NCBI GenBank assembly: GCA_026003195.1
Contig: BPGU01000002.1
Location: forward strand, 1-64,000
Direction of reading: 5' to 3'
DNA from: Armatimonadota bacterium
GTDB taxonomy: Bacteria > Armatimonadota > HRBIN16
DNA length: 64,000 nucleotides
Position numbers and translations under genes: made by a program. The notes below the pieces were generated by a model. That model was not told where the DNA came from and made no database searches. It saw nothing but the letters and a program-made list of their open reading frames with translations. Within the stretch, counting starts at the first letter, position 1; each line of letters opens with the position of its first letter. Of the stretch, positions 1 through 64,000 are shown one piece after another.

Positions 1-1581
1 TATCGCGTTTGGGCTGGGACGTGGGAGTGGTGGAGTTGAAAGAGATTGTTCCCCTGTCCTGAAAATCCAGACGTTGCCCTGTCTAACTATCAACTGAAAA
101 TGTCTATTCAAGAACGCCTCGTATTCCTTGCTCAGTCTGTAACCGTATATGTAGTCGTAATGCCTTTTCATAAAGCCGATGTTGAAAACAGTCTCAGGGG
201 AAGAAAAAGGCGGGTATAGCTCTTGATAGCCAAGATGGGATATCTTGAACCAGATGGGTTGCTGCCCAGAGTAAGCAAACAAGCTGGGTACAAAGGCGTG
301 AGAAACAATGACGGAATAGTATATCGTATGTCTGAAGGGCATGTGTGTTACCCATTTCCTCTTGTCCCTTGTCTCCAACATGGTAACGGGGTAGATTCTG
401 CTTCCTGGAGAAAATACCTTCCTGAACAGCTGCACCTGCGCGGATATTTCCGCATCGACCGCTGCCCAGTGGCTCCATATCCATCCCGCTCTAGTAGTCA
501 GCAACATCAGCGCGAGCAAAGTCAGAAGACGACAGAAGCGGTATGTGCAGACACTGCCTGCAGAAAGCAAAAAAAGAACCGCCGCGGGGATAACAAAACG
601 CCTGTCAATTGCCCATACGCCGACAAATCCAGCCACCGGCGCAAACGTGAATACAGCAAATAGTACGAGACTAACCACTATTGAGGGAATACTAAATTGG
701 ACACGACAAAACTTCAGACAAGCAAGGAAAAGAAGAAGTAGTAGACCAGCAAACAGGAAATCTACCCCGAAGTCGTAACTGGAAAAAAGGTAAGCAAAAC
801 CCTTCAATTTTGAATAAAGCCCCTCCCAACGAAGGCTGGAACTGTTACCCTGCCCTGCATATCTCTGCTGGTAAATAGCAAACGCAAGCATGGGCAAAGC
901 CAAAGGGATGAAGGCTTGTGTTACTGCCTTGAAGATTGTACGCTGGTGAGTGAATAGCTGCAGCGCAGTGTGGGTAACCACAGCGATAGCCAGGAAAACA
1001 AAAGAGCTCAGGTGGGCAAAATAACACGCGAGTCCAAGCAGTAACAACACTGTTGCCCTGCCTATCGTCCACTTTTCTATACATCGCAGCCAGTAACCAT
1101 ACGTGACAAGAAACAACCCCATGCCCAGCATGTAGTTCACGAATCCATACAAGAACATAAAATTGTACACGAAGAACAATGAAAGGATGGTGGACACCCC
1201 TATACGCCCGTGCAACCCTGTGCTGACCAAGAAACAGCCTGCAGTGAAGATTATAATAACTAGGCTCAGGATGATTTTTGTTGCAAAGATATACGAGGTG
1301 TAGCGCAGCAGCAGCATACCGATAACATCACTTGCCAGATTAGGGAGTACGTCAAACCGTAACATGAAGGATTCCTCAAACTGGGGTACCTCATGATAAC
1401 GAGCGAGAATATACGCCCGTGCAAGATGATTGGGCCAATCAAGGAGAGGGGGATGTGTTGTAAACCACACTGGCACCAGCAACACCAAAGATGCTATCAC
1501 CAGCGACATCACATCCCGTTGGATGTAATCACCCGCTTCCGAGAAGAAGTGCTTCAACAACTTCCACCAGCCTCTTGCCAT
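1..1581 (-). CDS. Multi-spanning membrane protein, possible GT-C type glycosyltransferase (C-terminus beyond left edge)
   Basis: A continuous frame runs from an ATG at 1581 to base 1 without a stop (527 codons in the window), so the 3' end lies outside. The product is very hydrophobic with roughly nine or more membrane segments. The first is near residues 25-40 and is followed by a loop with the motif DWPNHLARAY. A loop with an acidic residue after the first membrane helix is usual in GT-C enzymes and related polysaccharide membrane proteins; the function is inferred from that and from the EPS context. The start is uncertain: 1581 overlaps the upstream glycosyltransferase by 53 bases, while ATG 1509 would begin just after its stop. 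Neither has a convincing ribosome binding site. It is the last visible gene of the leftward EPS operon. Confidence 0.7.
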   Translation of the reverse strand, partial: MARGWWKLLKHFFSEAGDYIQRDVMSLVIASLVLLVPVWFTTHPPLLDWPNHLARAYILARYHEVPQFEESFMLRFDVLPNLASDVIGMLLLRYTSYIFATKIILSLVIIIFTAGCFLVSTGLHGRIGVSTILSLFFVYNFMFLYGFVNYMLGMGLFLVTYGYWLRCIEKWTIGRATVLLLLGLACYFAHLSSFVFLAIAVVTHTALQLFTHQRTIFKAVTQAFIPLALPMLAFAIYQQRYAGQGNSSSLRWEGLYSKLKGFAYLFSSYDFGVDFLFAGLLLLLFLACLKFCRVQFSIPSIVVSLVLFAVFTFAPVAGFVGVWAIDRRFVIPAAVLFLLSAGSVCTYRFCRLLTLLALMLLTTRAGWIWSHWAAVDAEISAQVQLFRKVFSPGSRIYPVTMLETRDKRKWVTHMPFRHTIYYSVIVSHAFVPSLFAYSGQQPIWFKISHLGYQELYPPFSSPETVFNIGFMKRHYDYIYGYRLSKEYEAFLNRHFQLIVRQGNVWIFRTGEQSLSTPPLPRPSPNAI

Positions 1582-2785
1582 CCACGCCCCAATTATATCG
1601 TTCCTCCACCGCCTTGCGTCCGTTCATGCCCATCTGGGCGCGCAGGTCAGGGTCACGCAGCATCAGCACCTTCTCCGCCAAATCTTCGGCATCCTGCGAG
1701 CGAAACACGAGACCGCACTGGTGTGCCTCCACCACTCGTTTCATGGGGCGACAGTCGGACACCAGCACCGGTTTGTGAAACGCCATGTAGTCATAGAGTT
1801 TATTGGGCATAGTGTTGTGCGTATGCTCTGAAGCGTGTGAACCATCATACCCTGCATGCGCCCGATACACGAAAGCCATCAGGTCAGGCTGCCAGCCCAT
1901 GAAGCACACGCTATCCGCCACCCCTTTTTCGTCTGCCAGCTTCCGCAGCCTGCCCATCACTTTGCCTGTACCCACAACGGTCCAGCGTATCTTCTGTAAC
2001 TGTCTTTGCTTCAGCAAAACAGCAGCCTCTATCAGCGTATCAATTCCGCGATAGAAGTGCACATTGCCCCCATACACCACTTCTACACCCTGCGGCGTTG
2101 GCTGCCACTCCGTTCGCTGAGAATAACAGGCATACAGTGCGTCTAGTTCCTCCAGAACAGGCGTGTTCTCGATGACCTCAATGCCACTGGTTTTACCGCG
2201 CAGTCGCACCACACGCTCCACATGCTCTGGAACCACCACGAATATCTGGTCAGCGGCACGGACACTTGCTCTTTCCACCAAACGCGCCAGCGCGATATTG
2301 CGGGCAAAAAAGTTTACCACCGCCCGTTTGCGCCCTTCCCATCGACGCCACACCGCCATCACCGCCGGGTAGTTCTCCGCCATGTCGAAAATCACTGGCA
2401 CACCGGTGCGCTTGCCCACCGCCGTCGTCGCCAGCACCAGCGGCATGTCCCGCACGATGAGCAACTGACAGCCATCCTTCACCACCAGGTCGCGTATCGC
2501 CCTGCGCCATATCGGGTTGACATGGTATGGCAGTGTCAGGGCACCTCGCCACCTTTCGGGCGTGTCGTCCAGAATGCGGCGAACCTGCAGTCGGCTCCTC
2601 CACTCCTCGCCCTTCTGCCCCAGCAGATGAGCGTAAGGATGCGCCGCGCCCGGCTCGTTCACTCCCTTGATGTTGCGCGCCAGCACGATGACCTCGAAGC
2701 CAGCCTTCGCCAGCGTGTCGGTCATTTTCACCACGCGGATGTCGGGGTATGTGCCGAAATGGACGAAACCGATGCGTGCGGTCAT
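1529..2785 (-). CDS. Glycosyltransferase family 4 (GT-B fold)
   Basis: The 418-residue product has the two Rossmann-like halves of GT4 enzymes: an N-terminal acceptor half starting TARIGFVHFGTYPDIR and a C-terminal donor half with VVYGGNVHFYRGIDTLIEA, an S-x-x-SEHTHNTMPNKLYDYMA segment in place of the usual EGxPxxxLEAMA, and GLVF near the end. It probably adds a sugar to the lipid-linked EPS repeat at the cytoplasmic face. An upstream in-frame start exists, but ATG 2785 is preferred because it overlaps the stop of the deacetylase gene as TGATG, which suggests translational coupling. Donor and acceptor sugars cannot be read from sequence. Confidence 0.88.
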   Translation of the reverse strand: MTARIGFVHFGTYPDIRVVKMTDTLAKAGFEVIVLARNIKGVNEPGAAHPYAHLLGQKGEEWRSRLQVRRILDDTPERWRGALTLPYHVNPIWRRAIRDLVVKDGCQLLIVRDMPLVLATTAVGKRTGVPVIFDMAENYPAVMAVWRRWEGRKRAVVNFFARNIALARLVERASVRAADQIFVVVPEHVERVVRLRGKTSGIEVIENTPVLEELDALYACYSQRTEWQPTPQGVEVVYGGNVHFYRGIDTLIEAAVLLKQRQLQKIRWTVVGTGKVMGRLRKLADEKGVADSVCFMGWQPDLMAFVYRAHAGYDGSHASEHTHNTMPNKLYDYMAFHKPVLVSDCRPMKRVVEAHQCGLVFRSQDAEDLAEKVLMLRDPDLRAQMGMNGRKAVEERYNWGVDGKRLVEVVEALLLGSG

Positions 2786-3783
2786 CAGAGAAACCTCAAC
2801 TTGCTCTTCACCCGCGTCCATTCGCCGGTAATCCACAGCGCGAACATCGCCTCACTGAAACGCCCACGATGGTCCACACACGCCGCTTCATGCACGTCCA
2901 CCCGCTTCAATCGATAAAGGTGCTCGCCCGGAAGGTTCCAGCCCGGCTGAGTGGTGACTGCGGTAGCATATCCCGCTTCCGCTACCAGCGCGGCTACCCT
3001 GTCGTCGTGGTCGCCGTTTGGGTAGGCAAAGTGCTTCACCGGCTGTCCGAGCAGGCTCTCCAGCATCTTTTTGCTTTCCCTCGACTCGTCCAGCGCGACT
3101 TCTGTACGCTCGTGGGTGAGTAGCGGATGGTTCACCGTATGCGATCCAATCGTGATTGCGCTGGACGCTGCTTGCCGTACTTGCTCTCGGTTCACAAACC
3201 AGTCCGCCGGCAAACTTTCCTCACGAAAGCCAGACTCCCTCGCTATACTCTCCCACAGCCTTTCGATGCGGGCGATATCCAGCTTCTTCAACCTGTCAAT
3301 GGCGGTATCTGCATCGGGGAACGGCTCAAAATCTCCCAGTTCATGTGCCAGAGGTTTCAACAGATACGGGTCATGCTTCAGCAGCAATCGCCATCGAACG
3401 TACCAGGGTAGTCGTCCATTTAGCGCACAGGTAGCGACATACACGGTCGCTGCGATCCCCAAAGACACCGCCTCTTTATAAAAGCCCGTCCACCCATCGT
3501 CGCTGGTGATGACCACCGCTCGGCTGTCGGCTGCGGCACCCTGGCGCAACCTTTGCTCTGCCTCGTATATACTGATGATTTCAAAATGCTTCTGCAGCCA
3601 CTCCATCTGTTGGCGGAAGGTTTCGGGCGTGGTGCACAGCACCGGAAACAGGCGAAAGCGTTCGTCTCTCTTCGCAACCACTTCGTGGTACATGAGGATA
3701 AGAATCCCACGAAACGCCTGCAGGAGCGTTGTACGCCGACGATACACATACGATGCTATCAACGACTTGACAAATGCACGCAC
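2785..3783 (-). CDS. Polysaccharide deacetylase (NodB-type, carbohydrate esterase 4)
   Basis: The 332-residue protein contains the NodB fold: ILMYHEV near residue 30, the motif-1 segment VITSDDGW (usual form TFDDG, with the catalytic-base Asp and metal-binding Asp), the metal-binding HTVNHPLLTH, and motif 3 FAYPNGDHDD. These residues bind a divalent metal and remove N- or O-acetyl groups from glycans. No clear signal peptide is present; the short N-terminal extension is basic. It starts with GTG one base after the epimerase stop and overlaps the next glycosyltransferase, so it is inside the EPS operon and probably deacetylates the polymer or a lipid-linked precursor. Confidence 0.88.
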   Translation of the reverse strand: MRAFVKSLIASYVYRRRTTLLQAFRGILILMYHEVVAKRDERFRLFPVLCTTPETFRQQMEWLQKHFEIISIYEAEQRLRQGAAADSRAVVITSDDGWTGFYKEAVSLGIAATVYVATCALNGRLPWYVRWRLLLKHDPYLLKPLAHELGDFEPFPDADTAIDRLKKLDIARIERLWESIARESGFREESLPADWFVNREQVRQAASSAITIGSHTVNHPLLTHERTEVALDESRESKKMLESLLGQPVKHFAYPNGDHDDRVAALVAEAGYATAVTTQPGWNLPGEHLYRLKRVDVHEAACVDHRGRFSEAMFALWITGEWTRVKSKLRFL

Positions 3784-3784
3784 C

Positions 3785-4720
3785 TTACTCTCCGTTATCC
3801 ATGTACCACCCCACCGTGCGCCTCAATCCCTCTTCAAACGACACCAATACCCGGTATCCCAGGTCCCTCTGTGCCTCGGCGATAGACGCCTCCGAGTGCT
3901 TCACGTCGCCCGCGCGCGGAGGCAGATACTGTACCTCCAGCTTGCGCCCAAAGATCGTCTCCAGCTGGCGGATGAGCTCGTTCAGCGTGTAGCGACCGCC
4001 ACACGCCACGTTATACACCTTGCCCACCGCATGGGGCGACTCCATCGCCAGCAGGTTCGCCTGCACCACGTTGTCGATGTAGGTGAAGTCCCGCGATTGC
4101 TCCCCATCACCGAACACGCTCAACGGCTCGCCCTTCAGCGCTGCGGTGATGAACTTCGGTATCACCGCGGCGTACTGCGAATGCGGGTTCTGGCGCGGTC
4201 CGAACACATTGAAGTAGCGCAGGCTTACTGTCTCTAACCCATACACGCGCGTGAACACCTGGCAGTAGTATTCGCCCACCAGCTTGCTTACCGCGTAGGG
4301 CGACAGCGGGTTAGGCAACATCGTCTCCACTTTGGGCAGGGTGGGCGTGTCGCCATATGCGGAAGAGGAAGCTGCATAAACCACTCGCTTCACGCCAGCG
4401 TCCCGCGCTGCCAGCAACACGTTGAAAGTGCCTGTGATGTTCACCTCATGCGTGGTGGCGGGGTCCTCCACCGAGCGCGGCACCGATCCCAGCGCGGCTT
4501 GATGGAACACCACCTGCACTCCCTCCATCAACCGGCTCAACAGCGCGCGAGCAGTAATAGAACCCTTGATGAAAGTGACGCTGTCCCGAAGATGCGCGAT
4601 GTTCTCCTCGCGCCCGGTGGAGAGGTCATCCAGCACGATGACCTCGTGCCCCAGACCTACCAGTTTTTCCACGATGTGCGAGCCGATGAAGCCCGCCCCG
4701 CCGGTGACTAGAATACGCAA
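3785..4720 (-). CDS. NAD-dependent nucleotide-sugar 4-epimerase (extended SDR, GalE/WbpP-like)
   Basis: The 311-residue product begins LRILVTGGAGFIGSH (NAD-binding TGxxGxxG) and has the extended-SDR catalytic YxxxK as YAVSK, with SSSAYG upstream. The closest-looking families interconvert UDP-glucose/galactose or their N-acetyl forms, supplying activated sugars for the EPS. The start is taken as TTG 4720 because AAGGAGGT lies 6 bases upstream and translation from there gives the exact family N-terminus. The frame stays open farther upstream only because it reads through palindromic repeats, and those residues are low-complexity and not family-like. Substrate specificity is not decided. Confidence 0.9.
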   Translation of the reverse strand: MRILVTGGAGFIGSHIVEKLVGLGHEVIVLDDLSTGREENIAHLRDSVTFIKGSITARALLSRLMEGVQVVFHQAALGSVPRSVEDPATTHEVNITGTFNVLLAARDAGVKRVVYAASSSAYGDTPTLPKVETMLPNPLSPYAVSKLVGEYYCQVFTRVYGLETVSLRYFNVFGPRQNPHSQYAAVIPKFITAALKGEPLSVFGDGEQSRDFTYIDNVVQANLLAMESPHAVGKVYNVACGGRYTLNELIRQLETIFGRKLEVQYLPPRAGDVKHSEASIAEAQRDLGYRVLVSFEEGLRRTVGWYMDNGE

Positions 4721-4747
4721 GACGATACCTCCTTGACAGGATGAGAA

Positions 4748-5194
4748 ACCTAACCCCCTTGCCCCCTTCCCTACGAGGGAAGGGGGAGAGGTAAAGCTTG
4801 TTAACCTAACCCCCTTACCCCCTTCCCTACGAGGGAAGGGGAATGGAAGCACTCACGTGCTTCACCACAAACACCTACCTCCGCTTGTAGAGGCGCACGG
4901 TAGTGCACCTGCTCCCCTCTCCTCTTAGGAGAGGGGATGGGGGAGAGGTGGATGCTTGTTAACCTAACCCCCTTACCCCCTTCCCTACGAGGGAAGGGGA
5001 ATGGAAGCACTCACGTGCTTCACTACAAACACCTACCTCCGCTTGTAGCGGCGCACGGTAGTGCACCTGCTCCCCTCTCCTCTTAGGGGAGGGGACGGGG
5101 GAGAGGTGGATGCTTGTTAACCTAACCCCCTTACCCCCTTCCCTACGAGGGAAGGGGAATGGAAGCACTCACGTGCTTCACTACAAACACCTAC
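4748..5194. repeat. Tandem array of a 158-bp repeat built from GC-rich palindromes
   Basis: This gap between the FkbM and epimerase genes is filled by a 158-base unit starting at 4801, 4959 and 5117 (third copy partial), after a shorter related piece at 4748-4800. Each unit holds three inverted repeats: CCCCTTCCCTACGAGGGAAG followed by GGG, GAAGCAC-tcac-GTGCTTC, and CCCCTCTCCTCTTAGGAGAG followed by GGG. Copies differ at only a few bases, so the duplication is recent. The last partial copy begins exactly at the FkbM stop codon. Similar palindromes recur at 8.4-8.7 kb and 42.4 kb. There is no protein-coding content. Confidence 0.93.
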
Positions 5195-5964
5195 ACTGCC
5201 CCGCTCTTTCCTTCGAACTGTGCAAAGATGTGACCACCACGGATACTACTCGCCGTTTCCTGCGTCACCACACTCTGAGTTTCCACATGGTAGAATCGAT
5301 AGGAGTAAGTCGTTAGCATTTCCACTATCTGGGGCGTAGTTGGTTCCTCATTAATGTTGCGATGTATCTCGATAAACCAATCCGGGTAGCACCGCTGAAT
5401 GGTCTCGTGTGCGCCGCGCAGGACATGCACTTCAAAACCCTCCACATCCACTTTGACCATGTCAGGGAGAGGCAGTTGATACCGCGCAATGAGCGAATCC
5501 AGCGAATCGACCTCTACATGGTGAACAATGAGTGCACCTTCTTTTAGATTTTCCGCCTTCTCACGGTCAAAAGTTGCCGCACTTAGATGCCTCGATGGCT
5601 GGAAGAGATCAAGAGTCGTTGCAGTGTCTCCTACCGCACATTGCAAGCTGACTACGTTGGCTAAACGATTCACCCTGAGATTACGGTTGAGGCGGTGATA
5701 ACTGTATGGGTGCGGCTCGAAAGCAACAACCTTACCACTATCGCCTACTGATCTGGCAAAAAATAGCGTCATGATTCCCACGTTTGCACCAACGTCGTAG
5801 ACCGTTTTGCCCACTAGGCTGAGGGACAACAAAAATCGCTCCTCTTCGGTAGGGGGACGCCTTACGAATTGCCTTCCTCCTGCGAACCACATCCCACGAA
5901 TAAGCGGATGTTGTGCTTTATATATGCCCACCTCGTTCCATAAACGCCTAAAAAAGTTTTTCAT
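5191..5964 (-). CDS. FkbM family SAM-dependent methyltransferase
   Basis: The 257-residue product has the SAM-binding motif VYDVGANVGIMTLFFA near residue 55, followed by VVAFEPHPYSYHRLNRN (the acidic residue that holds the SAM ribose) and the family's late motif VKVDVEGFEVHVLRGA. FkbM proteins are O-methyltransferases often found in EPS and O-antigen clusters, where they methylate a sugar hydroxyl. A GGGAGGT-type binding site precedes ATG 5964. The stop codon coincides with the edge of the 158-bp repeat array, so the final residues may have been set by repeat insertion. Confidence 0.9.
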   Translation of the reverse strand: MKNFFRRLWNEVGIYKAQHPLIRGMWFAGGRQFVRRPPTEEERFLLSLSLVGKTVYDVGANVGIMTLFFARSVGDSGKVVAFEPHPYSYHRLNRNLRVNRLANVVSLQCAVGDTATTLDLFQPSRHLSAATFDREKAENLKEGALIVHHVEVDSLDSLIARYQLPLPDMVKVDVEGFEVHVLRGAHETIQRCYPDWFIEIHRNINEEPTTPQIVEMLTTYSYRFYHVETQSVVTQETASSIRGGHIFAQFEGKSGAV

Positions 5965-6042
5965 ACTACCTCTACCTCCCTTGCCACTCCCTCACACCAG
6001 AAGCGCGAAAAGGCTAAGAGCACTCACCATACGCGTGAGAAT

Positions 6043-7192
6043 TCATCGCCTTTTCTTTCTCTTCCAATTCTCCACCGCTGCGTGCAATGCCTGCTCCCAG
6101 GCGTCCACCTGCTTCTCCACCGTGAAGTGCTGCAGCAGGTGTCTATACGCATTTTCGGCACGGCGTCGCGCTTCCTCAGGGTTGGACAGCGCCTCTACGA
6201 TGGCTTGCGCCAGCGCGTATGGGTTGCGCGGCGGAACCAGCCAGCCCGTTTCGCCATCTTTCACCAGCTCGGGCACACCGCCCACCGCAGTCGCGACTAC
6301 GGGTGTTTTATAAGCGAAGGCTTCGAGGATGACGTTGGGTAGTCCTTCAGTGAGGGAGGGCAGCACCAGCAGGTCCAGTGCACCAATTATCTGCCGCGCA
6401 TCTGCCCGCTCTCCCAGAAAGAGAACTGCCTCCTGTATCCCCAGCGTTTGCGCCTGAGCCTGTAACGCAGCGCGCTGGTCGCCCTCGCCTACCATCAGCA
6501 AAAGCACATCCTTCATTTGTTGCAGCACCGATGGCATAGATTCCAGCAGAAACCACCCGCCCTTTTCTACGCTCAAACGCCCAACGTAGCCGATGACAGA
6601 CGCAGAATATGCCAGCCCGAGAAGCGTTCGCAGATGATGCTGGGAATACGCCTCTGCAAGAGCAGAGAGGTCTATTGCATTGGGGATGTAAAATATTCTT
6701 TGCAAAGATACTCTCAGTGAAGCCACTTCCGCACGTTGTAGAGGAGATACCACTACTACTCCAGCATGCCGTCGCAGGGTATATTTGTCCAGCCACTCGA
6801 AAAAACCGAACCTTTACGTCTTTTGCCGTCCAGCCTCGTGTGACTGCCACAGAAGGTACTTTACCATACCACGCGGCGAGAATATCCGCCTTATACCCCG
6901 CCGTGCATACCACATCCGGTCTCCACTCCTCTATCAACGTAGCGAAGCGGCGCACCGAACGCCGCAGGTTATACTTTTCGGGTAAGTAGAGCGGAACCGT
7001 GGGGATACCGTACTGCCCAGCATGTTGCGCCAGAGTAGTGGAGTGTACATCCTCGTATGAATGCACCAGGATCACGCCAATGGTTACCTCATGTCCACGT
7101 GCTTGAAGCGCTCTGCCAATCTGAACGGTCTGACGCTCCGGACCGCTGATAGCCGGCTTGGCGGAGCTGGGCTGACAGAAAAGCACTCTCAT
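6043..7192 (-). pseudogene. Glycosyltransferase family 4, interrupted by a one-base frameshift
   Basis: Two overlapping frames make one GT4 enzyme. The N-terminal half starts MRVLFCQPSSAKPAISGPER at 7192 and reads correctly to about 6803; the C-terminal half continues in another frame through FFEWLDKYTLRRHAGVVVVS, YIPNAIDL, VGRLSVEKGGW and the donor-binding LPSLTEGLPNVILEAFAYKT to 6043. The switch is at a run of six A (+ strand 6800-6805); five would restore a single frame of about 383 codons. It may be an assembly error, slippage-corrected expression or a true mutation. The start overlaps the upstream GT4 by ATGA. Confidence 0.85.
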
Positions 7193-8394
7193 ACAGCAGC
7201 CTCCGCTCCTTGCTCCAGCAGGTCTACACCCACCTGCTCGCGGATGAAATCCACCACCTTGCGTAAGAAGGCTTCTGCAGCATGTTGTTGCGCAAGCGCA
7301 TAACCCTCAGCAATCACTCGACGTCGCAGATCACCGTCTTTCACCAGACGTTCCAGTGCATCAGCCAGATGCTTCGGCTCACGCGGCGGCACCAGCAGTC
7401 CCGTGCGCTCATGTTGCACCAGATCGGGAATGCCCCCCACTGCAGAAGCCACCACTGGCACGCCTCGCGCCATCGCCTCCAGAACAACCCTACCTAAACC
7501 CTCCGATACCGACGGCAACACAAACAGGTCAGCCGTGCTGTAAAAACGATGCAGAACCGCCGGATCGGTCTGAAAACCGTGAAAATGGCAGGTGCCTTCG
7601 TTCAAGTAGCGCCTGGCACAATTTTCCAGAAACGGTCGTTGGTCGCCATCGCCCACAATATCCAGCACTATCTCATATCCTTTTGCTTGCAGCAAACCGA
7701 CCGATTCTATCAGCGTATCTACGGACTTTTCGTGCCTCAACGCCCCCACAAACAGCACGCGCAGAGGTGAAGATAGACAGGTATCTCTGCGCAGGTAAAA
7801 ATCAGATTCGATCAGAGTACTCACTGCGATGCGGTCTACACATGGGCCATGAAACTTTGCTTCCAGCGACTGCGAAATAGCTATAGCTGGAGTGTTTTGC
7901 AGTATACGCTGCATCGCGCGTTCATGTATTGAGGCTACTTGAACCTGCACCCACCTTCTCAGCCGAGAGCCGGTCGGCGACGCTTTCAAAAGAGACACAG
8001 GATCACCTACCAGCTCAAAAAAACAGGGCACACCCCTGCGCCGACACTCCCGCCACAACACCGGCGCGTATGCTCCCGGATAGCGGAGCCACACTGCATC
8101 CACTCGATGGACGTCTAGAAACTTTCGCAACCGACCGCGCAACTCACCTCGCACCTGAACCGCACCCAAAAAAGTTTCGAAGTAGGGTAGTTCATACACT
8201 GCCACACGCTCCGCAGGCAAGGGATATTGCAGGTGTGCCAGAGGCTGTGTGGTGACAGGAGCCGCCAGCACCACCTCAAAGGGGAAAAGGCGGTGCATCT
8301 CCTGCAGGTAGCGCCCCAGCCCGTTGCTGGTATAGTATTTCCCTGACTCGTCGCGATAACAGGCTGTTGCGTAATAGATGCCAAGGCGTTTCAT
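7189..8394 (-). CDS. Glycosyltransferase family 4
   Basis: The product is 401 residues from ATG 8394 (MKRLGIYYATACYRDESG). The donor-binding half carries VLFVGALRHEKSVDTLIES, VGDGDQRPFLE, LPSVSEGLGRVVLEAMARGV and GLLVPPREP, the usual GT4 signature with the E-x7-E pair. The frame stays open upstream to 8547 only by reading through palindromic repeats, which is why the internal ATG is preferred. Its stop overlaps the next gene by ATGA. It likely adds one sugar of the EPS repeat unit in the cytoplasm. Confidence 0.9.
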   Translation of the reverse strand: MKRLGIYYATACYRDESGKYYTSNGLGRYLQEMHRLFPFEVVLAAPVTTQPLAHLQYPLPAERVAVYELPYFETFLGAVQVRGELRGRLRKFLDVHRVDAVWLRYPGAYAPVLWRECRRRGVPCFFELVGDPVSLLKASPTGSRLRRWVQVQVASIHERAMQRILQNTPAIAISQSLEAKFHGPCVDRIAVSTLIESDFYLRRDTCLSSPLRVLFVGALRHEKSVDTLIESVGLLQAKGYEIVLDIVGDGDQRPFLENCARRYLNEGTCHFHGFQTDPAVLHRFYSTADLFVLPSVSEGLGRVVLEAMARGVPVVASAVGGIPDLVQHERTGLLVPPREPKHLADALERLVKDGDLRRRVIAEGYALAQQHAAEAFLRKVVDFIREQVGVDLLEQGAEAAV

Positions 8395-8404
8395 CGTGCG
8401 ATCT

Positions 8405-8733
8405 TGTCTGACCTCTCCCCCATCTCCTCTCCTGAAAGGAGAGAGGGGGCAGTTGTGTGCACCTCTCCCCCGCCCTCTCTCCTGAGAGGAGAGGCAAGAT
8501 TTCCCCCTTCCCTGCGAGGGAAGGGGGACACAGGGGGTTAGGTTCAATAACCACCACCTCTCCCCCTGCCCCTCTCCCGCAGGGAGAGGGGAGCACTCCC
8601 CCTCCCCTCATCGGGAAGGGGGATACAGCGGATTAGGTTCAACAACCTTCACCCCACCCCCTCTCCCTGCGGGAGAGGAGAGCGTTCCCCCTTCCCTCAC
8701 AGGGAAGGGGGCTAGGGGGTTAGGTTCCCCCTC
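8405..8733. repeat. Cluster of GC-rich palindromic repeats (CCCCTTCCCT..AGGGAAGGGG family)
   Basis: The gap between two glycosyltransferase genes holds at least five related hairpins, for example CTCCTCTCCTGAAAGGAGAG, CTCTCTCCTGAGAGGAGAG, CCCCTTCCCTGCGAGGGAAG followed by GGG, and CCCCTCTCCCGCAGGGAGAG. They are separated by CCTAACC/GGTTAGG motifs, and belong to the same family as 4.75-5.2 kb and 42.4 kb. The leftmost element contributes the last codons and the TAA stop of the glycosyltransferase ending at 8720 (GGAACCTAACCCCCTA). There is no poly-T tract, so a role as an intrinsic terminator is not shown. Confidence 0.9.
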
Positions 8734-9826
8734 TATGCCGCGCTATCGCCTGCTCGTACACTTCCAGATACCGCTTGCCCATCGCGTCGATGGTAAAATG
8801 CTCCAAAAACCGCTGGCGGGCGTTGCGGGCGATCTGCTGTGCCATTTCCTGATTCGTCAGCAATTCCAGAATCGCCTCTGCCATCGCCTCAGGGTCACCG
8901 GGCGGCACCAGCAATCCGCACTCGCCGTCCGCCAGCAAACCGGGCGTACCGCCTACGGCAGTAGCTACAATCGGTCGCTGGGCAGACATGGCTTCCAAAA
9001 TCGCCAGAGACTCGCCCTCCACGTTTGAGCTCAGCACAAACACGTCTAGCGCGTGCAGCAACACGGGCACATCATGGCGCATCCCCAGAAAGTGCACTTG
9101 CGATTCCAGTCCTAACTCCTCCACCAGCGCTTCCACCTGTGCACGACACGCACCATCCCCGATAAACACAAGGTGTACCCCTTCCACCTTTGTGTTCACC
9201 AGCGAGAGCGCCCACACCAGCGTAGCCTGATCTTTCTGCTTACCATCGAAGCGCCCTACCATACCTACTACTCTTGCCGTAGCGGGAACGGCGGCGTTCC
9301 ACTCAGGGAGGAGAGGTTCCGGCTGATAAATATCGGGAACTCCATTGCGGATATAAAGTGCCCGCTTGGAAGGCACTCCCAGTATGTCCACCATTAGTCT
9401 ATCGATACCCGGAGCTACGCCCACCATGTAGTCGGTGGAGGCCGCTGCCCACTTGAGCCAGCGACGATGCTGACGCAACCACGCCTCGTGATAATTATGT
9501 AACGTGAACACACACGGTGTACGCGCCCATCGACAAGCAAAAGCACCTTTTAGCCAGGCAGTGTTGTGGCAGTGTACAACGTCGGGGCGGAATCGACGAA
9601 ACAGGCTTACCAGGTGAAGCGGATAAAAGCGCGAATAGACACCTCTATCTACAACGCTCTCTACCTGCACACCCACCTTCTCAAAGGCGGGTAGCATAGT
9701 GCGTTCATCTGTCAAATTTGCCACGAGCACTTCATGACCCCGCGCTTTGAGCCAGCCGCATAACTCAGCCGTCAGCTGCTCAGCCCCTCCCAGATGCAAA
9801 CCAGCCAGAACCTGAACTATCCGCAT
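8720..9826 (-). CDS. Glycosyltransferase family 4
   Basis: The 368-residue enzyme begins MRIVQVLAGLHLGGAEQLTA, with the glycine-rich GGAE loop typical of GT4. It has HCHNTAWLKG, VGMVGRFDGKQKDQATLVWA, VFIGDGACR and the donor motif LSSNVEGESLAILEAMSAQR. In the sequence as given it is in frame with the large secreted protein upstream, making a 1,310-residue frame, but a fusion of a secreted domain to a cytoplasmic enzyme is implausible. ATG 9826 with GTAGGTGGTG upstream fits a separate start. Its stop is supplied by a palindromic repeat. Confidence 0.88.
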   Translation of the reverse strand: MRIVQVLAGLHLGGAEQLTAELCGWLKARGHEVLVANLTDERTMLPAFEKVGVQVESVVDRGVYSRFYPLHLVSLFRRFRPDVVHCHNTAWLKGAFACRWARTPCVFTLHNYHEAWLRQHRRWLKWAAASTDYMVGVAPGIDRLMVDILGVPSKRALYIRNGVPDIYQPEPLLPEWNAAVPATARVVGMVGRFDGKQKDQATLVWALSLVNTKVEGVHLVFIGDGACRAQVEALVEELGLESQVHFLGMRHDVPVLLHALDVFVLSSNVEGESLAILEAMSAQRPIVATAVGGTPGLLADGECGLLVPPGDPEAMAEAILELLTNQEMAQQIARNARQRFLEHFTIDAMGKRYLEVYEQAIARHRGGT

Positions 9827-9834
9827 CGCACCAC

Positions 9835-12652
9835 CTACCGGATGACCATCTGGAACCGCACAGCCGCCACTCCCCCCCGCCGCGATGGCAGGTATAGTCA
9901 CATCTATCTTGGTACGGTCCGTGGGATCAGGTAGAGTTGCTCCGTTCAGGGTCAGGGAGCCCTGAATGAATGTGGCATTTGTCGGCAGGTTGTGCACCAC
10001 TTGCACATTCCTCGCCTCCCCATCACCTATATTCCGCGCCTCCACCGTCACCGTCACCACATCCAGTGGTCTCGGATTAGGCTTGTCTACAGAGATAGAC
10101 ACCTGTACATTCGGCTGAGGGGCAGGAGTATACGTCGTCGGCAACAACACCGCCCCTTCATTCCTAAGCAGGTTAATTCGGTTGATCGGCACCGGATCCG
10201 TAGAACCATCCGCACGCACCCGATAGTAATACCCGTCCAGGTCAAACGCGGTGTAATCGTTGATGCCACGCTCGTCTTGCGGGATATCGTAGTCACCCGT
10301 GCGCACAAGCACTAACGCCTTCGTGTAACGCCGCGCGAAATACCATGTCTTGCCTGTATTGCCCAGAAAGTTGCCCTGACTGTCATACTTCGGAGCCTTG
10401 TCGGTATAGTGTATCACGAACAAGCCGGGTATTACCCCAGGGAACCATGAGCTCGGATAAGCTACCCATTGTGTATAGGGCGCGGATACCGTCGTGACAG
10501 GCACCCCGAAATCCAGTGTCGCCGCATCAATATAATACGCCTTCTGCTTCGGTATGCCAGCGACATAGTAACGGTTCGTGGAACTGTTCGGGTCGGTCAA
10601 GAACTCACCGTAGAAGAAGTTCTGGTGCCAGGCGTTCAGGAACAGCTTCTCCCTCTCCGGGTCCAGCACCAGCAGATACTGAGCCAGCGCACGCATCTTC
10701 TCGCGCTCCCACCATGCCTGGGTGTTTGTGGCTGCTGCGGTACCTTTCGTATACGCATACATCGGCACATGATACTGACCGCGTGCATACACACGATACG
10801 CCATCTCCGCGAAGAAGGTGTTTAAACTGCTGATATTGCCACCGGTGTAACTATGGTTGTATATCATGGTGATCTCGCGGTTGGCTATGGCAGGCGCGAA
10901 GTATATCCAGAGCAGGTCCGGCTGGGTACCCAGATACGAATTGCTCCAGGTATCAAATGGGGTGATGCTGATGAGGTCATTCGCGCACGACACCATACCC
11001 ATCTGCGTCAGCTTGATGCTCGCCTTCTCCATCACCTCGCCCATGCCAAGAGCGTACTGATAGAGGTCGTAACTACCCGCCTCGATAAACTGGATAGTGC
11101 CCGGAGTGACAGGTCTACCCGGCCATGTCTGGTCCTTGTAGTTGTCACAGTACCAACCCTCTATCCCAGGGTTTGTGTCGCGGATATATTCCAACCAGGC
11201 GCCAGAAATCCACTGCACATAATACGGATCAAACACATTGCACAGGAACCTCAAAATATCCGGCTTGAAGTACCATGCCCTGCTCCACCACTTGAACCTC
11301 GCAGACTTCGCCACGCCCAATCCTCCGCTCGTCGGTGGATTCGGGTTATACTCCGGGTCACCGTTGTTGGCGGGATTCGTCTCCCAGGAAGCATCCCAAC
11401 CGGGGATGACAGGCTTCCCGTTCGGACCAGGTTTCACGAAGTCCTCGTTCTGAATATCGTTCATGGTGTTGAAGGTGGGAGCCGTGCCAGTCTGCGTCAC
11501 CCGGAACCGAATATAGAAACCGCGTCTCCATGCTAGTGGATGATAATACTCGTCACGGTCACTATTATTGTGGTAGATACGGCTGCGCTTCCATTCCGTA
11601 CGTTCCTTCGGGGGGATGAACCGCACATACCCAGATTGACCGAACTTCTGACCGTTCAATACCGTGGTATCCTCCACCACGGTCAGAGGCGCCCAGCTTG
11701 TCGGCTTACCGTTCGCATCCACCCCATTGCAGTACTCCCATACCCCATCGTAGCCGCCGGATGCAGGCGTCTTCAACGTGAAGTATACGATATCAAATCT
11801 CAATGGGTGGCCGATTGCGATGAACTCATTCAACTGCGAAGGAAATTTGTAATTGTAGTAATCGAGTCGTTCCGGTCCCCATTTACCGTACCGAAAGAGC
11901 ATCAACATAATGGATTCGAACTTCCTGTCACCTACATCTGGGCTGATGTTGACTTCCGTATCCACCGCATAATGCATCGCAATATGCTCGTAACTGATGC
12001 CTTGCTGATCGCACCAGCTCTGCCAGTGCATGTTAGGCTCATACCATATAGCTGCATAGTTATTCGTGATGTTATCGTACCGAATCAGCACAGCATCTGG
12101 GTTCACTGCTTTCACCAGCGGAGCGTTCTGGTAGGCGTAGGCGATATCCAGGTCATAGTGCTGTGCGTTCCAATCGTGATAAGGCGCATTGGTGTCACCA
12201 GTAGTCCAGTCGCTCCCGATGATGTACGAACTATATCGTACTGTCGGCAGTACCTTGGAGAACCTGCGGAATGTCTTGAAGGTGCGCACATCGCTTACCA
12301 GATCGCTGCCACCGCCCTGCGGAGTGATACGCACACGGTAGTAATACGTAGTGTTCGGCTGCAGGTTCAGCAAGTTCACATAGTGGCGTGTGACATCGGT
12401 GTTGGGCCAGTCACGCCACTCTGGCAGAGAGACCATACCCAGCGCGGAGGTGGTACCGTATTCTACCGTCATCTTGCCAAGCACAGTAGTCACACACTTG
12501 ATGCGCGCACTCGTCGGCATCGCCCAGATCACCTCAGGATTCAGAGATTGGGCACAAGAAATTCCTGACAATGCAGTGAGTATAGCTACCAACCCAAGTA
12601 AAATGGTACCATACCACCATGCAGGCACGTGCGCCTTCCCTGGTCTATACAT
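9835..12652 (-). CDS. Large secreted glycoside-hydrolase-like protein with Fn3-like and DUF11/CARDB-like domains (apparent C-terminal frameshift)
   Basis: About 939 codons. A signal peptide (residues 1-35, ending GISCAQS) is followed by an Fn3-like domain like that of purple acid phosphatases (residues 38-130, LNLQPNTTYYYRVR). A TIM-barrel-like region follows, with IPGWDASW and a putative acidic site GWYCDNYKDQTW, interrupted by a beta-rich insert. Then come WYFARRYTKALVLVR and YYRVRADGS, resembling the end of the hypothetical glycosidase family GHL15, and a DUF11-like domain (SISVDKPNPRPLDVVTVTV). A run of seven C at 9872-9878 shifts the frame; one base fewer ends the protein in AAVRFQMVIR at TAG 9835. 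Paralogue: 29340-32306. Catalysis is inferred only. Confidence 0.78.
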
Positions 12653-12655
12653 GGT

Positions 12656-13603
12656 TCATCTGACCTCCCTAGTATCGTTGAGCCTCGCTATCCACCTATC
12701 GCGGTAGTATAGCACAATTCCTATCGGATACAGCACGCTGACGAACAGTCTTGCTATTGGTGAGGTGAGTTGCCAGCGCCGGCTAATACCCTGGTCTCGC
12801 ATGTGCCAATGGTAGCGGGTTAAGCCAGCCCCCAGCTTGATGAAGAAAACGGGATTACGCCAGAAATACTTCGACAAGTCGGCGTCAAGAGTGATAGCTG
12901 TCCATTGCCCCAAACCCTCTGCATACTTAATGTTCTGATTACCCGTCCGAATCAGCGAATTGGGCGTTTCATGCACCAGCAGTACCGGTTTGTTAATAAA
13001 GCGAGTAAGATAGCCGGCTCTTGCTATTTGTTCCCAGACAATGTTCAGCACCACATAGCCTTGTACGTCCTCGGGAAAAGGAAAACGCCTTAATAAGTCG
13101 ACGCGCATACACCCTGATTTATCACCCTTCAACTTCCATTTGTACAGCTCAACGTCCAGCACTGAAGCGTCAAAGCATTCATACGGGAAGGGATCTCCCA
13201 CAACCTGACCGTTTTCATAGACGCATAAGCCAGTGACCCCCACGAATCGTTCTCGCTGCTCCTCCGGTATTTCGTGCCAAACCCTGTAAAAGGTCTCCAG
13301 CGTGTCGGGGAAAAACTCATCGTCGCTATCGAGGTCTGCCAGCAGATAACCTTGCGCTTCTCGGGCTGCCAGGTTGAAGGCAGCCTTTTTGTGCTTGTGC
13401 GTCTGGTAGAAATAGCGTACAGGAAACCATGCTTCCCTAGCCCATGCCTCTATGAGATCACGAGTGTTGTCTGTCGAGCCATCATCAACGACCAGCCACT
13501 CGAAGTCGCGAAAAGTCTGCTGCAGCAGCGACTCAAACGGCTTGCGTAGTGTATGCGCCCGATTGTGCGTCGGTGTAAATACTGTGAAGAAAGGCGAAGC
13601 CAT
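12656..13603 (-). CDS. Glycosyltransferase family 2
   Basis: The 315-residue GT-A enzyme has VFTPTHNRAHTLRKPFESL at the N-terminus, WLVVDDGSTDNTRDLI, and the metal-binding DxD-type LADLDSDDEFFP. It probably transfers a nucleotide-activated sugar to a growing EPS oligosaccharide. ATG 13603 is preferred to ATG 13609 because GGGGAGGT abuts the latter and sits about seven bases from the former. Three bases separate its stop from the start of the large secreted protein, with GGGAGGT overlapping its last codons, so the two are co-transcribed. Confidence 0.9.
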   Translation of the reverse strand: MASPFFTVFTPTHNRAHTLRKPFESLLQQTFRDFEWLVVDDGSTDNTRDLIEAWAREAWFPVRYFYQTHKHKKAAFNLAAREAQGYLLADLDSDDEFFPDTLETFYRVWHEIPEEQRERFVGVTGLCVYENGQVVGDPFPYECFDASVLDVELYKWKLKGDKSGCMRVDLLRRFPFPEDVQGYVVLNIVWEQIARAGYLTRFINKPVLLVHETPNSLIRTGNQNIKYAEGLGQWTAITLDADLSKYFWRNPVFFIKLGAGLTRYHWHMRDQGISRRWQLTSPIARLFVSVLYPIGIVLYYRDRWIARLNDTREVR

Positions 13604-13648
13604 CCTCATACCTCCCCGTCTTTATCTTTCCTCAAAGCCCGCGTGGTT

Positions 13649-13867
13649 TCACACAGGATTCTTACCCAAAGTAACCCTGATCCCTGCCTGAGGGGAACCA
13701 TCTCGCATGGTATCAACAGGCAGGTTGACAGGCGATGTGACAGGGTCGTAAACTCCCTGACACTTGTGGGTGATCGCCGTGAGTCTGTCGCTACTGCTTG
13801 CGAAATAGCAGTAGATGTCATCGCCCAGGTTACGCGCCCCGTAGTATCCGAGCAACAATGCCCTCAT
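13649..13867 (-). pseudogene. Remnant of a CsaB/WcaK-type polysaccharide pyruvyltransferase
   Basis: A 72-codon frame starts MRALLLGYYGARNLGDD, the characteristic first residues of polysaccharide pyruvyltransferases, which are normally about 350 residues long. After residue 25 the sequence no longer resembles the family and the frame stops at 13649, just before the next glycosyltransferase. The N-terminal resemblance is seen directly; loss of the rest by deletion is inferred. The full enzyme would have added ketal-pyruvate to an EPS sugar. It overlaps the end of the degenerate flippase gene by 38 bases. Confidence 0.65.
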
Positions 13868-15311
13868 CTTTCCCCCTGTACCAAAAAGCGATGACGCTGG
13901 GCAAGGAATAGTGCCGCTGCCCCTGCCAGAGCAGCACGCCTACCAGCAAGGCACCTGTTCCTATACGCCCTGCCAGCTGCCACCAACCGACAGGACGTAA
14001 TAGCACATCCAATATGGCTGATAACAACATTAGCACCAGCGATGCCGATACAACGACTGGACTCAACCCGATATTCCGATACCGACGAGACATCATATAC
14101 GATGTAGCAGCCAGTGCAGATAGTGAGACCAGCGTAACCCCTGCAGCTCCCCACGCGCCGTATAGAGGGATGAGCCAGCCGCTAAGCAACAAACAAAGCA
14201 ACGCCGATAACATGTTCGCCCCAGCCAGAGCGTCCGTGCGGTTGCTCAGACGCGCCCCCACACTTAGCGGTCCCTGTGCGACAAAAAACCAATACGCTAT
14301 CGCCAGCGGAGGCACGTAGTCCGCCGCTCCCCAGAAACGCGGTGCGGACATCAGGTGTATCGTCGGGCGTGCAAACAGGATAATGCCGCTGGCAACCAGT
14401 GCAAACCCAAAGAGGATGAGAGTGGTTGCTCTCTGTAAATGATAGGTTCCGTCTTCTAGCGAACCCACGCGAAATGCCCAGGGACCCCAAGCCATCGACA
14501 CAATACCGTAAAACACACTGACCAGCATCCCAAACCGATACGCTAACGAATATAAGCCCAGTTCGCTCTCGGTAGCATAGCGAGTGAGAAAAAAGCGGTC
14601 ACTGAAGTGCAGGATGAATTGTGAAAGGCTGGCAGGAACCAGTGGCAACCCGTAGCGCAACACAGGTTCTCACCCACCGCATGTCGAACGCACCGCCATA
14701 CCGCAGCTCGCACCAGCACCCCGAGCACAAGCCGACCATGCCACTCGCGTTCAATGAGTCCGCTCAGCACTACCCCCCATACGCCCCAGCGTAGCCAGAC
14801 AACCAGAACAATGTTGGTGGTTAAGTGTGTGCAGCCAGTCTGAGCAACGAAATCGCGGTAAACCGCCATGCTTTGCCCTCCGCACGCCACAGGGTCAGGG
14901 GCAGCTCTATCAGGTTCCCCGCGAGCATACCAATCAGGGAAACGAGTCACGTAATGAGTGTATCGCTCGTGTCCGAAAGCGAGACGTGCTCAGATACGGC
15001 GAGGCGGGCAAAGTCAGCACAGGCTACCCGCTATAACCACCATCAGGTTGAGGTTGAACACCGTACCAATCAGACGCCGGCGCTCCTCCTCGTCCTTCGC
15101 CAGGTAGTAGTGGCGCAGCAATGCCTCAGCCAAACCGAGAGCTAGGAATAGACCGACAATGTCCACGAGGCGCACGAATAGTTTCAATGATGCCGTAGTC
15201 CGCCGGCGTCAACACCCGTGTGTACACGGGTATCATGATGAACCCTACCAGCCGACTGGCAATAGTGCCAACAGCATAAACGGCGGAGTCTTTGACGAGA
15301 GTTCTCAGCAC
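13830..15311 (-). pseudogene. Degenerate oligosaccharide flippase (Wzx/PST type)
   Basis: The N-terminus LRTLVKDSAVYAVGTIASRL at 15311 is nearly identical to that of the intact flippase at 23195. The frame is then disturbed near 15195, 15030, 14960, 14860 and 14670. Pieces such as GLAEALLRHYYLAKDEEE, LPLTLWRAEGKAWRF and WLRWGVWGVVLSGLI occur in different frames. From 14663 a clean 277-codon frame resumes with the family C-terminal half (YGLPLVPASLSQFILHFSDR to 13830). Total length matches the 499-residue intact copy, so disruption is by small indels. At least five of them next to an intact paralogue favour real decay. Confidence 0.88.
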
Positions 15312-15314
15312 GGC

Positions 15315-16502
15315 TTAGTACGTCCTCACCTTCTGTCCTTCGTCGCTGGTCGCCTGTGGAGACAACATGGGTGATCGCTCCCAACGCACACGTCCCCTGC
15401 CCCGGATAAAAGCGAAGGGAGCCACCGCCGCCGCCGCGTTCAGGCTGAGGAAAGACCCCGCCAGCCCCGCGAGGCGGAACCGCCGCGCCAGCGCAGGCAA
15501 CATCCACGACACTGCGCCCAACAGGTAGTATGCCGTCTGCGCCACCACCAGCGCGGCGCCGTAAGGTTGACCCAGCAGCATCCACGATGCCCCATACATG
15601 CCTATCAGCGCGTACGGCACCAGCAATCGGCACACCTTGTGTGACACAAACTGCCACCACAGGCGGTTCTTCCAGGGCACCAGCAGCCAGGGCGCCGCCC
15701 AGAGGAGCTGATAGTTGCCCGCCAGTGTGCGCACCTTACGCCGGAACTCCCTGTCGTAGGAAGGGGTTACCGTATCATACGCTTTCGCTTCGGCAACGAA
15801 AGCGATGCGATAGCCTCTGCGCATGATATGTAAAGGGATCCACATATCATCCAGTATCAGCCCTTCAGGCATCGGTGTGAAATGTTCGCGTCGGATGGCG
15901 TAAATAGCCCCGCTGCACTGCAGGGGCGAATCCATTTCCGCTTCCATCTGCCTCAACCACTTTTCATATCGCCAGTACGCACCCATTTCTCTAGGGGCGC
16001 CCTCGTGGTCAAGCAGTACCAGTTCTCCTCCGGCAGCCCCAACGCCCTCAGCGCGTAACGCTCGCACTAACTGGTGGATGGCGTCCGGTGCAAACTGTTG
16101 CCTTGCATCGGTAAACACGAGCACCTCACCCTCAGCCACCTCAACACCTCTGTTGAGGGCAAACGCCTTACCCCGTCGTGGAAAAACCTCTACGACCCGA
16201 ACACCTTCGTACTCTCGCGCGATATCCGCCGTTCGATCGGTGCATCCATCACAAGAGACCACAATGGACATCCTGTCTGCTGGATATTCGCAGGAAAGCA
16301 GATTTTCGATACGCCTGCGGATATTCGCTTCCTCGTTATGAGCAGCTATTAACACGCTGACAGAAGGCAGGTCTTGTGAGAAGTGCGTGTCTCGTCCGGT
16401 GCGTTGCCCACGACGCCCGTTCGCCAGCAACTTCAACAGGAACGGATAACCTGCGTAGGTGTAAGCGACAAACGCGAGGCAACCAGCCACCACCCACCAC
16501 AT
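15315..16502 (-). CDS. Membrane-anchored glycosyltransferase family 2 (processive-type architecture)
   Basis: The 395-residue protein has one N-terminal membrane helix, a GT-A domain (VSVLIAAHNEEANIRRRIEN, VVSCDGCTDRTADIA, metal site VFTDARQQFAPD, acceptor-side GAIYAIRRE and GLILDDMWIP) and RRKVRTLAGNYQLLW at the place of the Q/RxxRW motif, then about three C-terminal membrane helices. This layout is shared with icaA/hyaluronan-synthase-like and other lipid-linked EPS transferases. ATG 16502 overlaps the upstream ligase stop as TGATG; TTG 16505 is an alternative. Whether it is processive cannot be told. Confidence 0.88.
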   Translation of the reverse strand: MWWVVAGCLAFVAYTYAGYPFLLKLLANGRRGQRTGRDTHFSQDLPSVSVLIAAHNEEANIRRRIENLLSCEYPADRMSIVVSCDGCTDRTADIAREYEGVRVVEVFPRRGKAFALNRGVEVAEGEVLVFTDARQQFAPDAIHQLVRALRAEGVGAAGGELVLLDHEGAPREMGAYWRYEKWLRQMEAEMDSPLQCSGAIYAIRREHFTPMPEGLILDDMWIPLHIMRRGYRIAFVAEAKAYDTVTPSYDREFRRKVRTLAGNYQLLWAAPWLLVPWKNRLWWQFVSHKVCRLLVPYALIGMYGASWMLLGQPYGAALVVAQTAYYLLGAVSWMLPALARRFRLAGLAGSFLSLNAAAAVAPFAFIRGRGRVRWERSPMLSPQATSDEGQKVRTY

Positions 16503-17848
16503 CAAGCCTTCGCCTCCCGCACTTGTGGCAACAGGTGCGCCTGCGCTGCTGCTACCAGACCCATCAGGATGTACTGATAAGGATAGTAGGAAATAGAAAG
16601 GAAATACCCTGTTAACATGAGGTCCAGCAGACCGATCAGTGCTCCCATCCCCAGCGCATGTAATAACCAGTTCGGAGCGCGAGCCAGCTGCCTCGCTGCT
16701 TTCAAGCTTTTCAACCAGATGGTCAGAAAAACGATGAGTCCCAGCCCTCCCAGCTCAGCCAGCACGAGGTAATACATGTTGTGTGCCGTTTGAGATGCAG
16801 GCGCTCCGAACTCGCGGGCAAAATCTGCATAGTTCTTGAAGCCAATACCTGTAAAAGGATTGTGCTTGAACATACGCACCGCCGCCTTGCGATACTCCAC
16901 GCGATTCATAGCAGACTCATCTTGCTCGTAGTTCGTGATGGAACGGATGCGCTCCCGGTACTCCGCAGGCGCAGTGAACCACAAGGCACCAAACACTGCC
17001 AGACCGATCAAAGCTCCCAGCACCTTCCTCTTGGAGAACAGCCATAGCAGGAAGAGCAGAAAGACCAGCCCCAAGAACCCACCACGCGACCCGGTTAACA
17101 CCACTGCCACCAGTATCATCACCATTGCGGAACCATACACTATCTTCAGCCACTTCTTTGGGTCGTTCCAAAACAGGTAATAGCACAACGGAAAAAGCAT
17201 TAAAACATACGCTGCCAGGTCGTTGGGGTCGCCAAGCATGGAAGACTCTGCTCCGGCGCGCTGCAGCTGACCGCTCACTTCTACATTCCCCGTTTTGTAG
17301 CTATAGATAGTGGATATTGCTAACCAGAGTGCCATCCACCCCAGCATTCGCACAGCGAAGGTGATTTGCTTCTCACTACGCACAGCCATATAAATCATCC
17401 ACACCATAGCCACACTCTTCAAGAAGTCCTGTGCTCCACTCAAAGAGTTACCTCGCCATAGAGACAGAGGTACTGACAGCAGAATTGCCCCCCATAGCGC
17501 TATAAACCACTTCACGTACCAGCCTTCTATTAACTTTTGTCTGGTAAGCATCAGGCGCACAAACAACCCTGTCGAGGTGATGCTAGCGATGAACAAGGGA
17601 ATGCGCAGGAGCGCCAGCTGAGGGAAGAAGTCCATGGGGCGCATATAGTATAGGGCAATAAACGTCAGAGCCCCTGCATATGGGCTTACAAGGAAAACGC
17701 TTGCAGCCAGCAGCGCTATCACCGCGCCGAAGACGAGTTCAACGGGCACCAGAAGAAGAGCTATTCCCGCCGTCAACGCAATGCCTACGGTAACAGCCCA
17801 CACCAGTGCATCTCGGCGTACTGTGGAGACGCCTGCCTGCACCTCCAT
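16502..17848 (-). CDS. O-antigen ligase/Wzy-like polysaccharide polymerase
   Basis: The 448-residue integral membrane protein has about twelve hydrophobic segments and a large extracytoplasmic loop near residues 290-350 carrying NPFTGIGFKNYADFAREFG and ASQTAHNMYYLVLAELG. The G-x-G and H-N residues are the conserved loop features of the Wzy_C/WaaL family. Members join undecaprenyl-linked repeats into polymer or ligate them to an acceptor. ATG 17848 is chosen: it sits about seven bases after GGGAGGG and overlaps the upstream stop as TGATG. Polymerase versus ligase cannot be separated from sequence; as the only such protein in the locus, polymerase is the more economical reading. Confidence 0.86.
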   Translation of the reverse strand: MEVQAGVSTVRRDALVWAVTVGIALTAGIALLLVPVELVFGAVIALLAASVFLVSPYAGALTFIALYYMRPMDFFPQLALLRIPLFIASITSTGLFVRLMLTRQKLIEGWYVKWFIALWGAILLSVPLSLWRGNSLSGAQDFLKSVAMVWMIYMAVRSEKQITFAVRMLGWMALWLAISTIYSYKTGNVEVSGQLQRAGAESSMLGDPNDLAAYVLMLFPLCYYLFWNDPKKWLKIVYGSAMVMILVAVVLTGSRGGFLGLVFLLFLLWLFSKRKVLGALIGLAVFGALWFTAPAEYRERIRSITNYEQDESAMNRVEYRKAAVRMFKHNPFTGIGFKNYADFAREFGAPASQTAHNMYYLVLAELGGLGLIVFLTIWLKSLKAARQLARAPNWLLHALGMGALIGLLDLMLTGYFLSISYYPYQYILMGLVAAAQAHLLPQVREAKA

Positions 17849-18897
17849 CAACATCCCTCCCGACGCTTGAGCACCGTCCAGATGGTCAATAAGATAATCT
17901 TCAGATCCAGCCACAGCGACATGTGATACAGGTACATCAGGTCGTAGCGCAGCTTGTCGTAGACGGTAGTATGATACCCCCCCATGACCTGCGCCCAACC
18001 TGTGATGCCCGGTTTGATACGGTGCCGCTCATCGTAGTGGGGAATGCGCTCGCGATACTCCTCCACAAAGTTCGGACGCTCGGGGCGTGGTCCCACAATG
18101 CTCATGTGTCCCCATAACACATTGATAAACTGCGGCACTTCGTCCAGTTTCGTGGCTCGCAGAATGCGTCCCACTGTGGTAATACGCGGGTCTCCTTTGC
18201 TTGCCAGCACTGGACCCGTGATTTTCTCCGCATCGCGCACCATCGTGCGCAGTTTGAAGATATAGAACACCTTACCGTCTTTACCCACGCGCTCTTGCTT
18301 GTAGATAATCGGCCCCGGCGATGTCAACTTAATCGCAGCTGCCGCAAGCAGTAGAAATGGAAAACTGAACAGCAGTCCGAACGCGGCGAACAGGATATCA
18401 AACACCCGCTTCGCGACGAGCAACTGCTTGGAAGGAAGGCGTGGGGTAATATCCACTACCGGGACATCTCCCACCTTGTCCGCAACGGGACCGCTCAGCA
18501 CCACTTCCACAATATTCGGCACCACTTTGATCTTCACATGCCGATGTCCGTTGCTCACCAGCATCTCCGCAAGCCGCTGTTGCCATGTGGGAGCATAGGC
18601 GATCATCACCTCGTCCACCTGATACTTGTCCACGATGCGTTCTATATCCGCGCGCGAACCCAGCACTCGTAATCCCGTGACAGAGGCTTCTATCTCATCA
18701 TCCACGAAGCCGATAACCTCGTAGCCAGCCTCGTGCAGGTTGCGAGCGAGTGTGTGTCCCACTTCACCAGCTCCCACAATAAGCACTCTTCGCTTGCGCG
18801 CCATGTCGCTCTCCTGTGGCGTTACAGAAAGCAGTTGCTCCTCCTCCCTCATGGGTTGCTGCTTCCAGACTGCTGCTTCCGCGCGGGTCTCTCTCAT
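17848..18897 (-). CDS. Polyprenyl-phosphate sugar phosphotransferase (EPS initiating enzyme)
   Basis: The 349-residue protein has an N-terminal nucleotide-binding domain (RRVLIVGAGEVGHTLARNL) and a C-terminal bacterial sugar-transferase domain: KRVFDILFAAFGLLFSFPF (reentrant membrane helix), YKQERVGKDGKVFYIFKLRT, TKLDEVPQFINVLWGHMS, IVGPRPERP and KPGITGWAQVMGG. It transfers sugar-1-phosphate to undecaprenyl phosphate, the first step of the repeat unit. Unlike WbaP/WcaJ proteins it lacks the set of N-terminal membrane helices. GGAGGT lies five bases before ATG 18897, which overlaps the upstream kinase gene by ATGA. Confidence 0.93.
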   Translation of the reverse strand: MRETRAEAAVWKQQPMREEEQLLSVTPQESDMARKRRVLIVGAGEVGHTLARNLHEAGYEVIGFVDDEIEASVTGLRVLGSRADIERIVDKYQVDEVMIAYAPTWQQRLAEMLVSNGHRHVKIKVVPNIVEVVLSGPVADKVGDVPVVDITPRLPSKQLLVAKRVFDILFAAFGLLFSFPFLLLAAAAIKLTSPGPIIYKQERVGKDGKVFYIFKLRTMVRDAEKITGPVLASKGDPRITTVGRILRATKLDEVPQFINVLWGHMSIVGPRPERPNFVEEYRERIPHYDERHRIKPGITGWAQVMGGYHTTVYDKLRYDLMYLYHMSLWLDLKIILLTIWTVLKRREGC

Positions 18898-21305
18898 CCT
18901 TTACCTCCGCCCTCACCCTTCCCCAGCACATCTTCCCGACGCACTTCCACGCGCGCGTTGGGGTCTACAGGCACGATGTGCGTCTTCTCCGCCTCCTTCG
19001 CCTGAGCGCCTTTCGGAGTGCTCGTACCCTTGCTTCGGGATGGACGCACCGCCACTGGCTTCGCACCGGACGGCTTCGCCGTGCTGGGCGGAGGCAACTC
19101 GCCTTTGCCGTTGGTGTGGTGGTAGTAGTGGCTGTGGTAATAATAGCTGTCCACCATCTCCGGCGCGGCGTCGTTGAGAACCACCCCGAGCAGCTTGACC
19201 TTCGCCTTGTTGAGCAGATGCCTTACCTGTAGCTCGCTGCCGCGCGGGATGTGGTTGGCACGCACCACCACCACCACGCCGTCCACCAGCGACGCCATCA
19301 CCGACGCATCGGCAAACACCGCCGCACTGGGCGTGTCAAAGAGCACAATGTCGCAGCTCTGTTCTAACGCCTCTACCACCTCCTGCATCTTCTGCGAGCG
19401 CAGCAACTGCCAGGGGTTCTTCGGTATTGGTCCCGCAGGCACCAGCACCAGATTGTCTACCTCCGTCGGGCGCAGCACCTCCGCTATCTGCAACCCGTTT
19501 GCCAGCACGGAACTGAGACCGATATCGTTGCTCACGTTGAACACCTTGTGCAGCGAGGGGCGACGCATGTCACCGTCCACCAGGATCACCCGCTTGCCGC
19601 CCTGTGCCAGCGTGATGGCAAGGTTGGCGATGGTGGACGTGCCACCCTGCCCCGGTCGCACCGTGGCGACCATAATGGAGCGGATATCCGGGTGCTCCTC
19701 CAGCGTCAACAACAGGTCTTCGCCGACGAAGCGGTACGACTCCGCGTGTGGCGAGGCGGGTTCCACATGCGTAACCTTGGGCAACAGGTTCCTGTCCCCG
19801 CTCTCCAGGCGTGGAATGACACCTGTCACCGGCAAGCCGATCAGTTGCTGAGCATCGTAGGTGGTCTTGACGGTGTTATCCACCACCTCCAGCCCCACCG
19901 CGATGCCGATGCCCAGGAACAGGCTCAGCAGTATCGCCGCAATGATCACCTGCATCGGGTTCGGTCCGGCACGAACGGGTCCTTCGACAGCGGTTTCCCC
20001 CATCAGGGTAATAAAGCTCTCCGTGTTCGCGTTGAGGTTGAGCAACGCAGCCTGATACTGATTGAACAAACGGTTGTAGCTATCCAGAGCCAGCTGATAA
20101 TCTGCCGTCGCCGCCTGAAGGTCAACGTCCAAACCCTGATATTGAGAGAGGCGCTGCTCGTATTTGGCAACCTGCATGTTCGCCTCTGCTAACGCAGTGG
20201 ACAGCTCTCGCTCCTTCGCCTCAAGCGTGCGGATCTCGTCTCGTAAGGAGACGTAAGCTGTGTTCGCGATACGCGGGCGCTTTTGCTCCTCTTCCTGTAG
20301 CTTGCGCTCCACCTCACGGATGCGCCGCTGCAGCTGCTGCATGATCGGGTTCTCTTCCGTGTAGGTGCCTTTGAAACTGTAATACTGGGCTAAGAGGTCG
20401 GCATGCTCCTTCTCCAGCGCCTGAGCAGCAGCAGTCTTTGCCACGGGATCGGGAAGTGTCTCTGGTGTCTGAGCAAACTGCCTGCGCTTCTCCGCCAGGA
20501 GTGAACGGGTGGAGGCAAGCTGAGTCTGCAGATCCTCCACCTTTTGGCGAAGTGGAGTGAGTATCGTATAGTCACCCTGTACAGCTGATTGCAAATCCAC
20601 AATCCCCTTTTGCTTCCGCAACTCCTTCAGCGCCTTCTCTTTCGCTTCCAGCTGCTGACGCGCGTTTTCCATCTCGCGCTTAAGGAAGTTCACGTTATTG
20701 CGCAGACTTTGGCGGCTGTACTCTTCATAGAACTTTTTGAAAGCGACGGTGAAAGTATCGACGATTGCCTTCGCATGCTCTGCTTTCGGGGCTTTGGCGG
20801 TGAAAACGATAAGGTCGGTGTTGACGCGCCCACCCTCGCCAGGAGCACTGTTAATCTGTGCCTCGATTTGCCCCTTCTGGCGCATCTGAGCGATATCCTC
20901 GCGAGTGATACCCACATCACTCAAGACGCTCACATTGGCCTTTTCCGGAGATACCGATTCACCAGGCATGGCGACGTCTGCGTAGGTCTGAGCCATCGCC
21001 ATCTCCACCACACCCGGCGAATTCGCCAGCTGCAGGAGTGTGGCCAGCTTGCGGTCGCGCGCCCCACGCTCTTCAGACGACTTGGTATCGCCAGGGGGAC
21101 GCAAAATACTCTCCGACGGTTGCACGTAGCGATAGGCAACATATTGTCTCCCGAAAAACTGTAAGCCAATCGCCGCCGTGCCGACGGTGATGATGACAGC
21201 CGCCAGTATCAACCAGATTCGCTTGCGCAGGATGCGATATATCCGCCAGAAATCCCACTGATTCTGGTTCGCTTCGCTCATGATGACCGAATTCATACGC
21301 CTCAC
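18894..21305 (-). CDS. Wzz/Wzc-type chain-length regulator fused to a tyrosine-kinase (BY-kinase) domain
   Basis: 803 residues: membrane helix 30-50, Wzz periplasmic domain, long coiled coil about 205-400, second helix 451-475, cytoplasmic P-loop domain about 530-720. Walker A' is VILVDGDMRRP (573-583) and Walker B DIVLFDTPS (652-660). A tyrosine cluster SYYYHSHYYHH (720-730) is followed by a Pro/Lys-rich tail, in place of the usual extreme C-terminal cluster. The Walker A loop reads RPGQGGTST (550-558), lacking the GK[ST] lysine normally needed for ATP. It may therefore be a weak or non-catalytic kinase that still sets chain length. Start is GTG 21305; ATG 21296 or 21281 are alternatives. 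Confidence 0.92.
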   Translation of the reverse strand: MRRMNSVIMSEANQNQWDFWRIYRILRKRIWLILAAVIITVGTAAIGLQFFGRQYVAYRYVQPSESILRPPGDTKSSEERGARDRKLATLLQLANSPGVVEMAMAQTYADVAMPGESVSPEKANVSVLSDVGITREDIAQMRQKGQIEAQINSAPGEGGRVNTDLIVFTAKAPKAEHAKAIVDTFTVAFKKFYEEYSRQSLRNNVNFLKREMENARQQLEAKEKALKELRKQKGIVDLQSAVQGDYTILTPLRQKVEDLQTQLASTRSLLAEKRRQFAQTPETLPDPVAKTAAAQALEKEHADLLAQYYSFKGTYTEENPIMQQLQRRIREVERKLQEEEQKRPRIANTAYVSLRDEIRTLEAKERELSTALAEANMQVAKYEQRLSQYQGLDVDLQAATADYQLALDSYNRLFNQYQAALLNLNANTESFITLMGETAVEGPVRAGPNPMQVIIAAILLSLFLGIGIAVGLEVVDNTVKTTYDAQQLIGLPVTGVIPRLESGDRNLLPKVTHVEPASPHAESYRFVGEDLLLTLEEHPDIRSIMVATVRPGQGGTSTIANLAITLAQGGKRVILVDGDMRRPSLHKVFNVSNDIGLSSVLANGLQIAEVLRPTEVDNLVLVPAGPIPKNPWQLLRSQKMQEVVEALEQSCDIVLFDTPSAAVFADASVMASLVDGVVVVVRANHIPRGSELQVRHLLNKAKVKLLGVVLNDAAPEMVDSYYYHSHYYHHTNGKGELPPPSTAKPSGAKPVAVRPSRSKGTSTPKGAQAKEAEKTHIVPVDPNARVEVRREDVLGKGEGGGKG

Positions 21306-21988
21306 TCACTCCTTTGTTTGCTTTCGCTGACCTGCTTCCCGACCAGCTGGTGCTGCACGATGGGCACCAGTTCGCGCGCGAATGACCGCGCGATTCCCGC
21401 TGCCTGTTCCTCATTATCGGCAACAGGCACGATGATTCGCAGCAGCGCACCCATCGCGGGACGATGCAGCAGTCTGTCCTGCAGAAGATACCAGTTATGC
21501 CGGAAGATGCTCGGCGTCACACGCCCACCCTCCACAAAGCAATATAACACCACCTGCTTCTGCTCGCTTTTCTGCAGCAGAAAACGGTTCATCTCTGCCT
21601 CATATTGCCTGCCGTCTGGTGCAACGACGGGTATTCGCTCCACCTCTTTCCTCTGTATCGCCCAGCCTCCACCGGGCAAACAGTAGCCCGGCGAGTGGAA
21701 AGTGTTCTTCCGGTGTCCATATATCACCAGCACATTGACAGGATAGCCCGATTCGTTAGCGTAGTTGCGTACAACGTAGGCATCCGGCGTAAGCATCTGT
21801 TTAGACAGATCATCCAAATCCTGTTGTTCCACCATTCGGAAGCCAGCGATGGTTGTGGGCACCTGATTGGTATCTATCGGAAACGTGACGACGCGATTCT
21901 CCGCCTGACGGGCATAGACTACCATGCCCCATGCCAGCAGCAGCATCGCGATCGCTATCCAGTAGTTGGGACGATAGTCTCTTCTCAT
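21302..21988 (-). CDS. epsI: EpsI/exosortase-associated protein (DUF3485)
   Basis: The 228-residue protein has one N-terminal membrane helix and an extracytoplasmic domain with the family hallmark HSPGYCLPGGGW near residues 115-126. DUF3485/EpsI proteins accompany or are fused to exosortases in EPS loci; the role is not settled, though the conserved Cys suggests an acyl-transfer or processing step. AGAAGG precedes ATG 21988, which overlaps the exosortase stop by ATGA, and its own stop overlaps the kinase gene start. Family identity is strong; biochemical role is unknown. Confidence 0.9.
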   Translation of the reverse strand: MRRDYRPNYWIAIAMLLLAWGMVVYARQAENRVVTFPIDTNQVPTTIAGFRMVEQQDLDDLSKQMLTPDAYVVRNYANESGYPVNVLVIYGHRKNTFHSPGYCLPGGGWAIQRKEVERIPVVAPDGRQYEAEMNRFLLQKSEQKQVVLYCFVEGGRVTPSIFRHNWYLLQDRLLHRPAMGALLRIIVPVADNEEQAAGIARSFARELVPIVQHQLVGKQVSESKQRSE

Positions 21989-22845
21989 TGTACCTTCTCC
22001 AGCAGTTTTTTGACGCCTAAAAGGCTTAACGCCGAGATAAAAAACAGAAACGGTGAGGAGTAGTCATGGAAAAAGGTCATCGCGAACTCCTGGCTTATAT
22101 AATGCCCCATCACCACGATGGCCGCAATGCGTAACACGTTCGCCAGCATGGTAATCGGAATGCCCGAAAGGAACACCACTCCTTTCGCCCACAGCTTGCC
22201 TTGCGTCAGGTAGCCCACCAGCGCAGCAATGCCCAGAATCGCCACCATCGAGCGGATGCCACTGCATGGCACAGCCACCTCTACATCAAAACGGGGTGTC
22301 CACATGTGCACTCCATCTCGCTCGATAGGTACGCCAGCCAGCCCAAGCAGCATTGCGGAAGCTGCCGCGCTGAAGTGTTGCAACGGTACGCTGAGCAGTT
22401 CGATGGCGAAATCGGGCCACGGCACCGCGAAATAGAGGAAGAGATACGGAAAGAGCACCACCCGCATCATGTGCGTACCGACCAGATACCACGCCAACCC
22501 TCCTAGCGCCACCGGAACTGCCAGCGCCTTCAGAAAAGTGACCGACGCCCACTCGCTGGCGACCTGCATCAGCAACCCCAGCGCCAGCACCAGCAGCCCC
22601 CAAGAGCATACCCGCACAGGCGTACGGCGAATCACCTCCCGCTTTTGCCAGAGTAGAAACAGGCTGACGAGCGGTACCAAAAACCCGTGCGAGAACTCGT
22701 CGCTATGGGACCACCGATCCACCAGGAAAGCAAAACTCGGTGCAAAAAAAGCAACAAAAAGAACGACCGAGGCAAAAAGCAACACCATCTGACGACGGTC
22801 TACCGAAGACGCCGCCTGCTGTCGGTCTACCACCTCTACTTCCAT
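21985..22845 (-). CDS. Exosortase (membrane cysteine transpeptidase-like)
   Basis: The 286-residue protein has about eight membrane helices and the exosortase catalytic set: Cys in VAVPCSGIRSMVA, Arg in LANVLRIAAIV and His in FFHDYSSPF. Exosortases process and sort PEP-CTERM proteins to the cell surface; those in EPS loci can be tied to polymer export. Usually a PEP-CTERM target lies nearby, but none of the secreted proteins in this window ends with a PEP motif, helix and basic tail. ATG 22845 is preferred over GTG 22854. This is the first gene of the leftward EPS operon and is coupled to epsI. Confidence 0.92.
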   Translation of the reverse strand: MEVEVVDRQQAASSVDRRQMVLLFASVVLFVAFFAPSFAFLVDRWSHSDEFSHGFLVPLVSLFLLWQKREVIRRTPVRVCSWGLLVLALGLLMQVASEWASVTFLKALAVPVALGGLAWYLVGTHMMRVVLFPYLFLYFAVPWPDFAIELLSVPLQHFSAAASAMLLGLAGVPIERDGVHMWTPRFDVEVAVPCSGIRSMVAILGIAALVGYLTQGKLWAKGVVFLSGIPITMLANVLRIAAIVVMGHYISQEFAMTFFHDYSSPFLFFISALSLLGVKKLLEKVQ

Positions 22846-22970
22846 ACACTCCACCCCTTCATTCGCGTAAAGGTCAAGCGAACCAGAAACAGTCTACCCT
22901 TTTTCCCGCTACGGGGTCTACCGCCCCGTTTCTTCCCCCCACTTATACATAATGCAAGATTCGTACCATT

Positions 22971-22992
22971 CCTGAAGGTATATACCCTTCGG
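22971..22992. promoter_or_regulatory. Imperfect palindrome, possible operator in the divergent EPS control region
   Basis: CCTGAAGGTATATACCCTTC plus GG reads nearly the same on both strands (two 8-base arms around TATATA with one mismatch pair). It lies in the 349-base gap between the start codons of the leftward exosortase operon and the rightward flippase operon, a natural place for a shared regulator site. The symmetry is seen; binding by a regulator is inference. No clear minus-strand -35/-10 pair was found for the leftward operon in this gap. Confidence 0.35.
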
Positions 22993-23083
22993 AGCAGAAA
23001 AATCATCACTTTTTTCAGGTAAAACCAGCAAAATCACGAGTGGTCTATAAGGTATTTGTAAGATGCTCCACAAACATGTTGGC

Positions 23084-23112
23084 TTGACAACCCGTTCACA
23101 CTACGGTATGAT
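23084..23112 (+). promoter_or_regulatory. Sigma70-type promoter of the rightward EPS operon
   Basis: TTGACA at 23084-23089 and TATGAT at 23107-23112 are separated by exactly 17 bases. The predicted transcript starts near 23119, leaving about 75 bases of leader before the flippase GTG at 23195. The elements match the housekeeping consensus at 11 of 12 positions, so this operon is probably expressed at a good basal level unless repressed. Confidence 0.85.
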
Positions 23113-23194
23113 GGACGGGCAGAAAGCTCTGCAGTTCAACGGACCTTTCTGCCGAGGATCCAGAGCAACACCCCATGAGCGAAAGTGAGAGCAC

Positions 23195-24694
23195 GTGAGC
23201 AACATGCTCAGGTCCCTGGTCAAAGACTCCGCCGTCTATGCGGTCGGAGTGATTGCCACCCAGCTGGTGGGATTCATCATGATACCGATATACACGCGGG
23301 TACTCACGCCCGCGGATTACGGTGTCATTGAAACCATTGTCCGCCTCGTGGATGTGATCAATCTTCTCCTGGCGATGGGGCTGGCAGAAGCACTGCTACG
23401 CCATTACTACCTGGCGAAGGACGAGAAAGAACGCCGCCGCCTGATTGCTACCACCTTTTCATTCAACCTGATGATTATCGTGGTGGGCTGCGCGTTGACT
23501 CTGCCTCTGGCTCCCCAGCTCGCACACCTCGCCTTTGGACACGGACGGTACGCCACCTACGTGGCTGTCTGGCTGGTCGCTATGTTGCTCCAGAACCTGG
23601 CAGAGTTACCTCTGACCCTGTGGCGTGCCGAAGGGAAACCGTGGCGTTTTACAGGCATCTCCCTGTGCAGACTACTGACTCAGGTTACCGCCAACATCAT
23701 CTTTGTGGTGCTGCTGCGCTGGGGAGTATGGGGCGTCGCGATGAGCAATCTCATCAATGCAGCAGCCTGGTCTACTCTGCTGGGCATCGCTGTGCGCAGA
23801 AAATACGGAATCCTGATAGACACCTCGTGGTTGCGGCCGGTACTGCGATATGGTCTGCCGCTGGTTCCGGCTACACTCTCACAATTTATCCTGCACTACA
23901 GTGACCGCTTCTTTCTCGCTCGCTACGCCACTGAAAGTGAACTGGGTTTGTACTCGCTAGCGTATCGGTTCGGGATGCTGGTCAGCATCTCTATGCGCGT
24001 GGTCACAACGGCATGGTATCCCTGGGTATTCTCCACAGCAAAGAGCGATCAGGACATGATTTCCATCCGGCGCGCGACGTCATTGGTGCTCGTCGTGCTC
24101 GCTATGATCGCCGGAACGCTGATCCTGTGCACGGAAATCGTGCTGCGGTGGATGTCCGCTCCCCGTTTCTGGCAGGCAAGCCAGTATGTTTCACTCATCG
24201 CCATCGGATGCTGGTTCTTCGCTGCCCACATCCCGTGGAGCGTCGGTGCACGCCTGGTCAACAAGACCGAAGTGGTAGCAAAGGCACATCTTTGGACTGC
24301 AGGGGCAAGCCTGCTGGGCTATGCATGGTTCATCCCCCGTTACGGAGCATGGGGAGCCGCTGTGATGACCCTTCTGTCCTTCCTGTGCCTGTCTCTCACC
24401 TGTCTTATCTGGTCCGAGAAGACTATGCCTGTTCGGCAGGATGTGCACGCCATCTCTTTCGCTCTGTTGCTGATGGTCGCTTCCGCTTGCGGAGACGCTG
24501 TACTGCGTGCGCGAGGCGATGTGGGCACAGGCATCAGACTGATTGCGGCAGCGGGAATCTTCGCAGCAGCTCTCGCCTACGTCAACTACCGACTGAGCGA
24601 GCGAGCCGTCGAGAAGCTGTGGAAGCGCCTTTGGCATCGGATTCGCCTCCGCCAAGACCGTCATCCTGGTGACCACGAGAACACTCTGCCATGA
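23195..24694 (+). CDS. Oligosaccharide flippase (Wzx/PST family)
   Basis: The 499-residue protein has 12-14 membrane helices and begins LRSLVKDSAVYAVGVIATQL, typical of polysaccharide transporters of the MATE/MVF superfamily. Signature regions include VLTPADYGVIETI, LPLTLWRAEGKPWRF, and SDRFFLARYATESELGLYSL. It would flip undecaprenyl-linked repeats across the inner membrane. Start is GTG 23195 or ATG 23204. It is the intact paralogue of the broken flippase at 13830-15311 and probably the only working one. The stop overlaps the next start by ATGA. Confidence 0.92.
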   Translation: MSNMLRSLVKDSAVYAVGVIATQLVGFIMIPIYTRVLTPADYGVIETIVRLVDVINLLLAMGLAEALLRHYYLAKDEKERRRLIATTFSFNLMIIVVGCALTLPLAPQLAHLAFGHGRYATYVAVWLVAMLLQNLAELPLTLWRAEGKPWRFTGISLCRLLTQVTANIIFVVLLRWGVWGVAMSNLINAAAWSTLLGIAVRRKYGILIDTSWLRPVLRYGLPLVPATLSQFILHYSDRFFLARYATESELGLYSLAYRFGMLVSISMRVVTTAWYPWVFSTAKSDQDMISIRRATSLVLVVLAMIAGTLILCTEIVLRWMSAPRFWQASQYVSLIAIGCWFFAAHIPWSVGARLVNKTEVVAKAHLWTAGASLLGYAWFIPRYGAWGAAVMTLLSFLCLSLTCLIWSEKTMPVRQDVHAISFALLLMVASACGDAVLRARGDVGTGIRLIAAAGIFAAALAYVNYRLSERAVEKLWKRLWHRIRLRQDRHPGDHENTLP

Positions 24695-26901
24695 GAGGAT
24701 TGGGCATCAAAAAAAGGGTGAAGCAAGCCTTGCACTCCTTGCAAGCCATCGGCGAATATGGCAATTGCACCTATGCCATTGGCTACTCCGGGGGCACGTT
24801 GAACCGGTTCCTGTCCGGGATGGCGGACTTCCATCTGTCCGCAGAGCATACCCAGGTGTACGCTCTTCTGTGCAGATACTACCTGCAACATCGCTTCGAT
24901 GTGCTTGGTTCGGGATGGGTTCAGGTGAAACATGGGATGCGCTGCCGGGGTCTGGAAGGATACCGTTACGACATGGGCGATAGCATCCATCCCGATACAG
25001 ACGGACACTGGCTCACAGAGAGAATCTCGCCAGGCAACTTGCAGCAATCCCGACGAATATGGCAGCTCATTCAGGGAGATTACACCCCCATCGACTGGCA
25101 TCTGGACTTCAAGTCCGGCTACCGATGGAACGAAAAAACATGGTTCAAACTGGTTGCCCTTTCGCCTGCCAGGGGAGCGGACATCAAGGTTCCCTGGGAA
25201 CTATCGCGGATGCAGCACCTCCCACACCTTGCCATCGCCTGCGCGCTTTCCCGCAGGGGAGCCACAGGCTTTGAACCTGCCGATGTTTACGTACGCGAGT
25301 TTCGCAACCAGATTCTGGATTTCCTGGCGACCAACCCTCCCCGCTATGGTGTGAACTGGCGATGCACGATGGATGTAGCGATTCGGGTTGTCAACTGGTT
25401 AGTGGCGTATGACCTGTTCTGTGCTCTGGGAGTGGTCTTCGACGCACCTTTCATCGAGCTGCTGGTGCGCAGCGTTTATGAGCACTGCTGGCATATCCTG
25501 CACCATCTGGAGTGGAGCCCCCACTACCGCAACAATCACTATCTGGCGAACATCGCGGGGTTGTTGTTTTGCGCGGCGTACCTGCCAAGCACTCCTCTCA
25601 CCGACGCCGTTCTGGCGTTTGCGGTACAGGAGCTCATCACTGAAGTAGGCTACCAGTTCCATGCGGACGGGAGCAACTTCGAAGCATCCACCTGCTACCA
25701 TCGGCTCAGCGCGGAGATGGTGATGTGGTGCACGGCTCTGGTTCTGGGTCTTCCCGCAGAGAAGCGGGAAGCGCTCAGCAGGTATGACCACCGGCTGGTT
25801 CAGCGACTGAATCCCGCACCGATACCGGTCTATCCTGCGGGCGACGGAAAGCATGCTCACCCATTCCCGGAATGGTATCTTGACCGCCTGCATCGGATGG
25901 CGCGCTTCACCTGGCATCTGACCAAGCCGAGCGGTCAGGTCGCGCAGATAGGGGACAACGACAGCGGCAGGTTCATCAAGTTGCAGACGGCGTGGCATGT
26001 CCTGACCGTGCAGGAGGCAAAGACGCGCATCCGCACCCTTCAGGATTTCGGGGAACTGCCGGAAGACGCCCCGTATGTGTACGAGGACATACTGGACCAC
26101 TCTCACCTGCTGGCTTTCGCCTGTGGTCTGTTGGACGACGCAGATTTCAAAGCGTATGCACAGGATTGCCCCCTCGAATGGGCAGCCTCCAGAGCCTTGT
26201 GCCCTTACCCGCTGCCAAGACCTGCGGAGCGCGAAGAGGAAAACGTTCGCATCGGTCATAGACAGCACTGGGAAGCTTTTCAGCAAAAGGCGAAGCAGAC
26301 GTCGCAGAAACACGAGAGACGCTTCAAAGCTGCGAGGGGAGGCTTGCGCGAAGGATTACACCTTTGCATGTTTGCGGATTTTGGTGTATATGTCTTTCGG
26401 TCGCCAAGATTATATCTTCTGGTTCGCTGCGACAGGCAAAAGGCAGGTCAGCGATGGGGACATGCACACAACGACCAGATGCACATCGAGTTGTGGATGG
26501 ATGGACGAGACATTATTCGGGACCCGGGCACGTATCTGTATGAGGCGCTACCGGAGATGAGGAACCGCTACCGTTCGATACATGCTCACTTTACCCCCGC
26601 GTGGCAGGGGAGAGAGCCCCGTCCTCTCTCGAAGCGAGCTTTTGAGCATGTGGATTCGTTTCAGGCGGAGTGCCTCTATTTCGGGGAAGAAGGTATTCTT
26701 GTCAGGCATACAGCTTTTGGCTTCCCGATATATCGTCTGATAGTGATAGATGACAAAGAGGTGCTTTGCACGGATATTGCAGAAGATGTTCGCGCAAACA
26801 CCGGGCTTCACTTCACGTATGCGAAGTACCGACCTCACTTTTCGCCGGGCTATGGGGTGGTGCTGAACGAGTCCGCTGTCTCCGAGGAGGCGCTACAGTG
26901 A
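24691..26901 (+). CDS. Heparinase II/III family polysaccharide lyase
   Basis: 736 residues. The N-terminal part (about 100-420) is a helical toroid with WHLDFKSGYRWNE, RYGVNWRCTMDVAIRVVNWL, HYRNNHYLANIAGLLF and DGSNFEASTCYHRLSAEMV, matching the heparinase II/III N-terminal domain (Asn-His and Tyr-His residues of the lyase site). The C-terminal beta domain has GHAHNDQMHIELWMDGRD followed by IIRDPGTYLY, the hallmark of the family. No signal peptide is evident, so it may act from the cytoplasm or be exported otherwise. Its place between flippase and glycosyltransferase suggests it cuts or edits a uronate-containing EPS. Overlaps the next gene by GTGA. Confidence 0.9.
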   Translation: MRGLGIKKRVKQALHSLQAIGEYGNCTYAIGYSGGTLNRFLSGMADFHLSAEHTQVYALLCRYYLQHRFDVLGSGWVQVKHGMRCRGLEGYRYDMGDSIHPDTDGHWLTERISPGNLQQSRRIWQLIQGDYTPIDWHLDFKSGYRWNEKTWFKLVALSPARGADIKVPWELSRMQHLPHLAIACALSRRGATGFEPADVYVREFRNQILDFLATNPPRYGVNWRCTMDVAIRVVNWLVAYDLFCALGVVFDAPFIELLVRSVYEHCWHILHHLEWSPHYRNNHYLANIAGLLFCAAYLPSTPLTDAVLAFAVQELITEVGYQFHADGSNFEASTCYHRLSAEMVMWCTALVLGLPAEKREALSRYDHRLVQRLNPAPIPVYPAGDGKHAHPFPEWYLDRLHRMARFTWHLTKPSGQVAQIGDNDSGRFIKLQTAWHVLTVQEAKTRIRTLQDFGELPEDAPYVYEDILDHSHLLAFACGLLDDADFKAYAQDCPLEWAASRALCPYPLPRPAEREEENVRIGHRQHWEAFQQKAKQTSQKHERRFKAARGGLREGLHLCMFADFGVYVFRSPRLYLLVRCDRQKAGQRWGHAHNDQMHIELWMDGRDIIRDPGTYLYEALPEMRNRYRSIHAHFTPAWQGREPRPLSKRAFEHVDSFQAECLYFGEEGILVRHTAFGFPIYRLIVIDDKEVLCTDIAEDVRANTGLHFTYAKYRPHFSPGYGVVLNESAVSEEALQ

Positions 26902-28247
26902 ACCTGCTCCTTATTGCCTATCATTTCCCTCCAGACGGGGCAATCGGCGCGGTGCGCCCCTATCAGTTCGCCCGTCTGCTGCCGCAGTACGGCATTCAAA
27001 CCTGGGTGTTGACCGTCCGACCAGAGCACGCCCGCCAGCTGAATCCCGACTTTCAACCGGCTGGTATCGAGGAGGAACGGATCATCCGCACTGCAGTCTT
27101 CCCATCCCGACGCGATAGCATCCAGCGTTTCGCACAAATCATCAAGGCTCTGGTAAAATCCGGGCGAATGCAGCCAGCAGGAGGCAGCAATGCCATCACC
27201 CAGGTGGGTGCAGAGGTGCGACGTAGACCGCTGCTGCTCAGCTGCTTCTTGGAAATGCTGGAATATCCCGACCGCTACGCCGGCTGGTTCCAGCCAGCGC
27301 TACAAGCTGTGCAGGAGGTCACTCGCCAGGTTCAGTTCTCTGCAGTCTACAGCACTTCTCCCCCACGCACCTGTGCACTGATTGCGCGTTACATCGCCGA
27401 GCAGCACCACTTGCCCTGGATCATGGATATGCGCGACCCATGGATCACTCTGGTGGAGGGATGGCGCACCACCATACAATGCCCCCTCGTGCGCGCCTGG
27501 CATCAGAAGGCTCTCCACCAGTGCTTGCAAAGGGCGAGCGTTGTCCTCGCAAATACCCCGGTGCTGGCAGAGTATTTTGCCGGCGAGTACCCCCAGGTGG
27601 CGGAGAAGGTTCGCGTCCTGCCCAATGGCATCGCTGACACCGCTTTATCCGCACCAACCGCACATCTGTGCTCGGACAAACTGACCATCGGTCACTTTGG
27701 CACCATCTACGGATGCCGTACAACATATGACTTTCTGCAGGGAGTGAGTATGTGGCTGCAGGCAAATCCCCAGCACAGGGCGCGTCTGCAGCTGTTATTC
27801 TATGGAGAGAGCGCAGAGGACATCGCAGGGTTCGCCAGGCAGTTTGGCATGAGTGAAGTCGTGCATGTCCATCCCCCCGTCCCCAGGACAGAAGTATCGT
27901 CCATCATGGAGCGTTGCGGGGCTTTGCTCCTGCTTGCCCAGCAGCAACCGATGCAGGTGCCCGGTAAAGTGTATGAATATCTCGCAACCGGTAAGCCGAT
28001 TATCGCTATGACAGAGAGCAACAGCGCCACGGGTAGACTGCTGCAGGGCATTCCGCTGTGCTATATCGCCCAAAATGCGGAGCAAGTGTCTCATACGATG
28101 GAGCAGCTATGGCATCAATATAGTAGTGGTAAACTGTTCTGTGACCGATCCGATGACCTGGCACCTTTTCGATACTCACGATTGGTGGAACAGCTTGCCG
28201 GGTGGATCCGAGAGGCAGCGGAACATTCCCAGGAGACGTCACCATGA
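26898..28247 (+). CDS. Glycosyltransferase family 4
   Basis: The 449-residue GT-B enzyme begins MNLLLIAYHFPPDGAIGAVR (GTG start) and has IMDMRDPWI, ANTPVLAEYF, VLPNGIAD, ITIGHFGTIY-like donor-domain start and QVPGKVYEYLATGKPIIAM near the end. This pattern is common in WcaI/LPS-type GT4 enzymes. GTG 26898 is chosen because GAGGAGG lies seven bases upstream and it overlaps the lyase stop. An open frame continues upstream but overlaps the lyase gene by over 130 bases without resembling the family. The stop overlaps wecB by ATGA. Confidence 0.9.
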   Translation: MNLLLIAYHFPPDGAIGAVRPYQFARLLPQYGIQTWVLTVRPEHARQLNPDFQPAGIEEERIIRTAVFPSRRDSIQRFAQIIKALVKSGRMQPAGGSNAITQVGAEVRRRPLLLSCFLEMLEYPDRYAGWFQPALQAVQEVTRQVQFSAVYSTSPPRTCALIARYIAEQHHLPWIMDMRDPWITLVEGWRTTIQCPLVRAWHQKALHQCLQRASVVLANTPVLAEYFAGEYPQVAEKVRVLPNGIADTALSAPTAHLCSDKLTIGHFGTIYGCRTTYDFLQGVSMWLQANPQHRARLQLLFYGESAEDIAGFARQFGMSEVVHVHPPVPRTEVSSIMERCGALLLLAQQQPMQVPGKVYEYLATGKPIIAMTESNSATGRLLQGIPLCYIAQNAEQVSHTMEQLWHQYSSGKLFCDRSDDLAPFRYSRLVEQLAGWIREAAEHSQETSP

Positions 28248-29347
28248 GTTTACGAGTCATGCTGGTAGCGGGCGCGCGCCCTAACTTTATGAAAGTGGCA
28301 CCTATCTGGCACGCCGCTCAGCACAGAGAGGACGTGGACGTTGTGCTGGTGCATACGGGACAGCACTACGACCCCAACATGTCCGATGTCTTTTTCGCCG
28401 AGCTGGGTCTCCCCCAACCCGACGAGTTTCTGGGGGTAGGCTCGGGAACCCATGCGGAACAGACGGCAAGAGTCATGCTCGCTTTTGAACCCGTGCTGCA
28501 CAAACACCAGCCGGATGTGGTGGTAGTTGTCGGTGACGTCAACTCGACGCTGGCTTGCGCACTGGTAGCTGTGAAGCTCGGTATACGGGTCGCACACGTA
28601 GAGGCGGGCTTGCGCAGTGAGGATCGCAGCATGCCCGAAGAGATCAACCGCATTGCCACCGATGCGATATCGGACTACCTCTTCACGTCGAGCCGGGATG
28701 CCGACGCCAACCTGCTGAGGGAAGGTATCCCCGCCTCACGGATATTCTTCGTGGGCAACGTCATGGTGGACACACTGCTGGCGCACCGCGAGCAGGCTAT
28801 CCAGAAATCCGCGATATTGAACAGGCTGGGTATCGGCGAGAAAGAGTACGCGGTGATGACCCTGCATCGCCCTTCCAATGTGGATAGCGAAGACGCCTTG
28901 CACCGTATGGTAGAGATCATCCTCCGGACGCAGCAGCGCATCCCCGTCGTATTTCCCTTGCACCCACGCACCCGAACACGACTGGGCGAACGAGTGGAAC
29001 GCCTGGCAGAGGCGGGAGTAACGCTCACCGAACCGCTTGGCTATCTCGACTTCCTGAGGCTCATGTGCTCGGCACGCGTGGTGTTAACCGACTCGGGTGG
29101 CATACAGGAGGAAACCACCGTGCTGGGTATACCCTGCCTGACCCTGCGGGAAAATACAGAACGCCCGGTCACCCTGACCCAGGGCACCAACCATCTGGTG
29201 GGCACCCAGCCAGAGTACGTTGTCTCCATACTGGACAGGGTACTTTCAGGTTCCATCAGCAGACACCGCACCGCACCGGAAGGATGGGACGGACACGCCG
29301 CCCAGCGTATTATGGAAACGCTGGTGAGGCTGTGGACACGTGAGTAA
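28244..29347 (+). CDS. wecB: UDP-N-acetylglucosamine 2-epimerase (non-hydrolysing)
   Basis: The 367-residue enzyme carries the full WecB pattern: VAGARPNFMKVAPI at the start, VHTGQHYD, VVVVGDVNSTLACAL, HVEAGLRS, PEEINRI, VMTLHRPSNVD, PLHPRTR and TDSGGIQEE (UDP-binding). It interconverts UDP-GlcNAc and UDP-ManNAc. AGGAG lies before ATG 28244, which overlaps the upstream glycosyltransferase. No UDP-ManNAc dehydrogenase (WecC) is in the window, so ManNAc may be used directly or oxidised by an enzyme elsewhere. It points to N-acetylated sugars in the polymer, which would also give the deacetylase a substrate. Confidence 0.95.
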   Translation: MSLRVMLVAGARPNFMKVAPIWHAAQHREDVDVVLVHTGQHYDPNMSDVFFAELGLPQPDEFLGVGSGTHAEQTARVMLAFEPVLHKHQPDVVVVVGDVNSTLACALVAVKLGIRVAHVEAGLRSEDRSMPEEINRIATDAISDYLFTSSRDADANLLREGIPASRIFFVGNVMVDTLLAHREQAIQKSAILNRLGIGEKEYAVMTLHRPSNVDSEDALHRMVEIILRTQQRIPVVFPLHPRTRTRLGERVERLAEAGVTLTEPLGYLDFLRLMCSARVVLTDSGGIQEETTVLGIPCLTLRENTERPVTLTQGTNHLVGTQPEYVVSILDRVLSGSISRHRTAPEGWDGHAAQRIMETLVRLWTRE

Positions 29348-32306
29348 GCATCAGCTGTTCTTCTGTGAGATGACCCCGCGTTTGTGGAACAACCAGTCGG
29401 GGGTGCAATGTACGGTGCGTGCGGTGAAGGGTATCCTGCAGCTTCTGTTACTGGTCTTCCTGTCGGTGGTGGCGTATGCTCAGCAATCCGCGCAGGTCTT
29501 CCCATCTGCCAAATGGGCATGGTATCTGGTTCGTGAAGGACCTGATGGCGGATGGCCCGCTGGGGGAATGAGCAAGGACGACATCACCCGATGGATCGCT
29601 GCACATGGCGACTGGATGCTGGGAGCTTCTCCACGATACGGCTCCCCTTCCTGGAACCTGCTGTTAGAAGCAAACGCCAACCTGCGCTTCACTCTCTATG
29701 ATGAATGGTTCTACGCAGACCCGACCACGGCACACCCTAACTACAACCAGGTAGCTCACTGGAGCACCGGCTGGATCGACGGCAGAGTGGTGCAGATAGA
29801 GGATGAGTATCTCTCGCGCGGACAGAACCCTGAAACAGCATTCTTCCATGTCAGCACAGACTATCACTGGCAGGATGTCACGGTAAAGTTCTATGAGGAC
29901 CAGATTCTCTCCGCATGGAGACAGGAGGGTTCTACCAACACGGAGATACTCCAGATGGACCCGCTCTACCGCTGCGAGGGGCAGACGTTGTTTACCCTGC
30001 CCACCACAGTGGGAAGCTCGCTGATATTCGGCAGACCCGAGCCCTACGATAGCATCTATCTGGAGTTCGACACTCCCGCCTCCGAAGGGCAGTATGTGAT
30101 AGAATACGTGAACGGTACATCCTTCACCAGCAGCAATTTCGAGATGGCGAGATCCTGGGCGCCTGTGGCAATCATCTCTGACGGCACTAGCGGCTTCACG
30201 CGCAGTGGCTGGATACGTTTCCAGATGCCCAACCGCTGGACGCAGTGGAAGCGCTGCGGTATCAGCACGGCAGCCAGTAACACCGGCAAGTACTACTGGA
30301 TACGCATCCGCTGCACCGTACCACCGCGCAACACCCCCTCCTTGCGAGGAGCCTGGACAACCCCATACTATCGGTACCTTCCCAGCGTCAAAAACGTGGG
30401 CGAGGCGATATACCTTGGCTTCCCGTCTCCAGTCACCTCCGCAGAGATACAGCTTCTCTCGGCAGGAGATGGGGGCAGCTACGTGCTGGAGTACGCCAGC
30501 GCAGCCGGGACGGACGGTTCCACCAGTCAATGGTCGCCCCTGACCTCCGTCAGTGACGGCACCAACAGTTTGACGAAAACAGGCACCATCTCCTGGTCTG
30601 CGCCTGCAGGGTGGATACAGAGCAAGGTGAATGTGGGCAAGGCTCCCAAACGTTACTGGATACGGATACGAGTAACCTCCGCCCCCACCACACCCGCGGT
30701 CGTCGCCAGTGTTCGCGCAGGAGGACGGAGCCTGTACAGTCAGGAGATATACGCCATTCGATACCGACTGATCATACCCGGCTGGGACGAGCGCAATGAC
30801 AGCAACGGGGACGGCTACGTGGACGATCAGGAGTATGCTACCCTCGTCAACCCCGCAGCCACCGCACGCTGGGCGGCGCAGGCGAGAGTGGTACGGATAG
30901 GATGGCAAGGCGCTCTGAACTACGTGATCAACTGGGCGAAGAGCGAGTTGCGCGAGGTCATGTTGGGCTTCTACAATGCGCTGTACCTGGGGAACCCGGA
31001 TACGCACGTGCACGGGTTACTGAGCGATAGCCTGGTGATGCCCATCCCTTCCCCGATGCTGACTGCAGCCGTAGAGAGTTCCGACGCCCAGCAGTGGGAG
31101 TCCATGTGGCTGGAAGCGCATCGCTATCTTCGCCACAGCGGGAAGAAGATTGGCGGGAACCTGGGCTCGTATGAAGTATTCGCTCCCCTGTCTCAACAGC
31201 AAGCGTATCTGGATAACGGATTCTATACGCACCTGTATAATGATTTCGTGATGCATGAACACTACCCACAGGGACGTATTTATCAGACCACCGAAATCTC
31301 CTTCCGTCGTCGGCTGTTGAACATCAGCATGGAAACCGGGGCTGGGCTGGATCAGGTTTTGCAGTTCAACATGGCAGGTGATGCTCTGCTGCGCATCGGC
31401 GGTGGTACGGACGCAACAGCCTGGAAGCGTTTCCAGGAACATGCGCTGGCCTTCTTCTATCTGGTTCAGCATCCGCAACGCAGCTACCTGAACATCTGGC
31501 AGACAGCAGTCTACGGTGCAGATGTCATGGACACACCAATCGGCACGATGCCCAAACCCATGGCGTTTCAGCCCACCGCAATGCTTCAGGTGGACATCGG
31601 GCAGCCCGCCAACTCCATACCGAATGGTTTTGCCCCCGTGCAGTTGATGTATCGTGAGGGAGGGGGCTTTCCCGACAACATTGTGGTGGGAGATACCGCT
31701 TCGCCGGTGCTCAACAACAACTACCCGAAGCTGGCAGGGAAGCCGGTCTACCCCACGTACGTCTTTGCGCTGGCGTCCGGCACCCTCCCTAACAGACCAT
31801 CTACAACTTACACTGTTTTCGCACGCAAGTACACGAAGGGTCTGGTGCTCTTGAAGATGACCAGCAAGTACGAGGTGTCGGATACCGGTGATGGCTCCGC
31901 CACAACCCACCCGTTACCGGGGGTATATCGTCGTGTCCGCTGGGACGGCACGCTAAGCGAACCCATTACCGAAATCACTCTGAGAGGCATGGAAGGCGCC
32001 ATACTGGTAGACGCTTCTCAAACAGCCAGCGACCTGCAGATTTCCACCAGCGTAGACAAACCCTCTGCGCGCCCCGGCGAAGTGCTCCGGGTCACCGTCA
32101 CGGTGTCAAACCCCAGCGCTCAGGAGGTCAGAAACGCCGTAATCACACTGCCCCTCCCCAGCAGCATGACCTATCGGCGTGGAAGCCTGAAGGTGAACGG
32201 TAACGCGGTGTCCGATCCGTCCGACCCTTCGCGGGTGCAGGTTACCCTGCGGTCTGTTGCTTCCGGTGGTAGCGCACGTGTGGAATTCGAAGCAACCATA
32301 AAGTAG
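29340..32306 (+). CDS. Large secreted glycoside-hydrolase-like protein with DUF11-like C-terminal domain
   Basis: 988 residues with a signal peptide (hydrophobic LQLLLLVFLSVVAYAQ near residues 33-48). Two beta-rich repeats (about 215-345 and 355-475) share W-x-P, SDGT and YWIRIR motifs. A TIM-barrel-like segment follows, with IPGWDERNDSNGDGYVDDQE and a putative acidic site HGLLSDSL, then YTVFARKYTKGLVLLK and YRRVRWDGT (GHL15-like end) and a DUF11-like domain (STSVDKPSARPGEVLRVTV). The same order occurs in 9835-12652. It may degrade or remodel the EPS outside the cell, or be structural; catalysis is not shown. GTG 29340 overlaps wecB by eight bases; ATG 29370 is also possible. Confidence 0.82.
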   Translation: MSKHQLFFCEMTPRLWNNQSGVQCTVRAVKGILQLLLLVFLSVVAYAQQSAQVFPSAKWAWYLVREGPDGGWPAGGMSKDDITRWIAAHGDWMLGASPRYGSPSWNLLLEANANLRFTLYDEWFYADPTTAHPNYNQVAHWSTGWIDGRVVQIEDEYLSRGQNPETAFFHVSTDYHWQDVTVKFYEDQILSAWRQEGSTNTEILQMDPLYRCEGQTLFTLPTTVGSSLIFGRPEPYDSIYLEFDTPASEGQYVIEYVNGTSFTSSNFEMARSWAPVAIISDGTSGFTRSGWIRFQMPNRWTQWKRCGISTAASNTGKYYWIRIRCTVPPRNTPSLRGAWTTPYYRYLPSVKNVGEAIYLGFPSPVTSAEIQLLSAGDGGSYVLEYASAAGTDGSTSQWSPLTSVSDGTNSLTKTGTISWSAPAGWIQSKVNVGKAPKRYWIRIRVTSAPTTPAVVASVRAGGRSLYSQEIYAIRYRLIIPGWDERNDSNGDGYVDDQEYATLVNPAATARWAAQARVVRIGWQGALNYVINWAKSELREVMLGFYNALYLGNPDTHVHGLLSDSLVMPIPSPMLTAAVESSDAQQWESMWLEAHRYLRHSGKKIGGNLGSYEVFAPLSQQQAYLDNGFYTHLYNDFVMHEHYPQGRIYQTTEISFRRRLLNISMETGAGLDQVLQFNMAGDALLRIGGGTDATAWKRFQEHALAFFYLVQHPQRSYLNIWQTAVYGADVMDTPIGTMPKPMAFQPTAMLQVDIGQPANSIPNGFAPVQLMYREGGGFPDNIVVGDTASPVLNNNYPKLAGKPVYPTYVFALASGTLPNRPSTTYTVFARKYTKGLVLLKMTSKYEVSDTGDGSATTHPLPGVYRRVRWDGTLSEPITEITLRGMEGAILVDASQTASDLQISTSVDKPSARPGEVLRVTVTVSNPSAQEVRNAVITLPLPSSMTYRRGSLKVNGNAVSDPSDPSRVQVTLRSVASGGSARVEFEATIK

Positions 32307-32377
32307 ACCTGCGGTTCTGCTCCACATATATCCAGCCATGGATACCCTGCCCTGCCCGTTCGATGGTGCACACTCTC

Positions 32378-32406
32378 TTGACACGGAAGAACTCTTTTGG
32401 TTTAAT
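32378..32406 (+). promoter_or_regulatory. Sigma70-type promoter upstream of the TPR gene
   Basis: TTGACA at 32378-32383 and TTTAAT at 32401-32406 are separated by 17 bases (11 of 12 consensus positions). The predicted start near 32413 leaves about 70 bases before ATG 32482. It marks the end of the EPS operon and a separate transcription unit. Confidence 0.8.
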
Positions 32407-32481
32407 GCATAGGTGTATGCCTGATGGCGTGAGACACGGATGCCATCATTGTACTCAGAGCAGTCGCGACGGTGATGCACC

Positions 32482-33417
32482 ATGGGCACAGAATACCCTT
32501 ACGAACTGGACGACGATCCGAACCTGTGGCTGGATGAGATAGACTTGCTGGAGATCGAATCCCTGACTCCAGAAGAGGCAGCTCGTCTGGAGGCAATGAT
32601 TGAGAGCGACCTCCACAGCCCCGAACTGGAGGTTGAGATCACCTCCGAAGAGGTAGAAGAAGCCGCCAGAGAAGGCGATGAACATCTCGCTCAGGGTCTG
32701 GTGGAGGAAGCAATCAACGCCTATCGGCGAATGATCCAGGCAGACCCCGAGTCCATCGAAGCCCATCTGCGCATCGCCGACGCCTACCTCCTTGCCGATA
32801 TGTCCTTTAAAGCCGTACGTCACTACCGCAAGGCGGCGCGCAGCCATCCCCGCCGAGCAGAACCACACTTCCGCTTGGGCGAGGTCTATCGACGCTACGG
32901 ATTGCTCAAAGTGGCTATCGCCGAATATCGCAAGGCGGTCGAACTCAGCCCACAGAACCCCTTCTACCGCTATCGTCTGGCAAAAACGCTTTTCGAGCAC
33001 GGGGAGATACGCGAAGCCATCGAGCAGATGGTGCTGTGCGTGCAGACGGCGCATTCCGACGCCTTTTACCACTACGCACTCGGAGACATGTTTGCGCGCT
33101 TGAGACGTTACGAAGAGGCTGCGCACGAGATGCATCTCGCGACCGTGTTCGCCCCATACGACGACTATTACAGTGCGTGCCTGGGGATTATGCATCTGCA
33201 TACCGGCTCTCTGTCCAAAGCGGCCTCCGCCTTCCGCCAGGCGATACGCCTGAACCCTGAAAACCCCAGTTACCACTACCTGTTGGCGGATACGTACCGA
33301 CGAATGGGCATGGTCAAGCACGCGGCTGCGCACTATCGCAAAGCGGGCAGATTGGGAGCGTATGACTCCGCCTTCGTCCGTCGCGTGCGAGACGAGGTCA
33401 GTCGGTCACGCGAGTAG
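32482..33417 (+). CDS. TPR repeat protein with acidic N-terminus
   Basis: 311 residues, no signal peptide. The first about 55 residues are strongly acidic (DDDPNLWLDEIDLLEIES), followed by about seven TPR units, for example AYRRMIQADPESIEAHLRIA, HYRKAARSHPRRAEPHFRLG and AFRQAIRLNPENPSYHYLLA. TPR arrays are protein-binding scaffolds, so a partner-binding role is likely but the partner is unknown. It has its own promoter and converges on vanZ, overlapping it by 20 bases. Confidence 0.85.
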   Translation: MGTEYPYELDDDPNLWLDEIDLLEIESLTPEEAARLEAMIESDLHSPELEVEITSEEVEEAAREGDEHLAQGLVEEAINAYRRMIQADPESIEAHLRIADAYLLADMSFKAVRHYRKAARSHPRRAEPHFRLGEVYRRYGLLKVAIAEYRKAVELSPQNPFYRYRLAKTLFEHGEIREAIEQMVLCVQTAHSDAFYHYALGDMFARLRRYEEAAHEMHLATVFAPYDDYYSACLGIMHLHTGSLSKAASAFRQAIRLNPENPSYHYLLADTYRRMGMVKHAAAHYRKAGRLGAYDSAFVRRVRDEVSRSRE

Positions 33418-33904
33418 TCGTCCTGACTGGTGCGGCGTGCATTGCCTCACGCATGCTCTGCCAGGCATAGAGCATGGCTAACAGAACAAACCCCGTCATC
33501 GCTCCCAACGCATCGATGCCTACATCGCGCAAAGACGGTCCGCGTGAGGAAACGAACACCTGATGGAACTCATCGGTGAATGCGTACAGGATGCTGAAAC
33601 TGCCCGAAAAGCCCAGCGCACGCCAGTGACGCCATGCTTCACCATAGCGAAAAGCACGATAAGCCAGCAGGGTGAGAATGAGATACTCGGTAAAGTGCGC
33701 CCCTTTGCGCACCCAGTAGTGCAGCTCGAACAGCTCCTCTGGCGTCGCTTGAGCCAGCCAGGCAGGGAAAAAGCGCTGCAGTAACTTATACAACAACCCC
33801 GCCGTATGGGCTGCCGAGCCCAGTTCCGTGGACATGGCGAAAATCACCGCCATCCACGCTATCATCGGTCCCACATACCACAGGAAACGTGTCGCTCTGC
33901 CCAC
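33398..33904 (-). CDS. VanZ-like membrane protein
   Basis: 168 residues with about four membrane helices. The VanZ pattern is clear: RKGAHFTEYLILTLLAYRA, then DEFHQVFVSSRGPSLRDV followed by GIDALGAMTGF. VanZ-like proteins are membrane proteins of uncertain function, first noted for teicoplanin resistance; the conserved KxxHFxEY and DExHQ residues suggest a shared activity. Start is GTG 33904 after AAGGGG. It lies 21 bases after the M61 peptidase gene and is likely co-transcribed with it. Confidence 0.88.
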   Translation of the reverse strand: MGRATRFLWYVGPMIAWMAVIFAMSTELGSAAHTAGLLYKLLQRFFPAWLAQATPEELFELHYWVRKGAHFTEYLILTLLAYRAFRYGEAWRHWRALGFSGSFSILYAFTDEFHQVFVSSRGPSLRDVGIDALGAMTGFVLLAMLYAWQSMREAMHAAPVRTTTRVTD

Positions 33905-33925
33905 TGGTTGCCCCTTATCTTCCCG

Positions 33926-35749
33926 TTATCGCGCCTGAGCGGAAACGCGCGTGGTGCCTCGTAATAGTCCCTCGCGCACTCGCAGCACCGCCTCGTCGAC
34001 GGTCTGATCGGGCACGAGGCGGATGGAATAACGCCTTTCGCCACCGATTTTGCCTTCCATCACCACAAGTCGACCGCTCCGCCATACCGCTATCTTTATC
34101 GGGTCACCGAGCTTCTTGCGCGAGACCACATCCTCGATGCGCTGCTCCGCAGGTTGCTCATCGATCTCCATCACGATATCACCCGCCCGCAGCCCCATCA
34201 GAAACGCGGGGCTCTGAGACTCCACCGCCTGCACTATCACACGCCCGATTTCGTCTACCACGCTCGTCGCACCGAAATACGTTGTGGAAGTGCTCTGACG
34301 TTCCAGACGGTAGCCGATATACTTCAGAATCTCGTCATACGGCAGTGGCTCGGTGCTGGCAACCATCCGACGATACAGCGCGCTGACATCCTGAGAGACC
34401 ACACGTTGGATAGCCTGTAAGATGCCGTCCTCTTCGAAGCCGGGTTTAGGGTAAGCATAGCGCTCCAGCAAGAAGCGCATCACATCGTCCAGGCTTTTGC
34501 GGTTACCACTGACCCCGCGAATGTAGACGTCCAGCAAGAATCCCACCACTTTACCCTTGTTGTAGTAACTCAAGCCGCCGTAGCCCATGCCGTTGCCTTC
34601 CCACACGTTCCAGCTCGCTTCTTCCAGCGTAACCCGCTCCCGAGCAGGGTTGTTCTCCAGAGTGAGAATTTCCCTCTCCATCTCTTGCCAGAAATCGCGA
34701 TCGCCAATAAGCCCCGCGCGTAGCAGCAGCACGGTGGCATAGTAATCGGTCACCCCTTCGCACCACCAGAGCGCGCGGGTGCGCACCGGCTGCGTATAGT
34801 CAAAAGGTCCCAGCACCTTCGGGCGAATGCTCTTGACGTTCCATGCATGGAAGTACTCGTGCGCCGCCAGCGCATTGATATTCAGGTCACGACGGTCTGG
34901 AACATTTAGCACGGTGGAACCGAGATGTTCCAGCCCTCCCCCAAACCCTCTGCCGCTCAAGTGGACGATAAACAGGTAACGTTTGAACGGTGCGCTGCCA
35001 AACAGGTCGATGCCCACGTTGGCGATACGCTGGAAGTCGGTTGCCACCCTGTCCATATTGCAAAGGATATTACCCGTCTCCGAAGCAAACACCACCCGCA
35101 TCGGCACACCACGCGCGCGGAACTCCCGCACCTCAAACTGCCCCATCTGAATAGGGCTGTCAATCAGTTCATCGTAGTTCGGGGCGACAAAAGTGTCCCG
35201 CACGTCTCCGAACGGTCTCCGCTCGTTCTGGGCGACAAAATCCATCGCGGTCGCCACTTGCCAGCCCACAGGTAGCCGGAATTGCACCTCGTGCGGCGCT
35301 TTCTTCGAATCCATCTCGTAGAGAAAAGCGGCAGCACCGTTGATGTAGGCATGGTGAGGTCCCATCGCGACACCGAAGAAACCCATCCCCTCCTCACGCG
35401 CCAGCACGCGATAACGCAGACGCACTGCTTGCGCACCACCGGTGCGGATACGCCAGCTAGAAGGGTTCACCGGTTCTATCGGTAAAGGCTCGCCCCTTTC
35501 ATTCTCCGCCCGCATATCGCGGATACCCTCGCTGTACGGCATCGTTTGATACCAGCCGGGCGTCCACGTCGGTATCGCTACGGTCAGCGTGCTGGAGTCG
35601 ACGCCTTGAAGGGTGTATTCCATCGTGAAGGCTTGCTGAGCGGGGTCTTCCAGCTGCACCAGGATGCTCACCTTCGAAACCGATGCCCAGGCGGCAGCAA
35701 CGGTATACCACAGCAAAACGCCTGTCACCGTATAGAACCATCGTCGCAT
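33926..35749 (-). CDS. Secreted M61 family metallopeptidase with PDZ domain
   Basis: 607 residues: signal peptide or anchor 1-24, N-terminal beta domain to about 230, the zinc site HEYFHAWNVKSIRP (HEYFH at 297-301) with the downstream zinc-ligand Glu in WWCEGVTDYYA (about 331), and a C-terminal PDZ domain about 480-570 (SPAFLMGLRAGDIVMEIDEQ). M61 peptidases (glycyl aminopeptidase type) cleave N-terminal small residues. AGGAG lies before ATG 35749. It follows the lipoprotein and the oxidase remnant on the same strand. Confidence 0.92.
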   Translation of the reverse strand: MRRWFYTVTGVLLWYTVAAAWASVSKVSILVQLEDPAQQAFTMEYTLQGVDSSTLTVAIPTWTPGWYQTMPYSEGIRDMRAENERGEPLPIEPVNPSSWRIRTGGAQAVRLRYRVLAREEGMGFFGVAMGPHHAYINGAAAFLYEMDSKKAPHEVQFRLPVGWQVATAMDFVAQNERRPFGDVRDTFVAPNYDELIDSPIQMGQFEVREFRARGVPMRVVFASETGNILCNMDRVATDFQRIANVGIDLFGSAPFKRYLFIVHLSGRGFGGGLEHLGSTVLNVPDRRDLNINALAAHEYFHAWNVKSIRPKVLGPFDYTQPVRTRALWWCEGVTDYYATVLLLRAGLIGDRDFWQEMEREILTLENNPARERVTLEEASWNVWEGNGMGYGGLSYYNKGKVVGFLLDVYIRGVSGNRKSLDDVMRFLLERYAYPKPGFEEDGILQAIQRVVSQDVSALYRRMVASTEPLPYDEILKYIGYRLERQSTSTTYFGATSVVDEIGRVIVQAVESQSPAFLMGLRAGDIVMEIDEQPAEQRIEDVVSRKKLGDPIKIAVWRSGRLVVMEGKIGGERRYSIRLVPDQTVDEAVLRVREGLLRGTTRVSAQAR

Positions 35750-35826
35750 GGGTCAACGCTCCTCCGTTTTTCGCTGCAGGATATTGCTTACATTTTGCGG
35801 GATTGGGGGCAGGAAGTCAAGGGGGC

Positions 35827-35852
35827 AGGGCGAGCCGAGAACGGCTCGCCCT
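35827..35852. other. Perfect 11-bp stem-loop
   Basis: AGGGCGAGCCG, loop AGAA, CGGCTCGCCCT. It sits just downstream (minus strand) of the multicopper-oxidase remnant and upstream of the M61 gene. No U-tract follows on either strand, so an intrinsic terminator is possible but not supported; it may be a repeat-type hairpin. Confidence 0.5.
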
Positions 35853-35858
35853 ATGGTG

Positions 35859-35975
35859 CTACTGCTGGATCTTCAGCGGGCGCATCATCTCGTTGTCCTC
35901 GTGCTCCAGGATGTGGCAGTGCCACACGTAGCCCGGATCCGCCGCAGGGTCAAACTGGTAGAGGTTTAGGTGTTG
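35859..35975 (-). pseudogene. C-terminal remnant of a multicopper oxidase
   Basis: In the minus-strand frame ending at TAG 35859 the sequence reads [16 protein letters not shown], preceded by [12 protein letters not shown]. This is the last copper-binding block of multicopper oxidases (HCHxxxHxxxxM: type 3 His, type 1 Cys/His/Met ligands). The remaining 400-plus residues of such an enzyme are absent: the frame meets the stop of the lipoprotein gene immediately upstream. It is an orphan fragment, probably left when the oxidase gene was deleted or replaced by the lipoprotein gene. Confidence 0.8.
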
Positions 35976-35980
35976 CAAAC

Positions 35981-36403
35981 TCAAAACGGCGACTCAGGCG
36001 GCGGTAACGGCGTGCTAAGCGATTTTTCGGCTACCGCTGTGTTATTGGCAGCATCCATAACCATCACCTGTATCCGCAACGCCGCGCCCGTTGCTCGGCT
36101 CATATCCCACTGCGCAATGAACCGCACGTTATATTCGGAGCCGCTGCCTGCCTGCATCGCATATTGCTTTTGTGTGCCGTCAGGGTAGGTTGCTACCACT
36201 TCAGCGTTCTGCACGCCGCGGTCGTCGGTGACCGTGACCTGCACCATGATCTCCGTGCCCGATACGATGAGCTCTTCTGGCAACACCAGCAGAGTGTGTA
36301 TGGTGGGGGGAGTGGTATCCGGCAGAAGCCCGACACCTCCTCCGCCACCACAACCCGTTAGCGCAAGCCCGGCTACAAGCAGAGCATACCAGAGGTGCCT
36401 CAT
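35981..36403 (-). CDS. Small lipoprotein with Ig-like domain
   Basis: 140 residues with a lipoprotein signal: hydrophobic 5-16 and lipobox LTGC (Cys 18) followed by a Gly run. The mature part is a single beta-sandwich-like domain beginning [20 protein letters not shown] and continuing [16 protein letters not shown], a pattern of Big_3/Ig-like modules. GGAGGAG precedes ATG 36403, and only 14 bases separate it from the LVIVD gene upstream, so they form an operon. Function unknown; likely anchored in a membrane facing the cell surface. Confidence 0.8.
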
Positions 36404-36417
36404 TGTCCTTCTCCTCC

Positions 36418-39400
36418 CTACCGCGCCAGCACCAGCGGAGTCACCGCCTGCGTATGCCGTCCCTCTTCATCCTGCGCCCGTACGCGCACGAGGTATACTC
36501 CAGCGGGCAACGCGCGTCCTTGCCCATCGACTCCACGCCACACCAAGGTATGCGTGCCAGCCTGCCGTGTGCCACCTGCATCCAGTAGCGCCAAGCGCGT
36601 CCCGGATGCGCTCAGCACCTCCACCTGTACCACCGCCATACGGCTCAGGATGAAGTGCACAGCAATGCTGCCCCCTCGCGTTGGCGTTGCCTGCAGAGCC
36701 GCAATGCGCAGGGGCAAGCCGATATCACGCTCCGCCACCAGGGTGAACCTGCGCTCAGTCTCTCCCTCCGCAGGCATGAAGCGATAGTCAGGGGTGGTGC
36801 GCAGGTATCGTCGTGCGCCGGTAGTGCGGTCAATCAGCATCAGGTTCACGTCGCGCGGCAGACGGTTCGCACCTTCCCAATGTAGACTGACCTCCTCACG
36901 TGCCTTGCCGAAGCGCACCACCAGGTCCCATTCCTGACGCCTGCCGAGTCCGCTACGGATATCCACCGCCAGTGGCGAACCCGCACGCTCTACAAATACT
37001 TCCACAGGCTGGCTCTCCGCAGTAGCAGGTGGTGCAGGAGGCGGTGCGACGCCCAACCCACGCCCGTTCGCTGAAACACCGATCATTGCCTCAGATTCTG
37101 AGTCACCTCGGCGTGCTAGCACCGGCAACGACCAGCCTTTACCTGTCATGGACGAACGACCAGCGGAGCGCGTTCCATCGGATGCTCCGGGCAGAAGAAG
37201 GTCACATTCCTGGTGGGCGTATACCCAGTAGCCCTTCCAGGGTTCCAGATAGCCCTGCACGCCGGGCACCACATTGGAATCGTAGATGAACACATAGTGC
37301 CCCGTATACGGGTTCTGAGCGTTCTGCCTCCAGCCCCAGGCGTAGCTTTCCATCCAGCCGGACTGCTGAGCCTGTTCCAGAGGGACGGTAAGAGCACCCA
37401 GACGCACCCTGATCAGGTCCAGGCTCCACTGCACGGTAGAGGGATACGGGCAGGATATCAGATTCCAGCCCCGCTGCAGATGGATGACAGCTGCCTCCGC
37501 AGAGGTCTCTGCAGGGACACGTATCACCATGCTCTGAGGGATTCTTACCCAGTACGCTTTGCCCACCTGTAAGGGCTGCACCTCACTCACATCCAGATAG
37601 CCTGCACCGGGATCCCAGCGTTTCATCGCCAGCCCTGATAGCCCGATGCTGTCCGGGGCAAGTTGCTCGGTGGAAGTGCTTATGCCGAACGTGTTTACGC
37701 CTGCAGGTAGCCACACCTGCGCACTAGGAACGACTCGAAGCGCCACCTTGTTCTGGTCGTTGCTCCTGTCAGACTGGTCGAGCACGCCATTGGCGTCTAC
37801 GATAACCCATACGGTGTAATTGCCCGGCTGCATATTGGCTGGAATGATGACCTCGCTCTCATGGGTAATGGACTGGTTGACTCCCAGTGTCGGGGTGAGA
37901 AACTCGGTGAGCACGCGGTCGGACGTAGATGGAGCATTTGCAGAGCGACTGATCTGCACCCGTGTTCTGGAAGCAGAGGACGGAGCGTCGCCGCGGTTGG
38001 TTATCCGGACACTGATCGTCACCGTCCCACCTGCCATCGCCTTGGGCGAGGAGACGTTTACGTCAACGGGCGACAGGTCGCATTTGTCGATGCGTACAGT
38101 GAACTCCCGCACCTCGCTCCATCCGCTTTCCACGCCCTGCTCGTCTATTGCCTTCGCCCGCCAGCTCCACGGACCCTGCGACAACGGCTGGGCAGAGGGA
38201 ACTGTGTAGGTAGCGTCCGCACCGCTGCTGACAAACTCTGTGACGAATGACCGTGCTTCCGTACCTCTGCTCAGGCGTATGACGAACTTCACTCGTTCGC
38301 CGTTCGGGTCATCGGTTCTGAGCCGGAAGGTCGGCGTCGGGGTGATTACCGCGTTTGGAGCAGGTGCAATCAGGGTAGGCACTGCAGGCGCGCGATTTGT
38401 CGCTACGGTAAAACTCCACGCCTCACTCCATGCACTCTCCGCGCCGCGCTCATCTATTGCCTTTGCCTTCCAGCTCCACTGTCCATCGGCGAGTGGCTGG
38501 TCGGCAGGGGCAGTATACACCACTTCCGCACCGCTATCCACGTAGTCTGTGGTAAAAGTACGAACGTCTGTGCCGTTAGTGACCTGTATCTCCAGCTTCA
38601 CCCGCTCGCTGTCGGGGTCGCTGGCTTTGAGGGTCAGACTTGGCGTGGCGGAGACGGTCGTGCCGCTGGCAGGAGCGACCAGCGTGGGCACAGAGGGTGG
38701 CGTATTCACATTCATAGTGAAGTTTCGCACTGTGCTCCAGTTGCTGATGGCGCCTCTCTCATCGACGGCGCGTGCCCTCCAGCTCCATGTCCCCGCCGTC
38801 AATGCCTGTTCCACAGGAACGGTGACCGTTGCCTCCTCCCCGCTGGCAACAAAACCGGTGGAGAAGGTTCTGGTATCGTCGCCCCTGGTGAGCTGTATCT
38901 CGAACTTCACCCGGTCGCCGTCGATGTCCTCAGTGATGAGTCGGAAGGTAGGAGTAGCAGTATCGGAAATGCTCTGGTTGTGTTCCGGTGCCAGCAGAGT
39001 GGGCGTGCGAGGCGGATGGTTGGATACACTGCCCGTGTAGCGGAAGACAAGCACGCCTGAATCGAGGTTCGCAAGATAAACATAGTTGCCGTCCACCGCC
39101 ACACGAAGTGCAAGGCGCGGTGTATCATGATAACCGACGAGTATCGGATTAAAGGGGTCGGTGACATCTATTACCGCCAGGCCGCCGTCCTCCTCTGCAA
39201 CAAAAGCAAGAGTTCCTGCCACCGCCACACTCCACACGTCGCCGGCGGTGGAGTAGGAACCGACTTCTCGGGGGCGAGCAGGGTCAGAAACATCTACAAT
39301 CCTCAGCCCACCCTGCCCACCAGCAACGTAGGCGTAAGAGCCGGATACATAAACGCCTTTGGCGTGGTGATTGTAAGCACCGATCTCTCTGGGGGTTCTT

Positions 39401-41028
39401 GGGTCGGAAACGTCGATAATGCGCAGACCGCCATTGACGTCGGCAACATAGGCGGTCGTGCCCGAAACGAACACGTCGAACGCCTGGTCCGGTGTATCCA
39501 CAGAACCCAATCGTACCGGCGTGGTGGGGTTGCCGATATCGAAGAGGTGCAATCCCTCATAGCCGTCCGCTACGTATACACGATGACCAGCCATGGCAAT
39601 ACCCACAGCGGAGTTGGGGGTATCGTTGGAGCCGACCACCCTGGGGTTCAGTGGGTTAGAAACATCTATCACTTGCACCCCATGTTCCCAGCTTGCCGCG
39701 TAGACGTAGGGCGCGGACGTGGCGATATTCCATACCCAGTCCACCAGCTTCCGCCTGCTGACCTCGCGGGGAAGCGCTGGGTTGGCGACATCCACCACCT
39801 GTACGCCTGCAACCAACCCTCCAACATAGACGTACGAGCCGGAGACAGCAACACCCATTGCGGAACCCGGCATGAAGTAGCGTCCGGCAATTCGTGGGGT
39901 AACTGGCGAGGTAACATCCAGTATGAGCAAGCCCAGATAGCCGTTCGCCACGTATGCATGGGTGCCTACCGGGTACACACTCCACGCATCGTTTTGCTCT
40001 TCAGCAAACGACGCCGTCTCCCGGATGTTGTTCAGGTCGGAAGCGTCGATGATGCGCACCCCTTTCGCGCCATTTGCCACGTAGACTCGACCAGCAGCAA
40101 TGCTTAACTGCTTGCCAGTGCCCGGCACAACGGCGGCGGCTATCTGACGTGGCTGCTGCGGGTCGGAAACATCAAGCACTACCACCCCATTCGCGCCCGC
40201 GAGGTACGCCCTCGTGCCAGAGACGCTCACCGCTTTCGCATTGAAGTCCGTCATTTTAGGGATATATGCCCCTGCCTTTTGCGGTGCCAGAGGGTTGGAA
40301 ATATCGACGATCTGTAATCCCTCCCCCCATGCTGCTACGTAAGCCAGAGAACCGGCGATAAAGACATCATAGACATAGCTGGAAAAAGAAAGCGAAGAGA
40401 CCAGACGTGGGTTGCGCCTGTCCGAAATATCCAGTACCTGCAGCCCACGTGACCGGCAGGCAAGATAGGCGTAGGAACCCGAAAGAGCGATTTTCTGTAT
40501 TCCACGGTCGCGATTGCCGGTATCGCAATAGCCTACCACTCTCGGCTGTTGGGGGGTGGAAACATCGATCACGTAAAAACCACCAGAGATATCCCCAAGA
40601 TAAACATACGGAGGCGCAGCAGCAACGCGCCATCCGCCCTCCAGTAGCATGAGTCCTCCAGCCCATCGTGGAGACCCGGGCGCAGAAACATCCAGCACCA
40701 CAAGCCCCACTCCGTTAGCGCAGTAGGCATAGCTCCCCTGTACCGCCACATCGTACACCGCCCCACCTGTCATGCCCACCAGCTCCACGTTCCAGCTGTT
40801 CGAACCGGGAGGGGGTTGCCTGGACAGCGGTATACGAGGATGTGTTTCGCGGTAGTGAAGCACGTTCTCCGGGGAAAGCTGTTCTTTCAATCTTGTCAAG
40901 AAGTCACCGGACGGTCGCGGCAGGCTCTGCGCTGCCGTGAACAGAGGCGTCCACAACACGAGAGCAGCCCATGTTGCTATTTGCACCAGCCTGCCATACT
41001 GCTTTGCCACTGATGCAATGCGAGTCAT
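36418..41028 (-). CDS. Giant secreted protein: LVIVD beta-propeller(s), Fn3-like repeats, CARDB, FlgD-like C-terminal Ig domain
   Basis: 1,536 residues. Signal peptide 1-33. Residues about 80-665 hold 14 LVIVD-type repeats of about 41 residues (e.g. AYVAGGQGGLRIVDVSDPAR), enough for two seven-bladed propellers. Then come three Fn3-like repeats near 669, 775 and 876 (each begins APxxPTLxAP and contains W-S-W-[RK]-A-[RK]-A-[IV]-D-E), a CARDB domain near 984-1080 (SPVDVNVSSPKAMAGGTVTI) and a C-terminal FlgD-like Ig domain (VEVLSASGTRLALLDAGG, GVYLVRVRA). It is likely a surface adhesion or matrix protein; enzymatic motifs are absent. AAGGAGG precedes ATG 41028. Confidence 0.9.
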   Translation of the reverse strand: MTRIASVAKQYGRLVQIATWAALVLWTPLFTAAQSLPRPSGDFLTRLKEQLSPENVLHYRETHPRIPLSRQPPPGSNSWNVELVGMTGGAVYDVAVQGSYAYCANGVGLVVLDVSAPGSPRWAGGLMLLEGGWRVAAAPPYVYLGDISGGFYVIDVSTPQQPRVVGYCDTGNRDRGIQKIALSGSYAYLACRSRGLQVLDISDRRNPRLVSSLSFSSYVYDVFIAGSLAYVAAWGEGLQIVDISNPLAPQKAGAYIPKMTDFNAKAVSVSGTRAYLAGANGVVVLDVSDPQQPRQIAAAVVPGTGKQLSIAAGRVYVANGAKGVRIIDASDLNNIRETASFAEEQNDAWSVYPVGTHAYVANGYLGLLILDVTSPVTPRIAGRYFMPGSAMGVAVSGSYVYVGGLVAGVQVVDVANPALPREVSRRKLVDWVWNIATSAPYVYAASWEHGVQVIDVSNPLNPRVVGSNDTPNSAVGIAMAGHRVYVADGYEGLHLFDIGNPTTPVRLGSVDTPDQAFDVFVSGTTAYVADVNGGLRIIDVSDPRTPREIGAYNHHAKGVYVSGSYAYVAGGQGGLRIVDVSDPARPREVGSYSTAGDVWSVAVAGTLAFVAEEDGGLAVIDVTDPFNPILVGYHDTPRLALRVAVDGNYVYLANLDSGVLVFRYTGSVSNHPPRTPTLLAPEHNQSISDTATPTFRLITEDIDGDRVKFEIQLTRGDDTRTFSTGFVASGEEATVTVPVEQALTAGTWSWRARAVDERGAISNWSTVRNFTMNVNTPPSVPTLVAPASGTTVSATPSLTLKASDPDSERVKLEIQVTNGTDVRTFTTDYVDSGAEVVYTAPADQPLADGQWSWKAKAIDERGAESAWSEAWSFTVATNRAPAVPTLIAPAPNAVITPTPTFRLRTDDPNGERVKFVIRLSRGTEARSFVTEFVSSGADATYTVPSAQPLSQGPWSWRAKAIDEQGVESGWSEVREFTVRIDKCDLSPVDVNVSSPKAMAGGTVTISVRITNRGDAPSSASRTRVQISRSANAPSTSDRVLTEFLTPTLGVNQSITHESEVIIPANMQPGNYTVWVIVDANGVLDQSDRSNDQNKVALRVVPSAQVWLPAGVNTFGISTSTEQLAPDSIGLSGLAMKRWDPGAGYLDVSEVQPLQVGKAYWVRIPQSMVIRVPAETSAEAAVIHLQRGWNLISCPYPSTVQWSLDLIRVRLGALTVPLEQAQQSGWMESYAWGWRQNAQNPYTGHYVFIYDSNVVPGVQGYLEPWKGYWVYAHQECDLLLPGASDGTRSAGRSSMTGKGWSLPVLARRGDSESEAMIGVSANGRGLGVAPPPAPPATAESQPVEVFVERAGSPLAVDIRSGLGRRQEWDLVVRFGKAREEVSLHWEGANRLPRDVNLMLIDRTTGARRYLRTTPDYRFMPAEGETERRFTLVAERDIGLPLRIAALQATPTRGGSIAVHFILSRMAVVQVEVLSASGTRLALLDAGGTRQAGTHTLVWRGVDGQGRALPAGVYLVRVRAQDEEGRHTQAVTPLVLAR

Positions 41029-41136
41029 GCCCCTTTCCTCCCTTCCTGATGATGCGGGATAAGTTAGTCATCCCACCTATCTATCACCATGTTAGACATA
41101 GGCGTGATTTCGAAATGTTCCCGCAAGGCGCACCAG

Positions 41137-41166
41137 TTGCATCACCGCTCTTTCATTCGGTATACT
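41137..41166 (+). promoter_or_regulatory. Possible promoter of nadA
   Basis: TATACT at 41161-41166 matches five of six -10 bases. TTGCAT 18 bases upstream is a weak -35 (three of six). It lies in the 230-base gap between the divergent LVIVD and nadA genes, about 95 bases before the nadA ATG. Confidence 0.4.
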
Positions 41167-41258
41167 ATGGACACAAAACACCACAGCGTTTGCTGTGTGC
41201 CAACATCCCCGTCCCGTGCAACCGGGACTGGCGCACAGCAGAGAAAGGATGGCGGAAA

Positions 41259-42395
41259 ATGGTTCAGGCTCCATTGCCACCGGAGTATTCCCAGATTTCC
41301 GATGAGGAAACGCATGAGCGGATTCGCCGGGCGAAACAGTCGCTGGGCGAGCGCGTGGTGATTTTGGGTCACCATTACCAGCGCGACGAGATTATCCAGC
41401 ACGCCGACTACCGCGGCGACAGTTACAAGCTCGCTCGCGATGCCACCAGACACCCTGAAGCGGAGTTCATCGTGTTCTGCGGCGTGCACTTCATGGCGGA
41501 AACCGCCGACATCCTCACCCCCGACTACCAGAAGGTGATTCTGCCCAACATGTCCGCGGGCTGTTCGATGGCGGACATGGCGAACATCTATCAGGTGCGC
41601 GCCTGCTGGCGCGAACTGACCAGCCTGTTTCCAGCAGAGAGCATCACGCCCGTGACCTACATGAACTCCGCCGCCAACCTCAAAGCCTTCTGCGGAGAGC
41701 GCGAGGGCATCGTGTGCACCTCCTCCAACGCCAGAGCCATCCTCACCTGGGCGTTCGGGCGGGCGGAGCGCGTGCTCTTCTTCCCCGACCAGCACCTGGG
41801 GCGCAATACAGGTATCCAGATGGGCATAGACCCCGACACCGAGATGGTAGTGTGGAATCCCGACCTGCCGCTGGGCGGTCATACGGAAGAGGCATTGCGC
41901 CGCGCGAAGCTCATCCTGTGGAAAGGGCACTGTTCGGTGCACATGCGCTTCACCGTCGCGCAGATCGAAGCCGCACGCAAGATGTATCCGGGCATCAAGG
42001 TGGTGGTGCACCCTGAGTGCCGGCGCGAGGTGGTAGAGGCGGCGGACTGCAACGGCTCCACCGAATATATCGTGAAGGTGATTCGCGAATCGCCACCGGG
42101 CAGCAAGTGGGCGGTAGGCACGGAGATTAATCTGGTGCACCGTCTCGCCGCGGAGCATCCCGACCAGTTCATCATGTGCCTGGACCCCATCGTGTGCCCC
42201 TGCTCCACGATGTATCGCATCCATCCCTCCTACCTGTGCTGGGCGATGGAGAACCTGGCGCGGGGCAACGTGGTCAACCAGGTGAAAGTGCCTGAGAACA
42301 TCGCGCACTGGGCGCGTGTCGCGTTAGACCGCATGATCGAGGTCACCGAATCCGCAAAGCGCACCGAAGCGGCGGTAGCCGCGGCTGCCCGATGA
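41259..42395 (+). CDS. nadA: Quinolinate synthase A
   Basis: 378 residues. NadA condenses iminoaspartate with dihydroxyacetone phosphate to quinolinate in NAD synthesis and needs a [4Fe-4S] cluster. The protein has VVILGHHYQRDEI, the cluster Cys blocks PNMSAGCSMADM and CPCSTMYRIHPSYLCWAMEN, CTSSNARAILTW, FFPDQHLGRNTG and VVHPECRREV. The start is ATG 41259, giving the family N-terminus; the frame is open farther upstream but overlaps the divergent gene and lacks similarity. nadB and nadC are not in the window. Confidence 0.95.
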   Translation: MVQAPLPPEYSQISDEETHERIRRAKQSLGERVVILGHHYQRDEIIQHADYRGDSYKLARDATRHPEAEFIVFCGVHFMAETADILTPDYQKVILPNMSAGCSMADMANIYQVRACWRELTSLFPAESITPVTYMNSAANLKAFCGEREGIVCTSSNARAILTWAFGRAERVLFFPDQHLGRNTGIQMGIDPDTEMVVWNPDLPLGGHTEEALRRAKLILWKGHCSVHMRFTVAQIEAARKMYPGIKVVVHPECRREVVEAADCNGSTEYIVKVIRESPPGSKWAVGTEINLVHRLAAEHPDQFIMCLDPIVCPCSTMYRIHPSYLCWAMENLARGNVVNQVKVPENIAHWARVALDRMIEVTESAKRTEAAVAAAAR

Positions 42396-43330
42396 GAGAT
42401 ACTTCGTTCAAAACCTCACCCCCGTCCCCTCTCCTGCGAGGAGAGGGGAGTTGTGCCCCCTTCCCTCGTAGGGAAGGGGGTCAGGAGGTTAGGTCCCACC
42501 TCCTTCTCAACCGCTCTCTCTTTGCACGGGTTTTAGTCTGCGTGTTGTTGCTCTGTATGGTGTTGCCCTTGCCCGCGCAAGTGGAGGCGTTCCGTGTGCG
42601 TATCGTTTTGCTGCCAGCAGGCACGATAGGCATCAGTGTGGACGGCGGCGCGCACTTCACGACCATCGGGCGCGTTACCACCTTGCCCCAGCGCCTGGGC
42701 GATTCCCGGCTCCCCGCACGTACGGCAGTGATTCAGGACAAGGGGTTGTGGGTCATACAGCACAACGAAACTCAGAGCGTCGGGTTGGCAGCAGACGGCG
42801 TGCAATCATCCACCGCCTTACGCACGGACATTCCTGTCGGGTCGGTGCTCTTTCGCGACTTCGGCACAAAGATTTCCGCTCGGCTGATGCTGCAGGAAGG
42901 ACAGGTCGCCTATTCGATGCCTCCGAGCTACCGCTATAAACTGGGTGATGTGTGGGTACTGCAGGTGTTGGCGGAAGACGATGCGAGCGCCCTACCGATA
43001 CGCGAGGCGGTCACCACTGCCCTGCCCAAAGAGTCGCTCGAGGCGGTGCAGCGCAGTATACAACGCGGTGAAAAGGCAAACCTGCCTGTAGTGAACGGCA
43101 CGCTGAATCTGGAAGTGACTGCCCGCTACGCCGAAACGGTAAAGTTTGTCTTCTTCACCGTAGATGGCTACCTCGTCGGAACTTCGAACGTGCTGCCGAC
43201 CATCTTCCGCTGGGACAGCACGCAGGTTGCGGATGGAGAGTACGTGCTAGAGGTACGCGCCATGGATAAGGACGAACGCGAGGTGGCTCTGGTACGCAAG
43301 AGGATACTGGTGCGAAACGGGGCACACTAA
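42392..43330 (+). CDS. Secreted or membrane-anchored protein of unknown function, N-terminus inside a palindromic repeat
   Basis: 312 residues from ATG 42392, which overlaps the nadA stop as ATGA. Codons 7-34 are the translated palindromic repeat at 42411-42493, which happens to be open in this frame. A hydrophobic segment (LFARVLVCVLLLCMVLPLPA) then acts as signal peptide or anchor. The mature part is beta-rich; its end (VKFVFFTVDGYLVGTSNV, WDSTQVADGEYVLEVRAMD) looks like an Ig-type domain for protein or sugar contact. No family was recognised. An alternative start is GTG 42542, without a good binding site. Confidence 0.65.
   Translation: MRDTSFKTSPPSPLLRGEGSCAPFPRREGGQEVRSHLLLNRSLFARVLVCVLLLCMVLPLPAQVEAFRVRIVLLPAGTIGISVDGGAHFTTIGRVTTLPQRLGDSRLPARTAVIQDKGLWVIQHNETQSVGLAADGVQSSTALRTDIPVGSVLFRDFGTKISARLMLQEGQVAYSMPPSYRYKLGDVWVLQVLAEDDASALPIREAVTTALPKESLEAVQRSIQRGEKANLPVVNGTLNLEVTARYAETVKFVFFTVDGYLVGTSNVLPTIFRWDSTQVADGEYVLEVRAMDKDEREVALVRKRILVRNGAH
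42411..42493. repeat. Palindromic repeat element, translated in frame
   Basis: Two hairpins, CCCCTCTCCTGCGAGGAGAG followed by GGG, and CCCCCTTCCCTCGTAGGGAA followed by GGGGG, are flanked by AACCTCACC and GGAGGTTAGGT. It belongs to the family found at 4.75-5.2 and 8.4-8.7 kb. It sits directly after nadA and inside the open frame of the following gene. Confidence 0.9.
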
Positions 43331-43510
43331 AAACGGAGGACAGCAACCCGCGCAGGTGTAACCGGACACATGGCGAAAGTGTAGAAACGTTGAGAACGAT
43401 GAAGACTCTTGCGGAGGCACTGCCCGCATGAGGCGCAAGGTTTCCCTTTACCTCAGGGACATCTGACAGAATATGCAAGAAGCACAGGAGTTCGTCGCGG
43501 AGTAGATAGC

Positions 43511-46500
43511 ATGTTCTCTTCACTACTGATACCACTGATAGGAGCGTTGTGTGTGATGACGAATGGACAGGAACCCGTTGTGGAGTACCTTGCCGACCTG
43601 CAGCACCGCTTCGTATACCTGCAACAGGGATGGGGAGAGCTGGGGGTCAATACCTGTGCACACGCGCCCGGGCAAACACCACTGCCTCTGCGCATCCGCG
43701 ATAAAGAATACAGCAAAGGGCTGGGGCATCACGCTCCGGGCGAAATCCTCATAGACCTCAACGGGGAGTACGAAACCTTCGAAGCGGAAGTGGGCGTGCA
43801 GTGGCAGGGCGGCAACGTGGGCAGCGTGACTTTTCAGGTGTATGTGGACGGCAAAAAGCGTTTTGATAGCGGTGTGATGCATGAGACCGACGCTCCCAAG
43901 CCCGTGCGTGTATCTGTCAAAGGGGCGAACGAGCTGCGCTTGGTGGTTACCGATGCCGGAGACGGCATCACCTGCGACTGCGCCAACTGGGCAGAGGCGC
44001 GTCTGGTGCGTGCCCGCCAACCCTCCAGAAAGCCACAGCAGCCTCTGCGTGTGGACGTTGCTCCCTTTGCGCGGGTGATAACCTCCGACCCCAATCGGAC
44101 GGAGGGCTGTCGCGCCGGACGTATCGAGGAGTATCTCGCTGAAGACATCTTCCTGGAAGAACCCCTGCTCCCCAACCCCGACGGCACGTACACGGTGCCT
44201 GCCTCTGCCGATGGGCAGGGTAGTATCGGTTTGCACTGGCTGGAGAGAAGGCGTCTGACGGAACTGCGTCTGCAGTTCGTCTCCGCACCGCCTCCACCCG
44301 ATTCGGTGCAGCTGCAGGCATGGGTGGGCGAGTCACACTGGCAGGGCAAGTGGGTTCCCCTCCCCGCTTCCGTAGAGCAAGCATCACACGAGTGGATATT
44401 TCGCCCCGACTGGCGTGGCATTTCGGGAACCACCTACGGCGTGCGCAAGGTGCGCTGGGTTTTCGGCTCCATGAAGGAACCTGTCTCCATTCGCCCCATC
44501 CGCGCCTTCACCAGCTCCCGCTGGGATGAAGCGGAACTGACGCTCCGCCTGCAATCTGCAGATGAAGTCTCCATCCGCATCTACAACGGTGAAATCGTAT
44601 ACGGTGAGAACACAACCCACGAAGTACCATGGAATGGAAAAACCCCTCTGCGCCTGCGCGTGCGCTACAGCCGTCCTTCCATGCTCAAGTCGGACCGGTC
44701 GGTGTTGCGCGTCCGTCTTTCGGAGAGCTCCTTTGGCGTAGCGGTAGACGAAGTGCTGGCACATGGCGCAGTGTATGTACCTCATGTGGGTCTGCTGGTC
44801 TCCCGCGACCCCAATCTCACCATCGAGCAGTACCAGAGCAAAATCGCGCGGCGCAAGACGGTTCCGGAGCGCGTTCGCAAGCTCCCCGAACAGACCTTCG
44901 CGCAGGCGATGGAGAAGACGCACCACAAAGTGCAGAACAACGGACCCATGATGCTCTCGCTGGCGTGCGATAACCGCAAGTTTATCGTGGAGCGCGACGG
45001 CACACTGCGCAAAGAGGAGATGCAGATACGTCCCCTGTACGCAGGCGGTCAAGCGCAATGGACGGAGCGACATCTGCACGGCGGCTGGCTGCCTGTGACG
45101 GTCATCACCTGGCGGGATGGCAACGTGACGTATCGCCAGACCAGTTTCGTGGCACCGCTGGATGAGCACCCCGTGCCCGAATCTAACGGGTGGCTGTACA
45201 GGCGTGCCGCCTGCTTCGTGCTCATGGAAGCAGAGAATATCGGTCCAGCACCCGCTACCGCACGGATAGCGCTCTCAGTGCAGCCCGAACCACAAATCCG
45301 TGCCTTTGCCCAGGGCTACCAGATGGTGCATGGGCAGGCGGTTTCGGCGGTCGTGCAAACCGCAAAGGATGGCTGGACAGGAGAAGCACAGGGGAGCGAA
45401 CTGCGTTTCAGTACCTCCGTGCCTGCACATGAGAAGCGAAGCCTCGTGCTGGTGCTTCCTGCGTGGGAGATGTCGCCGGACGAAACGCTCGCCCCTGTTT
45501 CAGCACAGGATGCTCTTGCCGCAACGGAGCGATACTGGCAGGCGGTCATGCGCGAAGCCACGCGCATCGAGATCCCCGACGCAGACCTGCTAAACGTGAT
45601 TCGCGCTTCGCAGGTGCACTGCTTGCTCGCCGCCCGCAACGAGGAGGACGGTAAGCGTGTGGCAGCGTGGATTGCGTCGATGGCATACGGACCTCTGGAA
45701 AGCGAGGCGCATGCGGTCATTCGCGGGATGCTCCTGCTGGGACATCGCGAGTTTGCCCGCCGCGCGCTGGATTTCTTCGTGCATCGCTATCATCCAGCGG
45801 GCTATCTGACCACCGGCTATACGCTCATGGGCACCGGCTGGCACCTGTGGACGCTGGGCGAATACGTTGCACTGACAGGCGATACGGCGTGGATGCGACA
45901 GGTCGCTCCGGCGGTGGAGAACGTCTGCCGATGGATTGTGCGCCAGAGGCAGAAAACGATGAAACGCCTGCCCAACGGCGAGCCTGTGCCTGAATATGGA
46001 CTGATGCCTCCGGGCGTGATAGCAGACTGGAACGCCTACGCCTACTATTTCACACTCAATGGCTATTACTACGCGGGGCTGTACCATGCAGCGCGTGCTC
46101 TTGCCGACATCGGTGCAGCAGGTGCGGATGACCTGCTTCAGGAAGCCCAGCGATTTCGCAGGGACATCCAGAGGGCATACCGACACACGCAGGAGCAGAT
46201 GCCCGTCGTGCCCCTGCAAAACGGTACGTGGGTGCCCGGCTCGCCCTCGCAAGTGCACTGCCCCGCTCCTACCGCGCACCTCTTCCCCGGCGAGGACGCC
46301 AACCGCAGCTGGGCGTATGATGTGGAGGTGGGCGCGCACCAGCTGGTTCCGCAAGGCGTTATCCCGCCCGACACGCGCGAGGTGGAGTGGATGATGGACT
46401 ACCTGGAGGACGTTGCTTTCCTCGAAAGTGGCTGGTTTGACTATCCTGCCGAGCAAAACCGCAAAGACTGGTTCCACCTGGGTGGCTTCTCCAAGGTGCA

Positions 46501-47029
46501 GCCTTTCTACACGCGCAATCCCGAAATCTACGCCCTGCGCAACGACCGCAAGCCGTTCATCCGCTCGTACTTCAACATGCTCGCTTCCCTGCTCAATGAA
46601 GAGACGCTCTGGCTCTGGGAGCATTTTAACAACGTTGGTGCGTGGAACAAAACGCATGAAACGGGATACTTCCTGGCGTACACGCGCTTCATGCTGGCGA
46701 TGGAACACGATGACACACTGTGGCTGGCTCCCCTCGTGCCCGGCTACTGGCTCAAAGACGGCCAGGCTATTCACGTGGAAAACCTGCTCACCCGATACGG
46801 CGTGGTGAGCTATCATATCCGCTCGCGGGTGGCGCAGGGCGTTATCGAGGCGGAGGTGTCGTTGCCGGATGTCTCAGAGCCGGTTACGGTGTGTTTACGT
46901 CTCCCTCACCCCGACGGCAAGCGCATCCGGCGCGTGGAGGTGAACGGAGAACCGCACCGCGACTTTACGGGCGACCTCGTAAGGCTACAGGCGAGGGCAG
47001 GAAAGAGCACGATTCGGGTTTCTTTCTGA
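43511..47029 (+). CDS. NPCBM-domain protein with six-hairpin (alpha/alpha) glycosidase-like barrel
   Basis: 1,172 residues from ATG 43511 (GGAG nine bases upstream); an earlier in-frame ATG at 43409 has no good binding site. A short signal peptide (MFSSLLIPLIGALCVM) precedes an NPCBM carbohydrate-binding domain (about 15-170: YSKGLGHHAPGEILIDLNGE, VYVDGKKRFDSGVM). A middle beta region follows, then a helical toroid about 710-1080 (YLTTGYTLMGTGWHLWTLGE, WNAYAYYFTLNGYYYAGLYH, WFDYPAEQNRKDWFHLGGFS) and a beta C-terminal domain. It looks like an extracellular glycosidase of clan-G/GH-L-like fold; the family and catalytic acids were not identified. Confidence 0.82.
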   Translation: MFSSLLIPLIGALCVMTNGQEPVVEYLADLQHRFVYLQQGWGELGVNTCAHAPGQTPLPLRIRDKEYSKGLGHHAPGEILIDLNGEYETFEAEVGVQWQGGNVGSVTFQVYVDGKKRFDSGVMHETDAPKPVRVSVKGANELRLVVTDAGDGITCDCANWAEARLVRARQPSRKPQQPLRVDVAPFARVITSDPNRTEGCRAGRIEEYLAEDIFLEEPLLPNPDGTYTVPASADGQGSIGLHWLERRRLTELRLQFVSAPPPPDSVQLQAWVGESHWQGKWVPLPASVEQASHEWIFRPDWRGISGTTYGVRKVRWVFGSMKEPVSIRPIRAFTSSRWDEAELTLRLQSADEVSIRIYNGEIVYGENTTHEVPWNGKTPLRLRVRYSRPSMLKSDRSVLRVRLSESSFGVAVDEVLAHGAVYVPHVGLLVSRDPNLTIEQYQSKIARRKTVPERVRKLPEQTFAQAMEKTHHKVQNNGPMMLSLACDNRKFIVERDGTLRKEEMQIRPLYAGGQAQWTERHLHGGWLPVTVITWRDGNVTYRQTSFVAPLDEHPVPESNGWLYRRAACFVLMEAENIGPAPATARIALSVQPEPQIRAFAQGYQMVHGQAVSAVVQTAKDGWTGEAQGSELRFSTSVPAHEKRSLVLVLPAWEMSPDETLAPVSAQDALAATERYWQAVMREATRIEIPDADLLNVIRASQVHCLLAARNEEDGKRVAAWIASMAYGPLESEAHAVIRGMLLLGHREFARRALDFFVHRYHPAGYLTTGYTLMGTGWHLWTLGEYVALTGDTAWMRQVAPAVENVCRWIVRQRQKTMKRLPNGEPVPEYGLMPPGVIADWNAYAYYFTLNGYYYAGLYHAARALADIGAAGADDLLQEAQRFRRDIQRAYRHTQEQMPVVPLQNGTWVPGSPSQVHCPAPTAHLFPGEDANRSWAYDVEVGAHQLVPQGVIPPDTREVEWMMDYLEDVAFLESGWFDYPAEQNRKDWFHLGGFSKVQPFYTRNPEIYALRNDRKPFIRSYFNMLASLLNEETLWLWEHFNNVGAWNKTHETGYFLAYTRFMLAMEHDDTLWLAPLVPGYWLKDGQAIHVENLLTRYGVVSYHIRSRVAQGVIEAEVSLPDVSEPVTVCLRLPHPDGKRIRRVEVNGEPHRDFTGDLVRLQARAGKSTIRVSF

Positions 47030-47044
47030 TACGGGAGGTCCTGT

Positions 47045-48491
47045 CTACCCGCGCTCCGCTGGCACAACAAAATCTAGCGGGATGGAGCGTAACAACGCCC
47101 TCTGGCGGATGGTTACGGTCAAGCGTGGAATCACATTGCCGCGCAGATGCTTTCTAGAAACATGGAGAACATATCCTCCCTGATGGTTGCTGCTCCAGCC
47201 GCGCAGTGTGTCATTGCCCTGGAGCTCTATCCCTAACGGCTTCTGGACGCGCTGATACAACGGCGAACGGGGAAGAACAACATCCTTTTCCCCCGGCTGG
47301 ATGCGAATGATGACGCTGGCATCCTGATAGTAGGCCGTCCAGAAATCCCGCAGCGGGTTCTGTGCTGGCAACACAACCTCTATCCCACTGGGCGTTGTTA
47401 CTTTCTGTTCCTTTTGCACCGAAGCCAGCAGTACCGCGCCTCCTCGCGTGGAGACGACAGGGATGTTGGTGAAGGTGACCTGCTCCTGATAAGCGGCGTA
47501 CTCCCGCAGCTCCGCACGCACCCGGTAGTATCGCGATACGTCAGGGTATGGGTCCCAGAAGCTATAGCCCCGACTGTAAGACGGCTTCTCCAAACGGGGG
47601 ACTACTTCACGAATCGCTTCGAACCGCCGGGTATGGGGGCTATCCCACTCCGGGTAAATGTCGTTGATGTCCAGTTCCCACTCGTTATCCTGCGAGGTTG
47701 GAAGCGCCCCATCTACGCGCACTACCAGCATTTTGCCTCCAATGTCGTACGGATAGTACGTTATGGTAGTCCGCAACGCGACCGACTTCTGACCAGGGGC
47801 GGAAGAGGGATCACACGCGCAGAGAGGGTCGCCCCGTCGACACGATGCTGCGTCACCTGCTTCACCGGCGGCGTGATACGGTGACGTGAAGCAGGCAAAT
47901 GGTACACCCGGTATCTGGCGGTACGCCCCTTCAGATCACGCAGATAAGCCTCAAACCACCTGACGGTCGGTGGATAACCGCAGGGAACCGCAATGTGTAA
48001 TCGAGTGACGCGCGGACCTCCCGGGAAAAACGTTCCCCGTATTCCTGTATCCCCGCAACCACAGCCTGAATCGCAGCCACGCCACACGCAGGCTCCAGAA
48101 GGGCGTTATCTCCAAATCCTCTCTCAGCATCCACACGCAGGGCAGTTCTCTCCCATCGCTGGCAACCACTCTCACCTGCAGTCTGGACGACTTCACCGAC
48201 GCAGCGAAACCGGGTGCTGGTTTCATATCGGCGGGTACGCGCAGGAGCAACCCTATATGGGCGTCGCTGAACACCTCGACTCGCAAATTGGTGGCTGTAT
48301 TCGGCATCAGCCCACCTGCAAATGGTGGACTGAGGCTTCTCATAGACGACCTTTTGAAGCACGTAGCCGTTCTGCGAATCTACCGTGAACCATGCCGCGC
48401 GCGGAGAAACAAAAAAGGTCACAAAGAGCAAGTAGGCGACAGTCGTTGCCAGTAGCAGAATCGTCACGCGCACCCAGAACCTGCGTGCCAT
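47045..48491 (-). pseudogene. Membrane-anchored protein of unknown function, split by about three frameshifts
   Basis: Four frames chain into one protein of about 480 residues. MARRFWVRVTILLLATTVAY at 48491 (GGAGGAG upstream) is a membrane anchor. It continues in a second frame from about 48340 (PFAGGLMPNTATNLRVEVFS), a third from about 48030 after a TTTTT run (FPGGPRVTRLHIAVPCGYPP), and a fourth from about 47776 (RTTITYYPYDIGGKM to the stop at 47045, 243 codons clean). The end is beta-rich. No family was recognised. It converges on the glycosidase gene (15 bases apart). Errors or decay cannot be told apart here. Confidence 0.7.
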
Positions 48492-48621
48492 CCCTGTGAC
48501 TCCTCCCCCTTCTGGTGGTGTCTCTATCCGTTTCGACACCCGAAAGCACGCTCCTGTTACACAGCCAAGTAGCCCTGAACCGGTTGACGTTCTGATGTTC
48601 CACCTGTGCAGGCTCCTCACC

Positions 48622-48651
48622 TTGACTTTGACGGGCGATACATGATATTCT
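48622..48651 (+). promoter_or_regulatory. Probable promoter of lysA
   Basis: TTGACT (48622-48627) and TATTCT (48646-48651) with 18 bases between them, about 45 bases before the lysA ATG. A second TTGACG directly follows the first -35, giving alternative registers. Confidence 0.5.
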
Positions 48652-48696
48652 TTACATCTGACTAAACAGATTCCACAGGACACTTCGAGGGGAAGG

Positions 48697-50057
48697 ATGT
48701 TGCTGTTAGGTACACAACGGATTAACGAGCGAGGACATCTGGAAATTGGTGGATGTGACACGGTAGAGCTGGCAAGGCGGTTCGGAACACCACTGTACGT
48801 GCTGGACGAAGCCACTTTCCGGCAAAACATGCGCGACTACCGACGCGCCTTCGAGAAACGTTACCCCCGCAATGAAATCGCCTACGCGGGCAAGGCGTTG
48901 CTCTGCATGGCGGTAGCACGCATCGTGGCACAGGAAGGCTACGACCTGGACGTGGCATCCGCGGGAGAGTTGTACACTGCACTCCGGGCAGGTTTCCCGC
49001 CGCACAAAGCTGGTCTTTCACGGCAATAACAAATCGTTGCTGGAGTTGCAGATGGCGGTACAGCATGGTGTGGGGCGCGTCGTGGTAGACAACCTGCTGG
49101 AGATAGAGATGCTGGAGCAGCGTGGCTGCTGAAGAGGGCAAAGCAGGTGACGGTACTGATTCGTGTCACGCCTGGCATCGACCCGCACACGCACCGTTTC
49201 ATCCGCACGGGACAGGCGGATACCAAGTTCGGTTTGAACATCCGAAACGGCTACGCGCTGGAAGGGCGTCCAGCCGCGCGCTTGCCTCACCGCATTTGCG
49301 TGTGAAAGGCATCCATTGTCACGTTGGCTCGCAGCTGTTAGAGACGGAAGCACAGGAGCGTGCGGTCAAGATTATGGTGGACTTCATGCACACTCTGCGC
49401 AAGCAGCTGGGTTACGTGGTGGAGGAACTCAACATCGGCGGTGGACTGGGTATCCGTTACATCGAAAGCCATCAGCCCCCCACCTTCGAAGAGTACGCCG
49501 AGCGCATCGTCGGTGGGCGTGATTGACCCAGCAGCTGAACCGCCGCAACCTGCCCTACCCCACCCTCCTGCAGGAACCGGGGCGGTCGCTGGTCGGCGAG
49601 GCGGGGCTGACCCTGTACACCATCGGAGCGATTAAGCAGGTGCCCATCCATCAGCCACCGGGCACCCGCACCTACGTGGCGGTAGACGGAGGCATGTCGG
49701 ACAACCCGCGCCCGCAGCTGTACGACGCCGTGTACACCGCGCTGGTGGCGAACAAAGCCGAACCAGCCGGCGAACACCGTGGTAACTATCGCAGGCAAAC
49801 ACTGCGAGACCGATATTCTCATCCGCAACGTCGCCATTGCCCAGCCGGAGCCGGGCGACATTCTGGCGGTGCCCTCCACGGGTGCGTACAACTACGCGAT
49901 GAGCAGTAACTACAACCGCTTCCCCCGCCCGGCGATGGTGCTGGTGAACGAAGGGCGTGCCGAAATCATCGTGGAACGCGAGACGCTGGACGACCTGCTG
50001 GCGCACGACCGTGTGCCTGAGCGGCTGTATGCCGAGCAGCCGTCGCCAGTTGGCTAA
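48697..50057 (+). pseudogene. lysA: Diaminopimelate decarboxylase, interrupted by about five frameshifts
   Basis: All parts of a PLP-dependent diaminopimelate decarboxylase are present in order but in changing frames. Frame 1 has TPLYVLDEATFRQN and the PLP-lysine region IAYAGKALLCMA, up to about 49000. Then follow HGNNKSLLELQMAVQHGVGR, TVLIRVTPGIDPHTH, GIHCHVGSQLLETEAQ, ELNIGGGLGIRYIE, LLQEPGRSLVGEAG, GGMSDNPRPQLYD, and RPAMVLVNEGRAEIIVERE to 50057. Shifts fall near 49005, 49130, 49285, 49520 and 49770. Intact length would be about 453 residues. LysA makes lysine from meso-DAP and is usually single-copy, so local sequence errors or a decayed spare copy are both possible. Confidence 0.9.
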
Positions 50058-50097
50058 CCTGTAGCAACCATCTGTTGGGCACACGGATACACGCCGT

Positions 50098-50219
50098 CCC
50101 AGCGATGGAAAATCGCGGGCAACGGACAGCGAAACCTGCTCACGCAGGTTATCCACCCCCGAAGGGGGTTTTGTGCACGTTGCCCGCCACTTCCAGTCGC
50201 CGGGTGGTCTCTCACAACA
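50098..50219 (+). repeat. Structured ~122-bp dispersed repeat, copy 1 (left flank of RM pair)
   Basis: Begins CCCAGCGATGGAAAATCGCG and ends GGGTGGTCTCTCACAACAT. It folds on paper into an outer stem GCGGGCAAC/GTTGCCCGC enclosing two hairpins, CCTGCTCACGCAGG and CCCCCGAAGGGGG. Copies 2 and 3 are at 56021 (same strand) and 62190 (opposite strand). The rest of the 50058-50410 gap holds the mod promoter and nothing else recognised. Confidence 0.9.
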
Positions 50220-50346
50220 TGCAGAGCCCTGACAGAGTACTGGCGTGGCTTGCCCAGTAAGGCATCGGCGCAGAACCGCCAACCGCCGCGTGACCCTGCG
50301 CGTTCGTGGATGGCACAGAGTGTTTGAACAGCCACAGCCTCTGCTA

Positions 50347-50375
50347 TTGACACCTTTTGCATGTTTTCGTATAAT
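50347..50375 (+). promoter_or_regulatory. Perfect-consensus sigma70 promoter of the mod-res operon
   Basis: TTGACA (50347-50352), 17-base spacer, TATAAT (50370-50375): a 12 of 12 consensus match. The predicted start near 50382 gives a leader of about 29 bases including AGGAGAGGAG before ATG 50411. Confidence 0.92.
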
Positions 50376-50410
50376 CTCTGACGAGAACTTCGCTCTCAGG
50401 AGAGGAGAAC

Positions 50411-52411
50411 ATGCCTGAGTACGGTCCGAACAACCCTCATCCCCTTTCCCGCATGAAGACGGAGCTGGTGTGGGAGGGCAAGTACGACGAGTACGGCAAC
50501 CGCCGTGCTGTCAAACTACCTGCTTCGCCCTTGCCTCTACAGCGGGTGGAAACCATCGACGCCCCGCGCGACGCCCACAAAGCGCAAGCAACCCAGCTGG
50601 GACTGCCTTTTGATGAAAACGCCTTCCACCAGAGCGCACACCGCGACGACTGGCGCAACATGCTCATCTGGGGCGATAACAAACTGGTGATGGCTTCTCT
50701 GCTGGAGCAGTTCCGCGGCAAGATTGACCTCATCTACATTGACCCGCCCTTCGACGTGGGCGCCGACTTTACCATGCAGGTGCAGATCGGCGAGGAAGGC
50801 GACGCGGTGCAAAAGGAGCAGTCCATCCTGGAAGCGGTGGCTTACCGCGACACGTGGGGCAAGGGCACCGATTCCTACCTGCACATGATGTACGAACGGC
50901 TGACCCTGATGCGCGAGCTGCTCAGCGAGCGGGGGAGTATTTATGTGCACTGCGATTGGCGCATAAGTTCTTTAATGCGGGGGATCATGGACGAAGTCTT
51001 TGGGCCAGATTGCTTCCTTAACAACATCGTTTGGGTGTATGGCTCAAGTGCGCGTGGTGCGAAAGCCATAGCGCGGCAGTTTGCACGAAATCACGATGAT
51101 ATTTTCTTCTATCGCAAATCGGGGGCTTATCAGTTTAACGGTGATTTTACCCTCAGACGCTATACGCTACAAGAAGCACGAGAAAATGGGTTCCGCCAAG
51201 ATGATGATGGAAGATGGTTCAAAACCGCGCCTAGAGGGGACTACACGGATGAAAGCGTTGAGAAACTGCGTGCAGAGGGGCGAATCCACGAGACCAGAAC
51301 AGGGAATATCAGAATAAAATACTTCCTCGATGTACAAGATGGAATGGTTGTTGAACAGGTACCTGTGGGCGATGCTTGGCTTGACATTCCCGATGCTATG
51401 CACTTACCCCAAGACGAAAGAACAGGTTTCGACACCCAAAAGCCCGAAGCCCTGCTTGAGCGCATCATCAAAGCCTCTTCCAACGAAGGCGACCTGGTGG
51501 CCGATTTCTTCTGCGGCTCGGGCACCACGCTGGCGGTAGCGGAGAAGCTGGGCCGGCGCTGGATTGGGGTGGACCTGGGGCGCTATGCCATTCACGTCAC
51601 GCGCAAGCGGCTCATCCAGGTGCAGCGCGAACTTCATGAAGCAGGCAAGCCCTACCGCTCCTTCGATGTCTACAACCTGGGGCGCTATGAGCGGCAGTGG
51701 TGGCAACTGGAGCGGCTCAGGGGCGCCGACCGCGAGCACCGCCGCATCGTCCTGCAGTTCTACAAGGCGGCGCTGCTCGAAAACCCGCCCCATCCGCTGT
51801 TGCACGGCAAAAAGGGAAGCGCATACGTGCACGTGGACAGTATCGACAGCATCTTCACCTACGAGGAGCTGCGTGCGGTGGCGCAAGCGGCGCAGGCGGC
51901 GGGGGCACGCGAGGTGCACTGTCTGGCTTGGGAGTTCGAGATGGCACTTCCCCAGCAGAAACACGCCCTGCAGGCAGAAACAGGCTTGGAGATACGCCTG
52001 AAGTATATCCCACGCGAGATTATGGAACCCAACCGCACCGAAGTGCAGTTCTTCGAGGCGGGCGCACTGGAGGCGCGGGCAACAGTACGCGAGGGGAAGG
52101 TAGATGTGGAGCTGGTGCGTTTCATGCCCGCTCTGGCAGAAGTGCCCGAAAAGGAGCTGGAGGCTTTGCGTGAACGCGCGGTGCGCTCGCCTTTCGACTT
52201 CATCGACTTCTGGGCGGTAGATTTCGACTACTCGCCCGACAAGCCCTTCGAGCATCACTGGCAGGACTTTCGCACGCGCAAATGCCGCTCACTCAAGATC
52301 CGCACCGACATCGGCTGGCAGTACGAGACGCCCGGCAAGCACCAGATAGCGGTGAAGGTGATTGACGTGTTCGGCGTCGACACCACCACCGTGCTGGAAG
52401 TGGAGGTGTGA
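50411..52411 (+). CDS. mod: Type III-like adenine-specific DNA methyltransferase (Mod)
   Basis: 666 residues of the beta class of N6-adenine methyltransferases: the catalytic motif IV (LIYIDPPFDVG, DPPF at 111-114) precedes the SAM-binding motif I (VADFFCGSGTTLAVA, about 364-378), with GVDLGRYAIHVTRKRL after it. The segment between them would hold the target-recognition region. A C-terminal extension (about 430-666) is not catalytic and may bind DNA or Res. It methylates the recognition site for self-protection. Strong promoter and AGGAGAGGAG upstream; res begins three bases after the stop. Confidence 0.93.
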   Translation: MPEYGPNNPHPLSRMKTELVWEGKYDEYGNRRAVKLPASPLPLQRVETIDAPRDAHKAQATQLGLPFDENAFHQSAHRDDWRNMLIWGDNKLVMASLLEQFRGKIDLIYIDPPFDVGADFTMQVQIGEEGDAVQKEQSILEAVAYRDTWGKGTDSYLHMMYERLTLMRELLSERGSIYVHCDWRISSLMRGIMDEVFGPDCFLNNIVWVYGSSARGAKAIARQFARNHDDIFFYRKSGAYQFNGDFTLRRYTLQEARENGFRQDDDGRWFKTAPRGDYTDESVEKLRAEGRIHETRTGNIRIKYFLDVQDGMVVEQVPVGDAWLDIPDAMHLPQDERTGFDTQKPEALLERIIKASSNEGDLVADFFCGSGTTLAVAEKLGRRWIGVDLGRYAIHVTRKRLIQVQRELHEAGKPYRSFDVYNLGRYERQWWQLERLRGADREHRRIVLQFYKAALLENPPHPLLHGKKGSAYVHVDSIDSIFTYEELRAVAQAAQAAGAREVHCLAWEFEMALPQQKHALQAETGLEIRLKYIPREIMEPNRTEVQFFEAGALEARATVREGKVDVELVRFMPALAEVPEKELEALRERAVRSPFDFIDFWAVDFDYSPDKPFEHHWQDFRTRKCRSLKIRTDIGWQYETPGKHQIAVKVIDVFGVDTTTVLEVEV

Positions 52412-52414
52412 CCT

Positions 52415-55400
52415 ATGGCTTTTGAGGTGACCGAGCAGAATATAGAGGCGCTACAACCCCTGTTCCGGCCGTGGGAAGAGCCTACCCAGCATCGCGTGCC
52501 CAACCCGGTTCGCGGAGAACCCGCCCTGGTTCAGCCGGGCAGGCGCCCCAGCAAGGTGCCCACGGTGCGAGCCATTCGTGCCCAGGTGGATGCATGGAGA
52601 CGAGGTGGCTATGCGGGCGTGAGCGATACTACCCGTCGCCTGCTACAACACTGGTTCGAGACCGAACATCTGGTCACCGACAAGGACGGCGAGACGGTGA
52701 ACTTCCGATACCACTGGGCACAGCGTGAGGCGATAGAGACGTTCATCTACCTGTACGAAGTGCGCGGAGTATGCAACTTAGCGCAACTGCTGACGGAGTT
52801 CAGCGACGGGGAGGTAGATGACCTCGTGCTGGGCATCCCCCCTGACCAGGATAGATGGGCGAAGTACTGCGCCAAGGTGGCAACGGGTGCAGGTAAGACC
52901 AAAATCATGAGCCTTGCCATCGCGTGGAGCTACTTCCACAGCCTGTACGAACCGCGCTCCGACCTGGCACGGCACTTTGTGATTATCGCCCCTAACCTCA
53001 CGGTGTACGAACGGCTCAAAGACGACTTCGAGAACTGCGCCATCTTCTACCAGGACCCGCTGATCCCGGAAGAGTGGCTTCACGACTTCCAGGTGCAGGT
53101 AGTGCTGCAGGATGAGCCGGGGGGCACCACCACAACAGGCACGGTCTATCTGACAAACATCCATCGTCTCTACCCGCGCGAGAACCAGAAAACTGCTAAA
53201 GGGGAAGACTTCGCGGAGAGGCTCTTTGGTCCGCCTGTTGTGCGGGGGCGCGCGCTGGATACAGGCGAGGGGTTGCGCGAGCGCATCACCGCCCACCCGC
53301 GCTTGATGGTGCTCAATGACGAGGCGCACCATTTGCACGATCCGGAACTGGCTTGGAACCGAGCCATCGAAGCCCTGCACGACCAGAGCCTGTCGCGAGG
53401 CAACGCGGGCGTTTGCCTGCAGCTGGACTTCACCGCCACCCCCAAGCACAACGATGGCACTTACTTTCGCCATATCGTGTGTGACTTTCCGCTGGGAGAG
53501 GCGGTCGACGCCGGTATCGTCAAAGTGCCTCTCATCGGGCAGTCGGAGCAGCTGCAGGTACAGGGTGATAAACACACCCCAGCACACGAGCGCTACAGGA
53601 TGCACCTGAAGCTGGCATACGAGCGGTACGAGAAGACTTACGAGGAACTCGGCAGAGTGCGCAAGCCCATCCTTTTCGTGATGACAGAGGATACCAAGTC
53701 GGCGGATGAGATTGCCCATTATCTGGACAGCGAGGAGTTTCCCCTGCTTAAGGGGCACGTGCTCAACATCCATACCCGCTTAAAGGGCAAGATTGTGACG
53801 GTGAAGCGAGGCGGACGCGAGGTGAAAGAGTTCGTCGAGGATGAAAGCAAGATGAAGCCGGATGACCTGCGCGAGCTGCGCCGCCTGTCACGCGAGCTGG
53901 ACAGCAAGGATAGCCCTTACCGTTGCGTGGTGTCGGTGCTGATGCTGCGTGAAGGATGGGATGTTCGCAACGTGACCACTATTGTACCCCTGCGCCCTTA
54001 TGTGGCAAAATCGGGCATTCTACCAGAGCAGACACTGGGGCGAGGGTTGCGGCGCATGTTCCCTCCGGGTGATCAGCCCGAAACGGTCGTCGTCATCGAA
54101 CACCCTGCTTTTATCGAGCTGTACGAGGCGGAGCTCGCCCAGGAAGGACTGGACATTGCGGTCTTGCCAGCGCGCGAGGTGTTCAAGCAGACTGTCACTA
54201 TCTACGTGGATTTCGAGCACAAGCCGGTGGAGTCGCTGGAGATAGAGATACCGCTGGTGTCTGAAGCGATTCAGACTACCGCTAAGTTAGAAGGTCTGGA
54301 GTACGAGCAGGTGGTACGCTCCTTCCGTGAACGGTTTCAGAAACTACCGATTGGCACCAGGCGCAACGAAACGATCGCGTATGAAGAAAGACACCTCTTC
54401 ACCGACGAGGTTGTTGCCAGCATGCAACTGGACGCCGGGCTACTGCAGAAGGGCTGGTCTGCCCCTGCCTACTTTGCCCAGATGCTGGCGCGAGGCTGTC
54501 ATGTCCCGAATGCACACGCCACCCTCGCTCCACTGATCGAGAGGTTTATCTGCGAGGAGCTGTTTGAACGCCCTGTTGACCTCTACGGCGGTGAGGTCGA
54601 TCACCGCCTGCGTGACGCGGATGTGATGGAGCATATTCGCGCTGTATTCGCTCCGCTCATCCGTGAACATACCATGACACACCACGAACGCAAGCGCATT
54701 AGCAAAGGGCAAAGGCTATCTACCTGGAAACCCTATCAGGCAACCAGTACCGCTGAACGCCCTGCTATTCCTGCTGATCGCACGATGTTCAACCTGGTGC
54801 CCTGCGCCAATGAATTGGAGCAAGCGTTTGCGGATTTCGTAGACAAGATGGCTGGTGATGTCGTCGCGTTCGCAAAAAACGCGGGCCCCCAGAAGCTGAT
54901 GATAGACTACCTGCGCCCCGACGGAGCCAGAGCTTTCTATGTCCCTGACTTTATCGTGCGCACTGCGGAAGGTACATACTATCTGGTGGAATTGAAAGGG
55001 CGTGTAGATGAACTCGTTCCGCTGAAGGCTCGAGCGGCGGTAGAGTGGTGTAAGGCTGCCAGCTCGGAACAGGCACAGTGGAAGTATCTTTACGTGCCCT
55101 ATCTCCTGTTCCAGTCAAGCGCGTTTGCCACGATGGAGCATCTGGCACGTGCCTGCGCCCCCAAACTGAGTGAACTCCTGCGCGAAGGGGAGACGAAGCA
55201 GCGACAGCTGCATCTCGAGGAAGCCACTGTCGCAGAGCAACAGGAGGAAGCGGTACGCACCATCCTTAAGGATGCAGGGGTTTCCACCTTACCCGAAGAC
55301 ATTTTGCAGGCGGTCAGGCAGGCAGCGATTTTGCTCGACCACGCGGTGAAGACATCGCTGCAGGATTTCGCCCACGCCTTCCAGCCTCTGCTTCGCCCTC

Positions 55401-55846
55401 TGGACGATCTGGCGATTCGTATCCTGGAAAAGCGTTTGAAACCTTTTATTCCCTCCAGCGCTAACCAGGTAAAGGCGTTTTTCAATCCATACCCGCAATC
55501 GGTGCATGAGAAAGACCAGCTCTTGTTACAGCGCTACCAGAAATATCTCAGTGACAACCTGGTGTACGGACGGTCATTGCAACGGCTTGGCACGCTGCTT
55601 TTTTGTCTGGATTACGCCCAAAACTGGTCATACCCACTGGAAGGAATCTGGAAGGCGGTACGGGAGGCTTTCAGCGACAGGGTATTTGCAGAACTGTACA
55701 GAGTCCTTGAGGAGGTAAACCGCTTCCGCAACACCCGGGTGGCTCATGTAGAACAGCCCTTGAAGGATGCCTCTGAAGCGCGTCAAGCATTATGCCAGTG
55801 GGTAAAATGCCTCGATATGATGGCGCAGATTGCATCCGTAGAATAG
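52415..55846 (+). CDS. res: Type III-like restriction helicase/nuclease (Res) with extra C-terminal HEPN-like region
   Basis: 1,143 residues. SF2 helicase: Walker A CAKVATGAGKTKIM (about 153-162), DEAH box LNDEAHHLH (about 299-307), LREGWDVRNVTTI and QTLGRGLRRM (motif VI). The nuclease is a PD-(D/E)xK fold: PDFIVRTAEGTYYLVELKGR at about 843-862, with Asp, Glu and Lys of the site intact. Relatives normally end near residue 925; here about 210 more residues follow, mostly helical. They close with RFRNTRVAH (RNxxxxH at 1104-1110) and an alpha-helical tail, the signature of HEPN ribonuclease domains. It would cut unmethylated DNA and might also target RNA. Coupled to mod. Confidence 0.92.
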   Translation: MAFEVTEQNIEALQPLFRPWEEPTQHRVPNPVRGEPALVQPGRRPSKVPTVRAIRAQVDAWRRGGYAGVSDTTRRLLQHWFETEHLVTDKDGETVNFRYHWAQREAIETFIYLYEVRGVCNLAQLLTEFSDGEVDDLVLGIPPDQDRWAKYCAKVATGAGKTKIMSLAIAWSYFHSLYEPRSDLARHFVIIAPNLTVYERLKDDFENCAIFYQDPLIPEEWLHDFQVQVVLQDEPGGTTTTGTVYLTNIHRLYPRENQKTAKGEDFAERLFGPPVVRGRALDTGEGLRERITAHPRLMVLNDEAHHLHDPELAWNRAIEALHDQSLSRGNAGVCLQLDFTATPKHNDGTYFRHIVCDFPLGEAVDAGIVKVPLIGQSEQLQVQGDKHTPAHERYRMHLKLAYERYEKTYEELGRVRKPILFVMTEDTKSADEIAHYLDSEEFPLLKGHVLNIHTRLKGKIVTVKRGGREVKEFVEDESKMKPDDLRELRRLSRELDSKDSPYRCVVSVLMLREGWDVRNVTTIVPLRPYVAKSGILPEQTLGRGLRRMFPPGDQPETVVVIEHPAFIELYEAELAQEGLDIAVLPAREVFKQTVTIYVDFEHKPVESLEIEIPLVSEAIQTTAKLEGLEYEQVVRSFRERFQKLPIGTRRNETIAYEERHLFTDEVVASMQLDAGLLQKGWSAPAYFAQMLARGCHVPNAHATLAPLIERFICEELFERPVDLYGGEVDHRLRDADVMEHIRAVFAPLIREHTMTHHERKRISKGQRLSTWKPYQATSTAERPAIPADRTMFNLVPCANELEQAFADFVDKMAGDVVAFAKNAGPQKLMIDYLRPDGARAFYVPDFIVRTAEGTYYLVELKGRVDELVPLKARAAVEWCKAASSEQAQWKYLYVPYLLFQSSAFATMEHLARACAPKLSELLREGETKQRQLHLEEATVAEQQEEAVRTILKDAGVSTLPEDILQAVRQAAILLDHAVKTSLQDFAHAFQPLLRPLDDLAIRILEKRLKPFIPSSANQVKAFFNPYPQSVHEKDQLLLQRYQKYLSDNLVYGRSLQRLGTLLFCLDYAQNWSYPLEGIWKAVREAFSDRVFAELYRVLEEVNRFRNTRVAHVEQPLKDASEARQALCQWVKCLDMMAQIASVE

Positions 55847-55881
55847 AGGGCTGGTTTGTCAAACGTGAATCTGCGCTTTTC

Positions 55882-55960
55882 CCCTCTGGAGGGCGAACCT
55901 ACCGGTGAGTCGAAAACCTGTGCGCTGCAACGGCTGGCAGGAGCCTCGCCCTCCAGAAGG
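55882..55960. repeat. Long imperfect inverted repeat after res
   Basis: CCTCTGGAGGGCGA (55882-55895) pairs with TCGCCCTCCAGAAGG (55946-55960), with a loop of about 50 bases. It could act as a transcript end structure for the mod-res mRNA or be a small repeat element; no T-tract follows. Confidence 0.6.
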
Positions 55961-56020
55961 TTGAGCCTTGACAAAGTAGTAGTGGTTTGTCAACCCTTTT
56001 CCTTAAGGTGCTGGTATTGC

Positions 56021-56142
56021 CCCAGCGATGGAAAATCGCGGGCAACAGGCAGCGAAACCTGCTCCCGCAGGTTATCCACCCCCGAAGGGGGGGTGTGCAC
56101 GCTGCCCGTGACTCCCAGTCGCCGGGTGGTCTATCACAACAT
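56021..56142 (+). repeat. Structured ~122-bp dispersed repeat, copy 2 (right flank of RM pair)
   Basis: Same orientation as copy 1, about 90% identical by eye: CCCAGCGATGGAAAATCGCG start, CCTGCTCCCGCAGG and CCCCCGAAGGGGG hairpins, and GGGTGGTCTATCACAACAT end. With copy 1 it brackets 50.2-56.0 kb, a segment holding only the mod-res operon. Confidence 0.9.
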
Positions 56143-56227
56143 TCGCGAAGCCATCCCCCACCTGTTGTTGCAGGAGATTGCTTCGGCACTTCGTGCCTCG
56201 CAATGACACCCTCGCATCATGCTCTCA

Positions 56228-56305
56228 CGGCTGAAGCCGTTCCCTCGCAAACCATATTCAGCCAGCGAACGCTGGCTTTGTCTGAAGAGGTGCGGCTTCA
56301 GCCGC
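56228..56305. repeat. Nested palindromic element
   Basis: CGGCTGAAGCCG (56228-56239) pairs with GCGGCTTCAGCCGC (56292-56305), enclosing a second hairpin GCCAGCGAACGCTGGC (56261-56276). It is in the 680-base gap between res and the M50 gene, which otherwise contains only repeats 55882-55960 and 56021-56142 and the M50 promoter. Confidence 0.75.
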
Positions 56306-56485
56306 AAACGCTCACCGATATTCTTCTCTTGCGCTCAGTAGGACAGCGAGGCGAAAGGGCTTCAGCATCATCCTCACATCATATCTGGACAAAGCAGTAG
56401 TATCCGCTTTATCTGCCGTTCACCCGTGTGCCATTTCCGAAGAAGATCCACCACCACTCCAATAACTCCTTTGCACCGAGTAGGG

Positions 56486-56491
56486 TATAAT
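56486..56491 (+). promoter_or_regulatory. Perfect -10 element upstream of the M50 gene
   Basis: TATAAT about 35 bases before ATG 56527, with GGGGAGGA as binding site between. The -35 region at the right spacing (TAACTC) is poor, so only the -10 is supported. Confidence 0.45.
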
Positions 56492-56526
56492 GCTATTAGC
56501 CTTTCGGGGAGGATATTCGGATAGCA

Positions 56527-57162
56527 ATGATGCAACTGGACTGGAACTTCATCTTCATGCAGATACTGGCGTTTGTGCTGTGCATCACCGTGCATGAATT
56601 CGCACATGCCATCACTGCCTATCGCCTCGGTGACCCGACGCCCAAGCGTCAGGGGCGCGTGACCTTGAACCCACTGGATCACCTGGACCCTCTGGGAACA
56701 TTGATGCTGATCCTGATGGTCGTCACAGGTGCGCGAGGCATCGGCTGGGGCAAGGCAGTGCAGGTGAACCCCGCGAACTTCGATCATCCCCGCCGGGATA
56801 TGATGCTGGTTGCGGCGGCGGGTCCATTCTCCAACCTGCTTTTCGCCGTGCTGATTGCTGCCGCCATGCGTCTTTTCCCGCACAGCATGAGTCCGGGGCT
56901 GGCTGATTTCCTGACCTTTATGGTGTACATGAACATCGGGCTCATGTTCTTCAACCTGATACCCATCGCCCCGTTGGACGGTTCCAAAATCCTGGCTGGT
57001 CTGCTCCCCGCGGACACCGCCTACCGGTATGAGATGGCGATGTTTCGCTTTGGTCCTATCCTATTGCTCGCACTCGTTTTCATCGTGCCCGGTGTGTTGA
57101 GCGTGCTGGTTGGCTTGCCCACGGTGATTGTGGTGTCGCGGCTGCTGGGCGTCGCCCTGTAA
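56527..57162 (+). CDS. Site-2 protease family (M50) membrane metalloprotease
   Basis: 211 residues with about six membrane helices. The zinc site is TVHEFAHAITAYRLGD (HEFAH at 23-27) and the second ligand motif NLIPIAPLDGSKI (about 141-153) supplies the Asp. It has no PDZ domain, as in the short SpoIVFB/Rip-like M50 group. Such enzymes cut within membrane helices of regulators or process small membrane proteins; the substrate is unknown. Two adjacent ATG codons start the frame. The MscS gene follows 14 bases later. Confidence 0.92.
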   Translation: MMQLDWNFIFMQILAFVLCITVHEFAHAITAYRLGDPTPKRQGRVTLNPLDHLDPLGTLMLILMVVTGARGIGWGKAVQVNPANFDHPRRDMMLVAAAGPFSNLLFAVLIAAAMRLFPHSMSPGLADFLTFMVYMNIGLMFFNLIPIAPLDGSKILAGLLPADTAYRYEMAMFRFGPILLLALVFIVPGVLSVLVGLPTVIVVSRLLGVAL

Positions 57163-57176
57163 GTCAGGAAGCACTG

Positions 57177-58808
57177 ATGTGCTGTTGGCGTGCCAGAAGG
57201 ATGCGCTACCTAGCAGCAACAGCACTCCTGTTGCTCCAGATTGTGAGCGTCCTGCTCGCCCAGGAACTCTCTCCTCCCCCCGAAGAGATAGGAGTTCCTG
57301 TCCGATTGGGAGATATCGTTGTTTTTCATTTGAAACACGCTCCGAGAGGAATATCGCTCCAAGAGCGCGCTCGCCTGATCAACTCCCGGCTGGAACGACT
57401 GGTGCGCGATCGCAAAGCATCACCAGACGACTTCGAGGTTGGTGTGGACAGCACCACCCAACTGCCCTTTGTCCGACACAAGCGATATCAGGGCGTTTTG
57501 TTCACCATTGATGCAGGCGATGCGGGAGAGCGTACCCCCCTTTCGGTAGCGACAGAATACTTGGAGAAACTGCAGGAGGCTCTGCGGCGGATACGCCTGC
57601 AGCAGCAACAGGCAGAGCGTATGCAACAGCTGCGTGCCCTGCGTCAGGAGTATATTCGCGGGGCGTTTTGGGCGTTGATATATACCCTGCTTCTACCGCT
57701 GCTCTGGCGTGCTCTCAGCACAGTCATACGCGCCGTGGACACACGCCTCCAGTCTGTGGGTTACTGGCATCAGGGCGTGCAGTGGAGGGGGGTGCATCTG
57801 CTCTCTGCCGAACGCATGAAATTCTTAGTTCAACGATGGATAGCGCTGGAACATTTCACGGTATATGCCGCCTTGCTCCTGGTGTATCTGCAACTGATGC
57901 TCCACGCCTTCCCCGCCACGCGACCACACAGCAACTGGCTATGGCATAACCTCCTCACTGCGCTGACCCAGATTGGCAGCGCAGTGGTCACTTCGTTGCC
58001 CGGTTTGTTCAACATTCTGCTGATTGCGGTGATTGCCCGCCTCGTGCTTCGTGGCTTCGAGGCGCTCATGTCCCACGCGGAAGCAGGAACCATCAGCCTG
58101 GAACCTTACGTGCCGCAGGAGTTTGTCAAACCCACACGCTCATTAGGTAAGTTCGTCATCGTGCTGGTGGCGCTTTTCTTTATCGCCCCCAACATCCCCG
58201 GTGCGGGCACCGACTTCGCTAAGGTCATCACCGTGTTTATCGGTGTCATTGTGTCCTTTAGCTCCACCACGACTGTGGGTAACTTCCTGGCTGGTGTGGT
58301 GCTGGCGTATATGCGTCCTTTTCGACGCGGTGATCGCGTGAAAATCGGAGAGGTCATGGGCGATGTGGTGGACTCGAACTTCCTGCATACGCGCCTGCGC
58401 ACCCCGAAAAACGAAGAGGTGCTGATTCCCAGCATGCAGATACTCAGCGGTGTCGTCGTGAACTACTCCTCCGCACCCGAAGGCGTCATCCTGTATACGA
58501 CTGTATCTATCGGATACGATGTGCCGCGCAAACAGGTCGAGCAGTTGTTGCTGGAGGCAGCAGGCCGCACCGAAGGGTGCGAACAGCAGCCGCCTCCATT
58601 TGTGCTCGTGCGCTCGCTGGACGATTCGTACGTCACCTACGAGCTCAACGTTTATACTCGCAACCCGAACCAGATGCAAGCCATTTACTCTCGCCTGCAC
58701 CAGAACATCAAGGACGTCTTCGACGCCGCTGGCGTAGAGATTCTGTCGCCCCACTACCTGGCAATACGCGATGGGAACCGGGTGACAATCCCTGAAGCAG
58801 AGCCTTGA
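57177..58808 (+). CDS. MscS-type mechanosensitive ion channel
   Basis: 543 residues: signal/first helix about 9-29, a periplasmic region with coiled-coil character (about 30-155), membrane helices about 160-340, then the MscS pore and beta domain (FSSTTTVGNFLAGVVLAYMR, FRRGDRVKIGEVMGDVVDSN) and the alpha/beta C-terminal domain to 543. The pore helix has the Gly/Ala-rich pattern of TM3. It would release solutes on membrane stretch. GGAAG lies before ATG 57177; ATG 57201 is an alternative. Its 3' end converges on the GH127 gene with 14 bases between stops. Confidence 0.92.
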   Translation: MCCWRARRMRYLAATALLLLQIVSVLLAQELSPPPEEIGVPVRLGDIVVFHLKHAPRGISLQERARLINSRLERLVRDRKASPDDFEVGVDSTTQLPFVRHKRYQGVLFTIDAGDAGERTPLSVATEYLEKLQEALRRIRLQQQQAERMQQLRALRQEYIRGAFWALIYTLLLPLLWRALSTVIRAVDTRLQSVGYWHQGVQWRGVHLLSAERMKFLVQRWIALEHFTVYAALLLVYLQLMLHAFPATRPHSNWLWHNLLTALTQIGSAVVTSLPGLFNILLIAVIARLVLRGFEALMSHAEAGTISLEPYVPQEFVKPTRSLGKFVIVLVALFFIAPNIPGAGTDFAKVITVFIGVIVSFSSTTTVGNFLAGVVLAYMRPFRRGDRVKIGEVMGDVVDSNFLHTRLRTPKNEEVLIPSMQILSGVVVNYSSAPEGVILYTTVSIGYDVPRKQVEQLLLEAAGRTEGCEQQPPPFVLVRSLDDSYVTYELNVYTRNPNQMQAIYSRLHQNIKDVFDAAGVEILSPHYLAIRDGNRVTIPEAEP

Positions 58809-58822
58809 CGCGCCGAGTGAAT

Positions 58823-60706
58823 CTACCTCTGCACCAGCGGCAGCCATACCTTCATCGCAACTGCGCCCCGATTCGCCCACGCATAGTACGGTATCCACCG
58901 CACTTTCGCCTCATGCCACTGAGGAGGAGTGTATCGGGCGGCAGGCACATAGAGAGGCTGCACCTCGCGGTCTACACTGTCTACCAGCACCGTTCCCTCG
59001 ATGGCGACCACCCCACCCAGCAGGGAAGGCTCGCTCTTGTGCTCCAAATGCACAGCAGGGTGTGGCAGGTATGTTTCCAGCAGGCTGATGCCAGGGGCAT
59101 CCACTTGCTCGATACAGTACACCACGGGACCTCTTCGCACCACAGCGCTGCCGCGGTCCTCTTCGATGCGAGGATTCGCTCGGAGCAGCTCTACCGGCAT
59201 CGCCAGCGAGAGCTCCACCACATCACCTTCTCGCCAGCTTCCTCCCACGAGCACATAGGAACCCGGAGTCGCCTCCACCCGTGCACCCTGCACACGCAGG
59301 TCCGCCTCAGGCGTCCAGCCCGGTATGCGCAGCGCCAAACGGTAGTTCCCGGCGGAAGGACGAATCTCTATCTCGCCAGACCACGGATAGTCGGTATGCA
59401 CCTGTATCTTCACCGGTTGCCCGTTCGGCAACTGCGTGTTCAACTCGCTGGATGCGTAGAGGTGCACATACACGGTATCCTCGCTGACGCTGTAGAGGTA
59501 GCCGGGCAACGAAGCCAGCGTACGATGCACATTGGGCGGACAACAGGCGCAGCCAAACCACGGCGAACGCTCGTAGCCTCCGCGCGACTCCAGCGGGTTC
59601 ATATAGAAGTAGCGGGTACCGTCCAGCGAGACCCCCGACAGGATACCGTTATACAGAGCAGTCTCCATCCAGTCGGCGTAACGGGCATCGGCTTCAATCT
59701 GCAGCATGCGCCAGTTCCACATAAAGCCTGCAATCGCGGCGCACGTTTCGGCATACGCACGGAGATTGGGCAGTTCGTACGCCTGACCGAAAGCCTCCCC
59801 GTCGTAGCGCGCTCCCAGACCGCCCGTGACATACGCTTTTCGGGTGAACACATCTTGCCAGAGGGCGTGCAGAGTATCCAGCAGGGCGCGTTCCCCCGTC
59901 TCCATGTACAGGTCAGTCGCTCCTGCATACAGGTAGAGCGCACGCACCGCATGACCAACCGCCTCCCGCTGCTCGCGGAAAGGCGCATGGTCTAGCAGGT
60001 AGATAGAACCATCCAGCACGGGCGGCTTCTGTCCGCGTGCGTCGATCATCCGCGACGCCAGTTGCAGATAACGTTGCTCCCCTGTTTCGCGGTACAGCTC
60101 GATCAGCGCCATTTCCGCTTCGGGATGCCCACAGGTACCCCACTTGCCTTCCGGTCCGAAAAGGCGGTACAGCAGGTCGGCGAAGCGCCGGGCGACGTTC
60201 AGCAATTTGTCCTCGCCGGTCACCCGATGATGAGCGATGGCTGCCTGCGTCAGGTGTCCAAAGCAGTAAATCTCGTGCGCATGGTTCAGGTCGGTAAAGC
60301 GCAGCGACTTGCGTTCGCCCATGAAGTGGGTGTTCACATAGCCATCCTCTTCCTGCGCTGCCTCTATCACGTCCACGAACTCATCGATCCATGCCTTGAG
60401 TGTGGTATCCTGTGAATGCGCATACGCCCAGCACGCGCCTTCCAGCCACTTATAACCGTCCGAGTCGATATAGCGGGGTCCCTCCACTTTGCCAGGGCGT
60501 CTGCCGCTGACTACGTAGAAGTTGGGAATAGTGTAGCTCTGCCACAGCTGTTTCCAGCCTGCCGGAATGCCTGCGGCGATGTTCGTACGATAGCGTTCTG
60601 CCAGCAGCCCACCGGTTAACTTCGCCTCGCGTATGCCAACGGGTTTTAGGCGGACGTGAGGGCTTTGCCACGTTTGCACCACAGGTGCCTGAGTTTGAGA
60701 CGACAT
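58823..60706 (-). CDS. Beta-L-arabinofuranosidase, glycoside hydrolase family 127
   Basis: 627 residues from ATG 60706, whose N-terminus matches the family; ATG 60778 (AGGAG only three bases upstream) is also possible. It has the helical-barrel motifs DSDGYKWLEGACWAYA, EEDGYVNTHF, NHAHEIYCFGHLTQAAI and GHPEAEMALIELYRETGE, the zinc/nucleophile residues in YAETCAAIA (Glu-x-Cys) and FGCACCPPN (Cys-Cys), and RRGPVVYCIEQVDAPG. GH127 enzymes release beta-L-arabinofuranose with a zinc-bound Cys nucleophile. No signal peptide, so it likely acts on imported oligosaccharides. Confidence 0.93.
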   Translation of the reverse strand: MSSQTQAPVVQTWQSPHVRLKPVGIREAKLTGGLLAERYRTNIAAGIPAGWKQLWQSYTIPNFYVVSGRRPGKVEGPRYIDSDGYKWLEGACWAYAHSQDTTLKAWIDEFVDVIEAAQEEDGYVNTHFMGERKSLRFTDLNHAHEIYCFGHLTQAAIAHHRVTGEDKLLNVARRFADLLYRLFGPEGKWGTCGHPEAEMALIELYRETGEQRYLQLASRMIDARGQKPPVLDGSIYLLDHAPFREQREAVGHAVRALYLYAGATDLYMETGERALLDTLHALWQDVFTRKAYVTGGLGARYDGEAFGQAYELPNLRAYAETCAAIAGFMWNWRMLQIEADARYADWMETALYNGILSGVSLDGTRYFYMNPLESRGGYERSPWFGCACCPPNVHRTLASLPGYLYSVSEDTVYVHLYASSELNTQLPNGQPVKIQVHTDYPWSGEIEIRPSAGNYRLALRIPGWTPEADLRVQGARVEATPGSYVLVGGSWREGDVVELSLAMPVELLRANPRIEEDRGSAVVRRGPVVYCIEQVDAPGISLLETYLPHPAVHLEHKSEPSLLGGVVAIEGTVLVDSVDREVQPLYVPAARYTPPQWHEAKVRWIPYYAWANRGAVAMKVWLPLVQR

Positions 60707-60844
60707 CTCAGTGGATAAACCTCCGTATCGCAAAGCGTTGAACAGACAGGCAGAAAGTGCTTTCACCAAAGGAAGCATGAACTCCTTTTGGGGCTCTTTG
60801 CACACTGCCTTCTCCTCGCGCGATGGAATCCCGAACCTTGCCAA

Positions 60845-60853
60845 TGGTATAAT
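60845..60853 (+). promoter_or_regulatory. Extended -10 promoter of the PhyH-type gene
   Basis: TGG directly followed by TATAAT (60848-60853) is an extended -10 (TGn-TATAAT), which can work without a good -35; the -35 position is poor. It lies about 47 bases before ATG 60900. Confidence 0.65.
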
Positions 60854-60899
60854 ATCCCCAAACTGAGCTTTGCAAAATATAAGGAGGAAGTTGCTCACG

Positions 60900-61679
60900 A
60901 TGACACACTATCCCCTGACCGAGCAACAGGTCGCCTTTTTCCGCGAAAACGGCTTTGTGCAACTGGACAATGTGCTCAGCGCGGAAGAACTGGAGGCTCT
61001 GCGCCATGCCGCCGACGAGGCGCTTTCGCAACGTTATGACCCACACATTGAAACCTCTGCCGCCAACCCGGAATATCAAAAAGTCTTTGTGCAAAAAGTG
61101 AACCTGTGGCGGGTGCACGAAGGGATAAGGCAATATACCCTTAATGCGCGTATAGCCGAAATCGCGCGCAGACTGATCGGCGCAAAACGGATTCGACTCT
61201 GGCACGACCATCTCTTGACCAAGATGCCCGGTGACAGCAAGCCCTCGCCCTGGCATCAGGACCGCCCCTACTGGCCCATGATTGGCTACGACCAGCTCTC
61301 CTGCTGGATGGCACTGGACGACGTGGACGAAAACAACGGCTGTATGCAGTTTATCCCCGGCTCACACCTGTGGGGCGAATTGGAGCCGATTAACCTGGTG
61401 ACCCCACAGGACATTTTCGCACTGGCACCGGAAAAAGAGAGTAAGGTTCCATATATCGCTCGTATGAAGGCGGGTAGCTGCACTTTCCATCACGGATTGA
61501 CCTTCCACTACGCGGGAGCCAACCATACCGACCGCCCACGCCGTGCGATGGTCACCATCTACATGGCAGACGGCACGGGCTACAGCGGCAAACCACACGT
61601 GGTGACCGATGGACTGGGGTTGCGGGTCGGCGAACCGATAGCGGGCGACCTGTTCCCTGTGCTGGCAGAGGGCAGCTAA
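60900..61679 (+). CDS. Phytanoyl-CoA dioxygenase (PhyH) family Fe(II)/2-oxoglutarate oxygenase
   Basis: 259 residues. The facial triad is seen as WHQDRPYW (His and Asp) and FHYAGANHTDRPRRAMV (distal His and 2-oxoglutarate-binding Arg), with MALDDVDENNGCMQFIPGSH between, as in the family. Such enzymes hydroxylate varied small molecules, so the substrate is unknown. AAGGAGG lies 12 bases before ATG 60900. It is divergent from the GH127 gene, and the two may share control. Its stop is one base from that of the converging small membrane gene. Confidence 0.92.
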   Translation: MTHYPLTEQQVAFFRENGFVQLDNVLSAEELEALRHAADEALSQRYDPHIETSAANPEYQKVFVQKVNLWRVHEGIRQYTLNARIAEIARRLIGAKRIRLWHDHLLTKMPGDSKPSPWHQDRPYWPMIGYDQLSCWMALDDVDENNGCMQFIPGSHLWGELEPINLVTPQDIFALAPEKESKVPYIARMKAGSCTFHHGLTFHYAGANHTDRPRRAMVTIYMADGTGYSGKPHVVTDGLGLRVGEPIAGDLFPVLAEGS

Positions 61680-61680
61680 C

Positions 61681-62130
61681 CTACTCTGCGATGGCAGTCG
61701 CCACGCGAGGTCTCAGCTGACTGGGGGCGGGGCTGTCGGGCCCGGAGCCGTAATGGGGCGCATTCACGTAATGCGGGAACTCCCACTCTCCCAGTCCGCG
61801 CTTCAGCTCCGCCCGGATCTCCCACAGGGACGGGCGAGGGGGCTGCAGTGGCAACCTCGACGGCATGGCAGGAGACGGAGTGACCACGACCACGGGTGGA
61901 GGTACAGCGCGAACGTTGAAGGGCTGTGGATTGGGTAGCGCGATATGGCGTTGTACCAGAGCAGGTTCATGAAGAGTGGGAGTACCGAGAAACCTCCACG
62001 CCCATATCAGTGCTCCCAGTACACACGCTATCGTTACCACTGTCCCAAACCGGTGCGGATATTCGAGAGGCGCTGGGGGCATCGGCCCCTGAGCCTGTAT
62101 CCGGTCGAGGTCATAAACTGTATGTTCCAT
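61681..62130 (-). CDS. Small Pro-rich single-helix membrane protein, function unknown
   Basis: 149 residues: short cytoplasmic N-terminus, one membrane helix about 31-48 (VVTIACVLGALIWAWRFL), then a Pro-rich stretch (VRAVPPPVVVVTPSPA) and a tail of mixed charge. The gene ends one base after the PhyH gene on the other strand. No similarity was recognised; coding is supported by length, a single helix and codon pattern, with no clear Shine-Dalgarno sequence. Confidence 0.6.
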   Translation of the reverse strand: MEHTVYDLDRIQAQGPMPPAPLEYPHRFGTVVTIACVLGALIWAWRFLGTPTLHEPALVQRHIALPNPQPFNVRAVPPPVVVVTPSPAMPSRLPLQPPRPSLWEIRAELKRGLGEWEFPHYVNAPHYGSGPDSPAPSQLRPRVATAIAE

Positions 62131-62189
62131 CCTCGAAGCCCCTTAGCCATGAAGTAACCTGCACACTACCACTCTGTCAAGACTAGCTG

Positions 62190-62310
62190 TTGTTATAGGT
62201 CACCCGGCGTCTGGAAGTCGCGGGCAAAAACCACAAAACCCCCCTTCGGAGGTGGATAACCTGCGTGAGCAGGTTTCGTGCCCCGTTGCCCGCGATTTTC
62301 CATCGCTGGG
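62190..62310 (-). repeat. Structured ~122-bp dispersed repeat, copy 3 (inverted)
   Basis: On the minus strand it reads CCCAGCGATGGAAAATCGCG through the CCTGCTCACGCAGG and CTCCGAAGGGGGG hairpins to GGGTGACCTATAACAACA. It differs from copies 1 and 2 at several bases, most at its 3' end. It lies in the 355-base gap before the AddB-like gene, where nothing else was recognised. Confidence 0.85.
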
Positions 62311-62485
62311 ACTACACCAATATCTTCAGAAGCAGGTTTGACAAACTACTACGAGATGGTTATGTTGCTGAACCGTTCAACCCCTTGCTTGGGGAGGGTA
62401 GACTTCCCAAAGGATGCGACAGCACAAACCGCTAATAGTGTACTGCATCCGACAAGCGTGAATCAATCACCGCAGATACAGAAAC

Positions 62486-64000
62486 ATGAAACCACCTTTA
62501 ACCGTCTGGACAGCACCTGCGCTGGAAGGCAAAACTCGTCGGTGCATCGCTACGTGCATGCAGCAGGGCGAACGTGTGTGCCTGATAATGCCCTCGGACC
62601 TGCAGGCACAGATGGCGCGCGCTATCCTGAAAGCGGAGGGAATGCCTCCCGAGCAGGCTGACAGGGCGGTACAGAGTCTACACTCTTTCGCCTCTGAGGT
62701 GGCATCGCCAGCAGCAGCGGTCAGGGTGGTTCCTCAGCATCTGCGTCGCTGGATTTTACGCACAGCCGTTCGCTCCCTGGCTCAGCCCGGAAGCCTTCTG
62801 GAGCATGCTGTTCATCGCGACGGGATACTGAGTCTTCTCTCGACATGGGTCCGAGAGATGGCTCGCGAGAGGATTACATCGGAGATGCTATACACCCTGA
62901 GCCAGCATTCCTCGGAAAGGGAAAAGGTGGTTGCGCTGGCGCAAGTATGGGGTGCGTATCGCCGCTTACTCGCTCAGCAAGGATGGCAAGAGGAAGAGGA
63001 TGTATACCTCATTGCCGCTCAGGCACTACGTGCAGCGATTCAGGCTCCCCATATCCCTCACCGTGTGCTGTTCGACGGCTTCGCCCGTTTTTGTGCGAGC
63101 GAACTGGAGTTCCTGCGCGCTCTCGCCGAAGCCGGACACGACGTGGTGGTAACGCTCTGCTGGGAGGCAGGGCGAGATGCCCTGTTTGAAAGCACTACCG
63201 CGCTCCTGAAATGGCTCCGAGAGCATTTTGAGGTACACCACGAACAGGTGACTTCCTCTCCTGACGAAGAGACCTCTCCAGCCGTCCGCCATATCGCCGC
63301 GAATCTGCTCTCCCCCTCACCCGTGGCGGCGCCTGCGCAGGTATCGCCTTCTGTGGAGATATGGGAGGCTCCGTATCTGCTGGCAGAGATAGAGTGGATT
63401 GCTCGCGAGATCGCACGTCTCCATCACCACGGCATGGCATGGGGTGAGATAGCCGTGCTGTGTCGTGACCTTCCGGATGTACTGTCGACGATGGAAACGG
63501 TATTCGCTCGCTTCGCCATTCCGACGCAGAGTTTTGAAACACGGCTCCTCGGCGAGCATCCCCTGATGCGAACCCTTATCGGTTTCCTGCGCCTCCACGA
63601 AAACGACTATCCCCGCGAATCGGTGCTGCAATGGCTCAAAAGTGGCTACCTGCCGATAGATATCCTGGATGCCGACCTCCTGCGCCTGCGGGCGGTTCGC
63701 CGGGGAATACGTTCCGGAGCTGCGAACTGGTTGCGACTGGCAAAGGATGTATCCGATGAAAGCAGCCTCGCAGCGCACCTTCTCCATGCAACGATGGAGT
63801 GGACACAGGCTTTGTCACAAGCTGCCACCCCCCGCCAATGGCTGGACACGTTCCAAAAAGCACTGGATGCCATGAAGTTCGGCACTCCTCTGGAAGCCGA
63901 GACAGATGATGTCTTCGCGCAGGCGATAGAAGTGGCACACCAGGTGGTTGCCTTGCTGGCGAACGAGGAATCGGGCACGCCGCCAGAGTGGACGAAAGCG
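62486..64000 (+). CDS. AddB/RexB-like PD-(D/E)xK nuclease/helicase subunit, N-terminal part (cut by right edge)
   Basis: A frame from ATG 62486 stays open for 505 codons to the window end. The start has a degenerate P-loop-like TAPALEGKTR, and later blocks (VLFDGFARFCASELEFLRAL, YLLAEIEWIAREIARLHHHG, WGEIAVLCRDLPD, PTQSFETRLLGEHPLMRTLI) match AddB-type helicase-like domains; the nuclease domain would lie beyond the edge. AddAB complexes process broken DNA ends for recombination. The partner gene is not in the window. Start codon chosen by similarity; no strong binding site. Confidence 0.8.
   Translation, partial: MKPPLTVWTAPALEGKTRRCIATCMQQGERVCLIMPSDLQAQMARAILKAEGMPPEQADRAVQSLHSFASEVASPAAAVRVVPQHLRRWILRTAVRSLAQPGSLLEHAVHRDGILSLLSTWVREMARERITSEMLYTLSQHSSEREKVVALAQVWGAYRRLLAQQGWQEEEDVYLIAAQALRAAIQAPHIPHRVLFDGFARFCASELEFLRALAEAGHDVVVTLCWEAGRDALFESTTALLKWLREHFEVHHEQVTSSPDEETSPAVRHIAANLLSPSPVAAPAQVSPSVEIWEAPYLLAEIEWIAREIARLHHHGMAWGEIAVLCRDLPDVLSTMETVFARFAIPTQSFETRLLGEHPLMRTLIGFLRLHENDYPRESVLQWLKSGYLPIDILDADLLRLRAVRRGIRSGAANWLRLAKDVSDESSLAAHLLHATMEWTQALSQAATPRQWLDTFQKALDAMKFGTPLEAETDDVFAQAIEVAHQVVALLANEESGTPPEWTKA

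Follow-up and report, generated by a model that had tools for sequence, protein, structure and literature searches.

Two predicted exported relatives of GH168 endo-1,3-fucanases in a divergent exopolysaccharide locus of an Armatimonadota bacterium

Why would an exopolysaccharide (EPS) locus encode two very large, glycosidase-like proteins, and on which polymer might they act? The question is raised by a 64,000-nucleotide stretch of an Armatimonadota genome (contig BPGU01000002.1; hereafter the window), in which a first-pass annotation had recognized two paralogous proteins of this kind, here called A and B.

A divergent EPS locus with one such protein in each arm

The locus consists of a minus-strand arm (22854-1529) and a plus-strand arm (23195-32306) whose point of divergence is the gap at 22.9-23.2 kb. 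As annotated, each arm carries one of the two proteins, A among glycosyltransferases (GTs) and B after WecB. Starting from its EpsH end, the minus arm encodes:

21985..22854, minus strand: exosortase EpsH
21302..21988, minus strand: EpsI-like protein (DUF3485)
18894..21305, minus strand: Wzz-like chain-length protein with a kinase domain
17848..18897, minus strand: priming sugar transferase
16502..17998, minus strand: Wzy_C-type polymerase/ligase
15315..16505, minus strand: GT2 glycosyltransferase
12656..13609, minus strand: GT2 glycosyltransferase, within the exchanged segment described below
9866..12652, minus strand: protein A, with a signal segment, Pur_ac_phosph_N, a predicted GHL15/GH168-like barrel with one beta insert, a C-terminal beta domain and DUF11
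8720..9826, minus strand: GT4 glycosyltransferase, in this genus always directly after the gene of the A/B family (GHL gene)
1529..8547, minus strand: remaining genes of the arm (GTs, a truncated GT4, FkbM methyltransferase, NAD-dependent epimerase, polysaccharide-deacetylase-like protein, GT4)

The plus arm encodes:

23195..24694, plus strand: Wzx-type flippase
24691..26901, plus strand: heparinase II/III-like protein
26766..28247, plus strand: GT4 glycosyltransferase
28202..29347, plus strand: UDP-GlcNAc 2-epimerase, WecB-like
29340..32306, plus strand: protein B, 988 aa in an open frame, with a signal segment, a predicted GHL15/GH168-like barrel with two beta inserts, a C-terminal beta domain and DUF11

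Two further genes of the minus arm appear to be incomplete. Between the GT2 genes lies a shortened Wzx (13830-14663) that retains the C-terminal part only, at a position where sister loci have an intact flippase, and the GT4 gene at 6347-7192 is truncated or frameshifted, with only about 131 aa aligning to the 380-aa versions of sister loci. Beyond the locus, the window encodes a 1536-aa protein (36418-41028) that combines a Rha78A-N Ig domain with some ten LVIVD repeats.

EpsH and EpsI are encoded together with EPS genes here, as in the PEP-CTERM/EpsH exosortase loci, in which epsH genes are almost always situated among EPS genes (PMC1569441), and the genome holds 24 PEP-CTERM matches. In contrast to that system, A and B are without a PEP-CTERM tail, as none of the 24 matches falls in either protein, and in the literature found, descriptions of that system do not include glycosidases of this clade. 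Both proteins have hydrophobic N-terminal segments, recognized by eye in the sequence, and are predicted to be exported.

While protein B occupies exactly the open frame that had been annotated, the boundary of A needs correction. The gene is present and reads from 12652 on the minus strand, but the end proposed for it, 9835, is the stop of a neighbouring frame, and A itself ends at about 9866. No stop is found there in its own frame, which continues through a G7 run into the GT4 gene and ends at 8720, forming an open frame of 1310 aa. In the neighbouring frame after the G7 run, A ends in ...AAVRFQMVIR, followed by a TAG at 9837-9835. Since the A ortholog of sister genome G180 terminates normally in ...ATVVFQMVIR, ahead of a GT4 gene that is separate from it, the fusion of the two frames is probably due to a one-base indel, either real or an assembly error. 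The domains of the two proteins are as follows:

12272..12517, minus strand: Pur_ac_phosph_N (fibronectin-like) domain of A, aa 46-127 (PF16656, E 7e-8)
11495..11851, minus strand: single beta insert of A, about aa 268-386 (BLASTP of A against B, and A model)
9872..10108, minus strand: DUF11 domain of A, aa 849-927, shortened by the frame change (PF01345, E 4e-7)
9872..9878, minus strand: G7 run where the frames of A and the downstream GT4 join (sequence and comparison with G180)
29991..30317, plus strand: first beta insert of B, about aa 218-326 (BLASTP of A against B, and B model)
30366..30683, plus strand: second beta insert of B, about aa 343-448 (BLASTP of A against B, and B model)
32031..32300, plus strand: DUF11 domain of B, aa 898-987 (PF01345, E 4e-7)

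The DUF11-like domain ascribed to both proteins was recovered by its Pfam profile. The shared order of motifs also holds in that all quoted motifs are there, except that the beta insert is doubled in B and single in A.

Kinship with GHL15 and the GH168 endo-1,3-fucanases

Homology of A and B goes far beyond chance. BLASTP aligned them across the C-terminal 300 aa (115 bits, E 3e-30), with the beta insert as a separate matching block (E 2e-12), and a family HMM built without either protein gave best-domain scores of 272 bits for A and 393 bits for B. Paralogy is thus borne out in a broad sense. In the tree, A and B belong to distinct deep clades, and since sequences of other phyla fall between these, the two are old paralogs or separate acquisitions rather than products of a recent duplication. 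B groups most closely with its ortholog in sister genome G181 (75% identity) and A with that of G180 (63-65%). A search for the pair in other EPS loci recovered it in G181 only, which has a truncated A and, in addition, a third paralog.

The annotation had likened the proteins to GHL15 and regarded their family, fold and activity as undescribed. The Pfam profile of GHL15 (PF14885) matches neither A nor B, but the likeness gains indirect support from core relatives from this phylum that share the motif order, of which five of six score 36-44 bits, above the Pfam cut-off of 27 bits. These core relatives differ from A and B in carrying Rha78A-N and CBM_4_9 domains in place of the beta inserts and DUF11. 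A profile of 23 family members searched against the PDB matched 9jos/9jp2/9jp3 (E 2e-8) and the endo-1,3-fucanase 8ya6 (E 8e-4), and 9jos was still matched by a control profile that excluded A and B (E 1.3e-6). It is the profile rather than B alone that links the family to GH168, as phmmer with B against the PDB returned no match up to E 1. By these comparisons, A and B are distant relatives of the GH168 endo-1,3-fucanases within a wide GHL15/GH168-related clade. The fold, then, is a described one, that of the GHL15/GH168 superfamily, while the clade and its activity are undescribed in the literature found; a search for GHL15 likewise found no described activity.

A TIM barrel had been expected in both proteins. 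The B model (mean pLDDT 72, pTM 0.70) shows the barrel pattern, with strands 557-562, 603-607 and 640-642 alternating with helices, and beta-rich inserts at about 190-460. Foldseek matched it to GH168 FUN168D, FUN168E and MeGH168 with probability 1.00 and a TM of about 0.4 by target length. The first-ranked match belonged to phage LME-1 (a tail-complex chain) and was discarded with an rmsd of 20, and a viral fold search gave partial, low-TM matches only. The A model is poor (pLDDT 64, low over 505-585), so for A we infer the barrel from homology.

An acidic pair shared between the two proteins was found, and it aligns with the catalytic pair of GH168:

11144..11146, minus strand: A D503 (GWYCDNY), aligned with the catalytic Asp of GH168 (FunA D206)
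10874..10876, minus strand: A E593 (NREITM), aligned with the catalytic Glu of GH168 (FunA E264), by alignment only, in a low-confidence model
31026..31028, plus strand: B D563 (HGLLSDSL), aligned with the catalytic Asp of GH168
31257..31259, plus strand: B E640 (MHEHYP), HMM-aligned with the catalytic Glu of GH168 (FEHYN)

These placements come from the HMM; MAFFT concurs for A and for D563, with the Glu of B shifted four residues. In the B model, D563 and E640 lie at or beside strands. Of 25 full-length relatives, all have the Glu and 24 have the Asp. The aligned residues of the deposited 8ya6 chain are Asp 221 and Glu 279, 58 apart, as are D206 and E264 of FunA, whose D206E and E264Q variants are inactive (PMC7401878). 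Both pairs also align with D167 and E237 of MeGH168, the predicted nucleophile and acid/base of a retaining mechanism (PMC12210190). The position of the Asp in 9jos is occupied by Ala in 9jp3, meaning that it was mutated by the depositors. IPGWD is not the acid site, since it opens an EF-hand-like loop (WDPANDRNGDGxVDDxE) in most relatives; the acidic residue that is conserved is the Asp in GWYCDNY / HGLLSDSL. Large beta inserts, this loop and DUF11 set the proteins apart from GH168.

It is possible, if rather improbable, that A and B do not cut at all and instead serve as scaffold or matrix proteins, with a barrel and beta domains that bind nascent or exported EPS. Their several beta domains and DUF11 would suit such a role, and A, the most diverged member, has its acid/base residue assigned from alignment alone. 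Retention of the Asp-Glu pair through deep divergence argues for catalysis.

Some matches were set aside because they share a single segment with the family. In genomes G074 and G075 only the beta insert is common, within a phage-type baseplate J protein, and in G168 and G171 only a dockerin/EF-hand-like segment. A genome scan with B alone as query found nothing, its patterns being too specific. On L175 (8332-10494) and L176 (3963-6122), the beta insert lies within a baseplate J-like phage-tail-type protein (TIGR02243), which marks it as a mobile module.

Varied genomic settings of the family

Within the genus, the GHL gene lies inside an EPS operon in four genomes, and in two genomes of another family of the phylum (G191 and G192) it is found among Wzz, priming-transferase and GT genes. 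The genome scan also recovered the family from Endozoicomonas, Lysobacterales, six Photobacterium, Verrucomicrobia, Bacteroidetes, Patescibacteria MAGs, an archaeal MAG and Zipacnadia, which NCBI assigns to Armatimonadota. Outside this phylum, most relatives are encoded away from EPS loci. A single GHL-clade gene occupies one constant chromosomal place in the Photobacterium loci examined, five in number (L187, L189, L190, L195, L197), among housekeeping genes that we read as riboflavin, nusB, thiL, pgpA and dxs genes. Such varied contexts across taxa suggest that the family has several jobs, of which polysaccharide may be the common denominator.

These settings bear on whether A and B might instead be catabolic, cutting foreign polysaccharides of algal, plant or neighbour origin as food, with their place in an EPS locus being incidental. 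GH168 enzymes are fucoidan degraders, relatives occur in marine bacteria, and the Lysobacterales member adjoins an alginate lyase. Nevertheless, GH168 genes belong to a fucoidan utilisation locus, whereas no uptake or catabolic genes lie beside A or B and their position inside a biosynthetic operon is constant. We regard this explanation as unlikely.

One relative is viral. Phage contig L182 (IMGVR_UViG_3300033153_011703) encodes, in a structural cluster near a DNA-ejection protein (phrog_598), a protein of the GHL clade (4467-6479) that also has the beta insert. Searches of phage records with B and with this protein returned nothing useful, and the phage link therefore comes from one contig. 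Together with the rapid replacement of alleles described below, this relative would fit secreted depolymerases that strip the coats of competing cells. We consider such a function very improbable for A and B, given that it has a single phage member behind it and that genes placed in the biosynthetic operon more probably serve the polymer of the cell itself.

Exchange of alleles at the slot of A and its interpretation

Comparison of the window with contig 4 of sister genome G184 delimits an exchanged segment:

9020..14464, minus strand: exchanged segment, with no DNA similarity to G184 contig 4 between flanks that are 87-98% identical

DNA identity is 93-98% over 2.4-8.4 kb and 87% over 14.5-18.0 kb, with none over 9.0-14.5 kb. 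The proteins follow the same pattern, with 96% identity for Wzy, 99% for the epimerase and 95% for the GT4 at 7189, against 36% for the GHL protein and 54% for the adjacent GT4; the assemblies are drafts and two G184 copies lie at contig ends, so the comparison is to be read with care. In five loci of the genus, including the window, the GHL gene stands directly before the same GT4 gene, and its alleles at this slot are 31-38% identical to one another, except for A and that of G180 (65%). In G181, G182 and G184 contig 7, a different allele is preceded by leftover 5' pieces of an A-type gene. The gene of B behaves differently, being stable in G181 within flanks of 75-93% identity. GC content along the exchanged segment shows no clear shift.

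In sister loci, the exchanged segment contains cytidylyltransferase and NeuB genes, which point to nonulosonic acid in those coats. The cytidylyltransferase, which has a HAD domain, and NeuB are 90-97% identical in the sister EPS loci L158, L155, L157 and L160, and NeuB has only distant family matches in the window genome, located elsewhere. The GHL allele does not track this cassette, as G180 has the A type with NeuB and the window has A without it.

We propose, with a probability of about 0.55, that A and B are secreted endo-glycanases of the retaining type whose substrate is the EPS of the producing cell itself, and that A is exchanged cassette-wise with EPS genes. Homology, the modelled barrel of B, the conserved catalytic-type pair, the locus context and the exchange of alleles are observations; the activity, its mechanism, the own-EPS substrate and the matching of cutter to polymer are what we infer from them. 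The enzymes would hydrolyse glycosidic bonds inside the polymer chain through a two-step retaining mechanism, with the Asp as nucleophile and the Glu as acid/base. Their target would be the EPS of this exosortase-type Wzx/Wzy locus, which might be trimmed, released or cleared. Exchange of the A slot as a block with glycosyltransferase genes could keep the cutter matched to the polymer. That A lies in a stretch replaced wholesale in sister bacteria suggests that the cutter changes with the coat and strengthens the own-polymer assignment, although such exchange would be equally expected for a binding protein.

Secreted proteins of a polysaccharide-cutting type that are encoded with biosynthesis genes have precedent in the EPS-operon hydrolases PelA, PgaB and AlgL (PMC9894940, PMC5933820, PMC8829089); the PelA hydrolase shapes secreted Pel (PMC9894940). 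These belong to other enzyme families, whereas A and B come as a pair in a single locus and one of the two undergoes allele exchange.

More tentatively, EPS loci of Armatimonadota may hold a serotype-like cassette: a GH168/GHL15-related endo-glycanase would be swapped as a unit with GT (and often nonulosonate) genes, giving each coat type its matching cutter. If cutter and coat are indeed exchanged together, natural pairs of alleles would make polymer specificity directly testable.

Collectively, our analysis connects a clade of uncharacterised, hypothetical hydrolases with GH168 through sequence, a modelled fold and the catalytic pair, and it names candidate residues for mutation. It suggests EPS biosynthesis as a role of the GHL15/GH168 superfamily, and enzymes of the A/B type could serve as depolymerases of biofilm polymers.
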